From Paraescarpia echinospica (taxonomy: Eukaryota; Annelida; Polychaeta; Sabellida; Siboglinidae): DNA of 64,000 nt. The notes under the pieces were generated by a model that saw only the letters and a list, made by a program, of their open reading frames with translations, was not told the origin of the DNA and did no database searches. How positions within the stretch are numbered: the first letter of the stretch is position 1; each line of letters starts with the position of its first letter. The position numbers and the translations under genes were made by a program. Location: NCBI GenBank assembly GCA_020002185.1, contig CM034531.1, forward strand, positions 49,595,629-49,659,628, read 5' to 3'. Shown here in pieces: positions 1 to 64,000 of this stretch.

Positions 1-291
1 ATGGTTTGAGTATGAAAATCACTATATTTCATAATCAAGAACCAACTTTGATATTCTAGGGATATTATGAGATTATACAACATTACTTTCTGTAGCTGGA
101 TACAATATCTGTTTGCTGTGTATGTTTACTGGTGTAGATTATCTCCCATGTATATTTTCTTTAATGGGAGTCTCCCCACCCTTACTTGTTATTTAAATTA
201 CACATTGTAGGTTTAAACAAGTCAAATAAATTTATTCTGAGTTAAGTTTCCCTCCACCTAGTTGCCTGTTGTCATCCCAGTTCTGTCACAG
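1..291. other. RELN: RELN intron, 5' edge of window
   Basis: AT-rich sequence upstream of exon R1. It must be intronic because R1 begins in mid-codon. I see no other feature in it. Confidence 0.7.
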
Positions 292-432
292 ATCAAAGAC
301 AACGAGGTTCCGGTGGGTGCAGCCGGCGGGCTTCAACCCCGAGGACACGTGGGCCCTGCGCTGGGTCTACCTCGGAGACGAGTGTGACTGCTCCTGCGCT
401 GGACACGGCCGCTGCGACCACGGCACATGTCA
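292..432 (+). CDS. RELN: RELN exon R1: end of repeat 6A and start of EGF
   Basis: The acceptor is ttctgtcacag and the donor is gtatgt at 433. It encodes TTRFRWVQPAGF, then WALRWVYLGDEC and the EGF start AGHGRCDHGTC. The exon ends with CA, which joins T of the next exon to make the His of the EGF CxC motif. The usual W-A-(I/L)-D-(D/N) signature is altered to WALRW. First exon inside the window; one base completes a codon begun upstream. Confidence 0.9.
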
Positions 433-3400
433 GTATGTACTTTCTGTCTTTGCTGTGGTAATTATACAATTGTTTATCTAATAACCTCACATTTTTGTTA
501 CATAACAGTGACTTAGTCCATTTCCATAAGTGGGTTATGTGTTGCATAAACCGAGAGGTCTGCAGTATATTATTTAGTATCCTAAGAAAGAGTCTACGGC
601 TAGGTATTTATTTATGCAACTGAGTGAACTAAAGCAATGTGGAGTGATAGAAATTTCCAAAGCTTCAAAACGACAGTAAGATGATTCAAATTCAGGTCCA
701 TCCATCGAGTGAAAGTCCAGTGACATTACACTATCACACCCCACATTACCATATCATTTATTGTTGAAATTAGGAGCATATGAGTTTAGCATGACTAGCA
801 AGAAGTTGTCTGAATCCTCATATTCTTGGGGCCTCTTTCATGAATATATATGGGGCATCTCTCCTATTCGTGGAACTTCTCTCATATTCACGGGACGAGA
901 AGTTCTGTAGTTGTAGTTGTGATCTGACCCTGTGTGTTAATGTGGTTGTAGTTGTGGTCTGACCCCTTGTGAAGATGTGGTTGTAGTTGTGGTCTGACCC
1001 GTGTATTGATGTGCTTGTAGTTGTGGTCTGAGCACTTGTGTTGTTGTAGTTGTGGTCTGAGCCCTTATATTGATGTGGTTGTGGTCTGACCCCGTGTGTT
1101 GATGTGCATGTAGTTGTGGTCTGGGCCCTTGTATTGATGTGGTTGTAGTTGTGGTCTGACCCCACATGTTGATGTGCATATAGTTGTGGTTTGAGCCCTT
1201 GTATTGATGTGGTTGTAGTTGTGGTCTGACCCTGTGTGTTGATGTGCATGTGGTTGTGGTCTGAGCCCTTGTATTGATGTGGTTTTAGTTGTGGTCTGTG
1301 CCCATGTATTGTTGTAGTTGTGGTCTGACGTCATGTGTTGATGTGGTTGTAGTTGTGGTCTGACCCCGCATGTTGATGTTGTAGTTGTGGTCTGACCCCA
1401 CATGTCGATGTTGTAGTCTGACCCCATGTGTTGATGTAGTTGTGGTCTGACCCTGTGTGTTGATGTTGTAGTTGTGGTCTGACCCCGCATGTTGTAGTTG
1501 TGGTCTGACTCCATGTGTTGATGCTGTACTTTTAGTCTGACCCCATGTGTTGATGCTGTAGTTGTGGCCTGACCCCGTATGGGGATGTTGTAGTTGTGGT
1601 TGTGGTCTGACCCCGCATGTTGATGTTGTAGTTGTGGTCTGACCCAGCATGTTGATATTATAGTTGTGACAAGGGCTGGGGAGGCAGGGCGTGTTCCGAG
1701 CCCCTGGAGCCGCTTCCCACCCTTCTGAGTGACTCCTTCACTGAGACGCCCCAAGCCCACTTGTGGGCCGCTGTCAACGGGGCAGACATCTCCAAGAAGT
1801 GTGGCGTCTTGTCTTCAGGCACTGCCTTACACTTCACTGGGGTACATACATTTATATTTTTACATGTCACTGGGGTATATGCACTTACTCATCACAGGGA
1901 TATGCGCACTTTTACACTTCACTGGGGTATATACACTTCTGTCCTAATTTGTTGGATACAAACAGGGCTTACAGTTTGTTTTCAGTTCATGCTGTGGCAG
2001 CAACTGTTTCACAGAATTTGTCTGGTTATGAGTTAATTTAAAAATCATATTCTTGTAGTAATTTGCTCTGCAACTGTTTCATTTTTGAACTTGTTTATTG
2101 TGCATTTGAATAACACATTGTTTATTGGTTTTTATTTTATGTAATAAATAATAACATTTATGTGGGACCACACTACCAAATAAAGTTGTGACTCGGTGAC
2201 TCGGAAACGTGGCTTGTTTGCTGATAACACAAGTCAGATGTATGTTTGTATAAGAGCTTAATAGTAAGCCAACTCTTTATGTATAACTAGATTACATAAC
2301 TACAATAATATACAATGTTGTTACCTAGTTATACATGTCATAACAAATACACAAAACTGACAGCAAAGGTGGGGGAACCGACCACACACAGGTGGAGGAA
2401 ACCCACTATATTATATACAGTTATGAAATTCTGTGATTCTAGACAAAGGGAAAGCGTTAGGTACATGTGCACGTGTTCCTGGCCTAAACCCCTTGCAAGA
2501 TGTACGAAGATGTACTCCTAAGTAACAGACAGTAAGACAACACTCATATACATTGTGTACAATTATCAATAGCCTCGTAACACAAACTATGCTATAGAAC
2601 ATATGGCTATAATTGCAAAAGATATCAGAGAAAACAATGATATCGCAGAACACAATATTTTGTTCACACAAATTATATTCATTGAGCAAATATTTACTTA
2701 ACAATTTACATGTACATACAGTGTTATATTCAATTGCAATAGCTACCACGACGCAAACATACACAAATGCAGGGATTATCTCAATGTGGCCATCTGTCAC
2801 TGTAGGGTTGCACACGACAGCTGATCACTACCGACCTTGACCTTCGTGACGCCATCTTCATCCAGTTCACCTTCAAGTTCGGCTGCCTCAGCCCGCCGCG
2901 TCACCGTGACAACGGCATCCTCATCGATTACTCGACCAATGGCGGCACAGAGTGGACCAAGATCGTGGAACTTTTCTACGACCACTACAGAAATGCCACG
3001 TAAACCCCCTAGTTCTTAATTTTAACAAGATTTAGCAAAAAAAAAATTTTTTTATTTGTTACCAAATTTGTAATTTTTTAAAACATTAAGAGGTGAAATA
3101 ATTTTTAAGCAATATTGTTGACAACATTTTGATTTTTACAGAATTTACTTTTATTAGAAATGTGCTTTTTTATGGATTAGCCTACCATATTAGTCATTAT
3201 CCAGAAGACAAAATCATTACAAAATTACAACATAGCTTTTCTACAATGTCAGACACAGCCTGATACAGATGAAACCCATGGCAAAATGTGATATACTCAT
3301 GTTTTGTTTCTGACAAAAACTCACTTCTGTGGTTCATCCTAAGAGTGTAAAAGAAATCATTTATATGATATTGCAAAATGTTTGGAATACAACATGACTA

Positions 3401-6400
3401 AAAAAACAAAAACAAATTTTGTACAATTCATTTCAGAAATTTACCCGAATCAAAAATGTCATCCAAACTGACGTTTATGACGTTTTGCTCCGAAATCCTT
3501 CCTATAAACCACAAGATGTCCTGTTGCAGCTTCAAGATCGTCGCTGTCCCAGCAGACGCAAAAAAGAACGGTGTAAGGATACGCTGGTGGCAGCCGCATC
3601 ACGACGGTCCATCGAGTGGCGATTGGGCGATCGACACGATCCTGATCGCTGGCAAGGCTGCCAATCCAGAGGAGATGCGAGACGGATTCGACCATCAGAT
3701 CCGGCGTTACATGTGGTTTGAGGACAACAATGCGAGGCTCGGGTCGTTCTGTGGATCGGCATTCACCATCAGCGGAGAGGCAGAGACAGACGAAGATGTA
3801 ACTTTGACGACGGCCGACATGCACATCAAGCACAACTATATCCTACAGTTCAGCATCAGCGTCGGGTGTCACTTGTTGTCTGATAGTGACATAGCCCCAG
3901 TACATCTGCAGTACTCCATAGACTATGGTATGACATGGCATTACCTCGTTCAGGAGTGTCTCTCGTTCTACCCACAATGCAATGGGGAGATGACGGTGCC
4001 AAGTCTGTATTTCTCCAGTAGTCGGTGGCGGAGGGAAACATTACTCTTGAAGGGAGCAGTTGTGTCAAGGTACGGTTTAATTTTTATGCTTTTTTGTCAG
4101 GGTGTGGACTAATTTTAACTTTTGTGTCAAAGTTGTCACTATTGCTGCATTCCAATCACTTTGTGTTTACCAAGAATACGATTTGGTAAACTTGAAAGTT
4201 CAGAAGCAGCCCGACTTCATCACTGGTAAATTGATGCAACTGTAGTCAAGCAGGCATCACAAAGTCATGTATACAATAGAAACGAGCCCTTTTGGAATGC
4301 AACACAAAATCTCTGCAATGAATATAAAGAGTTTCATGTGTGCAGTTGAGACTTACACGCATGCACTCACACACATGCACTCACACGCATGCACTCACAC
4401 ACATGCACTCACACGCATGCACTCACACACATGCACGTAAAGTTTATGCATTTTGAGCAATACTGCACTATTCATGAATATTTTATTTTCTGTGTGCCTC
4501 CCCTAATCCCATAGATTGCAGCACATTCTGTCGACCATTTTCGTTGTGATTTCAGTGCTACCCGATTCCGTTGGTATCAGACCCTAAAATTTATGGATGC
4601 AAACCCGAAGAAGCAGTATTGGGCCCTGGATGATGTCTACATTGGAGCCCCATGTCAAGACTTGTGTCATGGTCACGGTCATTGTGACTACCCACTGTGT
4701 ATTTGTGACAAGGGATATGGTGGTCACAACTGTCACCAACTCACACCTGTACAGGTACATGTACATATAAAAGTGTTATCTCGATGGCACCACAGATTGT
4801 ATAATTCACCCTTGTGATTCATCATTGGTAAATATCTTAATTTGTTTTTTCTGGGTGAAATATTACCACTATCTTAACAATTTACAAAAAAATCCTTTAT
4901 GACGAATCAGATCGCAGAATCCACCTGGTTCCTCACTGATCAGACGTTTTTCAGAGTTCATAGGTTCTGGTTACTGTAGTTAATGTTAGTGGTGCTTCAT
5001 AATCATATAATATTGCCTGGCTAGACCCGAATTTATCTAGGCGATTTTTAAATAATAAGTTAATTGATCAGTGATTTCATTTTGATTATATAGACATATT
5101 TGAAGGATGCAGTTGAGCCTTTCTAGATGTGAGTTGGTGACAGTTGATGAAACTTTAAAAAGGCAACAAATTGTTTACTTTCTTTGGTTGTCCAGACATA
5201 TTTGAAGGACACATTTGAGCCGGGCCGGTCTGACACTGACCAGTGGAGCCTGGTGCAAGGGGGTCAAGTGGGGGTAGGATGTCGCACCCTGGTTGAGGGT
5301 CAAGCTCTACACTTCAGTGGACACGGTCAGCGCCAGGCCATCACTACTGATCTTGACCTTCGCAATGCAAGGTAGGTTTTGTCTTGAGTCACAATTCATG
5401 CAACATATAAATTGTAACTATATACAATAATATTTTTAATATAATTAATTTTTAATTGGACCATTAATAGTAGATAATTCTTATCAGCAATGCAGCTTTC
5501 ATAAAATATAAAAAAATTATTTTAGAGCTTTCTACGTAACTACGGGCCATATTTTGGTGAAAATTCATATCTTCATAAAATTTTAGGATTGTATTAGCTG
5601 GGTAAAGGTTATTGAACATATTAAAAAATTGGCTAATTTGCGTAATTGTTGCCATGGCAACAGCGATTTATGTGCCTATGGACATATGCCCCCACGGGAA
5701 AAATTATTCAGTGTAAGTGATAGCGAATACAATCATACTATTGTAGTAACTTGTTTGTTGGAATGTTACTTTGTGCAATAAGGTGATTTGGGGCTCTGAC
5801 TTCACGTGTTTTATGACCATAGTGAATTATCCCGTTTAGGTGAAGATTTTTTTTTAAATTCCCTAATTGGTTGTCTGGTGAAAATTTCAATTCTCTAGTG
5901 TAGTTTTTCCAAAATAATTCGTTTTACATTTTCACAAATGGTCAAAAATATTGTTTTAAGAAAACGGCCAAAACAAAATAAGAATGGCATACATAAAGCT
6001 GTATGGGCAGGTTTGCATCATCTGATTATTGGAATTTGCAATCAGAATTTTGAAAAATGCAACTTATTGGGAATGCACAACATGTTAATCTATTGGAAAA
6101 TGATGCAATCCCAAAATGCCAAAAAATCAAATTTAAGACTAGTGGCTACACTTAAGTAATTTTTTTAGCTCAGGCCACACCAATTTGATTGTTAGGATTA
6201 CGGATTTTTGAGATATTTTTGTTAGGGAAGAGGGGGGAATAAAAATTAAAGTAATTGAACAAGAAAGGTGTTTTTGTAAATACATGAATTGTCATGTATA
6301 AAAACTTACTAGACACGTACTGTTATGAAAGTTTAATAAAAGTTGAAGACTATTAGAATTTAGTATAACAAGTACTGATAACAAGACTTGGCAGATACCA

Positions 6401-9400
6401 TTATGGTGTGTTAACATCACAGCCATAAACGTGTAGATTAGAGGTAGGATGTATCTTGCTGTGGTAATATTAATTTAACTGGCATAATTAGGATTTGATT
6501 GTTGTACCTCCAAATATAAATACATTATTCTATTCCGAAGTAATACAATGTGTAGATTAAAGGCAGGATGTATCTTGCTGTGATATTATTAATTTAACTG
6601 GCATAATTAGGATTTGATTGTTGTACCTCCAAATATAAATACATTATTCTATTCCAAAGTAATACAATGTGTAGATTAAAGGCAGGATGTATCTTGCTGT
6701 GATATTATTAATTTAACTGGCATAATTAGGATTTGATTGTTGTACCTCCAAATATAAATACATTATTCTATTCCAAAGTAATACAATGTGTAGATTAAAG
6801 GCAGGATGTATCTTGCTGTGATATTATTAATTTAACTGGCATAATTAGGATTTGATTGTTGTACCTCCAAATATAAATACATTATTCTATTCCGAAGTAA
6901 TACAATGTGTAGATTAAAGGCAGGATGTATCTTGTTGTGATATTATTAATTTAACTGGCATAATTAGGATTTGATTGTTGTACCTCCAAATATAAATACA
7001 TTATTCTATTCCAAAGTAATACAATGTGTAGATTAAAGGCAGGATGTATCTTGCTGTGATATTATTAATTTAACTGGCATAATTAGGATTTGATTGTTGT
7101 ACCTCCAAATATAAATACATTATTCTATTCCGAAGTAATACAATGTGTAGATTAAAGGCAGGATATATCTTGCTGTGATATTATTAATTTAACTGGCATA
7201 ATTAGGATTTGATTGTTGTACCTCCAGATATAACTACATTATTATATTCCGAAGTAATGCAATGCTGACATTGAAGAGAGTGTCTACAACACGTTTTCCC
7301 AGATTGTTAACTTGATTGGCCAAAATCCGATGTTAAGATTGTTGCATGTAGACAGAATGAGTAGCGTGTTAAACATGCGCACGTTACTGGTATCGCCTGT
7401 GTTGCGAGTTGGCAGTTTATTTTCTTTATTGCTATTTTGCATCGTGTCTAAAATGTCAGCCTTCGGGTTGCCTTTTCGCTTCATTTCGGTGGCATTAACG
7501 TTGTCATGGTTAAAAATAAAAGAAAATAAATGTGTTAAATGTTGAATTGCTCACGTAGCATCCGCAAGGACGCTCACTATCATTTCAACAACAGTCTTCG
7601 CATTCGACGCCAACACATACTTTCAATATTAGAGAGGTGTCGCTACAAACATGGGAAATTACATTGTCGATCGTGTTGGACAATTTAAAGCAGCTTTGAA
7701 GCTCCTGCTGTGATTGTTCTGTATAAGAACCTTGTATTAATGACCTTGCAATGTCATCCTCTGGCCAGGTTTGTGCAGTACTACGCCATGATTGGAGGTC
7801 CATCAACCAAGAAGGAATGTGGCACACCGAGGTCTAGAAACGAGAGTGTAGTTCTGCAATACTCCACTGATGCTGGTGAGTGAACATAGTGTTGTGCAAC
7901 TAGTTTACACCGACCCATGGAGCAACAAGCCAAGGGCATCAATCATCACCATTATGGCACCATCTGGAGATCACCACACACATTTCACTTAGGTCAGAGA
8001 AAGGCCCTCTTAGAAAGAAGAGCATGTCAAGTAAATAAATCTAAATAACTATTGTTACATTGTCTGAAATACATGACCAATTGTTAAATGAAAGGGCAGT
8101 GGTTGAGGGAAGTGAATGGTCACAGAAGGAGGCGAGTGGACATCGGCACCTCAAGTGATATACTTACTACGCCAACTTTGCAAAGTTAGCACATTAAAAT
8201 ATATATACTTCAGTGAAACAAGTGAGAATATTTACTCGGCCCTCTACAATAATCCACTAATCCATATACCGGGTAGTCTTTCTATCACTGCTCACTTTAT
8301 CCTTCTCTCCATATCGTCTTCACCTCTTTCTGTCCCGACAATGAAGTTTACCGCACATGTACTGTAAAGGAATGACATCTGATACTGCATTGTTTTAATA
8401 GCTTATCTCATCAGCTAAAATGTTTATAGAATATGGTGACTGTGACGGCTGTGATAGTTATTTCTGTATACTGAATGTTTTGTTTATATTTATGTTTTAG
8501 AATATAATAATGTAATAATTTTAGAAAATCTAATTAATTATTTAAATGTGAGACTGCACTCATAGACTGACATTTATAATCAGATGTGATCCAAACAATA
8601 TGATCACCTTATCCAGCAGATATAATTTTACTAAGACATCATTACAATCACGGTCTCGTCCCTCAGGTATCACATGGCACATGATGCATGTGCTGGACTA
8701 CAGCGCTTACTGGAGCGTCCCCCAGCGAGACTACATCCCCCTACCCAGGGGGGCACGTACCAACAGTACGAGGGTGAGATGGTGGCAGACGCTTGAGACA
8801 GACACCAAGCCCCACGTGGGGTGGACGCTGGACGACGTCTACATTGGGGGCTCCAAGATCAACCCCAGTGAGCTGTATGAGAACTTTGATGGGAAACTGG
8901 GCGAGGAACAGTGGGAGTCTCATCCCAATGGTGCGGTCCGCAGCGTTGTGTGTCAGCGCAAGAACACAGCCCTGGCGTGGGACCGCCAGGGGGGCCACTC
9001 CCGGGGGGTCACTACCCGCCAGCTCATTGTACAGAGTGGACACATGCTACAGTTCAAGGTGATTTGTCTCCGCGGGGGGGATTTGTTTGATTCCAGCAAG
9101 CTCCTTGGATAACCCAGGGAGCTCCTTGAATTACACAAGACATCCTAAAAAAATCCAGGGAATCAGCCAAGAAGCTCTTTGAGTTATCCAATGAACTAAT
9201 TGAATCATCCAGAGAGCTCCTGCAATCATTGAGGGAGACCCTCGAAACCATCAAAGGAGCTCCTTGAAACAATCAGAGAGCTCTTTGATTCACACTGGGA
9301 ATTCTTGAATCACTCAATGAAGTCCTTGATTCACTGAGAGTGCTCTTTGAATGATCAAGGAAGCTCCTTGAACAATCCGAGGAGCTCCTTGAATTGTTTG

Positions 9401-12400
9401 TATGTCAACAACTCTCCTATTTCTTGAGAAGTAAATCTGTTTTGAAATTCAGTGTAAATGTAATCCAATAAAAACAATCCACACAAACCAGACTCAATTA
9501 TGCTTGCAAGATGGCGTAAGCATGAGATTGCACATTTCAATGAACTTTTGAAAATATTATTTTATCGGTTGACTGGAATATACAGATTTGGATTGGATTA
9601 CATGTAGTGTTTGTGCACAGATCATGGTGGGTTGGATCATTAACAGTAGTGTTTGTGCACAGATCATGGTGGGTTGGATCATTGACGGTAGCGTTTGTGC
9701 ACAGATCATGGTGGGTTGGATCATTGACGGTAGTGTTTGTGCACAGGTCATGGTGGGTTGGATCATTGACAGTAGTATTCGTGCACAGATCATGGTGGGT
9801 TGGATCATTGACGGTAGCGTTTGTGCACAGATCATGGTGGGTTGGATCATTGACGGTAGTGTTTGTGCACATATCATGATGGGTTGGATCATCGACAGTA
9901 GTGTTCATGCACAGGTCATGGTGGGTTGGATCATTGACAGTAGTATTCGTGCACAGATCATGGTGGGTTGGATCATTGATAGTAGTGTTCATGCACAGAT
10001 CATGATGGGTTGGTTCATTCACAGTAGTATTCTTGCACAGATCATGGTTGGTTGGATCATCAACATTAGTATTCTTGCACAAATCATGGTGGGTTGGATC
10101 ATCGACGGTAGTGTACATGCACAAATCATGGTTGGTTGGACCATTGACGGTAGTGTTTATGTACAGATCATGGTGGGATGCGGCCTTGACCCATTCCGTT
10201 GCACCGTCGACCACCAGGTGGAGCTCCAGTATAACAAGGACCCCTTGGTGGACGTCTGGAAACTAGTGTTCCCGCAGTGCCACATCAACGGGCACGGCGT
10301 GGACATGCAGTGTCGACCATACCAGGTCCGACAGGGCAGCGTTTACACGGCCAACTCTCACCCCCACTGGACACGGGTCAGTCTCATGCTACCTCTCAAG
10401 GTCTTCTCAAGGTCAGTCTCACCTCTCCCACATCCTCTACCCCTCGATCCCTTGTGAGGGGCGACATCACCCATACACACAAGTGTTCTATAATCAGCGC
10501 ATGACATCATCACTCTTCTCAAAGTGACAGTGTCAATGAAAACGATTGGACAGAGCAATCTGCGGTGCTAGTCCCACAAGTGATTATTTATATGAAAAGC
10601 GCTATATGAAGGATCAGAATTATTATTATCATGTTATTTGTTCTTCACTCTTGGCGAGGCTCCGCCTCTCATAAGCCTCTGCTACTCTTACGGGTTGTTG
10701 TATAAGTTTACAAGTCCCAAAATATGTTAAGCTTTTCATGGGGAGGGTGGGTTGGTCATCACAACTTATTGTGGAGGAAATAAATTGTTACGATGGTGCC
10801 ACCTGTCGGGTGAAACGTGTTAATGCAAGTTGATGTTAATAGCCATCTAGGATTATAAAATCGTTAGTGCCACACCACACATTGAGGGGAGATGGGGGTA
10901 ATCAATGCTAAACGCATAATGTTTGTTAGACTTTGCAAATTTAGAAGACCATCCCTTGTTCATTGCTGTTCACCACATTCTTTCAGGATCTCTCTTAACA
11001 TTTAGTTTCAACAGTCCTCTTCCCCTTTTGCCACCCTCTTCTGTTTTCTAGTCTCTCTTTGTAAATCTTCTCTAACTTGTTCTCTACATATGTCCTTTCA
11101 ATTGAAGTCACTTCCCAACTACCTTCATTTTAAATGTTTCTTCATTCCAATCTTTTCTCTATAAAATTCCCACATCCTGACTCTTGTTGGAATGTTAAAA
11201 ATAACACAAGATACCTTCTCACATATTATTTTACATCAATTGTACAAGTATGTTTTTTGTGATGTGAGACTATTTTAAACCCAACTCCACTAACTTTTTG
11301 GGTTATAATTGTCTGAATGTCATATCTCAACTCAGAGTAGGCTTTTTTGGCACTGTATATTTTTGTCATGTGTAAACAAATTGGTTTTCTACCCTAGACA
11401 CTAATATATTTTATACAAATTTTATTCACACACAAACCAGACCAAACCATTTTTATTGGTGATCAAATAAACAAGTGGTACGTTTCAGTACAACGAGATT
11501 CCGGTGGGTGCAGCAAGAACCGAGTGACAGCGAGGTGCCCGACTGGGCCATTGATGACATCTACATTGGCGAGGCATGTCCCAAGCAGTGTCAAGGTCGT
11601 GGCGATTGCGTCCACGGAAAATGTGTGTGTGATCCGTCATATGTTGGTAAGTTGATCAGTCTCAGTTTGAAGCCTCTCGTATGTATAATTTCAATATATT
11701 TAGGGATTATTTCATAAGTTTACAAACTCCAAACAATGGTGTATTTAGCATTGTTTTGAAATACGCCTGCCATCTATATGCGGTATGGAATATGCCATTT
11801 TGATTATCTAAAATTACAAGTGACATAATTTTGCATAAACATATTTCACTCACTAAGTGGTGCAACTGTTGCAATATTTTCCCGGCAGTACGTGGTGATA
11901 ACCAACCCACCACCCCCACGTAATGCTTCACATATTTTTTTATCTTTGCAAACTTACGCAACCAGACTTAATGTTGTACAATTTTCACTAATTTTCTCTA
12001 ATACCTTCATTTATCAAACGTAATAGAAAGGTTATGAGGAAAACAATCGTTTATTCAGTCTTTCGATTGCCAAAGGAAATAAGTTATGCAAGGTTTACGT
12101 GCTTTTTAAAATGCTGATTTCAACCAACCACTGTTGCAGGAGAGACGTGTGAACCAATCAGATCGCAGCTGTTGAGTCACATGACAGACAGCTTTGAGGA
12201 GGACATTTCCCCCAGTAGGTGGGTGCGTGTGTCCGGGGGCAGCGTGGGGTTGGGGTGTGGTGCCCTACTCCCCCTGTCTCATGGCAAGAATCTCTACTTC
12301 AACGGCTGTGGTCTGAGGCAGGCGGTCACTGCTGAACTGGACCTTACTAGAGCCAGGTCAGTGTTTTGTCTTTACTGCATCATCTGTATTATAAAACAAT

Positions 12401-15400
12401 CCGGTTGTCTGTCTGTTGATTTGTTTGTCTGTGGACCCATTTCTCTGTTAGTTTTGCATGTATGGGGCTAAAATTATGGACGTGATCTAGTATGCTCGGG
12501 GTTGTTCACAGATTAGATATTTTTCAAATTTCGTCTGAGGTGGGGATCTTGGGGAGTCACATTTTTAAAATGGCACTTATCTCCGTCAGTTTTGCATGTA
12601 TGGTGCTGAAATCTAGCAGACCCATTGGGGTGGTTTGTAGATTGAGATTTTTTTTAATTCATCTGAGGCAGTGGGATCTCAGGGGGGTCATATACTGCCT
12701 TTTTTCTCAGGGAAACGCTGGGTATCATAAAATAAACTGTCATGAGCTAACATGTGATGATGTGCTTATGTGGATCTGCAGATTTCAACATTTTGTGTCA
12801 TAAATTTGATGGTTCCTGAGATTAATAATGATCCATTGAAATCTCTGGTTTATAATTCAAGTTGTTATTATTTTATCTGGAATACATCTGCATTTGCTGG
12901 GAAAATCCAGGCAGTGCCATTATGAATGCTTATTGGATGATTCAGATTTATTGTTGTCAATGTAATTTTAAGTAAAGTGTGTAATGTTGGTAACATATGT
13001 AAGTTTGGGTAAGGTGTGTAATGTTTAGTGAAGTGTGTAATGTTCGGTGAAGTATGTAAGTTTGGGGAAGGTGTGTAATGATGAGTAAGTGTATAATGTT
13101 GTGTAAAGTATAATGTTGAGTAAAGCATGTAATGTTAGGTAAGATATGTAATGCTTAGTAAAGTATGTTGAATAAAGTATAATGTTGGGTAGGTGTGTAA
13201 TGCTTAATAAAGTGTGTTGAGTAAAGTTTGTAATGTTGAGTAAAATGTGTAAAGTTGGGTAAGGTCTGTTATGGTGTGGTGTGTTTCCTTGTAGTGAAGT
13301 GTGTAATTTTGTGTAAGGGGTGTTAGGCTGTGGTGTGTTTCATTGTAGTAAATTGTGTAATGTTGTGCAAGATGTGTTATGTAGTGGTGTGTTTCCTTGC
13401 AGTAAAGTGTGTAATGTTGGGTAAGGTGTGTTATGTCACTGTGTGTTTCCTTGCAGTAAAGTATCATGTTGGGTAAGGTGTGTTATGCTGTGGTGTGTTT
13501 CATTGTAGTAAAGTGTGTAATGTTGTGCAAGATGTGTTATGTTGTGGTGTGTTTCCTTGAAATAAAGTGTGTAATGTTGGGTAAGGTGTGTTATGTTGTG
13601 GTGTGTTTCCTTGAAATAAAGTGTGTAATGTTGGGTAAGGTGTATTATGTTGTGGTGTGTTTCCTTGCAGTAACACGTGTAATGTTGGGTAAAATATGTA
13701 ATGTTGAGTAAGTTGTGTTATGTTGTGGTGTGTTTCCTTGAAATAAAGTGTGTAATGTTGGGTAAGGTGTGTTATGTTGTGGTGTGTTTCCTTGCAGTAA
13801 CATGTGTAATGTTGGGTAAAATATGTAATGTTGAGTAAGGTGTGTTATGTTGTGGTGTGTTTCCTTGAAATAAAGTGTGTAATGTTGGGTAAGGTGTGTT
13901 ATGTTGTGGAGTGTTTCCTTGAAATAAAGTGTGTAATGTTGGGTAAGGTGTGTTATGTTGTGGTGTGTTTCCTTGAAATAAAGTGTGTAATGTTGGGTAA
14001 GGTGTATTATGTTGTGGTGTGTTTCCTTGCAGTAACATGTGTAATGTTGGGTAAAATATGTAATGTTGAGTAAGGTGTGTTATGTTGTGGTGTGTTTCCT
14101 TGAAATAAAGTGTGTAATGTTGGGTAAGGTGTATTATGTTGTGGTGTGTTTCCTTGCAGTAACACGTGTAATGTTGGGTAAAATATGTAATGTTGAGTCC
14201 TTGCCTTGCAGTAAATGTGTATGTTGGGTAAAATGTAATGTTGGTAAGGTGTGTTAAAATAAAGTGTGTAATGTTGGGTAAGGTGTGTTATGTTGTGGAG
14301 TGTTTCCTTGAAATAAAGTGTGTAATGTTGGGTAAGGTGTGTTATGTTGTGGTGTGTTTCCTTGAAATAAAGTGTGTAATGTTGGGTAAGGTGTATTATG
14401 TTGTGGTGTGTTTCCTTGCAGTAACATGTGTAATGTTGGGTAAAATATGTAATGTTGAGTAAGGTGTGTTATGTTGTGGTGTGTTTCCTTGAAATAAAGT
14501 GTGTAATGTTGGGTAAGGTGTGTTATGTTGTGGAGTGTTTCCTTGCAGTAAAATATGTAATGTTGGGTAAAATATGTAATGTTGGGTAAGGTGTGTTATG
14601 TTGTGGTGTGTTTCCTTGCAGTAAAGTATGTAATGTTGGGTAAGGTGTATTATGTTGTGGTGTTTGCTTGTAGTAAAATGATGTTTGTTCCTTGCAATAA
14701 AATGTTGTTTGTTCCTTGCAGTAAAGTGATGTTTGTTCCTTGCAATAAAATGATGTTTGTTCCTTGCAGTAAAATGATGTTTGTTCCTTGCAATAAAGTG
14801 ATGTTTGTTCCTTGCAGTAAAGTTATGTTTGTTCCTTGCAGTAAAGTGATGTTTGTGCTGAAGATTGGAAGTGTCTCACAGACCGAGTCTTGTAACATTG
14901 ATCTGAATGGAGAGTCGTCACAAGGAATGATTTTGTTGCAGTATTCTAAAAACAAGGTACACTCATAACTAGCGCATTTCATTAAGGGTATCAGATATAA
15001 AACATTAGTGAATTATGTGTAAAAAAGATTAGTTATGACGACCCCTGGGGTATATTGGTGAGAGTTGATTAAAGTAATATTCCTGATAGCCATACAGCGA
15101 CAAAGTCTGACCCTATAGCCATCCCACAAGAAAACTGAAGGTATAGTTATTCAAATAGCATTTCCACCATAAATAATTCTCCATTCCTTTGCTCAGGTGA
15201 AGTCTTGTGCATTTCGTGAATACTCTTAACAATTCTGACGAAGTGTTTTTCAGTTACGCTTCTCAAAGATAATCAGTACTATAAGAGTTTATTATCCTTG
15301 TTATCATAAAGTTATGTTATAAACAACATCTGTTATAAACTACATCTTTTCAAAAATTCTTACCACACAAATGTCTTTCAGTTAATAATAAATATCAGTA

Positions 15401-16572
15401 TAATTATAATTACTCCATAATGATTGATTTAAAGGAACTCTCAAATACTGTGATATCAACTCGTAAACAAATTGCCAACATAATTTTGTAAAATGATTAA
15501 TTCTGAATGTTAGATGAACACAGTTTAAATTTATTTAGTTTTTTTTAATAACATTAATTGTTTTCACTGTGTGACTGACATTTTTCCAGGGCATAGATTG
15601 GCATTTGTTGGCCACCCACGACCCCCATGAGTTCCTGACGCCCCATAGGGTGGGGTACGATATCCCCAGGGAAACGCGTACCTACGGGGTACAGTTCCGC
15701 TGGTGGCAGCCTGAACACCGCGGGAAAGGGAAGGACCAGTGGGCCATTGACTTCGTCGAGATCGTCATGTAAGTCAGTCACATCTCAGGGGGGGTTTCTA
15801 AATGTTTCTTCCCTTTTGTTCCTTATGGGGAGGGAGCCACATCACTCGGTCTGTTTCGCCGTCTTGATGATACTTGTCCACTGATTCCAACCTTTTGTGG
15901 TTTTCTCCCACATTGGGATGATCGTCCCTTTCAAGATCTTTCTTGACATTTTCTTGGTCATAATAAGGCTTCCTCTTTTACCAGCCTCTTCTGTCTGGGT
16001 GTTTCTAAACTATTATTTATATTTTAAAAGTAAAAAACTTATTAACAAGCAGGGCGATTGTACCATCGTAGCCAAACTTAGGGCTTATGTTATCACAGTT
16101 GTCTTTTGACGTTTCTCCTTAGTTAGATAAGCCGAAAAATTAAACATGGCAGATAAATTCTATTTCTGTTACATTTCTTTTATTCAATTTATGCAAAGAA
16201 ATTGTTTTAAAGTTGGTTTTAGTTAAATATCGGTGTGAAAATGGGGCATGCACAGATAATTCCTTAATACCCATCATACCCACGATTATTAGCCAATAAA
16301 CAACTGTTATTAATTGTTTATACATGTGGTCTTTACCTGGCAATCTTGCCCACTCTCTTATCTCATAAACTTGGCTTGGCTTTGAAACCTCTCTTGATCA
16401 CGCAACACTTACACAACATTATAAGGTAGTTGAGGTCTTCACTATGAGATATGTGAACACAGGAATAACAATTTATTGTTTCAGGACAAGGCAAGATCAG
16501 ATGCTGAGAACAGAGAACCGGTATCGAGCATATCACAGACGCCGTTTTATTCCAAGTCACCGCCTACCATGA
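292..16572 (+). CDS. RELN: Reelin, 3' part of gene (14 exons, repeats 6-8 and C-terminus)
   Basis: Reelin is a large secreted extracellular-matrix glycoprotein; in vertebrates it binds lipoprotein receptors and guides neuron positioning. The exons 292-432, 1664-1841, 2806-2999, 3530-4069, 4556-4754, 5196-5371, 7769-7875, 8667-9058, 10167-10411, 11489-11646, 12140-12356, 14842-14956, 15590-15768 and 16485-16572 all have AG/GT borders and join in phase, giving about 975 residues and a TGA stop. Recurrent reelin-repeat signatures are visible: TRFRW(V/Y)Q, RWWQP, W(A/T)(I/L)DD(V/I)YIG, LQYS, and three EGF modules (GHGRC, GHGHC, GRGDC). Counting back from the C-terminus, the window covers the end of repeat 6 and all of repeats 7 and 8. 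The protein ends in a basic tail like the conserved reelin C-terminal region. The 5' two thirds of the gene lie left of the window. Family assignment is by recalled similarity. Confidence 0.95.
900..1670. repeat. Degenerate ~30-bp minisatellite ending in the R2 splice acceptor
   Basis: Units of about 27-33 bp read roughly gttgatgtggttgtagttgtggtctgacccc in two overlapping halves, with some 25 copies. The last copy (ttgatattatagttgtgac) supplies the 3' splice site and first bases of exon R2. The reverse strand stays open over long stretches only because the unit lacks stops. Confidence 0.9.
1664..1841 (+). CDS. RELN: RELN exon R2: EGF end and start of repeat 6B
   Basis: The acceptor is gatattatag at 1663 and the donor is gtacat at 1842. 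It encodes CDKGWGGRAC, then the sub-repeat B opening with LLSDSFTE, KKCGVLSSG and ALHFTG. The acceptor and first exon bases are the last, degenerate unit of the upstream minisatellite, whose units read ttgtagttgtggtc. Confidence 0.9.
2806..2999 (+). CDS. RELN: RELN exon R3: repeat 6B core
   Basis: The acceptor is tcactgtag and the donor is gtaaac at 3000. It encodes GCTRQLITTDLDLRDA, FIQFTFKFGC, ILIDYSTNGG and ELFYDHYRNA, the jelly-roll core typical of sub-repeat B (DLDL, QF.F..GC, L.YS.NGG). It ends with two bases of a Thr codon. Confidence 0.92.
3530..4069 (+). CDS. RELN: RELN exon R4: end of repeat 6B and repeat 7A
   Basis: The acceptor is ctgttgcag and the donor is gtacgg at 4070. This is the largest exon seen (540 bp). 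It closes sub-repeat 6B with FKIVAVPADAKKNGVRIRWWQP and DWAIDTILIAG, then runs into sub-repeat 7A with GDFDHQ-like linker residues, YILQFSISVGC, VHLQYSIDYGMTWHYLV and SSRWRRETLLL. The long intronless stretch looks like fusion of exons that are separate in other repeats. Confidence 0.93.
4350..4436. repeat. Short (cactcacacgcatg)n array
   Basis: About six copies of a 14-bp CA-rich unit (actcacacgcatgc) lie in the intron between R4 and R5. Confidence 0.85.
4556..4754 (+). CDS. RELN: RELN exon R5: end of repeat 7A and complete EGF
   Basis: The acceptor is gtgatttcag and the donor is gtacat at 4755. It encodes SATRFRWYQ, YWALDDVYIG and a full EGF module with six cysteines: CQDLCHGHGHCDYPLCICD, then KGYGGHNCH. 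It ends in phase 0. Confidence 0.94.
5092..5125 (+). repeat. Partial duplicate of the R6 acceptor and exon start
   Basis: The run agacatatttgaagga here matches the acceptor AG and first bases of exon R6 (5194-5209). A further weak match, gttgagcc against tttgagcc, follows. It is about 103 bp upstream of the real exon and has since diverged. Confidence 0.75.
5196..5371 (+). CDS. RELN: RELN exon R6: start of repeat 7B
   Basis: The acceptor is ttggttgtccag and the donor is gtaggt at 5372. It encodes TYLKDTFEPG, WSLVQGG, VGCRTLVEG, ALHFSGHG and RQAITTDLDLRNAR, the opening of sub-repeat B. A damaged copy of its first 15 or so bases sits upstream at 5092-5125. Confidence 0.93.
5372..7768. other. 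RELN: RELN intron R6-R7
   Basis: AT-rich intron. Apart from the 119-bp array at 6430-7263 I see no coding or RNA feature. Short open frames at 5938-6159 and 7312-7545 show no recognisable similarity. Confidence 0.7.
6430..7263. repeat. 119-bp tandem repeat, seven copies
   Basis: Copies start near 6431, 6550, 6669, 6788, 6907, 7026 and 7145, each with gtgtagattaaaggcagg, tggcataattagg and gttgtacctcc. Copies differ by only a few bases except the first and last. It lies mid-intron (R6-R7) and touches no exon. Confidence 0.95.
7769..7875 (+). CDS. RELN: RELN exon R7: repeat 7B middle
   Basis: The acceptor is ctctggccag and the donor is gtgagtg at 7876. It encodes FVQYYAMIGG, KKECGTPRSR and SVVLQYSTDAG. 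The phase (1 base in, 1 base out) matches both neighbours. Confidence 0.91.
8667..9058 (+). CDS. RELN: RELN exon R8: end of repeat 7B and repeat 8A
   Basis: The acceptor is tctcgtccctcag and the donor is gtgatt at 9059. It encodes GITWHMMHVLDYSAYW, ARTNSTRVRWWQ, GWTLDDVYIGG, KINPSELYENFDGKLG, EQWESHPNGAVRS and QLIVQSGHMLQFK. This order is the repeat 7-to-8 transition of reelin. Confidence 0.94.
9095..9400. repeat. Degenerate ~27-bp array (gagctccttgaatca)
   Basis: Imperfect repeats of gagctccttgaatcatcc-like sequence, about ten copies, begin some 35 bp after the R8 donor. The copies are much diverged, so this is an old array. Confidence 0.8.
9604..10166. repeat. 42-bp array carrying the R9 splice acceptor
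   Basis: About 13 copies of a 42-bp unit contain gtgcacagatcatggtgggt, i.e. the acceptor (cag) plus the first bases of exon R9 (ATCATGGTGGG). The genuine acceptor at 10161-10166 is the last copy. All three forward frames look open only because the unit lacks stops. Confidence 0.93.
10167..10411 (+). CDS. RELN: RELN exon R9: repeat 8A core
   Basis: The acceptor is tttatgtacag and the donor is gtcagt at 10412. It encodes IMVGCGLDPFRC, VELQYNKD, WKLVFPQCHI, QCRPYQVRQGSVYT and HWTRVSLMLP. Its acceptor and first 13 or so bases are the unit of the 42-bp array at 9604-10166. Confidence 0.92.
10412..11488. other. RELN: RELN intron R9-R10
   Basis: Intron. At 10560-10635 it contains aaaagcgctatatgaagg followed by attattattat, a tail typical of tRNA-derived SINEs, so a SINE remnant is likely. 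Nothing else recognised. Confidence 0.6.
11489..11646 (+). CDS. RELN: RELN exon R10: end of repeat 8A and EGF
   Basis: The acceptor is gtacgtttcag and the donor is gtaagt at 11647. It encodes STTRFRWVQQEP, DWAIDDIYIGEACPKQC, QGRGDCVHGKCVCD and PSYVG. It is the last EGF module of the protein. Confidence 0.94.
12140..12356 (+). CDS. RELN: RELN exon R11: start of repeat 8B
   Basis: The acceptor is ccactgttgcag and the donor is gtcagt at 12357. It encodes GETCEPIRS, MTDSFEEDIS, RWVRVSGGSVGLGCGALLP, NLYFNGCGLRQAVTAELDL and TRA. Its phase-2 end joins T of the next exon to give TRASKVMF. Confidence 0.94.
12960..14841. repeat. Two-tier minisatellite carrying the R12 splice acceptor
   Basis: Most of the array is a 54-bp unit (taaagtgtgtaatgttgggt, aaggtgtgttatgttgtggt, gtgtttccttgcag) with variants in which cag is replaced by aaa. 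The last 165 bp are a 24-bp unit (taaagtgatgtttgttcc, ttgcag). Both contain a ccttgcag/TAAAGTG junction like the real acceptor and start of exon R12. Confidence 0.93.
14842..14956 (+). CDS. RELN: RELN exon R12: repeat 8B middle
   Basis: The acceptor is tgttccttgcag and the donor is gtacac at 14957. It encodes SKVMFVLKIGSVSQTESC, NIDLNGESSQG and ILLQYSKNK. It follows directly on a 1.9-kb array whose units repeat its own acceptor and first bases (taaagtgatgtttgt). Confidence 0.93.
14957..15589. other. RELN: RELN intron R12-R13
   Basis: AT-rich intron without repeats or recognisable features. Confidence 0.7.
15590..15768 (+). CDS. RELN: RELN exon R13: end of repeat 8B
   Basis: The acceptor is catttttccag and the donor is gtaagt at 15769. 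It encodes GIDWHLLATHDPHEFL, VGYDIPRETRTYGVQFRWW, QPEHRGKGKDQWAIDFVEI and V. It closes the eighth reelin repeat. Confidence 0.94.
16485..16572 (+). CDS. RELN: RELN exon R14: basic C-terminal region and stop
   Basis: The acceptor is ttattgtttcag; the first base completes a Met codon and TGA stands at 16570-16572. The 28 remaining residues start TRQDQMLRTENRYRAYHRRR and end FIPSHRLP. Vertebrate reelin ends with a similarly short Arg-rich region encoded by its last exon, so length, charge and position all agree. Confidence 0.9.
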
Positions 16573-19500
16573 CCTAATAACAGAGACTTTAATTCAGGAA
16601 AGTGTAAATGGGTGTTCATAGTAAATGCAAAGATTGGAGACTTTTGCACATATGTATCATGACGTGTCAGACAAATAGGTAATGAATATTAATTATCGTG
16701 ATTACTGATTGAAATCATTTATATAGTTGTTATAATTCCATGATGTTAAATGGTTAGATACCAGGAATGTGGTCTTTGAATTAATTTTTTCATATGATAC
16801 AAGTTGCAGTTATGAGGACTGTTTCATGTAGTTTATAAAAATTAGTTAAATATGAAAAGACCTATTCAGGGCATGTTTTGTTATGCAGGAATTCAACTCT
16901 GTGGTAGATACTATTTTGACAATTCTCATTTTTCCTACTTTGTAATTGTGTGTGTGAGTTGGATGCAGTTTGGTTGTATGGGTAGAACTAGATGAACACA
17001 GTGTGGAGTTTGTTGGATAGAGGGTAAAAACCTGCTAGGCTGTCATGTCATACATGTTTCCTGTTTTACTAGACATGCATCAGATATAAAACTTATGGTA
17101 AGATATGTATTTTCTTTGTATTTGTCACACCAGTATAAACTTGAATGACAAACTTGTCCATGAACAAATACATTGGTGCCAAGCCGATTTCTTACAAAAC
17201 AGCAGATTTTGTTTTATTTAGCTGCCCTAAGGTATATTTAGTAGTTTGATAGTTGGCAACATTTGATCAAAATAGTAAAGTTATTAACCAATGAAATACA
17301 AATTATGGATTTATATGCAGAATTTCAAGTCAAAAATATGAATTGAATGTTGGGCAAACCAGTAACTGATCCATATCTCTACATCTCTGGGCTGGCTACT
17401 ATTACTCTCACCTAACCATTCACAGAGCATGAGCAAAAACACAGAGACAATTTAATCACTACATTTTTAATGACTTGCTAAATCTTACAGTTGTACCACA
17501 TCAAGTTCTGGCCCATGCTCCATACACATTACCATGGAGATGACGATTTTTCATATAAAAAGAAGACAATAATTACATGCTAATTATATACATACATACA
17601 TACAAGGCACATTTTCACAGTAGGCAGCAGCGACATAAACAACTAATAATACCACGTTATTACTATACACAAAACACTAAATAAAACTACTAAATGAAAA
17701 AGTAAGTTTAAATATCTTCTACTTAGGTGATGCCATAATGGTAGACGAAACAAAGTAGTTATCTCATTTTGCTCCAATTCCCGAGTTGAAAATGAGGGTT
17801 CAAATGGAACATGATTCACTACTTCCCCAGATGTGGTTCTGTCAGTTGCTATCTCCCTACAAAGAGGGTACATTATTTGGAAGATGAAGGTTGTTGTGAC
17901 CATAGTGTGCTAAATTGATAAAACTAACAAAGCAGATTTGTATGTCACCAACACTTGCCAGGCACACCAACCAGCATCAAAATACACTTACATCTTAGGA
18001 AAACCCACAGCTCATATCAACTATGTCCAAGTTTATCCATAATCTATTTTACTTGTTAACATGCAAGTAATAACTTCTGTTCATATTTTAGGTGTGTGAC
18101 AAAACAGACATTTTCGATGGCCTAAAACATCTGACCCTTGTGATTAATAATACATTTAATTAAATAGTGTATATGGGGCGTTTGTCCACAACACATCCAT
18201 GTAGTGCATTTCAAGATACCCCATAAATCCTGGTTTCTGTTGCGTCGTTAAGTGCCATACAGCAAAAAACTTTATTTCATCAGTAAAATGTATTTTTCTG
18301 CAAAAAACACCTACTACTATCAACCAGATGGCAGCACAAAAAAATTTGTGATTTGGGCTTTCGACACATTTTGCAGATGAGCATTTCATATGTTCATATG
18401 CACAAGCAAAATACAAAAAGTAACCGGCATCCATTAACACGTAACATTACACACAACACAGTGTAATGACTGGTTACAATTATGACTGAAGTAATGGTTA
18501 CAGTTAAACAGAATCTATAATGATTTTCATTGGTTAACTGATGCAAAATTAATTGGACAATTCATATAATTGTGAATAAATACTCTTAAATTTTTTCTCA
18601 AAGTGCCATCTCAATTAACTCATATACTTCACATTTTAATCTCTACTGCTCCAACCTATTTATGGTGAGAAATTGGATAGAATGATGTTCTTTGACAGAC
18701 CAATTAATGTGTTGGAAAAACATTACATTTCAACTTTGAAACAACTAAACATTTATTGGTCTCTATATATAACGTGAATTTAATTTCATCGCCATACTGT
18801 TTTTTTCCCTCAAAAATATTGAGAAAAGATCATGATATTAACATGTATGTGTATTTTTTTATCAAATGACATGTTATAAAAACTAATAAATTAAGTAATG
18901 TAGGTCTAAAAGCAATCTGTACAATTTTTCACAAATAAATAAGTTTTGTAACATCCCGTTAAACAATCGTTCAGTTAACCAATAAAAATCATACATTTAC
19001 GTTAATCCTTGAAAGAACTTTTGTACAGGTCACTAAGGGGTCTTGAAGGTAGGCATGTGACACCAGTTCAGCCAATGGCTTATTATACTAACACAACCAG
19101 GATTGGGTACGAGCAGCCAAACAGTTGCTGTAAACCCCCTCTCCTTCCACATAACCCACCCCACAAGGGGTGGGGGGATAGTCAAACCAGGGTTACGGTA
19201 ACAAGTCTAGTCTGCACTAGGCACAAACACATTATACAAGCTCAAAAATATCTGTCATGTCACAAATACAAAAGCGGTAGAAAATGTTTTAAATTCTACT
19301 AAAAAATCTTACAAAAGCTAACTGTAACAGTAGAACAATCACATTAGCAGGAAGAACCACTTGTCACTCGAATCTAACGGAAATACTGACAATGCTTTCC
19401 ACAATATGGTCACCGTAAACTAAGCTGTGTTTCAGAAGGCCGCAATTGCTTGGATGCATTGATACAATGCACCCATGGCTGCCCTCACACCAGCAACTAC

Positions 19501-20629
19501 TACTGCTTATAATATATAAATTAAGAAGTCTTTTCACCACATTATTTCAAATAGAACTGCACTGTCATGATTTTACAGGATTCAACACACAACACATCTA
19601 GCACAATGCTAGAAGTAGAATCCCACTGACAATGCATTTCATTTAACAGTAAGGTTTTGTGCAAAAAAAATGATGTTTAACAGCTGTTGTACAAATCCTG
19701 TTGAAACAAAGCGAGCTATACAGAATTATTTTCATTCTGCCTGGCATCTTAAAAACAGACATCTAGTATAGTTGATTGTGTATGGTTGGTTACATGTGAC
19801 ACAGTACATATGTTGTAACAATTAAGTAAGGTATATTTTGTAACAGTTATGTCAGACATTGTGACATGTCACTACAAAATCCCCTAACATACATGACAAT
19901 ATTACGCCTAAAATAATTCTACCCAATACTATAAATGCAACAAAGCAAGCACACAATTAACTAAGTTGCTAATATATATGAACATTTTGACCACTTGGCA
20001 TAAACCTTAATTATTATATAATAAAACTAAACCTATGACACAATTTATAAGACATTTACAATGTTACCATTAATCTATGTGCGATATGCTTATATACAGC
20101 ACACAATGTATACATACAGAAAACTATTTTATTAAAGTCAGATTATTCATAGGTCTTACTTCTATAATATATATAATTATTTCAAGAGCATATCAATCTT
20201 AATTTAGGTGTCAAAATTACAAATTACTTAGCTACATTTGGCACATTATTATGGTACAGTTGCTTCTTTGAATTCAGAGCAACATCATAATTACAGACAA
20301 AGTGACGAATGTACACCCTAAAGCTGCCTTCACACTTCGCATGTTTCTTCTCATCTCAATTCGCAAACAATTAACCTATGCCACGCTGGTTCATCTGTAC
20401 AAATGGGTTGCTTTAATTTTGATAAATCATCAGACAAACTATCGAGATAATAAGTGGCACGTAGCCCGTCTCTATACACCATAACACAACACTAACACAA
20501 CGTTCCCACTTTGCAAGTTACCTCATCAAATGATCAAAGCGAGTTCTTTTGATGGTTTAACAAAACAACACTCCTACAAGACCTGTTGTGCATGTGACTT
20601 ACTATTCATACCCGCCAGCCGGAGTAATA

Positions 20630-21390
20630 GTAATGTGTATTCAAAATCTCAAATAATAACTTCTATATCCCAAACCCAAACAGCTGAACCTTAAATTCAT
20701 ACCCGCCGGCCGGAGTAATAGTTGACAACACTACTCTTGGCAGATATCTTACTTAACCTATTCATACCCGCCAGCCAGAGTAATAGTTGACAACACTACT
20801 CTTGGCAGATATCCTACTTAACCTATTCATACCCGCCGGCTGGAGTAATAGTTGACAACACTACTCTTGGCAGATATCTTACTTAACCTATTCATACCTG
20901 CCAGCCGAAGTAATAGTTGACAACACTACTCTTGGCAGATATCCTACTTAACCTATTCATACCCACCGGCCGGAGTAGTAGTTGACAACACTACCTTTGG
21001 CAGATATCCTACTTAATCTATTCATACCCGCCAGCCAGAGTAATAGTTGACAACACTACCCTTGGCAGATATCCTACTTAATCTATTCATACCCGCCAGC
21101 CGGAGTAGTAGTTGACAACACTACCCTTGGCAGATATCCTACGCGATGTTAATGGGAGTTAGCTGAATCAGATATAATTTGTCCTAGTAACTGACTCTGC
21201 TGGTTGCGACTGCACCACTCATGAGAACAGAGCAGATGTCCATGCCCCATATCAAAGACAAAGGACGACTCAAAGCATCTAAATATAATTACTCATTCAA
21301 CTATTCTCACGAGCAGCTCAGCAGTAATGTGTATTCAAAATCTCAAATAATAACTTCTATATCCCAAACCCAAACAGCTGAATCTTAAAT
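20630..21390. repeat. Direct duplication flanking the 65-bp array
   Basis: A segment of about 65 bp (gtaatgtgtattcaaaatct, aacttctatatccc, acccaaacagctgaa) occurs at 20630-20697 and again at 21322-21390, almost identical, on either side of the array. Confidence 0.88.
20695..21149. repeat. 65-bp tandem repeat, seven copies
   Basis: Copies start near 20695, 20760, 20825, 20890, 20955, 21020 and 21085, each with attcatacccgccagcc, gtaatagttgacaac and ttggcagatatcctac. Copies differ at a handful of sites, mostly in the GC-rich gccggccgg segment. Confidence 0.94.
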
Positions 21391-22719
21391 TGGCTCCACT
21401 TAACTTGAGCATTTTGGCAACGTGTTATGCCATGAGACATTGAGACTGGTATATTCAGCAGCACCCCCTGGCATGTGAAGATTCATCCATCACAAATTTG
21501 GACATCAACAAGCCTAATTCACGATGGGCCAAATGAAGTGCAAAAACAGCTTTTAACATTGTGTGTTTGTCTCTTGAAATTTTCAAAGGACCAATCCGGC
21601 TCATTTTATAAATCTCCCAATGCTGTGACATGAAACTAGGCATATACATAATACAGGCATACACAAAGATAACATACACAAAGATAACATACAAAAACGC
21701 TTAATGTATTGCACTTAAAATTTAACTTGTTCACAGTTTCCGCCCACATCAACAGTATAATTATATTAAATATCGAGAGCTGTATACAATTGATTAACTG
21801 ATATAAATTATTGTGTCCCGGGCACGGGAAACGCGAATAAAAACTTGAGTGACACCATTTTACAAGCACACATGTATATACGTATCCACTAAGAATTAAT
21901 TAGATTAAATAAAAGCAAATTACAACGCACGAAGACAGGCGGTCTACAACACCAGTGGTTTCACACTAACTTACGGGGGCGGTCTCAAAAACAGCCGAGA
22001 GCATCCTCAACAAAATGCTCTAATAAAGTATTGTGTCGAGACATTATCAAGGAAGCTGCCTCTACACCAATCACCCTGTAACCAGTTTTGCGACCCAATA
22101 ATAGAACTTTACAAATTTGAGGTAAAACTAGGTTCGGGGATGCAAATGTTGGCAGAACGACCCCCCTGGATCAGCTGGGGAAGGGACATCAAAAGGTCAA
22201 CCACCTCAATGACCTTAACCATTATATTTGGCGCATGTTTCTCCCAAACGCACATTAAACACTTACATAGGTTGTGGATCTACTTAAAAACACATTTAGT
22301 TTAAACCTTTTTTAACACAGACAAAGTTAAATACAGTATGGTAACAAAGTGAATTTTTAAAAATAACAGACATGGTAAGACAGCATCAAAAGTGCATGTC
22401 TCCACCGGGCATGTGCAACGTCTCTGTAGGATGCAGTATACACTAATCAGATACAGCAGTAACTACATTCAGTGCGTGTCGGAGAAACATACAAATATCG
22501 ATCCCAGAAATGCAAAACATCTCCATAAAAGCTTCCCAGATATTCATTGTAAGAAAACTACTTGTGTATCAAATATAACACCTGCCAAACCTGTCTTCTA
22601 CAGAATGAACATGGCGATCTGAAAATATTCAACATGTCATATATATATATTTAAAATGTTTACAATTATTCTGACTCACTTCAAACAGTGAAGTACAAAA
22701 TGGCCTACAATTGGTGGAT

Positions 22720-23200
22720 TCAGCTGTGACTGCCAACAACAACCTTTCTCTATGACATAACATACATCTTTCTTTTGTGACACTGATAAACTTTCCTCTA
22801 TCATACTTTGCACAACTTTCCTAGGACACTCAAGACAATCCTCTGTGACACTCTGAAAGATTTTTCTTTGTGACATTTTGAATGACTTTCTTTTGTTAAA
22901 CAAAGAGCAACACTCCTCTGTGACATGGGGAACTTCATTCCTGTATGACACAGGAAACAACATTTCTCTATGACATAGGGAACAACATTCCTCTATGACA
23001 TAGGGAACAACATTCCTTTATGACAGGAAATAACATTCCTTTATGACACAGGAAACAATATTCCTCTACAACACAAGGAACAACATTCCTCTATGACACA
23101 GGGAACAACATTCCTCTACGACACAGGAAACAATACTCCTCTACAACACAGGGAACAACATTCCTCTATAAAAAACAACATTCCTCTGACCCAGCAAACA
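22720..23200. repeat. Degenerate ~23-bp array (acaacattcctctatgacac)
   Basis: About 15-20 imperfect copies of caggaaacaacattcctct with atgaca spacers lie just downstream of the kinase gene stop, probably in its 3' UTR. Confidence 0.85.
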
Positions 23201-23385
23201 AACAACAGACCTCATCCCGAATTACTCAAATATTCTGCAGTTTTCAACAACAGAAATGTTTGTATGGTTGACCTTTCAACACAGACAACGCCGCCCCTAA
23301 ATAACAGTACAATGCCAGGATACACAAACCTTCCAATGAGACAGGTAGAAGCAACAGAGTGAACACAGAGGAAAGAACCTGCTGT

Positions 23386-23632
23386 TCACACAAAGTCCAC
23401 CTTCCCAAGTTCCTGCCCACTCTTTCTGCCATTGTCTCCTTCCTCCGTAGATATTGGTTCTAGATAATCAGACGACTCCAGTCGGATGTTCATGTACATT
23501 GGTTCGCCTCCTTCCAGGGGGAAGCGTTTCTTTGATGGTGGGTTGAGCAACAGTTCAAGTTGGTTGACCAGGTCAATGAAGCTCGGCCGCTTCTCTGGCT
23601 TCGCGTGCCAACATTCGCACATTATCTTGTAG
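23386..23632 (-). CDS. MET: Kinase-receptor exon K27: kinase end, docking tail, stop
   Basis: Acceptor tgctccacag, stop TGA at 23388-23386. It encodes [30 protein letters not shown] and a tail of about 50 residues with [18 protein letters not shown] and the end GKVDFV. The two tyrosines 11 residues apart recall the paired docking tyrosines of the MET/RON tail; YMNI fits a Grb2 (YxN) site. Confidence 0.94.
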
Positions 23633-26600
23633 CTGTGGAGCAAACACAATATGTTATATTGTAGCTGTGGAGTAAATACATGTTACCTTGTAGATGCAGA
23701 GCAAACACAACATGTTATCTTGTAGCTGCGGATCAAACATAACATGTGATCTTGTAGCTGTGGAGCAAACACAACATGTTATCTATCTTGTAGCTGTGGA
23801 GTAAATATAATGAGTGAACAATCCTGCAAAATGCTGTAATTTGCAAACAGACCTATGAGGGTGTGAGACCTGTATTCTACTTACATGCTGTCCGGGCAGT
23901 ACTTGGGTTGTCTCAGCCTCTCTCCACTCGCCAGATAGTTGCGGATGTCAAAGACGTCAACGTCCGGGTATGGAGTCATACAGCGGGTCATCAGTTCCCA
24001 TAGCAACACGCCAAAGGACCACTGGAGGGAGACGATACATTCAATACAGCCTTGTATGAGTGAAGAGGTTCATCAGACTGGATGGTTCTAGCCGGTATAA
24101 TTTTTTATTCACAACCAATTTACATTTTTTTCATGTCGATCGCTCTCAGAGACCATCATCAGACAACCACTAGATGGTGACACAGTACTTCAGCAGCTCA
24201 AATAAGTCAGATGACACTCGATAGTGAATATAAATGACTAGATGGCAATGGATTGTTTTAACAAAACAAACGGTTTATTGTATTGTAATAGGCTGAATTC
24301 GACTGCTACAGAGGCACAGACCACACCTAAGTGGACAGACCGCTACTAGTGACATAGGCCACAACTAAGTGGACAGGCCATTACAGACCATTACTAGTGG
24401 CAGACCAAAAAGGGGTCAGACCACTACTAGTGACAAAGACCACAAAGGGGTCAGACTGCTACTAATGGCACAAACCACAACTAAGTGGACAGACCACTAC
24501 TAGTGACACAGACAACAAAGGAATCAGACCACTACTAGCGGCACAGACCACAGAGGGGTCAGACCACTACTAGTGACACAGACCACAAGGGGATCAGACC
24601 ACTGTTGGTGGCACAGACCGCTACTAATGGCACAGACCACTAAGGGGTCAGACAACTACTAGTGGAACAGACCACAAAGGAGTCAGACCGCCACAAGAGG
24701 AGACTGACCACGTCTGACTTGGTGGTGAAGATGAGGTCTTCTAGACTCTCGAGGGCCATCCACTTGATGGGCATCTTGCCCTTGTGTTCCCTGCTGCTGT
24801 AATATTCCTTCTGGTAGAGGCAGCGCGCCAGGCCAAAGTCCGCCACCTTCACCGTCATCACATCGTCAATCCTACACACAGAACAGTCATGTTTATATCC
24901 TTCACTGTCATCACATCGTCAATCCTACACACAGAACAGTCATGTTTATATCCTTCACCGTCATCACATCGTCAATCCTACACACAGAACAGTCATGTTT
25001 ATATCCTTCACCGTCATCACATCGTCAATCCTACACACAGAACAGTCATGTTTATATCCTTCACCGTCATCACATCGTCAATCCTACACACAGAACAGTC
25101 ATGTTTATATCCTTCACCGTCATCACATCGTCAATCCTACACACAGAACAGTCATGTTTATATCCTTCACCGTCATCACATCGTCAATCCTACACACAGA
25201 ACAGTCATGTTTATATCCTTCACCGTCATCACATCGTCAATCCTACACACAGAACAGTCATGTTTATATCCTTCACCGTCATCACATCGTCAATCCTACA
25301 CACAGAACAGTCATGTTTATATCCTTCACCGTCATCACATCGTCAATCCTACACACAGAACAGTCATGTTTATATCCTTCACCGTCATCACATCGTCAAT
25401 CCTACACACAGAACAGTCATGTTTATATCCTTCACCGTCATCACATCGTCAATCCTACACACAGAACAGTCATGTTTATATCCTTCACCGTCATCACATC
25501 GTCAATCCTACAGAACAGTCATGTTTATATCCTTCACCGTCATCACATCGTCAATCCTACACACAGAACAGTCATGTTTATGTCCTTCACCGTCATCACA
25601 TCGTCAATCCTACACACAGAACAGTCATGTTTATGTCCTTCACCGTCATCACATCGTCAATCCTACACACAGAACAGTCATGTTTATATCCTTCACTGTC
25701 ATCACATCGTCAATCCTACACACAGAACAGTCATGTTTATATCCTTCACTGTCATCACATCGTCAATCCTACACACAGAACAGTCATGTTTATATCCTTC
25801 ACCGTCATCACATCGTCAATCCTACACACAGAACAGTCATGTTTATATCCTTCACCGTCATCACATCGTCAATCCTACACACAGAACAGTCATGTTTATA
25901 TCCTTCACCGTCATCACATCGTCAATCCTACACACAGAACAGTCATGTTTATATCCTTCACCGTCATCACATCATCAATCCTACACACAGAACAGTCATG
26001 TTTATATCCTTCACTGTCATCACATCGTCAATCTTACACACAGAACAGTCATGTTTATATCCTTCACTGTCATCACATCGTCAATCCTACACACAGAACA
26101 GTCATGTTTATATCCTTCACCGTCATCACATCGTCAATCCTACACACAGAACAGTCATGTTTATATCCTTCACCGTCATCACATCATCAATCCTACACAC
26201 AGAACAGTCATGTTTATATCCTTCACCATCATCACATCGTCAATCCTACACACAGAACAGTCATGTTTATATCCTTCACTGTCATCACATCGTGAATCCT
26301 ACACACTGAACACATTCATGCTTATATTCTTCATTGTCATCCCATCATCAATCCAACACACAGAACTTGGTCATGTTTGTATTCGTCCAAGATTGTTCTC
26401 TTTTAATAAGCACAAATTCCCAATTTTTTCAGGAGAACAAAAGTAATGTGCATTAATTGCAGGAGAGGGCATTAATTGCAGGAGAGGGCATACGGTACTG
26501 GGAGAGGGCGTGCGGTACTGGGAGAGGGTGTGAGGTACTGGGAGAGGACATGAGGTATTGGGAGAGGGTGTGAGGTACTGAGAGAGTGCATGTGGTAATG

Positions 26601-29600
26601 GGAGAGGTGTGAGGTACTGGGAGAGTGTGAGGTACTGGAAGAGAGTGTGAGGTACTAGGAGGGCTTGAGTTACTGGAAGAGTGTGAGGTACTGGGAGAGA
26701 GCATGCAATACTGGGAGTGTGTGAGGTACTGGGAGAGTGTGATATACTGGGAGAGGGCACGTGGTACTGGGAGAGGGTTTGAAGTACTGGGATATTGTGT
26801 GATGTACTGGGAGAGGGCATGAGGTACTGGGAGAGGGCATGAGGTACTTAGATAGGGCATAAGGTATTGGGAGAGGGTGTGAAGTACTGGGAGTGAGCGT
26901 GAGGTATGGGAGGGGATATGAGGCATTGGGAGAGGGTGTGAGGTATAGGGAGAGGACGTGAGGTAGTGGGAGAGAGTGTGAAATACTGGGAGGGCGTGGG
27001 GTACTGGGAGAGGGCATGAGGTACTGGGAGAGGGTGTGAGGTACTGGGAGAGGGCGTGTGGTACTGGGAGAGGGTGTGAGGTACTGGGAGAGGGCATGAG
27101 GTACTGGGAGATGGCGTGAGGTACTGGGAGAGGGCATAAGGTACTGGGAGAGAGCATGCAGTACTGGGGGGGCATGAGGTATTGGGAGAATGCATGACGT
27201 ACTGGGAGAGAGTGTGAGGTACTGGGAGAGAGCGTGTAGTACTGGGAGAACGTGAGGTACTGGGAGAAGGTGTGAGGTACTGGGAGTGGGCATGATGTAT
27301 GGGGAGAGGACATGAGATATTGAGAGGGCGTGCAGTACTGGGAGAGGGTATGAGGTAGTGGGAGACGGCATCGGGTACTGGGAGAGGGCGTGAGATACTG
27401 GGAGAGGATGTGTGGTACTGGGAGAGGACATGGGATACTGGGAGAGGGTGTGAGGTACTGGGAGAGGGTGTGAGTTACTGGGAGAGAGTGTGACATACTG
27501 GGAGAGGATGTGAGGTACTGGGTTAGGCATGAGGTACTGGGAGAGGGTGTGAGGTACTGGGAGTGGACTTGAGGAACTGGGAGAAGGTGTGAGGTACTGG
27601 GAGAGGGTGTGAGGTACTGGGAGTGAGCATGAGGTATGGGGAGAGGACATGAGATACTGAGAGAGTGTGAGGTACTGGGAGTAGGCGTGAGGTACTGGGA
27701 GAGGGTGTGAGGTACTGGGAGTGGACTTGAGGTACTGAGAAAAGGTGTGAGGTACTAGGAGAGGGTGTGGGGTTTGGGGAGATGGCATGAGGTATTGGGA
27801 GAGGGTGTGAGGTACTGACATGCAGTTCCTGGCGGCGAGGTCACGGTGGATGAAGTTGAGACTGGCAAGGTAGGCCATGCCCTCCGCCACCTGCTGCGCC
27901 AAACGCAACAACTGGCGCGCCGTGAAACTCTGCAACATACACAACTCTCATCTCTTAATCTACATTATCAAATGTATCTTCTAAAGGGATGTTTTCAAAA
28001 GTTTTGTTTTACTTCTAAAATTTTTTAACAAACCTGGAAAATCCACTCAGCATGTACAGCTTAGGATTTTACAAGATAACTGCATATCAAATTTGAGCAA
28101 TCAGTTAGAAGTAGTTTCCAAATGAAACTCATGTCACATTTAAGATGGATGCCATATTATGGAACAAATGCATTGAAAAATTCAGGAAGAAACATGATCT
28201 CTACTTTGGTACACCTTAGAATGTCTGAAAGTTTCAGTTGTCTAAATGAAAAAATACACAATTTTTCAGACCCTAGATCCGGCTGAATGAATCAGCCATG
28301 ACAATTTGCTATCCTTGTTTATCTGTTAGTTCTCCTTGCAAAAATACAGCATAGTACGCGACAAGTTATATTAAACAAATTATCCCACAAATGGCAAAAG
28401 TGGGGCAATGGCCTAATGGGCCCACTAAATATGCCACTGTCACTTATCAACCAACATTATAAATATGACACTAGAAGGAAAAAGGAGATGAGGGACAACC
28501 AAGATTGAGATGTGAGGACTGCATAGAAAGATTTATTATGGACTGGGAGGATTCATGAACAAGAACAAAAATAGAGGGGAGTGGCAGTGTATGGAGGAGG
28601 CAGCAGTGTATGGAGGAGGCAGCAGTGTATGGAGGAGGCAGCAGTGTATGGAGGAGGCAGCAGTGTATGGCAGAGGCAGCAGTGTATGGAGGAGACAGCA
28701 GTGTATGGAGGAGGCAGCAGTGTATGGAGGAGGCAGCAGTGTATGGCAGAGGCAGCAGTGTATGGAGGAGACAGCAGTGTATGGAGGAGGCAGCAGTGTA
28801 TGGAGGAGGCAGCAGTGTATGGCAGAGGCAGCAGTGTATGGAGGAGACAGCAGTGTATGGAGGAGGCAGCAGTGTATGGAGGAGGCAGCAGTGTATGGAG
28901 GAGGCAGCATTGTATGGAGGAGGCAGCAGTGTATGGAGGAGGCAGGAGTGTATGGCAGAGGCAGCAGTGTATGGAGGAGGCAGCAGCAGTGTATGGCAGA
29001 GGCAGCAGTGTATGGAGGAGGCAGCAGTGTATGGAGGAGGCAGCATTGTATGGAGGAGCAGCAGTGTATGGAGGAGGCAGGAGTGTATGGAGGCAGTAGT
29101 GTATGGCGGAGGCAGCAGTGTATGGAGGAGGCAGGAGTGTATGGCGGAGGCAGCATTGTATGGAGGAGGCAGCAGTGTATGGAGGAGGCAGTAGTGTATG
29201 GAGGAGGCAGGAGTGTATGGCGGAGGCAGTAGTGTATGGAGGAGGCAGCATTGTATGGAGGAGGCAGCATTGTATGGAGGAGGCAGCATTGTATGGAGGA
29301 GGCAGTAGTGTATGGAGGAGGCAGCATTGTATGGAGGAGGCAGCAGTGTATGGAGGAGGCAGTAGTGTATGGAGGAGGCAGGAGTGTATGGCGGAGGCAG
29401 TAGTGTATGGAGGAGGCAGCATTGTATGGAGGAGGCAGCATTGTATGGAGGAGGCAGCAGTGTATGGAGGAGGCAGCAGTGTATGGAGGAGGCAGCAGTG
29501 TATGGCGGAGGCAGCAGTGTATGGAGGAGGCAGCATTGTATGGAGGAGGCAGCATTGTATGGAGGAGGCAGCAGTGTATGGAGGAGGCAGTAGTGTATGG

Positions 29601-32600
29601 CAGAGGCAGCAGTGTATGGAGGAGGCAGCATTGTATGGAGGAGGCAGCATTGTATGGAGGAGGCAGCAGTGTATGGAGGAGGCAGTAGTGTATGGCGGAG
29701 GCAGCAGTGTATGGAGGAGGCAGGAGTGTATGGCGGAGGCAGCAGTGTATGGAGGAGGCAGCAGTGTATGGCGGAGGCAGCAGTGTATGGAGGAGGCAGC
29801 ATTGTATGGAGGAGGCAGCAGTGTATGGAGGAGGCAGTAGTGTATGGCGGAGGCAGCAGTGTATGGAGGAGGCAGGAGTGTATGGCGGAGGCAGCAGTGT
29901 ATGGAGGAGGCAGCAGTGCAAGAACTGTGATAGGGAATGAAAAGAAAATAGAAATCACGGATCAGTAGTGAGGCCAGCCTCAACCAGGACTTTCTGGGAA
30001 AAAAGGGAGAACAACAATGCAGGGGTAGAACTTCAGCATTTATTTTACTGGACAGCAGGACTAGTAAAGACAAAAGTTTACTAGTCCGCCAAAAGGTTTA
30101 CTAGTCCTAAAAATATCAAAACAACACAAATTTTAATTGCAACAAATGCGTCAGATGGTCCATGGTGGCCGTTTTCAGCACTTGAATGGCTCGGTGGGCA
30201 GTTGCAGTGTTTTTCCAGCTTGCGTTTTTCTGCTGGTTTTGCAACCCCAGTCAAGTAATGATACATCGTGCATAAACGTAGACTAATAAAGCAATGTAGA
30301 TGTAAACCGTATTCGAAAACCGTGCATTTGAAAATGACCACCAATTGCACTCATTAGCCCTACCCCTCTACCAGATACGCTAAACCAAACAAAACTGTCA
30401 TTTCAGAATTTGATGTCACACAACAGCCAATCAACAGCACTGTTTCACTTTTCACTGTCGCCTCATTACGTAAAGAATTAGTTTGTCAATGGTACAGATG
30501 GTGGCATCACGCAACATGCTGATTTTTACTAGACAGCCGGACTAGTTGGTAGGCAGATTTACTAGTCCGCCGTAATCTTTACTAGTGTACGGACTAGCGG
30601 ACTAGTGGGTAGTTCTACCCCTGCAATGTATTAAAATATAATTAATACCCTACTGTAATAACTACATCCATTGTCATTATTAAATGCTGTGTCAATTACA
30701 ACTCTCTCAATCACATTCCACAAGGAAACACTTCGGTTCGACACAATGTAATTCTAACCAACTCATCAAGAGTTGTATGTCGTATGACCTCACCCGTGTT
30801 TTGTCTTTGACATAGCTGCGCAGGTCGCCATTGGCCATATAAGGCAGGATGACCATGGGATTGCCACGTTCGTCAATGGACATGCCGAGTAGCCGTAGGA
30901 TGTGGGGGTGGTTGAAGTCCTTCATGATGACCCCCTCTGCCAGGAATGACTCAATCGCCTCTTGGTTGAAGTTGTTGCCTACAGCAAAATTTACATTTTA
31001 GCACAGTGCTGAATGTGTGTGTGTGTGTGTGCGTGTGTGTGCGTATGCGTGTGAGAGTGGGTGGTGTGTGCGGTGTGTGTGTGTGTTTGTGCATGATTAT
31101 TTTAATTAAATATATAATGTTATATTAGTGTATTATTACTGTTATGTGATATTGGAAATAGATACTTTTTATTTTATTTTATGTAACCTCAGACCCCCTT
31201 CCCCTCTACAAGGATCTTTGAATTTCATTGACTTTTGGCAATTTTTGTATTTGTGAGGTGACATTTCAGCCATGATAATGCACAACTAGACTCAAAATCT
31301 AAACCTATAGGAACTGTGATAAAATAAAGAATGTTTTTTGTGACAATGCATCAGTGTGCTACACAAACCCGCTGCCAGCTCCCCAGGAGAATGTTTTCTG
31401 TGACAATGCATCAGTGTGCTACACAAACCCGCTGCCAGCTCCCCAGGAGAATGTTTTCTGTGACAATGCATCAGTGTGCTACACAAACCCGCTGCCAGCT
31501 CCCCAGGAGAATGTTTTCTGTGACAATGCATCAGTGTGCTACACAAACCCGCTGCCAGCTCCCCAGGAGAATGTTTTCTATGACAATGCATCAGTGTGCT
31601 ACACAAACCCGCTGCCAGCTCCCAGGAGAATGTTTTCTGTGACAATGCATCAGTGTGCTACACAAACCCGCTGCCAGCTCCCCAGGAGAATGTTTTCTGT
31701 GACAATGCATCAGTGTGCTACACAAACCCGCTGCCAGCTCCCCAGAAGAATGTTTTCTGTGACAATGCATCAGTGTGCTACACAAACCCGCTGCCAGCTC
31801 CCCAGGAGAATGTTTTCTGTGACAATGCATCAGTGTGCTACACAAACCCGCTGCCAGCTCCCCAGGAGAATGTTTTCTGCGACAATGCATCAGTGTGCTA
31901 CACAAACCCGCTGCCAGCTCCCCAGGAGAATGTTTTCTGCGACAATGCATCAGTGTGCTACACAAACCCGCTGCCAGCTCCCCAGGAGAATGTTTTCTGT
32001 GACAATGCATCAGTGTGCTACACAAACCCGCTGCCAGCTCCCCAGGAGAATGTTTTCTATGACAATGCATCAGTGTGCTACACAAACCCGCTGCCAGCTT
32101 CCCAGGAGAATGTTTTCTGTGACAATGCATCAGTGTGCTACACAAACCCGCTGCCAGCTCCCCAGGAGAATGTTTTCTGTGACAATGCATCAGTGTGCTA
32201 CACAAACCCGCTGCCAGCTCCCCAGGAGAATGTTTTCTGTGACAATGCATCAGTGTGCTACACAAACCCGCTGCCAGCTCCCCAGGAGAATGTATCTTCT
32301 CAATGTACCTTGCAGAGTTTTCACTGCGACTTTCACAGCAAATCCAAGTTCAGCATCTCGCATGCGAGCCACGTAGACACAACCAAAGTGACCTGGGGAA
32401 GAGAAACAACAGTAGGCTAGTGCATGACACTAACTACTTGTAACTTCAAACATAGCCAATCTCTACAGTTGTATAACGGTCTAATTACAAGGGCTTCTGT
32501 GGTTGAAGTATTAGTTGATAATCTGACTATACCTGATTGTGTAAATGACAATATAAAAAACTTGAAATTGAACTGTAATCATAATTGTTCACTTGTTGAC

Positions 32601-35600
32601 ACTAAAGTGTAACATTGGCCAAGTTGTGACAGTAATTACATTGAGAATATTTTGTTAATAAACTATTGTAGGGGGAAATGTACCTTTTCCAATGACATCA
32701 CCAATCTCGAGCCTCTCTCGTGGCACCAGCACCTCCTGAATGGTGCGCTTCAGGATGGTGTCATGAATGCCATCAAGGACAGCACTCAGACAGGCTGCAT
32801 GGTACACAGTTAGACATGAGTAGACATTCACACATAAAGTTACACATCTACATAGGTATATACACAGTTACATACAGGTACAATGACATTTACGGATAGT
32901 TACAACAATAATACTTACAGACAGTTACAATGACACTTATAGACAATTACAACAATAACACTTACAGATAGATGACACTTACTGATAGTTACAATGACAC
33001 ATACAGACAGTTACGATTACATTCACCAATAGTTACAAGAACATTTAACAGGAATTGTCATCAATGCAATAAACATAGATACTCATATATACATATACAG
33101 GGATATATTCACAGATATAGGAACATTTACAAACAGTGACCGAGACATTTACACACATTTGCAGAGATGGTTAGATTAGACTAACGTGATCAAAGGTTAC
33201 GCAGCACAAGAAATACTTTACAATCAAGTGGAATGGCAGCAAAAAGAGACAACAATATTTTTTTAACAAACGCTTAACCAAATGTCACAAGTTTTATTAA
33301 ATCTATCTAAAGCACACTAGAAGCCACCCTGACCATTGCTGCTGCCCTGACCATCGTTGAGGTCACTCGCCACGTCCTCGTCCGACCTCAGAGGGACCAT
33401 CTCGAGTGCCTGGCCATTGCGGTCAGTATTCGCCGCGTTATCCTGCTGGTAGCGGTACATCGGCCGCAGACTGCCCGCAGCGTCCGGCACCAGCTTGACC
33501 ATTGGCTTCTTGTGCGTCTGGGAGTAGTGGCGTCGCAGGCAGATGAAGAGGAGAAAAAGGAGGATGAGGAGGAGAGGGAGGGAGACACCGAGAGCAATCC
33601 CCAGGATGAGGAGCATCGGCGGGGAGCCGCTCTCCTCCATGTAGTGCAGGAAGCCAATGTCAGCCCGGAAGTTGCCCAGAGTCACCTGAGCAAACAGGCT
33701 CATGGTTAGCTTCTGGTTAATAACATTACATGATGATACATGATAACAATAATAACACTAATAATAAAATAACTTCTTTAGTACCAACATCCTTGGAAAG
33801 TCGAAGCTCAGCGGTGCAACAAAACCAAACTATTAAGCGTTCTAATACCCGTGTAGAAAAAACAAAAGTCATCAACAGGTGGATGGAATTGCTAAGAAGC
33901 TAAGGACAACGTGCAGTATTAAAAACATAGTTTTTTAGATGACGGCGAAATTGAACTATATTTCTTGCTTAACTTAATGCTAACGTGATTTTACAATAGA
34001 AACAACCCTACTGTGCACCTTCAATTTTAATGTTATTAGCTAGATATATTATGTATATATGTGATAGACTACTATGGTTTGGCCTGTAAAATATGCTCTG
34101 CTCATCAGACAAAATTCAAAAATGCATTCGCGAGGTGAAAGCATAATTTTTTTGCAATTTTAGAAATAAAAATTAATTTGTTATTGGTTTGAATAATACA
34201 ATTTTGGATTAATATATCAAAACAGTGTTTTGATGCAAGTTTTTGTTTGAATGACATGTGATTTTTAAAATAAATACCTAACTTGGCTTTGATTAGTGTT
34301 CAAAAAATAATAAACGTTCAAACCACTGCACATACAATGTTACTTTTACTGTATGCATAGATGCCCTTTAACATGGTGCCCATAGATGCCCTTTAACATG
34401 GTGCCCATAGATGCCCTTTAACATGGTGCTCATAGATGCCCTTTAACATGGTGCTCATAGATGCCCTTTAACATGGTGCTCATAGATGCCCTTTAACATG
34501 GTGCTCATAGATGCCCTTTAACATGGTGCTCATAGATGCCCTTTAACATGGTGCTCATAGATGCCCTTTAACATGGTGCTCATAGATGCCCTTTAACATG
34601 GTGTTCATAGATGCCCTTTAACATGGTGCTCATAACGCCATAGCACCAAAATGTACCGTAAGGTCTGAACTGTCACAACCCGTCTCAGAATAACATCTTG
34701 AGCACCAGAATTGATGGCAATGAACCACAATTTGTTTTAATAAAATGTGACGTAAAGCACCATAGAGCACGCACCGATTATATGGTGCTATATAAAGTTG
34801 TGTTTTAATCATTACTCATTCAATCAAACATGGATTCATTGAACAAGAGTTCTCATTCCTCCTCACCATGACTTCGGCCTTCCTGTCTTCACTGAGGTGT
34901 AGTGGTTGACGTGGCGGCACACACAGGATCTGATTGGTCTGGAAGGCGGTCACATTGCACGGGGAGCTGCCCACCAGGATGTGGAAGGTCTGGGGGAAGT
35001 GGCCCAGCACATTCAGGTTCTCTCCCTGGAGGTAACACATCAAAGGATCATTGTAAGTCCCGTCACAAACACATCAAAGGTTCATTGTAAGTCATGTCAC
35101 AAACACATCAAAGGATCATTGTAAGTCCCATCACAAAGACGTCAAAGGATCATTGTAAGTCCCATCACAAACACATCAAAGGATCATTGTAAGTCCCATC
35201 ACAAACACATCAAAGGTTCATTGTAAGTCATGTCACAAACATATCAAAGGATCATTGTAAGTCCCGTCACAAACACATCAAAGGTTCATTGTAAGTCCCA
35301 TCACAAACACATCAAAGGATCATGTAAGTCCCATCACAAACACATCAAAGGATCATTGTAAGTCCCATCACAAACACATCAAAGGTCCATTGTAAGTCAT
35401 GTCACAAACACATCAAAGGATCATTGTAAGTCATGTCACAAACACATCAAAGATTCATTGTAAGTCATGTCACAAACACATCAAAGGATCATTGTAAGTC
35501 CCGTCACAAACACATCAAAGGTTCATTGTAAGTCATATCACAAACACATCAAAGGATCATTGTAAGTCCCATCACAAACACATCAAAGATTCACTGTAAG

Positions 35601-38600
35601 TCATGTCACAAACACATCAAAGGACCGCTGTCAGTCCTGTCACAAATATATAAAAGGATCATTGTAAGTCATGTCACAAACACATCAAAGGACCGCTGTA
35701 AGTCCTGTCACAAACATAAAAGGATCATTGTAAGTCATGTCACAAACACATCAAAGGATCATTGTAAGTCTGGGGAAAATGGCCCAGGACGTTCACGTTC
35801 TCTCCATGTCACAAACACATCACAGGACTATTTAAGTCCTGTCACAAACACATTAAAGGATCATTGTAAGCCCCATCCCAAACACAACAAATGATCACTG
35901 TAAATCTGGGGGATGTGATTCAGGACATTCGTGTTTTCTGTAACAAATACAATGTAGGTAAATCTCTGCAGCTCAACAAATCAGGATAATATAATTTATA
36001 TTTCTCTACAATCTACAACAAATTCTGCTAAAGCACCGCACTATCAATTTGATTCATCACCATACAGTGGTGCAACCTTATGGGTTTGATTCATCACCAT
36101 ACAGTGGTGCAACCTTATGGGTTTGATTCATCACCATACAGTGGTGCAACCTTATGGGTTTGATTCATCACCATACAGTGGTGCAATCTTATGGGTTTTA
36201 TTCATCATCATACAGTGGTGCAATATTATGGGTTTTATTCATCATCATACAGTGGTGCAATATTATGGGTTTGATTCATCATCATACAGTGGTGCAACCT
36301 TATGGGTTTGATTCATCATCATACAGTGGTGCAATCTTATGGGTTTGATTCATCATCAAACAGTGGTGCAATCTTATGGGTTTGATTCATCATCAGACAG
36401 TGGTACAATCTTATGGGTTTGATTCATCATCATACAGTGGTGCAATATTATGGGTTTTATTCATCATCATACAGTGGTGCAATATTATGGGTTTGATTCA
36501 TCATCATACAGTGGTGCAACCTTATGGGTTTGATTCATCATCATACAGTGGTGCAATCTTATGGGTTTGATTCATCATCAAACAGTGGTGCAATCTTATG
36601 GGTTTGATTCATCATCATGCAGTGGTGCAATCTTACGGGTTTGATTCATCATCATACAGTGGTGCAATCTTACGGGTTTGATTCATCATCATACAGTGGT
36701 GCAATCTTACGGGTTTTATTCATCATCATACAGTGGTGCAATCTTACGGGTTTTATTCATCATCATACAGTGGTGCAATCTTACGGGTTTGATTCATCAT
36801 CATACAGTGGTGCAATCTTATGGGTTTGATTCATCATCATACAGTGGTGCAATCTTATGGGTTTGATTCATCATCATACAGTGGTGCAATCTTATGGGTT
36901 TGATTCATCATCATACAGTGGTGCAATCTTATGGGTTTGATTCATCATCATACAGTGGTGCAATCTTATGGGTTTGATTCATCATCATACAGTGGTGCAA
37001 TCTTATGGGTTTGATTCATCATCATACAGTGGTGCAATCTTATGGGTTTGATTCATCATCATACAGTGGTGCAATCTTATGGGTTTGATTCATCATCATA
37101 CAGTGGTGCAATCTTATGGGTTTGATTCATCATCATACAGTGGTGCAATCTTATGGGTTTGATTCATCATCATACAGTGGTGCAATATTATGGGTTTGAT
37201 TCATCATCATACAGTGGTGCAATATTATGGGTTTGATTCATCATCATGCAGTGGTGCAATCTTATGGGTTTGATTCATCATAATACAGTGGTGCAATCTT
37301 ATGGGTTTGATTCATCATCATACAGTGGTGCAATCTTATGGGTTTGATTCATCATCATGCAGTGGTGCAATCTTATGGGTTTGATTCATCATAATACAGT
37401 GGTGCAATCTTATGGGTTTGATTCATCATCATACAGTGGTGCAATCTTATGGGTTTGATTCATCATCATACAGTGGTGCAATCTTATGGGTTTGATTCAT
37501 CATCATACAGTGGCTCAATCTTATGGGTTTGATTCATCATCATACAGTGGCGCAATCTTATGGGTTTGATTCATCATCATGCAGTGGTGCAATATTATGG
37601 GTTTGATTCATCGTCATACAGTGGTGCAATCTTATGGGTTTGATTCATCATCATACAGTGGTGCAATCTTATGGGTTTGATTCATCATCATACAGTGGTG
37701 CAATCTTATGGGTTTGATTCATCATCATACAGTGGTGCAATCTTATGGGTTTGATTCATCATCATACAGTGGTGCAATCTTATGGGTTTGATTCATCATC
37801 ATGCAGTGGTGCAATCTTATGGGTTTGATTCATCATCATGCAGTGGTGCAATCTTATGGGTTTGATTCATCATCATACAGTGGTGCAATCTTATGGGTTT
37901 GATTCATCATCATACAGTGGTGCAATCTTATGGGTTTGATTCATCATCATACAGTGGTGCAATCTTATGGGTTTGATTCATCATCATACAGTGGTGCAAT
38001 CTCATGGGTTTGATTCATCATCATACAGTGTTGCAATCTCATGGGTTTGATTCATCATCATACAGTGGTGCAAACATATGGGTTTGATTCATCATCATAC
38101 AGTGGTGTAATCTTATGGGTTTGATTTATCATCATACAGTGGTGCAATCTTATGGGTTTTATTCATCATCATACAGTGGTGCAATATTATGGGTTTTATT
38201 CATCATCATACAGTGGTGCAATATTATGGGTTTGATTCATCATCATACAGTGGTGCAACCTTATGGGTTTGATTCATCATCATACAGTGGTGCAATCTTA
38301 TGGGTTTGATTCATCATCAAACAGTGGCGCAATCTTATGGGTTTGATTCATCATCATACAGTGGTGCAATCTTATGGGTTTGATTCATCATCATACAGTG
38401 GTGCAATCTTATGGGTTTGATTCATCATCATACAGTGGCGCAATCTTATGGGTTTGATGTACAAATAAAAAGTTGCAATATACGAACAGTTCATCTGGAT
38501 CAGAATTTTTTAAACAGTGGCCAATACAATCATAACAATATGACTTAGATGACATATGATGACATAGATGCTACACAACGACATGTGATGACATAGATGA

Positions 38601-41600
38601 TTCAAGATATGTGATGACATAGATGACACATGATGACACATGATGACACATGATGACATATATGACTGAAGATGGTGTGATGATACTGAAGGTACATGAC
38701 GACACACGATGACACACACAATGTGCAATGACATAGATAACACATGATGACACACCTCAATGACGCCACTCACCAGAATGACGAGTTCCTCTGCGTCGTA
38801 CTCCCTCACCCGTCCCTCCTCGCGGAAGGGGTAGGCTACGGGGTTGGGAAGTAGCGTCATTCTGCCGATGTTGGGTTGTGTCGTGCTGATGTTTTTTAGT
38901 GGCCCCACCCCGTCCATGATGAAACCAAACTTGACGTACAGGGTACTATGCTGCCTGATGCCCAGGGGCGGCACTACACAGTGCATCTCTGTCGATGACA
39001 TCACAGTGCACGGCTGCAACAAACGTACATGTCTCAGTTAGGCCTTTCACAATAACAGTTTAATATCTGTTACATGCTCTCAAAATTTAAGGTAGGTAGA
39101 TAAAAGGTAAGTTCATATACAGCGCAGTATCCAGTCCTTTGGACTGCTTAAGGCCAGACACCGCAGGTAGATAGGATTATTTTTTAATTTGTGTATATTG
39201 TGCAATTGTTTCTGCCCAACGTATGGAATGGATCACATCGAGTAAAAAATATATATAACTTTTTTGGTCAGACCTCCAGTTTCCATGGTAACAAATAAAA
39301 TGGCCATCATTCTGAGCAAATGTTGGCAAATTTGGAAACACTGCCATTCTTTCTTGAGCATAAATATAACTATAATTCTTGCAAATCCAAGTTCTGTATA
39401 CATTCTATTGTGAAATGATCAGAGCATTTTTCCATGTTTTATTTTTTTTTTTATTTAATTACTAAGTGTAAAAAACGTGTTCTTTGGCCACAAATATGCT
39501 TATATATCTGTCAAATTATAGATGATTTTTAAAAAGTGTCTGATCATTTCACAGAGCATAGTCTGCTGAATGCAACACTGAAAACCTTATTTGTATAGCA
39601 TTATTACTCCCACAGATATCCCGTTTCCAAATTCATAAATTTTAGAAAACATTTTTTTGAGAAAACATCAAAGATTGCATAATGGGTTTGATTACTTGAT
39701 ATTGACACGCTTGACCCATGACTAAAACTCACTTAGAGGTACTGTGGAACCTTAATATTACGGTCAGCCATGGGACTGGACCAAACTGACCTTAATAGCG
39801 AGGTGACCTTAATACTGAATCGTGGACTGAAGCATCTCGGGAATAATATCGCCATAGGCCTACACATGCCAGCTGAACAGCCATGAGCATTAAGCACTGA
39901 AGTGTACACTGTCATGTGTTGTTGCATGTTTTATTACTGGATACAGCTATTTGTGTGATGAACTGGTCATCAGGAACTTTGATTACAATTAACAGATAGA
40001 CACACACACACACACACTCATACACACGCACCACACACCGCACGATGTCCTTGTATTGATATTACTGACAGCGTTGTGGATTTTGTTATAATTTATGGGG
40101 TCCATACACTATACCACTAAACGCCATTCTTTGTACTATCTATTATTTGTTGACATGATGTTTCTTTTGATATTTACTAATTACGATCAAATAGGCGTTG
40201 CGTGAATGCAAACAGTTCGAACATTCTTAATTTTAGATTAAGTTTTATATTATCCACCAGAGGTGCTTAGGGATATTTCGACTAACCTATTATCACTCAA
40301 TCATGCCAGTAAAATAACATGATTAAATTTAATTTTACAACAATTTATAAAACACATTGTTTTGTCATGGAAAATCAAGACACCTATGCTACTCCAAACA
40401 GACTTCTTCGATCATTAAGCAAATAGCCAGATGCCTAACTGATGGTGCCATATTGTCAGCGTCGACGACGAAGTCCGCTGGCGTTGCTTTCCTTGCCACT
40501 GCATTTGTCTGTAAAATTGGCTCAGCCAGAAAGAATTTGACTTTCAAGTGCCACATAAAGGCAAAGGATAACTGGGGTCTTGCATCTTTTATATTGTTTT
40601 CAATATGCCAGTCATCAAGTAAACATCCATGCACCAAGTTCATGGCTTCGCATTGCTGATCAGCCATGCCAACCGCTAATCTTGGCTTCCCAGCTGTGAC
40701 TGACCATAAGTGCAGGGGTAATCTGCAGGCAATCTCACCATTGTGCACTGGGTTACTGACCACATTCCTGAATAGCAAGGTGACCAGATTAGCGGGACTA
40801 ACATCCTCTCTTTTACTGTGTAAATAATTTGGGACTGTCTTAAGGTGACCGTAATTGTGAGGTGACCGGCTTACCGAGGTGATCATAAACTGAGGTTCAA
40901 CTGTATATAATTGTCACAGAAATAAACTTGATTGATAGTATACATACAAAGATATCATAATTTGGCAGAAAACCATTTTGAGCATTTTTTTTCTAAAAAC
41001 ACCATTTCTTCTGGCCTTTAAAGCACTACATTTAGGTAGGCAAAATTTCCTTAATTTATTATTTTAGGTAGGCATGGGAGTATTTTCATTATAATTTTTT
41101 TTGAAGATGACACCAAACTTTCTTTAGAAAAATATGAGAAAACATATTTCTGGTATTTTGACAGCTAAAGGCAGTAAAGACTGGTGTTTATCCTTGTGGA
41201 TGGGTTTATAAAAGGTTACAAAAAATGATGTATTTTCCTTGTCATTTTGTCACAACCTCTAGGTTTGGCTATATTTAACAGGGCCAGTCAGGGAAATACA
41301 AATATTATTCTGAATGGCCCTATCTTAGCGAGTGTTCAGACAGATATCACGCCAAATCATTAAGGTATTCATCACCAAGGCAAAGATCAAGCCTGTGGCC
41401 ACAATGCTATATTAATTACTACATACACGTGATCTCCTGATAACTTACCACATGGACAGGATCTCCTGGTAACTTACCACATGGACATGATCTCCTGATA
41501 ACTTACCACATGGACATGATCTCCTGGTAACTTGAGCACCAATTTTGGCTCAGCAACAGAGTCAAGGGCAGTTCCAAGCACTGTCAGGCGAATGCCTCCC

Positions 41601-44600
41601 CTGTAACGCACAAACACACAAATTACTGCAATCACATGATCCCAGGCTGGGCATAGAAACAAGACCATGACCAGTTGTCCATACAAATGGAATGTTATAT
41701 TCAACATGCATGTCTGTTGACAAGTTCTTTCTGATGCATAATTACCTCAAAACTAACTATCACATAGAAAATGCTAGCGATTTAAAAAATGGGCCAAGTG
41801 ACCCTGGCTGACCAAATGAGTGATAAGTCGGAAAAATTTTAACATTGTTTTCTTACATCCTTGTAAAGGTTTGGTAGGGTGCTTTACATGGTTTCAAAAA
41901 ATATGACTGCTACAAAAATTGGCAAAGTTATGGAGCATTGAACATGGTAGGGACCAAAAAGTGAAAATGAAGAAAACGGCTGTTGAAGTTTTACATTATA
42001 TATGCAAATGGATTGCATGGAAATATTACATGCACAACATTCAAATGTGGCACACCGTATGTAATATGTATGTTATGTTGCAATGATACACTGGAAGTAC
42101 AAATGTGCTGCTACAAAGACTTATCAAGTTATGCCAGATTATGTCTTCATGTGTAAAACTAAGAGGACAGATTATCTGAGAGCAAAAGGTAGACTCACTG
42201 TTTGACACAGTTTAAAACCTACAGGCAACTGTCCAGTTTAACAGGGGTCTAGTGGCTTAATGCTGTCTGTTGACACAAGCTACTGCCAGTGACCAATTAC
42301 ACATTAGTCACAGTTTCCATCAAACAATAGCAGGCAGAGAATCTTAGCTCCACAGCTGGGTGTAATACACAACCAGAGCCACCACTGATTCATGGTCAAG
42401 TAGATTAGCTCAATGCACCAACTAAGACAATACACAACACTGTGAGTGACAGTGTCCAGAGTGAGGCCTAAGCAGTGTCCTCATTGCTGAATAGATCAAT
42501 TAAACCTGCCAAGTGGGTGACATTCTGCACAAGTGTTCATTAATCCTTAGTGATTGTTCAGAACACCAGACTGACCACATACCTAAACAAAGCGAATGTA
42601 ATAGGTGAAGAACAGGCAGTGTTCAAATAGGGGTATTGGTTGAATTGTATTTGTCTCGACGCAAAAGGCTTTATTGTGCCTTCATCGATTATAAGAAAGC
42701 ATTTGATTTAGTAGACCGGTCCTCCCTGCGGTCTAAGATAATTTCATGCGGTATTAATTGTATTGTGTTGAAAGTTGTATACAACATATACAAAAATACT
42801 AAATCATGTATAAATCAGGGCCAGGCTGTGTCAGCCTTCTTCTCATGTGATGTATAGGTATGGCAAGGAGAAAACTTGTGTCCTTTGTTATTTGCTATTT
42901 ACCTGAATTATTTTGAACACTGTTAGTCACAATTATAACGGACTTGACATGGCAGCTGGTGAAATTTACAACAACCTTAGGGATGATGATGTAGAAAATG
43001 TTTGTTCTACTATATGCTGATGACACTAGAATGATTCAATCAAAAACAGATTTCTTGCTTGTGTATAGCGGAACTATGTCAACTCTTCTAATGGTTGACA
43101 TTTGGTTGTTTCAGGTGTCAACTATATTGTGAATCTGTAATTATTAGTCTATATTGATACAACTGATTTACACAGTACCATGTCTACACAAGGCATGGCA
43201 AGTGTAAACAGAACAGCAGAATGCATTTGATATCAATAAAGTGTAGGATATTTCACTCTATAGTTGTCCAGAATATTAATGTTCTATGTTTGTCATCTAC
43301 AGGTGACAGAATGTTAATTTTCTATGTTTGTCACCTACAGGTTTCTACAGACAATACATCTTTAACCAAAAGACACCATTCAACGTTCAAGTGTGTCTAC
43401 TCTGCCTGGGCGCTGTGACCAATTAAAGATTAGTCAAGGTCTCAATGGAACAGTTGCACTAGGCTGCAGAGTTTAGTCATGGTGTTGACTTTGTGGCACA
43501 TTAAACAAAATCTATTGTTGGGGGTGGTCTCAAGGGCCCTTCTCAAAACCACATCACTAGATAATGTAAAACTTTTGCACTTAGAATTATTCAATCAAAT
43601 ACAGATTTCTTGTATATAGTGGCAGCACCGTAAGATACTTCTGTGCAAAATTAGAGAAAAAGTTGCTGAACGGTTTCTGAGATACGGCAGCTAACGGCGG
43701 ACGGCGGACGGAGGACGGCGGACGCAGAGTGATGGCAATAGGCCCTTGGACCTTCGGCCAAAGGACTAAAAACCGACCTAACTCACTTAAAAATGGCTTC
43801 TTTAGGCTTCACCGAAGTGATGGTTGGATCAGTGATGTATTCAAACTTCTTGTCGTCAAGGCGACACGCCTGGTTATTAATGACAACGTGTATACTCGCC
43901 ATCATTGTCTGTGACTGGGGGATCGTTTTAAACACAAGACACGTCCCGTTGCGACTGAAGACAACAAGAACATTGATTCAATGACAGCAATACCTCAGCT
44001 ACAGCCAACATCACTTTTTGTAGTTCAATGTGAAAAGTCACATAGATCAATAAACATAGTAAAGAAATATACATAAATTTCTTTAAAATAAACCTGAGGA
44101 ATAAAATACACATAAAAACATATAATTCACATTGGCTAAAGATGTGAAGTGCATTATGCAATGAAAATTTATTATAACATTTAGGCAAATAATCCTTATT
44201 GGTTGTAACAGTTGATGACAAACTACATGTAGACCGACCTGGCAGACTAAACCAACTTCTCTGCTTAAGTTTGACCCAGGATCACCAACTCTGTGCACTG
44301 GATTGGATTTCCCATTAACCATTTCAGGTTGGCTCCTCGCTACAGCTTGCATATTGAATGCTGTTTGTCAAAACAGTCATACTGTTCTATTGAAAGTTCC
44401 AAAGTTATTTCGTTTTTCTGCCTACCAATAATTATGGCAGATGCTGTTTGCAACAGCGCTACTGACAACAATGTTTTGGAACGTCTGATGGACAGTTTTA
44501 GTGACAATTCAGACTCTGATGAAAGCATGTTCGCGGAAGGCACATTATCATGATTGTTAATTAATGTGACTGTGACGATTCGACTGCTGAAATTGACGAT

Positions 44601-47600
44601 ATTTTTGATAGGTTTTCTGACGATGATATCAATGGTAAATTTTGAATTATCCGTTACTATGGTAACCAGATTACAAAAAAATGCACAATCTTATCTGCTG
44701 ATCATTCTAGTTAAAGAATGTGCCAGGTGTTCCAATTCAAAAACTTATTATTTCTTGGTGAATAAAGCAACTGAATTGAAATAGGTAATACCAGTAGTTC
44801 TAATAACTATACCAGAGAATGCCATCTGCAGTATTCACACGGTGACAGGGCTGCAGACCTGAAATGGTTAAAAGGCAAGGACCAAAAAGTTGACGCCTAT
44901 GAACAGGAGTCGGTTAGTGCCAAGTCTGCATGTAGCCTACAGTTGGGAACTATCGGAAAGTGCAGCATCGGCTGCATGTGAACGCAGGGCCATAAAAACA
45001 TATTACATCATCAATGCATGTCCACTGTACCATGCTTCAAACACAGAAACTGGCAAATGCTTAATGACAAACTGCAGACATAGACTGTTGATAGACTCGA
45101 GAAGAAGATAAAAATGTTGTGTACCTGAGAATAACAGCACCGGTGATGTTCTGTATGTAGACAACAGCATGGTTGCCTGTGTCCAGATGCTCTCCCCTCA
45201 TTGTCACCAACGTCCCCCCGGCAAGAGGGCCTTTCTTTGGGTGGAAGTCTGTCAATGTTGGAATCTAACAATGTGAAGATCTAGTAGGGGCATCACATGA
45301 CATCAAACTGTTTATGCATCATCATAGTCAATGTGACAATGCAATATTATTTTTATTTATTTGTTATATCTAACTATTGATAGTTATCACCAATACTACA
45401 CTGAATTGTCTACTGCTATGATTGATAAATATTAGCAACCACTGGTAAAGTTAATCAGCAGGGCACTCGTACTAGTAATCATGTTTTTGTTCTACTTCAT
45501 TTGGTAATTTAACTTTTTTATTAACCTATCATCAACAATTTCCAATCAGAGTAGCGCCAATCATAGATTCACCATTTTGTTTGGACTCACTCCAAAGCTA
45601 CCTACATAAGAGCACTACCCATAAGTTATGGTTTGGGACTGCTTTCATCACTATTTGCTATTCCATGATACTATCGTGGCACTATTGCAACAGTTGTATC
45701 GGTAAAAGGTAAGTTCTTATATAGTGCATTAACCAGTCCTTGAGACTGCTTTCATCACTATTTGTTATTCCATGACACTATCGCAGCATTATTTGCTATT
45801 CCATGACACTATCGCGGCACTATTGCAACAGTTGTATCGGTAAAAGGTAAGTTCCTATGTAGTGCGGTATCCAGTCCTTGGGACTGCTCAAACTGCTTTA
45901 CACTTTATTCCCTGGCAGACCTGTTCAATTGAACACCATCTCGACTTCTCTGAGAAGCATCGAGCCAGGCAGCAATCAATGCATGAAGACTATTCATACA
46001 CAAATATCCACCACTATAGCCAGGTACTCATTCGTACAGCTGAAGTGGAGCAACGTAGAGTGAACGAACTTGCCCAAGGTTTGACACCGCAGCACAGGAT
46101 TCGAACCCGGGTTCTGTGCACCACTGCGCTCCACACAGTTATGAAACTACCACATTTGTAAGACTGTTGCCACTGGTCTGCCCTACTTACGACATAGCGG
46201 AAGTGTAGCACAGACTCAGCCTTGTACGTCTCATTCACGACGACCTTGACAACACCTGTATGAACGTCACCCGACTCAGACATCACACAGCCGCCATCGG
46301 ACGTTACACACGCAGCTGCAGACGTCACACAGGTGAAACTGAAAAGAAAGTGGCACAACAAGCTGATTGTTCTGTGACTTCCAATCAAAACTAAATGTCA
46401 GTATATTTTAATTCTTAAGAACACAGCAAAAAGCTTCAGTGGGAGTCATAAATGCACTTAAATTATAATAATAAAATAAGATACCACAATTTAGAATATA
46501 TAAATATGCCACATGCTAAATTAATAAATAACTATAAAATGATGCTTCAGCAGTAAACTAGTGATGGTTATACAGCTTGTCATAACAATTATAAAAACAA
46601 TATCACGGAGAGCATTAGTTTGTTGCATATCTCACAACTTGCTGTTGCTAAAAACTAAGCTTAACCTGGGCAAGCTTTCTCAGTAGCTGCACCAAAAATC
46701 TGGAATTACTGTAACCACTATCACTTTAAAATAATCTCAAACTATAGTTGCTTTCAACAAAAACTCCAAACATACATATTTTTAAAATTAATTTCTACCC
46801 AACATTTTCTGAGATCCCTCAATCAAATAAGTTTTGTACATCACAACACCAGTTCACACAATAGAAACTGAGACATGGAATTATTTTAATAAAACCTTAA
46901 TCAAATCAGATAAGTATCAAAGAAATTAAAGCAAACCTCATCGAAGGCACATAATTTTGTGAGTGAACTTCGCAGGGGACACCAGCAACTGTGACACCCC
47001 CTATGAGGTCTTCAACAACCTTGCCAAGGTTGGTTCCATTCACCATGATGGTTGTGCCTCCACGGACAGGCCCCGACATGGGGGAGAACTGAAGTACACA
47101 TGTCACAAGGTGTTAGATCAGCCTCTGATAGTTTCCGGAAATCTTACATCATTTTCTAATGTTATTAATTAAATGTGTTTGCAAGTAAATACTTTATGGT
47201 GGTTATATGACATGTACAACAGGATGTGGTGTTGTGGCTGTGTTGGGTCAAATGTTTACATCCTGTTGTTTCCGGGCAAGATGGCTGAGGTAACTAAGAT
47301 ATTGATGTGTCAATTTATTGATTCAAATGGTATTTATCTAGCATAATAGAATACATAATATACATCTTAACTAACTTCTCAATAAATCCTTGACATACAG
47401 GTAGATGAGGCACTGGTGAGCCAATATATCAGTAACTACTTTACAAATGCATAATGTTGCCACACACATGTACGCATATGAGCACACATAATCACACGTA
47501 TACACACCACCCACAGGCACCACACACATGCACGCACTCACACACATTCACGCACTCACACACGCATGCGCACACACATGCACGCACTCACATACACACA

Positions 47601-50600
47601 CACATGCGCACACACACACACATGCACGCACTCACACATATGCATGCACTCACACACACACACACATGCGCACACACACACACACACATGCACGCACTCA
47701 CACACATGCATGCACTCACACACACACACACACATGCGCACACACACACACATGCACGCACTCACACACATGCATGCACTCACACACACACACACACACA
47801 CACACATGCGCACACACACACACACACATGCACGCACGCACACACACATGTGCACACACACACATGCGCACACACACACACATACAAAGATAATAAAAAT
47901 GTCCGCAATGATGCCTCTTTCACTCAAGAAGACATTCCACATCCTTGTACTAACTGTGGTGATCTGTGGGTGTGGACAGGTGCGTGAGCGGTCAAGCCAG
48001 CCAACTCGACACTGGTCCTTGAGACTGCAGTGTTCGACGCACCAGCCACAATGGTAATGAGGCTCAAGGATCAGGCACTGACCACACGTGTCCTCCATCG
48101 CATCACACTTGTAGATCTCAACTGTAAATACACACAGTACATGCATCACGCTTATAGATCTCAACTGTAAACACACACAGTACATGCATCACGCTTGTAG
48201 ATCTCAACTGTAAACACACACAGTACATGCATCACGCTTGTAGATCTCAACTGTAAACACACACGGTACATGCATCACGCTTGTAGATCTCAACTGTAAA
48301 CACACACGGTACATGCAACACGCTTGTAGATCTCAACTGTAAACACACACAGTACATGCATCACACTTGTAGATCTCAACTGTAAACACACACACTACAT
48401 GCATCACGCTTGTAGATCTCAACTGTAAACACACATGGTACATGCATCACACTTGTAGATTTCAACTGTAAACACACATAGTACATGCATCACGCTTGTA
48501 GATCTCACACAGTACATGCATCACGCTTGTAGATCTCAACTGTAAACACACACAGTACATGCATCACGCTTGTAGATCTCAACTGTAAACACACACGGTA
48601 CATGCATCACGCTTGTAGATCTCAACTGTAAACACACGCAGTACATGCATCACGCTTGTAGATCTCAACTGTAAACACACACGGTACATGCATCACGCTT
48701 GTAGATCTCAACTGTAAACACACGCAGTACATGCATCACGCTTGTAGATCTCAACTGTAAACACACACAGTACATGCATCATGCTTGTAGATCTCAACTG
48801 TAAACACACACAGTACATATATCACACTTGTAGCTCTCAACTGTAAACACACACGGTACATGCATCACGCTTGTAGATCTCAACTGTAAACATACGCAGT
48901 ACACACATCACACTTGTAGATCTCAACTGTAAACACACACAGTACACATATCACACTTGTAGATCTCAAATGTAAACATATGCAGTACACACATCACACT
49001 TGTAGATCTCAACTGTAAACATACGCAGTACACACATCACACTTGTAGATCTCAATTGAGAAACACACAGTACATGCATCACACTTGCAGATTTCAACTG
49101 TAAACACACACAGTACATGCATCACACTTGCAGATCTCAACTGTAAACACACACAGTACACACATCACACTTGTAGATCTCAACTGTAAACATACGCAGT
49201 ACACACATCACACTTGTAGATCTCAACTGTAAACATACGCAGTACACACATCACACTTGTAGATCTCAATTGAGAAACACACAGTACATGCATCACACTT
49301 GCAGATTTCAACTGTAAACACACACAGTACATACATCACACTTGCAGATCTCAACTGTAAACACACACAGTACACACATCACATTTGTAGATCTCAACTG
49401 TAAACACACGCAGTACATGCATCACACTTGCAGATCTCAACTGTAAACACACACAGTACACACATCACACTTGTAGATCTCAACTGTAAACAGATGCAGT
49501 ACACACAACACACTAGTAGATCTCAACTAAAAAACACACACAGTACACACATCACACTAATATATCTCAACTGTAAACACATGCAGTACATGCATCACAC
49601 TTGCAGATCTCAACTGTAAACACACGCATCTTGTAGATGTAAACTGTAGACACATGGCAATACATGCATCTGGTGTATGATCCATGTTGCCTGGTAATTT
49701 TCTGATGAAGCTTGCTTATAGCGAACAAAACCTCACACGATGAAACAGTAAACTGACTGCAAAATAAGTAAAAATAATACCGATCTGAACTATCTAGTCT
49801 GATTAACCTATTCACTCATAAACCCTATCAATACTATGTGGAGTATTGCTGCAACAGACATGCACATCAACATACATGTCACCTCAATGTACACACTTAC
49901 CATGTGTCTTGTTTGGACTGTCCAGTGACTTATTGTCTCCCCACAACACGTCGACGGCTACCGTCTTGAATGGCTGATTTTCTTCAAAGTTGAACTGAAG
50001 GCATCATCAACACATGAACACATCACATCACTTATCTATCTCATACAACTTGTTTACTTGGAAAGTTCTTGCAGGACATTGAACTCTTCAGAAAAAACAT
50101 GGCACAACAATTTGTTTGTGCTAGCTACAACTGTAAATGGTTGTGTTGTTTATAATACAAATATTCTGCAGACACTTTTTTGTTTTAAACATTATTCTTT
50201 TACACTTGTTGTACAAATCTAGTGTTACACTTCTAGTTTTAAACTTATTTTTCTACTATTGTTGCTTGATTGCTTTTTGTTTAATGCTCTGTTTAAAACT
50301 GTTGTATTTTACAATGTAACTCTATTTCCTTTACACTTGTCATTATCTGTGGCTCATTTACAAGCAATGATTTGATATATATCGACTGGTCAAACATTGA
50401 AAACATTTAATTAAATTTGTTTAACTTCTTGAAATCCATAGCTACATTAGACAGAGTCAAAATATAAAATTCTGCACAAATAGTCAGACAATGATAGAGA
50501 TACAGGGGTAACTCTGTGATGATCTCTTTGAGGTATTCTGCACTGAGTAGACCTCATTTACTACTTAGTGCTGGTTGATCAGAAGTGGTCGTTCTTTGAG

Positions 50601-53600
50601 TAACAACTCTGGTCACGCACCTCAACTGCCTGACAGGTGACATGAGTGGCCTCAGGTGTGACTGGTTGTGACACATTCGCAGACACAATCAGTCCTCCTC
50701 CAAGAGCATACCGACACTTCAAGTTCTTGGCATACTGCTCCTAGAGTTACACATAAATACAACCACTCATTCACAACGCTCTACCAAATGTTTTCTTAAA
50801 CACTCCAGAAAATTCTGTATTGCATAAAAGATATAAAACATATATACAGAATGGGGTTAATTATTTAAAAAAGAAACGGTGTGTTATTGTGTATCATGAC
50901 ATTCGTTCCAAGTGCCGCTTCAGGCCTCTTTCCAATAACAGCTATGAAATATTCAGCCATACAACATTACTGAAAAAAATGGGCCAAGTGGCCCTGAAGT
51001 CCTTTGGACTAATACGTCTATATGTGACCCCTGACCAAATGAGTGATAAGTCGGAAAAATTGTAACATTGTTTTCTTACATCCTTGTAAAGGTTTGGTAG
51101 GGTGCTTTACACGGTTTCAAAAATTATGACTGCTACAAAAATTGGCGAAGTTATGGAGCATTGAACATGGAAGGAATCAAAAAGTGAAAATGAAGAAAAC
51201 GGCTGTTGAAGTTTTACATTATATAGGCATGGAAATATTACATGCATGACATTCAAATGTGGCACACAGTGTGTATGTTATGTTGCAATGATACACTGGA
51301 AGTACAAATGTGCTGCTACAAAGACTTATCAAGTTATGCCAGATTATGTCTTCATGTGTAAAACTAAGAGGACAGATTATTTGAGAGCAAAAGGTAGACT
51401 CACTGTTTGACACAGTTTAAAACCTACAGGCAACTGTCCAGTTTAACAGGGGTCTAGTGGCTTAATGCTGTCTGTTGACACAAGCTACTGCCAGTGACCA
51501 GTTACACATTAGTCACAGTTTCCATCAAACAATAGCAGGCAGAGAATCTTAGCTCCACAGCTGGGTGTAATACACAACCAGAGCCACCACTGATTCATGG
51601 TCAAGTAGATTAGCTGTGAGTGACAGTGTCCAGAGTGAGGCCTAAGCAGTGTCCTCATTGCTGAATAGATCAATTAAACCTGCCAAGTGGGTGACATTCT
51701 GCACAAGTGTTCATTAATCCTTAGTGATTGTTCAGAACACCAGACTGACCACATACCTAGACAAAGCGAATGTAATAGGTGAAGAACAGGCAGTGTTCCA
51801 ATAGGGGTATTGGTTGAATTGTATTTGTCTCGATGCAAAAGGCTTTATTGTGCCTTCATCGATTATAAGAAAGCATTTGATTTAGTAGACCGGTCCTCCC
51901 TGTGGCCTAAGATAATTTCATGCGGTATTAATGGTATTGTGTTGAAAGTTGTATACAACATGTACAAAAATGCTAAATCATGTATAAATCAGGGCCAGGC
52001 TGTGTCAGCCTTCTTCTCATGTGATGTATAGGTATGGCAAGGAGAAAACTTGTGTCCTTTGTTATTTGCTATTTACCTGAATCATTTTGAACACTGTTAG
52101 TCACAATTATAACGGACTTGACATGGCAGCTGGTGAAATTTACAACAACCTTAGTGATGATGATGTAGAAAATGTATGTTCTACTATATGTTGATGACAC
52201 TAGAATGATTCAATCAAATACAGATTTCTTGCTTGTGAATAGCGGAACTATGTCAACTCTTCTAATGGTTGACATTTGGTTGTTTCAGGTGTCAACTGTA
52301 TTGTGAATCTGTAATTATTAGTCTATATTGATACAATTGATTTACACAGTACCATGTCTACACAAGGCATGGCAAGCATAAACAGAACAGTAGAATGCAT
52401 TTGATATCAATAAAGTGTAGGATATTTCACTCTATAGTTGTCCAGAATATTAATTTTCTATGTTTGTCACCTACAGGTGACAGAATATTAATTTTCTATG
52501 TTTGTCACCTACAGGTTTCTACAGACAATACATCTTTAACCAATAGACACCACAGTCACACAATTTTATAATAATTAAATGAATATCAAAATAAACACAA
52601 CTTGCAATTATAGAAAATCAATAGTTTTGAAGATAAAAAGTGTTAGGCAACTGTTCAGTCTAACATGGGTCAAGTGTGTCTACTCTGCCTGGGCACTGTG
52701 ACCAATTAAAGATTAGTCAAGGTCTCAATGGAACAGTAGCACTAGGCTGCAGAGTTTAGTCACATTGTTGACTTTGTTGCATATTAAACAAAATCTACTG
52801 TTGGGGGTGGTCTCAAGGACCCTTCTCAAAACCACATCACTAGATAATGTAAAACTTTTGCACTTTGGGGGCCCCTTAGGTGCCCTTAGAATGATTCAAT
52901 CAAATACAAATTTCTTGGCAGCACCCTAAGATACATCTATGCAAAATTAGAAAAAAGTTGCTGAACAGTTTTTGAAAAAAAAGCCAAATGTTACATTTTT
53001 ACCAGTTTTGGGGTCCTTGGAGGCCCTAGGGAGCCCTTAAAATGATTCAATCAAATACAGATTTCTCGTGCATAGTGGCAGTGCCCTAAGATATGTCTAT
53101 GCAAAATTAGAGAAAAAGTTGCTGAACGGTTTCTGAGATACGGCAGCTAATGGCAGACGGAGGACAGCGGACGCAGAGTGATGGCAATAGTCCCTTGGAC
53201 CTTCAGCCAAAGGACTAAAAACAGCCCCACAGAACTAATTATAGTTATTGTTAAGATGTTTAACCTAGTTCTATTATCTGACATTGTGCCAACAGACTGA
53301 GACAGTGTGACTGCTGCCTGAACAGTTTATAATAATAATAATCCACAAGTTAAGTGGCAGTGATCTTCCTTTTATCATTTATGTGGTGTTTATTGTGAGC
53401 AGGGCAGACAAATGGTTATCATACGTAGACAGGTTCAGAAAGAAACTGACATTTTCTATAAAAAGAACACGTTTGCCTATCAATGGCATGTATTTCCTAT
53501 TGTTGCCGTTTCTGCCGGGCAGAAACAGTTTCTGCCCGGCAGAAATCAAACAACCCTGTAGGTAATTATTAATCAAATGTTTTTTGGTGAATCATAATTA

Positions 53601-56600
53601 CAGATCATTAAGGGTTATGATCGAAATCAAATGTTGACATGTTTACTGCATTTTGGGGGGGCTGTGTCAGCCTTCTTCTCATGTGATGTAGAGTACAAGG
53701 AGAAAACTTGTCTCCTTTGTTATTTGCTATTTACCTGAATGATTTCGAACACTGTTAGTCATAATTATAAGGGATTTGACATGGCAGCTGGTGAAATTTA
53801 CAACCTTAGTGATGATGATGTAGACATGTTCTTGCAAATGTATGTTCAACTATATGCTGATGATACTAGAATGATTCAATCAAATACAGATTTCTTGTAT
53901 ATAGCGGAACTATGTCAACTCTTCTAATGGTTGACATGTGGTTGTTTCAGGATGACCCCTTAGAATGTAGACACAACTGTCCAGGGGTCTAGAGGGTGCT
54001 GTGTGTCTGTTGACCCAAGCCTCTGCCAGTAACCAATTACAGATTAGTCACAGTTTCCACCAGCAGCCACAGTGACCCAAGCCTCTGCCAGTGACCAATT
54101 ACAGATTAGTCACACTTTCCACCAGCAGCCACAATGAGGTGTGACAGATGTTGTGGGAAAAGAGATTAGTTGAACAAAAGAACTGCAAGCCTGCTAGATT
54201 ATCTGCTGCAGTAGACCATTTAGTTAGCAAATTTAGCATTTTAGGGGACCTTTGGTGCCCTTAGAATGATTCAATCAAATACAGATTTCTTGTGTACAGT
54301 GGCACTACCACATGAAATGGCTATGCAAAATTAGAGAAAAAGTTATTTAAGAGTTTTTGAAAAAATAGGCAAAATGTGAAAATTTACCAGTTTTGGGGTC
54401 CTTTTTGGGGGTTCATTAGGTGCCCTTAGATTGATTCAATCAAATACAGATTTCTTGTGTACAGTGACACTACCACGTGAAATGTATATGCAAAATTAGA
54501 GAAAAAGTTGCTGAACAGTTTTTTGAAAAAAATAGGCAAAAATGTTACATTTTTACCAGTTTTGGGGTCCTTGGAGGCCCTAGGGAGCCCTTAGAATGAT
54601 TCAATCAAATATAGATTTCTCGTGCATAGTGGCAGTGCCCTGTCTATGCAAAATTAGAGAAAAAGTTGCTGAAAGGTTTCCGAGATACGGCAGCTAACGG
54701 CGGACGGCGGATGCAGAGTGATGGGACTAGTCCCTTGGACCTTCGGCCAAAGGACTAAAAAGCTGTTCAAGCACACAATTCCACAACTTTCTTTCGGCTT
54801 GTGCTCATAAATACAGAGCAAAATACAACACAAATAACAATGACTGCAGTCTTTATCACACATCTAGTACCTGCAAGTTGATGACAATGACATCGACTGC
54901 AGATGACACCCCCGCAGGGATGAGTAGTTCCTTCGTCTCAGACGTTGAGAGACCACCCTCTCCCACCAGGGAGCTCACCCACGGGCACGAAGAAGAACTC
55001 TGAAAGTAAAAGAAAAAAATTCACTAAATGTATCCAGAATGTTTGCATAAATTAATTGACGTATCCACACATGACCTGTTGCCTAGCAAGCCATAAGAAA
55101 GGCTGCCAAACTCGTGGAGCATTTGCATATTCCATCCTATATATTGTTGAAATTCCCATCCCGAACATTTTTCTTTATAACAAAAACAGGTTCTTTTACT
55201 TCCCCTGGCATAGACACCAGATAGAAGGGAATTCCCCAAGTTTTGACACGGCAACCGAACCAGTACCGAACCACCGTCCAGTGGCACCAGGATTCGAACC
55301 CCAATCCCTCCGAACTCTAACCACTCGACCACTGCACCCCACATGACACTCACCGATATATCCTGGTTGTTAGTGCACTCAGACGCATTGTTGACACAGC
55401 TGCCATCTAGTGGACACCACACACAACCAAACTTTGTTTCCGTACAACGAGCACAGCTGAAAATAGTTTCAAAAATTATATCAATTTATATATTATGTGA
55501 CATGGTTGGAAATTACTAATATCAATGGTGTAATACAATACTTAATAATAACTTTATTGTCATTTATATAACTGTGTGTGTGCATGAATGCATGCATGTA
55601 AACGTGTGTGTATGTGCATGCACAGAAGTATTTGGGAATTTAATAATCACAAAAGAAGTATATTGGGAATTTAATAATCACAAACCTTAACTACCTTTGG
55701 TCAACTACTGAAAACTCATTGTACAAAGACTTAATGTTTCATGCCCGTGGGTTCAACCAACCTGTCCATGAAGGAGCACTGGTAGACAAAGACTGGCCTC
55801 GAGGCAACCCTTGTGTCATTCATCAAAACACTGAACTCCAGCTCGACAAAACCTACAACATCAAACACATCTTCTATTGTTTGACGCCCAAACATTTGAG
55901 GGTGGTACATACACAAGGGGCAGTGATGCTTTCGCCAACAGAAGGGTGTACATTTTACATAGCATTATTGTCATACATAGTAGTACTCTGATACTAAAAT
56001 GTAGAATTAGCCAAACAAATCAATTTTATGATCTGAACATTAAAATATACAAATTTCTTACAAATTACTTAGTGTAAAATGTTTTAAACGTATGAAACAA
56101 TAACCTATGAAGACAACCCCACTATTTTATGCATCATTTATTTAGTTTCTTTGCTGTTTACAAATTTGTTAATTACTCTTGTAATTTTTAGTAATTATGC
56201 TCTTAGTGTAATAGGTGTTTCGTAATTATTACACTGCGATAAAGATGGCATAAAATAAACACTGTCAGATGGTTACTTGGATATCTCTGACTTCACATAA
56301 ACGTTGACTGAAACTTAGTTGTGAGGTGACTGTATTACAGAGGTGACCGTAAAGCGAGGTTCAGCTGTATTGCTTTTCAGTGCAAGAATGTTGAGATAGA
56401 CAACCACATGGTGAAGGGTGAAGGGTGAAGTGGCGGTACCTGTGTCTTTGGGCACTGATGGGATGGATATGAAGGGTTGACAGGTGACCGTGTCAGAGGT
56501 CACACCCTCTGTCGTACTACTCAGCTTCTGCTGGGTCGACTGAAGTTCACATCCAAGTCCCGACTGATCCACAATGAGTTGTACATTGCGCAGGTTCACA

Positions 56601-57323
56601 ACAAACTATAACAAAGTTCACAATAAACTGTCAACAAGCAAACGCATCAGTTGTCATATAGACAGGGAACCTGTTCATTTCATCAACATGTAATCTGAAA
56701 TGATTACAATTAGCAGATACCCAATTTCATAAGGTTCTGTCAATAGTCTCAAAGCCATTTTCAAAGTCAAAAAGCATAGTATCATGAATGTGTAAAATTC
56801 ATCATCAGAATGGAGGAATGCCAAGGATTAAGGGTGAAAATGAAATTTAAGACAAAATTATGTCGAGTTTTGTGTACAGGGTAGCTATAGTTTCAGGTGA
56901 TTCTGAAGTGATGGGGGAAGGTAAATCCAGATTTTCTGCGCAGCTACAGCGAAAGCATGCTGTGAGATAGATGATCTCAGTGGCCTGGGTTACTAGTTGT
57001 GAACTTTTGACCATACAAGGGAGAATCACGACACACAAACCAACCTACCTTTGTATCGCGGAATCTTGATCGGGCAACCATGTATGGGGTCAAGGTGCTG
57101 ATGGCTGGACAGCCACTGCCTAGAAAGGAGACCCAGTTGTGGACGATGTCCGAGCCTGCACACTCGGTGGGCAGCGTGCACCTACAGTCAGTGAGACAGT
57201 GGTCAGAAGATACTCCTAGAGGTAACAAGGTAACTAGTGCTGACAGAAAGCTGGTGCCTGAGTGTATGAGGAGCATAAGAGGAGTGAGACAGTGTAACTC
57301 AGAGACAGAGACTCTTGACAGAA

Positions 57324-57358
<35 letters not shown>

Positions 57359-57359
57359 T

Positions 57360-57418
<59 letters not shown>

Positions 57419-60400
57419 GCCACAGTGGGGTTTGAGGTGAGATGACCATAGACTCACTTGTTCTCTAGCATGCACCAGCCACAGTGGGGGTCAGCTGCAG
57501 CATGGCACGCACCACAACTCTTGTAGGGAGAACAGTTTGACAACTGCACCATGTGCACCTGGAACAAGGCAAAAATATAATATTGTATATAAAAGGATGG
57601 TCTCATGGGTTTACATGGTCCAATGTCACATTATGCATCTAGAGTTGGTTCAAACCAATGCCTCGTATAATATAGAATACACTGGGGAAAACAACGAGGC
57701 ATATAGAATATACTGGGGAAACACAACAATGTATCTAAAATATAATAGGGAAACAATGATATATCTAAAATATAATGAACAAAATAATGATGTATGTAGA
57801 ATATAATGGGAAAACCATGACAAATCTAGAATATAACAGGAAAAACAATGATATATCAAGAATATAATGGGGGAAAACAGTGATATATCTAGAATATAAC
57901 GGGAGAAACCAATGATATATCCAGAATATAATGGGGGAAACCAATTATATATCTAGAATATAATGAGGAAAACAATGACATATCAAGAATATAATGGGGA
58001 AAACAGTTATATATCTAGAATATAATGGGAGAAACCAATGATATATCCAGAATATAATGGGGGAAACCAATTATGTATCTAGAATATAATGGGGAAAACA
58101 ATGAATGATATATCTAGAATATAATGGGTAAAAACATTTATATTTCCTGCATTTCAGTCTTCAAATTTTTTTTTTAAACTTACTATTTTTTATATAAATC
58201 AAGAAAAGCTCAATCATTCAACCAAATACACCCATTGAAGGGTTCATAAACATTCTAATCTGCTGACTAAATTAAATTGTAAAAATATTTTTCTTCCATG
58301 TATTATATACATATATAATAGTTTTACCATTATGAGCTTTCATGTACCCCATATTAATTTATGTGTGCATGTTGAACATACCTGTCATTAGCTTTGTCAA
58401 GTTATCATCTACACTACTGACCCATATACTTTGTACTGTGCACTTTACACGTCCTTATTTAGGTGTTGACATATACACAGTCATTATGTTGTGAAGAGGC
58501 ATCAACTGAAGCCCTCCATTCAATAAGCGGGCACAGTAAGCTGAGATAATCTCTAACAAGATCAGATTGTATGCATCTCCTACAAGTTCACCATATCAAA
58601 TTTAGACATTCAGTAGTCGTGTACATAATGGGTTATGGCACCGATACACACCACACAAATGTATCTACATGTTTAAAACATAATTACTTATATTTAGGGC
58701 AAGACTGAACATCGCCGAGTTCTATATTACTAGGTTGTGCCCTTACATTTCTGCCGAGCCAATGCCATTACGAATAGACCACACACTGTCTGCAGGTCAC
58801 GTTAAGCAAACCGAAGACACACATTCAATGTCAGGGTCACAATCAAGATCAATGTCACAAAGGTCAAACTTCATAATACACACTCAGTGTCGTCACGATC
58901 AGATCAAAATTATATTGTAAAAAATGCACAAAAATACACATGAATGGTCACAAAACCACAAACTTTATGCAAAACAAAATATTCAAGAACATCAAAATTA
59001 AATCCAAGGTCAAGATAGATAGTCAAGGTCAAGTTTCGTCTGATGCACTGTTACCTTTGACGATGTTAGTACGTATGCATGTGTGTCGCTGGAGTTCAGT
59101 AAGAGATCATGCTGGATGGCCATTCCAGGTTCAACGTCCACTATATCATAGACAGTGTCGGGTGTCCGTGGTCCAGTGCTTGACGAAAGCACCATCTGGG
59201 AGACAACAGGAAGGACAGCTCTATCAATGGCAGCAAGACAATCAGTGATCCAGAATTTGATTTTAAAATAGACAGAAATGAAACAAGTTGTCTTTTTATT
59301 CTGTTTAGTCATAAATGAAAAACATATGGTCATTAAAATGGCTTTACAACAAATGACAAACATAATTAAAATGTCTTTATTAGTCTTTGTTTGTTGCTTA
59401 TATGAATATGTATTCAGTTGACAAAATCACAACTCCGAAATCACAACACTGGAATAAGTATATAATATGAAATGTGTACAGAAATCCAATAAAGATTTCT
59501 AAATGATAAAAACCGGCCTTTTGGGATGTTGTACACCGAAAGATAAAAAAAACACCACTGAAAAGCTATGAATTAAACCCTAACCAAATATTTTAATTCA
59601 AAAATGTTCACATAAAAACCTGTGGCCAGGGACAACATTGCCAACATTTTGAGGGTAAACATTTTTTATTTCGCATGACTCTTTGTAAAATGAACAAGAA
59701 AAAAATTGTTGATTTGTCCACCACCAAAATTTTGTATTTGAGAAGTGTCCTAAGTGACCTGAATATTATTAGGGTCATTACGGAATAATTTACTCCCCCA
59801 TGACAAGGCACCAGGGGAACTGAAGAAGGAATTTGCGTTTTAGTGTCTACTTAGCATTATTAGACATGTGTTTCCAATGTCCTCCCCTTATGCAAGTGCT
59901 AGGATGGTGGCAATTAAGATGTGCTGAAATGATATTGAAACACTGACTCACTGAGTGGACTTAGTGACTGCTGATTACCAAGAAGAGGCATAATCTTAAG
60001 CCATGCCTGGTAGTCATGTACTGTAGCTATAGAGCACAGACCACAATAGTATCAGTGCTAACATTTTTGTTTTATTATAAGGAGACTGCACCATAAAAAA
60101 TGCTGAAATGTCCTCTCAGCCACTGCAATAATTTCATCGATTATGCTGGACAAGTTTAGTTTAAATTGTATCTCTCTAGTGTCTTTTAATCATGCTTACC
60201 CTAAAACCGGCATCTTCACCCAATAATAATATGCCCAATATTGTGTTACCACCAAATACTTACACACCACTAAATGCATACATACTGCTTCATGTTTGAC
60301 TCTTTTAATCATGCTTACCCTCAAAATTGGCAGTTTTCACCCAATAGTTATATGCCCAATAGTATTACTTTTTGGAATGCTACAACCGAGCATCTACACA

Positions 60401-63400
60401 CCGTGAAACATCTGACATTTCATGCAATCCAACCAAGCTGGCTGAATACAGACTTTACTTCTTGGCACTTATGTCACTAACATCAGATAGACTGAGTATT
60501 TGTTGGCACTACATTTAACTTAAACACTTCCAGAAGTCTAATTCTGGACTGACCCCTGTTATCATCAATCACTCACCTTCACTAGTTGACCCTGGTCAGT
60601 TCCCAGCAGGGCCACTATAAACTGACCAACAGGCTTCATTGCAAGACTGGTCACCATGTGTCCATTCAGGGGGTGTACACTGATTGCATGGATGGGCTGT
60701 TGCCCCTCCATTGGGTAATTAACCTCATATTGTCCACAGATAACATAATTCTGAAAAACAATGTACCAAGACATAATAATAAAACTAAAAATTTAATTCC
60801 AAACAAACAAACTAGTCATTTCACAAGAGTGCAAATGTCAATATATAATGATTAAGAAAATAACAGCATTTTGTGTTTTCAACAGTAAAAGTCTCATTTA
60901 TAAATTTATATTCACAGTAGCCAAGGTATATTTATGAAACTGAAATAAATGTTTCAAAAGTTTCATTCACTGGATGTATTTAATATTTTAAAGTTGATTT
61001 AAAATAGCATTTGTTAAAATCAGTATGCATAGTCAAGACTTTTTAGCTGATTAATACCAATAGAATTTTACTGGGTACAATGAACACACACATTTATATA
61101 TACAGTGTATATATATATAAAATTATATATCTATGCTGGTATATATAATGTATACGGTTTCTTGGTGACATATTGCACCCAGTAGCTTTAATTGCATCTA
61201 GTGTGATTTGTAAGTAGTCAAGCACATTTTCATGGAAAAGCAGGATATAACCACAGGTTTAGTTACAGTACCACACCTTATAATTTACATTCTCACTTTA
61301 CCTGAAAATATGCTTTGATCTGTGCCGTCTTTAGCCAGCCGGTACAATGGCATGATACTCACCACTATCACAAACCTGGAGAGTGGCAACTGATTGCGTC
61401 ATTGATTATATGTTTCACAGTCAATTATTGTACTCAAACCTGACGTGAAGTCACCAATTAATGCCATCACTGTCACCTTTCTCATCCATCCACTCATCAC
61501 CCACACGGAGAAGGCAGGGAGACACGTCTCACAGCCCACGACAAATTCAATAAGGTCCTGACTGATGGCGTATTAGGACTGGTTAATATGTTGGCGACTA
61601 GTACGCCGACTACATCATCTGATGCTGTGAGAAAACGGCCAAAAAGTAGGCCTTGGATATAGAGTTCCTGGCATGGAACCTGCCACATTCGTTTCAAGGC
61701 CGAAATACATGTTTTGACTTGGAACAATAGTCTGTCATTCAGTGAAAATCTGTAGTATGTTTTGCATTAGTTAACTGTCATATATAATCCCTATTCCAAC
61801 GAGTGTCACCATCTTTCAGGCTATAAAATTGTATAATATATATATATATATATATATAGACTCAACTCAAATCTGAGCTGCGTTTCATTGGAAATCTGCT
61901 TGGCATCAAAAGTAGTTTCTGTTTGGTTGTTATAAGTATAGTTGGACAAGTTGGTCATTCAAATTTATACTTGCATGATCAACACAAGAAAATATTGACT
62001 TCATCACAATTTTTAGTATCTTACAGTGTATGTCAATTCATATGGTGTGGCAGGTGGGTGTACCCAAGTACTCTATATTTCTACATTTTCCTGACTTTGT
62101 AAAGAAATAATACTGTACACAGACATTAACACTTGTCCAGGACAGTTACCCAGATTGGAAAAGTATATTGTCCAAGACACTTATCCGACAGGACAAATTG
62201 ATTTAGTCGCAATATGTACATATATATATATATATATATATACACTGTTTATTAATAGGATGAATTTTTTACACGTTGACATAATGTCAAATTTTAATGG
62301 GAACTACCCTGCAGGTTGATGTTGCAGTTGCATGCACGGCATTGCACACATCACTGCTCATTGTTTTCACTTCACAACGAGACTAATGCCAACGTAGTCA
62401 CCAAGTGGTGGCAGTAGTACTTTTTAAACCACTTAGAAGGCAGAGCAATGATGCCAGGTTAAAAACTTAGAGAAATTAGACCTAGATACATTTGTGACAT
62501 TATTCATTTCAAATGTAATTCTTCCACATAAAACACAGATCGCAATCGTAGTAAAGGCCATTAGTAACGTTATAGCTTGCATATTAACACATCTGCTGTG
62601 ATATTGATACCATCAGCATTTTGTGTTTAATGTAATTTGTTGGTGGGACAAGTAGATTTCTGTTCGGACAAGAAAACTTTCATGAATTTGAACTCGTCCT
62701 ACAGGACAAGTGGTTTCTGGGAATTAATGTCGAGCCCTGACATCTGAAATAAGAAAGGTGAAATAAAATGATGTCAAGACCAACTGTTTCAAGAGAAAAA
62801 AGTGGCATTACATTAAACAAATTATATCCTAGATTTTTTATCCAATAATATCATGGAGTTTATAAAACATGCAAAAAATGGAAAGTAATAGTTATACTAA
62901 AAATATGTTTTGTTTCATGTTAGATAAGGACTGTAAAGTAATACAGGTTTTTAGGATAGGATCTAAAGGTTTAATTTTTTCTATGAACATATGCATGCCT
63001 GTTCTTTTAAAATCAGGAGAATGGGTATCATCAGATAAGCCATGTTGGTTTACTAAACCAATCACCTACATACATGTCAGTAGTTAGTATAATATAAGGT
63101 CTGCTTTCTGTACATGAACATATCAGAGATTTGGATATATAAGATCCTTCGTTCACATTTCAACAGCTCTACAATGAACTAGCATGACCATGATATTTCA
63201 AACATTTAAAGGTCCTCAATTTGGGTTTTTCTTTGCTCATCTTGTTTTAAAACTATTATATTTTCATGTAAAATTGAATCCATCTACTGGTAGTATTGGC
63301 TAAAACATGCTAGTATAGTAGCTTGTTTGCACAAATGTGTTATAATATAATTTTGGTGAAATCATCAAACAAAGTATGGAACTATGTTTACCTTGATCTG

Positions 63401-64000
63401 CTAAAAAATTGGCGATTGCGGGAAAAGTATTCCGGCTCTATATTTATTATAACTTATGGCTATTTACACTTCAGCAAGTTTCCTGATTTAATCACCAAAG
63501 TCAACTTTGCAACAGCAGCACACCATGAACATATATAAATGTTTTTAAAAAAGAAAAGTAATATGGTACATACTGCTTTTGTACAATCCTGAGGCTGCAC
63601 GAGATGAGCAGGTCCAATTGTCCCCTCGCCACGGTAACATTCTCTAATATTCCGCATAAACACAACTTCCACATGCCCCATCGAGTAAGCACAGATAGCA
63701 GCATCCTTAGTCGTCTTTGCCGTCTTTCCCTCGGCTGTAGAGAACGACACAAACAACGCATCCCCGGCATCATTGAATCGGGGAAATCGCTGGTTTGGGC
63801 GGGCAAGATGAGCGGCCGTCGCAAGGGTGTATGTGTGATTGTCCACCGAGCATTCAAGCGGAACTTCGATGTACGATTTGAAGAGATCATCCCCGTGACA
63901 CACGCGCACCAGCCATGTCGAGTACATATCCAGACCATTGACAAGTTTTGGTCGCACGACGACAAAATAGGTGAACGTGGCATGCGAGAATCCAGCCTTG
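23386..64000 (-). CDS. MET: Receptor tyrosine kinase: plexin-type ectodomain on a MET/RON-type kinase (partial, 27 exons)
   Basis: Twenty-seven exons on the minus strand, all with AG/GT borders and compatible phases, encode about 1444 residues; the 5' end lies beyond the right edge. Order: sema (part), PSI1, IPT1, PSI2, IPT2, PSI3, IPT3-6, one transmembrane helix, juxtamembrane segment, tyrosine kinase, short tail. Kinase marks: GKGHFGCVY loop, VAVK lysine, [13 protein letters not shown], the KEYYS twin tyrosines, [17 protein letters not shown]. All catalytic residues are present, so it should be active. The tail has YMNI and DYLEP. The kinase is MET family; the ectodomain has the three PSI and six IPT modules of plexins, whereas vertebrate MET/RON have one PSI and four IPTs. 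The symbol reflects the kinase only. Expected to sit in the plasma membrane and signal by ligand-driven dimerisation; the ligand (HGF-like or semaphorin) cannot be told. Confidence 0.93.
23621..23800. repeat. ~32-bp array carrying the K27 splice acceptor
   Basis: Five extra copies of (t)cttgtagctgtggagcaa, spaced 29-36 bp, follow the real exon edge. On the minus strand each reads ctccacag/CTACAAG, i.e. acceptor plus first exon bases. Confidence 0.88.
23885..24021 (-). CDS. MET: Kinase-receptor exon K26: kinase C-lobe
   Basis: Acceptor gtctccctccag, donor gtaagt. It encodes [39 protein letters not shown] and KYCPDS, the C-lobe [16 protein letters not shown]..(N/D).FDI pattern of MET. Confidence 0.97.
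24290..24700. repeat. Degenerate ~35-bp array next to the K25 donor
   Basis: About 11 imperfect units of accactactagtgacacaga with ccacaaaggggtcag lie within 20 bp of the K25 donor. Similarity of gtggtctgac in the unit to the donor GTG/gtcagtct is suggestive only. Confidence 0.85.
24709..24871 (-). CDS. MET: Kinase-receptor exon K25: DFG and activation loop
   Basis: Acceptor ctgtgtgtag, donor gtcagt. It encodes [54 protein letters not shown]. The twin Tyr of KEYYS match the MET activation-loop autophosphorylation pair. The acceptor plus 25 exon bases are repeated about 27 times upstream. Confidence 0.97.
24872..26360. repeat. 53-bp array: ~27 copies of the K25 acceptor and exon start
   Basis: Each 53-bp unit contains, on the minus strand, ctgtgtgtag followed by GATTGACGATGTGATGACGG and TGAAG, exactly the 3' splice site and first 25 bases of exon K25, then gatataaacatgactgtt. 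One unit lacks 6 bp (near 25510). The last two units are diverged. Copies are nearly identical, implying recent expansion or homogenisation. Confidence 0.97.
26455..27817. repeat. ~20-bp array starting at the K24 donor
   Basis: About 65 copies of gaggtactgggagagggtgt-like units. On the minus strand the array starts cagtacctcacaccctctcc directly after the gt of the K24 donor (gtcagtacctcac). Copies are more varied than in the 53-bp array. Confidence 0.94.
27820..27929 (-). CDS. MET: Kinase-receptor exon K24: catalytic loop
   Basis: Acceptor gtatgttgcag, donor gtcagt. It encodes [37 protein letters not shown]. The catalytic Asp is in HRDLAARN. A 20-bp minisatellite begins 2 bp into the following intron. 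Confidence 0.97.
28580..29925. repeat. 19-bp array, ~70 copies
   Basis: Unit tgtatggaggaggcagcag with variants (gcagag, cattg, caggag). It lies in the K23-K24 intron but 650 bp from the nearest exon. All six frames appear open over long stretches; these are not genes. Confidence 0.97.
30020..30623. mobile_element. 604-bp element with perfect 13-bp inverted ends
   Basis: It begins CAGGGGTAGAACT and ends AGTTCTACCCCTG, exact inverted repeats, and is flanked on both sides by caatg (30015-30019 and 30624-30628), a 5-bp target duplication. Subterminal regions are rich in actagtccgcc motifs. No transposase is visible, so it is non-autonomous (MITE-like), possibly hAT-related. Confidence 0.85.
30794..30978 (-). 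CDS. MET: Kinase-receptor exon K23: kinase N-lobe and hinge
   Basis: Acceptor ttttgctgtag, donor gtgagg. It encodes [38 protein letters not shown] and [32 protein letters not shown] and LPYM..GDLR are as in MET. Confidence 0.96.
31018..31086. repeat. (GT)n microsatellite
   Basis: Imperfect gtgtgtgtgtgcgtgtgt run in the K22-K23 intron, about 40 bp from the K23 exon edge. Confidence 0.9.
31327..32290. repeat. 60-bp array, 16 copies, near the K22 donor
   Basis: Near-identical 60-bp units contain aatgttttctgtgacaatgc, atcagtgtgctacacaaac and ccgctgccagctccccag. One unit is 59 bp (31620). The array ends about 18 bp inside the intron from the K22 donor. It contains no K22 exon sequence. Confidence 0.97.
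32309..32392 (-). CDS. MET: Kinase-receptor exon K22: glycine loop and catalytic lysine
   Basis: Acceptor cttccccag, donor gtacat. It encodes [19 protein letters not shown] and [15 protein letters not shown] is a MET-family signature; the Lys of VAVK pairs with ATP phosphates. Confidence 0.95.
32684..32794 (-). CDS. MET: Kinase-receptor exon K21: juxtamembrane end, start of kinase
   Basis: Acceptor gtaccatgcag, donor gtacat. It encodes [37 protein letters not shown]. The V(I/V)G.G entry to the nucleotide-binding loop matches MET (E-V-I-G-R-G). Confidence 0.93.
32800..33060. repeat. Degenerate ~20-bp array (gatagttacaatgacactta)
   Basis: About ten weak copies of acagttacaatgacatttac follow the K21 acceptor side of the intron. 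It is degenerate and probably old. Confidence 0.7.
33334..33685 (-). CDS. MET: Kinase-receptor exon K20: transmembrane and juxtamembrane
   Basis: Acceptor tgtttgctcag. It encodes [18 protein letters not shown], the helix [20 protein letters not shown] followed by LLFLLFICL, a stop-transfer RRHY and a polar juxtamembrane region ending in [11 protein letters not shown]. Two in-phase donors are possible, gtcagg at 33333 or 18 bp earlier at 33351; I chose the first. Read through either donor, the frame stops at TAG 33317-33319 after GQGGF. Confidence 0.85.
34355..34640. repeat. 25-bp array, ~11 copies
   Basis: Nearly perfect units of catagatgccctttaacatg plus gtgct in the K19-K20 intron, not touching an exon. 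Confidence 0.96.
34867..35025 (-). CDS. MET: Kinase-receptor exon K19: IPT6
   Basis: Acceptor gttacctccag, donor gtgagg, phase 0 to 0. It encodes [38 protein letters not shown] and [10 protein letters not shown], the last IPT before the membrane (VLVG..PC.V......LLC.). Confidence 0.92.
35030..35945. repeat. 34-bp array next to the K19 acceptor, with exon debris
   Basis: About 22 copies of cacatcaaaggatcattgta plus agtcccgtcacaaa begin 5-8 bp from exon K19. At 35768-35803 (gtctggggaaaatggcccag) and 35905-35940 lie two decayed copies of the end of exon K19 itself (exon: tctgggggaagtggcccag). Confidence 0.92.
36040..38458. repeat. 37-bp array, ~65 copies (2.4 kb)
   Basis: Unit ggtttgattcatcatcatac plus agtggtgcaatcttatg, the largest array in the window. 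Variants (cctt, atta, tacg) come in small blocks, showing past duplications of several units at once. It is intronic (K18-K19). Confidence 0.98.
38555..38762. repeat. Degenerate (atgatgacac) array near the K18 donor
   Basis: Imperfect repeats of acatgatgacacatgatgac with gatgacatagatgac fill the last 200 bp before the K18 donor. Confidence 0.85.
38774..39013 (-). CDS. MET: Kinase-receptor exon K18: IPT5 end, IPT6 start
   Basis: Acceptor gtttgttgcag, donor gtgagt, phase 0 to 0. It encodes [54 protein letters not shown] and LVIL. FGFIMD.V and the YPNP-like NPV.YPF are plexin hallmarks. Confidence 0.93.
39014..41430. other. MET: Intron K17-K18
   Basis: Apart from the pogo-like remnant, this holds only AT-rich sequence. 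A short dispersed motif at 39105-39165 (aaaggtaagttcatatacag, cagtcctttggactgc) recurs at 45705-45750 and 45840-45890. Confidence 0.65.
39742..40903. mobile_element. Pogo/Tigger-like DNA transposon remnant
   Basis: The left end CTGTGGAACCTTAATATTAC and the inverted right end CAGTTGAACCTCAGTTTATG are imperfect inverted repeats with further matches inward (cggtcacctt, gaggtgacc). TA stands outside both ends. The CAGT(T/G)GAACCTC terminus is typical of pogo/Tigger elements. The internal open frame (40389-40886 minus) is not recognisable as a transposase. Confidence 0.65.
41431..41530. repeat. ~30-bp array carrying the K17 donor
   Basis: On the minus strand the exon end gagatcatgtccatgtg followed by gtaagtta occurs three times (donors at 41506, 41477 and 41447), with a decayed fourth start. 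Units are 29-30 bp. Confidence 0.93.
41507..41600 (-). CDS. MET: Kinase-receptor exon K17: IPT5
   Basis: Acceptor gtgcgttacag, donor gtaagt. It encodes [20 protein letters not shown] and [11 protein letters not shown]. Its donor and last ~20 exon bases are repeated twice more downstream at about 29-30 bp spacing, so three near-identical donors lie in a row. Confidence 0.92.
41786..43775 (+). mobile_element. Composite repeat with reverse-transcriptase fragment, copy 1
   Basis: About 2 kb, near-identical to 50976-53222. At 42636-42857 it encodes a non-LTR reverse-transcriptase piece with motif A ([13 protein letters not shown]), then after an in-frame TAG the motif B stretch ([15 protein letters not shown]) and, frameshifted, the YADDT catalytic motif near 43012-43026. 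It ends in a GC-rich ggacggcggacg tract and ccttcggccaaaggacta. Dead copy lying in the K16-K17 intron. Confidence 0.88.
42636..42857 (+). pseudogene. Reverse-transcriptase fragment (non-LTR type)
   Basis: 73 residues with [29 protein letters not shown] and [17 protein letters not shown], followed by TAG. The F(I/V)D.KKAFD core is reverse-transcriptase motif A of CR1/L2/RTE-like LINEs. Broken by the stop and downstream frameshifts. Confidence 0.85.
43787..43954 (-). CDS. MET: Kinase-receptor exon K16: IPT4 end, IPT5 start
   Basis: Acceptor cttgttgtcttcag, donor gtgagt. It encodes [39 protein letters not shown] and [17 protein letters not shown] found it by looking for the missing (E/T)DPT(I/V)..I.P passage that links plexin IPTs; phases match K15 and K17 exactly. 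Confidence 0.9.
43955..45124. other. MET: Intron K15-K16
   Basis: No recognised gene. A small open frame at 44434-44553 plus (acidic, [12 protein letters not shown]) could be the start of a transposase-like sequence, but nothing downstream supports it. A candidate small exon at about 44827-44872 minus was considered and not used. Confidence 0.55.
45125..45264 (-). CDS. MET: Kinase-receptor exon K15: IPT4 start
   Basis: Acceptor cacattgttag, donor gtacac. It encodes [37 protein letters not shown] and [10 protein letters not shown] nearer acceptor (ttgacag) would break the frame, so the ttag site was chosen. Confidence 0.92.
45690..46165. mobile_element. SINE-like dispersed repeat
   Basis: It contains a duplicated block (attccatgacactatcgcgg, gcaacagttgtatcggtaaa) and, at 46040-46140, gcccaaggtttgacaccgca followed by gattcgaaccc, a tRNA B-box in reverse. 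Probably a tRNA-derived SINE relic. Confidence 0.5.
46191..46338 (-). CDS. MET: Kinase-receptor exon K14: IPT3 end
   Basis: Acceptor ttcttttcag, donor gtaagt. It encodes [34 protein letters not shown] and VLHFRYV. It completes IPT3 and leads into IPT4. Confidence 0.9.
46937..47088 (-). CDS. MET: Kinase-receptor exon K13: IPT3
   Basis: Acceptor gtgtacttcag, donor gtttgc. It encodes [39 protein letters not shown] and NYVPSM. The P.SGP..GGT....G.NLG motif is a classic IPT/TIG opening. Confidence 0.94.
47455..47885. repeat. CA-rich complex microsatellite
   Basis: Runs of (ca)n broken by atgcacgcactcacac and atgcgcacac, about 430 bp, ending roughly 70 bp from exon K12. Its long open frames on both strands are artefacts of the low complexity. 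Confidence 0.96.
47955..48121 (-). CDS. MET: Kinase-receptor exon K12: PSI3
   Basis: Acceptor actgtttacag-like (atttacag), donor gttagt. It encodes [38 protein letters not shown] and CPHPQITT. The YKC.A...CG.CL...P...CGWC string is very close to plexin PSI3. Its acceptor and first 22 bases are multiplied in the array at 48085-49640. Confidence 0.95.
48085..49640. repeat. 43-bp array: ~35 copies of the K12 acceptor and exon start
   Basis: Each unit on the minus strand reads gtttacag/TTGAGATCTACAAG then YGTGATGC and atgtactgtgtgt, i.e. the 3' splice site and first 22 bases of exon K12. Units near the exon are most alike; those from 48900 on carry shared variants (cacacatcacacttg). Confidence 0.96.
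49901..49994 (-). CDS. MET: Kinase-receptor exon K11: IPT2 end
   Basis: Acceptor gatgccttcag, donor gtaagt. It encodes [19 protein letters not shown] and [12 protein letters not shown]. The W....LD.P...V.(L/I)YKC passage into PSI3 is diagnostic of plexins. Confidence 0.9.
50621..50740 (-). CDS. MET: Kinase-receptor exon K10: IPT2
   Basis: Acceptor taactctag, donor gtgcgt, phase 0 to 0. It encodes [34 protein letters not shown] and TCQAVE. The paired cysteines fit the IPT fold. Confidence 0.87.
50976..53222 (+). mobile_element. Composite repeat with reverse-transcriptase fragment, copy 2
   Basis: Second long copy of the element at 41786-43775, same orientation, about 2.25 kb, in the K9-K10 intron. 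The RT fragment is at 51810-52031 ([13 protein letters not shown]) and again runs into TAG. It has an extra internal duplicate (tttggggtccttggaggccc) and ends cccttggaccttcagccaaa, ggactaaaaa. Confidence 0.88.
51810..52031 (+). pseudogene. Reverse-transcriptase fragment (non-LTR type), copy 2
   Basis: 73 residues nearly identical to those at 42636-42857 ([20 protein letters not shown]), ending at the same TAG, so the break predates the duplication. Confidence 0.85.
53655..54770 (+). mobile_element. Composite repeat, truncated third copy
   Basis: Starts inside the RT region (gctgtgtcagccttcttctc), keeps an intact [15 protein letters not shown] stretch (motif C) at 53844-53888, then two to three tandem copies of the tail block (gattcaatcaaatacagatt, gcaaaattagagaaaaagtt) and the ggacggcggatgcagagtga end. 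Confidence 0.82.
54871..54999 (-). CDS. MET: Kinase-receptor exon K9: start of IPT2
   Basis: Acceptor tactttcag, donor gtacta, phase 0 to 0. It encodes [31 protein letters not shown] and IVINLQ. Plexins have CP.I......LLIP.GV at this spot. Confidence 0.9.
55185..55346 (-). mobile_element. tRNA-derived SINE next to the K8 donor
   Basis: On the minus strand it reads gcagtggtcgagtggttaga (A-box-like), then ggttcgaatcctggtgcc (B box), followed by a tRNA-unrelated body. The tRNA-like end stops about 10 bp from the K8 5' splice site. Not called as a functional tRNA because the cloverleaf is not complete. Confidence 0.7.
55354..55456 (-). CDS. MET: Kinase-receptor exon K8: PSI2
   Basis: Acceptor ctattttcag, donor gtgagt. 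It encodes [20 protein letters not shown] and [14 protein letters not shown]: a C..C.....C.WC.....C......C PSI domain. A second PSI here is a plexin trait absent from vertebrate MET/RON. Confidence 0.92.
55762..55852 (-). CDS. MET: Kinase-receptor exon K7: IPT1 end, entry to PSI2
   Basis: Acceptor gatgttgtag, donor gttggt. It encodes [20 protein letters not shown] and FVYQCSFMD. It joins K8 to give CSFMDSCARC, the opening of the second PSI. Confidence 0.86.
56318..56372. mobile_element. Solo end of the pogo-like element
   Basis: gaggtgaccgtaaagcgagg followed by ttcagctgta matches the right end of the element at 39742-40903. Only this terminus is seen. Confidence 0.55.
56440..56605 (-). CDS. 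MET: Kinase-receptor exon K6: IPT1 (plexin numbering)
   Basis: Acceptor tttgttatag, donor gtaccg. It encodes [36 protein letters not shown] and KDTG. This is the degenerate IPT between PSI1 and PSI2 of plexins; vertebrate MET has no counterpart. Confidence 0.87.
57049..57181 (-). CDS. MET: Kinase-receptor exon K5: PSI1 end and linker
   Basis: Acceptor ctgactgtag, donor gtaggt. It encodes [33 protein letters not shown] and [10 protein letters not shown]. It supplies the last PSI1 cysteines and the CP.I..L.P entry into the first IPT module. Confidence 0.9.
57325..57420. repeat. (ACAG)n microsatellite
   Basis: About 24 tandem copies of acag, one interrupted by acat, inside the 276-bp intron between K4 and K5. 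It is the shortest intron of the gene and one third microsatellite. Confidence 0.97.
57458..57558 (-). CDS. MET: Kinase-receptor exon K4: PSI1
   Basis: Acceptor cttgttccag, donor gtgagt. It encodes [18 protein letters not shown] and [15 protein letters not shown]. The C..Y.SC..C....DPHCGWC pattern is the first PSI domain of plexins and MET. Confidence 0.94.
57575..58135. repeat. ~31-bp array (atatctagaatataatgggg)
   Basis: About 16 imperfect copies of gaatataatggggaaaacaa with tgatatatcta spacers in the K3-K4 intron. Confidence 0.9.
58136..59054. other. MET: Intron K3-K4, remainder
   Basis: No repeat or coding feature recognised. Confidence 0.65.
59055..59195 (-). CDS. MET: Kinase-receptor exon K3: end of sema domain
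   Basis: Acceptor tgtctcccag, donor gtaaca, phase 0 to 0. It encodes [39 protein letters not shown] and AYVLTSSK. Plexins have the same final blade, then the PSI cysteine motif. Confidence 0.9.
59196..60576. other. MET: Intron K2-K3
   Basis: AT-rich. A short duplicated passage (cttttaatcatgcttaccct, cacccaataat) occurs at 60183-60240 and 60301-60360. Nothing else recognised. Confidence 0.65.
60577..60750 (-). CDS. MET: Kinase-receptor exon K2: sema domain
   Basis: Acceptor tttttcag, donor gtgagt, phase 0 to 0. It encodes [40 protein letters not shown] and TDQGQLVK. The (V/F)..GT..G.L.K signature is the end of plexin/MET sema beta-propellers. Confidence 0.92.
60751..63573. other. MET: Intron K1-K2
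   Basis: It contains (ta)n runs near 61105, 61840 and 62220, and dispersed fragments around 62130-62220 and 62640-62740 with repeated ggacaag motifs ending gtcgagccctgac, probably an old DNA-transposon remnant. The open frame 61497-61727 minus does not resemble any sema blade. Confidence 0.6.
63574..64000 (-). CDS. MET: Kinase-receptor exon K1: sema domain (partial)
   Basis: Open to the right edge, donor gtatgt. It encodes [77 protein letters not shown] and RECYRGEG. The pattern F.YF..V.P, S.LVR.C..D..F.SY.E.PL.C and the C.Y/F...H stretch is that of plexin sema domains. The start of the gene is outside the window. Confidence 0.93.

Follow-up and report, generated by a model that had tools for sequence, protein, structure and literature searches.

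A gene on the minus strand of Paraescarpia echinospica (Annelida, Siboglinidae) encodes a receptor tyrosine kinase with a single membrane pass in which a complete plexin-type ectodomain is carried on a MET-type kinase, an arrangement known as Met-LP. It was found in a stretch of 64,000 nucleotides of chromosome CM034531.1 (positions 49,595,629 to 49,659,628 of assembly GCA_020002185.1), hereafter called the window. MET and RON, receptors of major importance in growth and cancer, have HGF-type ligands and a plexin-like outer part. A living receptor in which a MET-type kinase still bears the complete exterior of a plexin lets one ask directly whether MET signalling began as a kinase response to semaphorins. 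We consider it very probable that the gene is a Met-LP as described, with the semaphorin-like signalling proposed below and a kinase lineage that would have arisen before the protostome-deuterostome split.

The gene model was built from open frames and splice signals. It runs from an ATG at position 64683, just past the end of the window, down to position 23386, and comprises 27 exons with AG...GT borders that form a single open frame with no internal stop. Exon 1, which codes for 370 aa and contains the start ATG and the signal peptide, straddles the window end, and its remainder was taken from the same chromosome. The final model has a CDS of 5019 nt coding for a protein of 1672 aa, with the donor of exon 20 at 33334. 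In a first version of the model (CDS 5001 nt, 1666 aa) this donor had been placed at 33352, a choice that was dropped because the protein of a close relative (P0001, see below) reads across the join; the Pfam scan and the search for relatives used the 1666-aa version, and the PDB ectodomain search used its first 1230 residues. An additional short exon inside the first intron (frames VVGVLVANI and GDFTSG) was likewise discarded, since exon 1 continues into exon 2 in phase at the junction of GCA and GTATGT. A sequence-only reading of the window had described 27 exons on one strand joined in phase, and the AG...GT borders and the 1672-aa frame agree with that description. Those of its named motifs that were searched for were all recovered on the minus strand within 23386..64000 (HRDLAA at 27848, DFGLAR..KEYYS at 24840, FGFIMD at 38929, CVWC at 55425 and CGQC at 48086). 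The parts of the gene are as follows.

57544..64000, minus strand: Sema domain, exons 1-3 and the start of exon 4 (Pfam Sema 36.3 bits; Plexin-A4 alignment from residue 35)
Exon 1-4 borders in Sema, minus strand: exon 1 at 64683-63574, then 60750-60577, 59195-59055, and the fourth starting at 57558
55788..57537, minus strand: PSI1-IPT1, exons 4-7 (57558-57458, 57181-57049, 56605-56440, 55852-55762); IPT1 is weak, at 9.7 bits
48117..55781, minus strand: PSI2-IPT2, exons 7-12 (55852-55762, 55456-55354, 54999-54871, 50740-50621, 49994-49901 and the start of 48121-47955); TIG_2 at residues 697-791
46191..48110, minus strand: PSI3-IPT3, exons 12-14 (48121-47955, 47088-46937, 46338-46191)
33629..45264, minus strand: IPT4-IPT6, exons 15-20 (45264-45125, 43954-43787, 41600-41507, 39013-38774, 35025-34867, 33685-33334)
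33334..33685, minus strand: exon 20, with the end of IPT6, the transmembrane helix (33616-33536) and the first juxtamembrane part; followed by a phase-1 intron; donor fixed by P0001
32684..32794, minus strand: exon 21, the plexin/kinase junction exon, with the juxtamembrane segment and the kinase start; phase 1 on both sides
23557..32708, minus strand: MET-type kinase, exons 21-27 (after exon 21: 32392-32309, 30978-30794, 27929-27820, 24871-24709, 24021-23885, 23632-23386)
23386..23556, minus strand: C-terminal tail and stop, with YMNI (Y1637) and YLEP (Y1647)

Long repetitive open frames, which by eye are tandem repeats, are also present in the introns of the kinase part (28474-30097, 26456-27947 and 31295-32349).

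The encoded protein is made up of a signal peptide, a Sema domain, three PSI and six IPT repeats, one transmembrane helix (residues 1240-1260, the most hydrophobic 21-mer) and a MET-type kinase, in this order. The Pfam scan (E up to 1, overlapping stretches allowed) returned one Sema stretch, three PSI, four TIG, two TIG_2 and one tyrosine kinase. Repeat profiles built from 12 plexins only had their best matches in the expected order, i.e. PSI1 at 47, IPT1 at 9.7 (weak), PSI2 at 30, IPT2 at 35, PSI3 at 41, IPT3 at 64, IPT4 at 57, IPT5 at 57 and IPT6 at 61 bits, with at most 1.1 bits for a shuffled copy used as a control. Among PDB structures, the ectodomain was matched by Plexin-A4 across residues 35-1196 with 422.6 bits and by MET best at residues 798-1206, with 157.3 bits for the MET chain. 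The kinase was matched by MET (336.6 bits), ahead of RON (306.1) and MER (279.6); the 368 bits of one chain labelled EGFR are the sum of two stretches of 183 each. Together with the joined frame, the Pfam, profile and PDB matches confirm the central claim of the sequence-only reading, namely that a full plexin-type ectodomain is joined to a MET/RON-type kinase. The Pfam scan of the protein gave no plexin RasGAP domain (PF08337). In the genome, the 12 plexin GAP matches listed lie at 37.54-37.60 and 40.15-40.16 Mb of the same chromosome, and the nearest GAP exons among them are about 9.4 Mb from the gene, the window lying at about 49.6 Mb.

The landmarks of the kinase are GKGHFG at residue 1363, K1389, E1407, D1484, DFG at 1502 and the tandem activation-loop tyrosines 1514/1515. 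Judged from its sequence the kinase has intact motifs, with the catalytic residues (K1389, E1407, D1484 and D1502) in place and activation-loop tyrosines (Y1514/Y1515) of the MET type. The protein shares with vertebrate MET and RON the kinase family, the KEYYS activation loop, the tandem tail tyrosines and an ectodomain containing Sema and IPT. It differs from them in the order and spacing of the tail motifs and in having nine PSI/IPT repeats, whereas classic MET/RON have a Sema domain, one PSI and four IPT. In addition, the DYR motif for Cbl is not among the listed cytoplasmic tyrosines, and no furin site (RX[KR]R) occurs in the whole protein, which may still be cleaved in another way. Compared with receptors of the Plexin-A type, the tyrosine kinase takes the place of the intracellular RasGAP.

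An intron-free counterpart comes from a close relative. P0001, a protein of 1654 aa which is 84% identical over 99%, is encoded by an intron-free stretch on a contig of 7,538 bases and runs across the plexin-kinase join in frame, so that the join is no artefact of the gene model. Such a contig is too small for a 41-kb gene of this structure, so that P0001 represents a spliced form; in all likelihood this is an mRNA, although it could be a retrocopy. Identity to P0001 is 73.1% in Sema, 71-90% in the PSI/IPT segments and 99.2% in the kinase, indicating that the interior is far more tightly held than the exterior. The same layout was found in a hypothetical protein of the annelid Paralvinella palmiformis (LSH36_322g03037; P0002; 36% identity over 99%), where the kinase is 69% identical over 260 aa and the ectodomain only 22-38% per segment, and where the tail motifs YMNI and YLEP are matched by YVNF and YLNP. 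The sequence-only reading had placed the receptor in a deuterostome frame; this finds no support, since the nearest named relative among the matches listed is an annelid.

The two halves could in principle be neighbouring genes misread as one, one for a plexin-like receptor that stops in exon 20 and has no kinase, the other for a MET-type kinase on its own. If the frame is followed past the donor of exon 20, it closes with a stop codon at 33317-33319, and an AATAAA lies about 20 bases beyond; this and the low scores of the exon 20 donors would fit such an arrangement. However, the contig of the relative, 7,538 bases long, contains the joined protein in a single frame, the layout recurs in the annelid protein P0002, the gap between exons 20 and 21 is only about 540 bases, and exon 21 begins inside a codon and thus needs an upstream exon, which together make two separate genes extremely unlikely. 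Separate transcripts for the plexin and kinase exons would have counted against the fused receptor of the sequence-only reading, and the outcome was the opposite, the intron-free contig joining both. The stop and AATAAA nevertheless make a short form lacking the kinase possible.

The layout has been in print since 2019, when Junqueira Alves et al. (PMC6374515) described the same architecture under the name Met-LP in an annelid (Capitella), a mollusc (Aplysia) and a starfish (Acanthaster planci, with four Met-LPs). The published Met-LPs and the present protein have in common the complete plexin ectodomain, a segment that crosses the membrane, and a kinase of the Met-like type. The gene is thus a real and well-supported Met-LP, new as a gene but of a kind already known. 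In the tree of PMC6374515, built on the Sema and PSI domains alone, lophotrochozoan Met-LPs stand apart from Mets and next to plexins from their own animals (branch posterior 0.55), and the starfish Met-LPs group with starfish plexin-Bs (posterior 1.0). From this, two separate kinase gains, in Lophotrochozoa and in Echinodermata, were inferred there, and semaphorins were suggested as Met-LP ligands. A study of the holozoan tyrosine kinome (PMC8662651) cites the paper in a methods remark. Among the papers listed, our literature search met the term Met-LP in PMC6374515 alone and gave no second description of the type in titles or abstracts.

What is added here is the kinase phylogeny. Kinase rows were hand-picked from the matches listed, giving a first tree of 25 proteins (28 kinase rows) and a main tree of 42 rows; the rows of EGFR and DDR and some of the duplicate Met rows appear in the first tree alone. 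Kinases of the same genome were stitched together from tblastn pieces, and a few of these kinases include short stretches derived from introns. Thirteen entered the first tree of this sort, 8 of the 13 (at least 200 aa) a 47-row tree and four a 39-row tree. Three distant outgroups were omitted from the 47-row and 39-row trees, and in the latter long branches were dropped, the Lingula Met-LP, P0241, P0147 and P0098 being left out so that three Met-LPs remain. The Met-LPs of PMC6374515 itself, including those of echinoderms, lie outside this sample, and no echinoderm Met-LP was found among the database matches listed.

In the 42-row tree, in which some rows carry no species name, classic Mets largely follow animal relationships, with support of 99/98 for chelicerates, millipede and lophotrochozoans, 99/96 for hemichordates and echinoderms, and 99/99 for vertebrates. 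The kinases of the window gene, P0001, Paralvinella and P0241 form a Met-LP clade (98/95 with 42 rows, 98/96 with the 13 kinases of the same genome added, 99/95 with 47 rows), which in the 42-row tree sits outside the protostome Mets. Uniting the four Met-LPs with the 12 lophotrochozoan Mets was rejected by the AU test (p 0.0009, 42 rows), while uniting them with all 19 protostome Mets was not (p 0.083). With near outgroups of the same genome (47 rows) both the lophotrochozoan clade (p 0.00013) and the protostome clade (p 0.0175) were rejected, as they were in the 39-row set (p 0.003 and p 0.041), and we read the rejection of the protostome clade in these two sets as only mild. These tests were picked after the first tree had shown the Met-LPs apart from lophotrochozoan Mets, and the p values are thus somewhat generous. 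A classic-Met clade without Met-LP appears in four best trees (64/84 with 42 rows, 85/92 with the 13 kinases of the same genome, 80/90 with 47 rows and 67/80 with 39 rows; never starred), which is suggestive only of Met-LP kinases branching outside the classic Mets. By its kinase phylogeny, the gene most likely belongs to a lineage that parted from classic Met before protostomes and deuterostomes diverged, as opposed to stemming from a recent Met-plexin fusion.

Lingula anatina P0247, named plexin-B-like, is a brachiopod Met-LP whose gene model is without the first part of Sema. Adding it to the Met-LP kinase clade was not rejected (p 0.33, AU test, 42 rows), and with 47 rows its kinase joins another kinase gene of the Paraescarpia genome (on C6; 96/91). 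Furthermore, P0147, which has a MET-type kinase with an Ig-type exterior, branches at about the depth of the Met-LPs in the 42- and 47-row trees, indicating that exteriors have been exchanged within this kinase family.

The ectodomain tree comprised 30 rows, with columns filled in less than 70% of rows dropped (890 of 2026 kept). All 13 Mets group together (100/100), as do four Met-LPs (85/77, with 99/90 for three of them), and the Lingula ectodomain groups with a plexin (88/82). Tests of constrained trees allowed Met-LP to be placed with Met (p 0.214) or with vertebrate plexin A (p 0.438), and rejected a single clade of five Met-LPs including Lingula (p 0.038) as well as one of Met and these five (p 0.029). 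Lingula P0247 may thus represent a second, separate fusion. Separate trees of kinase and ectodomain, proposed as a check in the sequence-only reading, differ in what they yield: the kinase places Met-LP outside the Mets in the best trees, and the ectodomain is compatible with Met-LP grouping with Met or apart from it.

The 13 classic Mets compared all lack the block formed by IPT1, PSI2 and IPT2 (occupancy 0-5% in the alignment). With plexin/Met-LP repeat profiles, the first Met IPT matches IPT3 in 11 of the 13 (34-59 bits), the best IPT3 match of the two remaining rows, both vertebrate, being a later IPT (26 and 35 bits), and Met IPTs match the IPT1 or IPT2 profiles with no more than about 10 bits. 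For the PSI of the Mets, with low scores of 4-29 bits, PSI1 is the better match in 10 of the 13 and PSI3 in the other 3, and the PSI3 match extends further toward the following IPT in all 13. Despite the low PSI scores, this mixed pattern and the missing block are consistent with an internal deletion between PSI repeats.

These observations bear on how the Met-LPs arose. As a tentative reading, Met-LP may be the surviving older form of the MET family: a plexin would have gained a kinase before the protostome-deuterostome split, and Met/RON would have arisen from such a full-length receptor by losing IPT1-PSI2-IPT2 through recombination between PSI repeats, the one PSI left seeming to resemble PSI1 at its front and PSI3 at its rear. 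If so, the separate kinase gains published for lophotrochozoans and echinoderms would be wrong at least for Lophotrochozoa. The alternative, proposed in PMC6374515, is that a plexin captured a Met-type kinase late, within the lineage of Lophotrochozoa. The published placement of lophotrochozoan Met-LPs with their own plexins and of starfish ones with plexin-Bs agrees with it, the plexin affinity of the Lingula ectodomain and the rejected five-Met-LP clade leave room for more than one fusion, and P0147 shows the MET-type kinase on yet another exterior. A captured Met kinase should, however, group with lophotrochozoan Mets, and the rejection of that clade in all three row sets is evidence against a Met gene as the source of a late-captured kinase; we regard such a fusion as conceivable but doubtful. 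The kinase might also have been taken up late from a different, older gene of the MET-like kind, for example one of those in this genome. The kinase trees make the separate-gain scheme of PMC6374515 testable and weaken it for Lophotrochozoa. The idea of a living intermediate, raised in the sequence-only reading, finds some support in the position of the Met-LP kinases outside the Mets in the best trees and in the rejected lophotrochozoan clade; on the other side, the ectodomain tree allows Met-LP beside Met or beside vertebrate plexin A, Lingula may be a second fusion, and the 2019 tree groups the starfish Met-LPs with starfish plexins.

It is also highly unlikely that the gene is a classic Met/RON orthologue with a merely longer-looking ectodomain. 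MET and RON are its best kinase matches, as such an orthologue would predict, but it has nine PSI/IPT repeats where 13 of 13 Mets are without IPT1-PSI2-IPT2, the best trees put its kinase apart from the Met clade, and it is devoid of the RX[KR]R furin site.

For the Met-LP encoded by the window gene, the following working can be proposed from its domains and from what holds for MET and plexins. The ectodomain would fold as a plexin ring and bind an extracellular dimeric ligand, probably semaphorin-like; semaphorins are the first ligand candidates because the exterior is plexin-type throughout. Dimerisation driven by the ligand would bring the kinases together and allow trans-phosphorylation on Y1514/Y1515. 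The tail motifs YMNI and YLEP, which we take to be SH2 motifs of the Grb2 type (YxN) and the Crk type (YxxP), respectively, may then recruit adaptors. In this manner a guidance-type cue might be turned into a growth-factor-type signal in place of Rap GAP activity.

Further MET-like genes were found in the 1.08-Gb assembly. Among at least 150 kinase matches, 20 regions were examined, 15 of which (L013-L027) have MET-like kinase exons; as L013 and L014 count as a single gene place, they amount to 14 places, on C1 (1.76-2.41 and 53.0 Mb), C2962, C3 (21.6 Mb), C5 (20.6 and 55.6 Mb) and C6 (49.4 Mb). In the five loci checked, introns that follow RNC-AT or SDV or that precede WS have the same positions as in the window gene. 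An IPT match in line with the kinase (E <0.01) was present in 4 of the 14 places, and control loci gave no IPT match and four weak PSI matches; the 10-20 kb examined per place are too little to show a complete plexin exterior. L019 contains sequence resembling the exterior of the Ig-type P0147. Near-identical pairs point to recent duplication or duplication in the assembly, and some of these copies may be assembly duplicates. Genome searches with domain profiles were of limited sensitivity: PF18020 gave 0 matches although that domain is present in the window, divided between exons, so that this miss is uninformative, and PF01437 gave 7 matches, including PSI1 of the window and missing its PSI2 and PSI3.

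Outside annelids, five arthropod Met-like receptors (P0246, P0248, P0253, P0255 and P0266), which we take to be from spiders, a horseshoe crab, a millipede and a mite, contain Sema, IPT and kinase in every case and PSI in four (precomputed Pfam). They group beside lophotrochozoan Mets in the 42-row kinase tree; PMC6374515, by contrast, reports Ecdysozoa to have no Mets. A literature search gave no paper on arthropod Met judging by title.

As for the neighbourhood of the gene, exons of a reelin-like gene lie next door on the plus strand (window positions 3402-9112; Reelin_subrepeat-B 86.6 and 67.6 bits; PDB reelin 2e-29). Beyond the window end, long open frames occur at 66356-68305 and 84450-86470 (window coordinates), which by their motifs look to us like reverse transcriptase of non-LTR retrotransposons.
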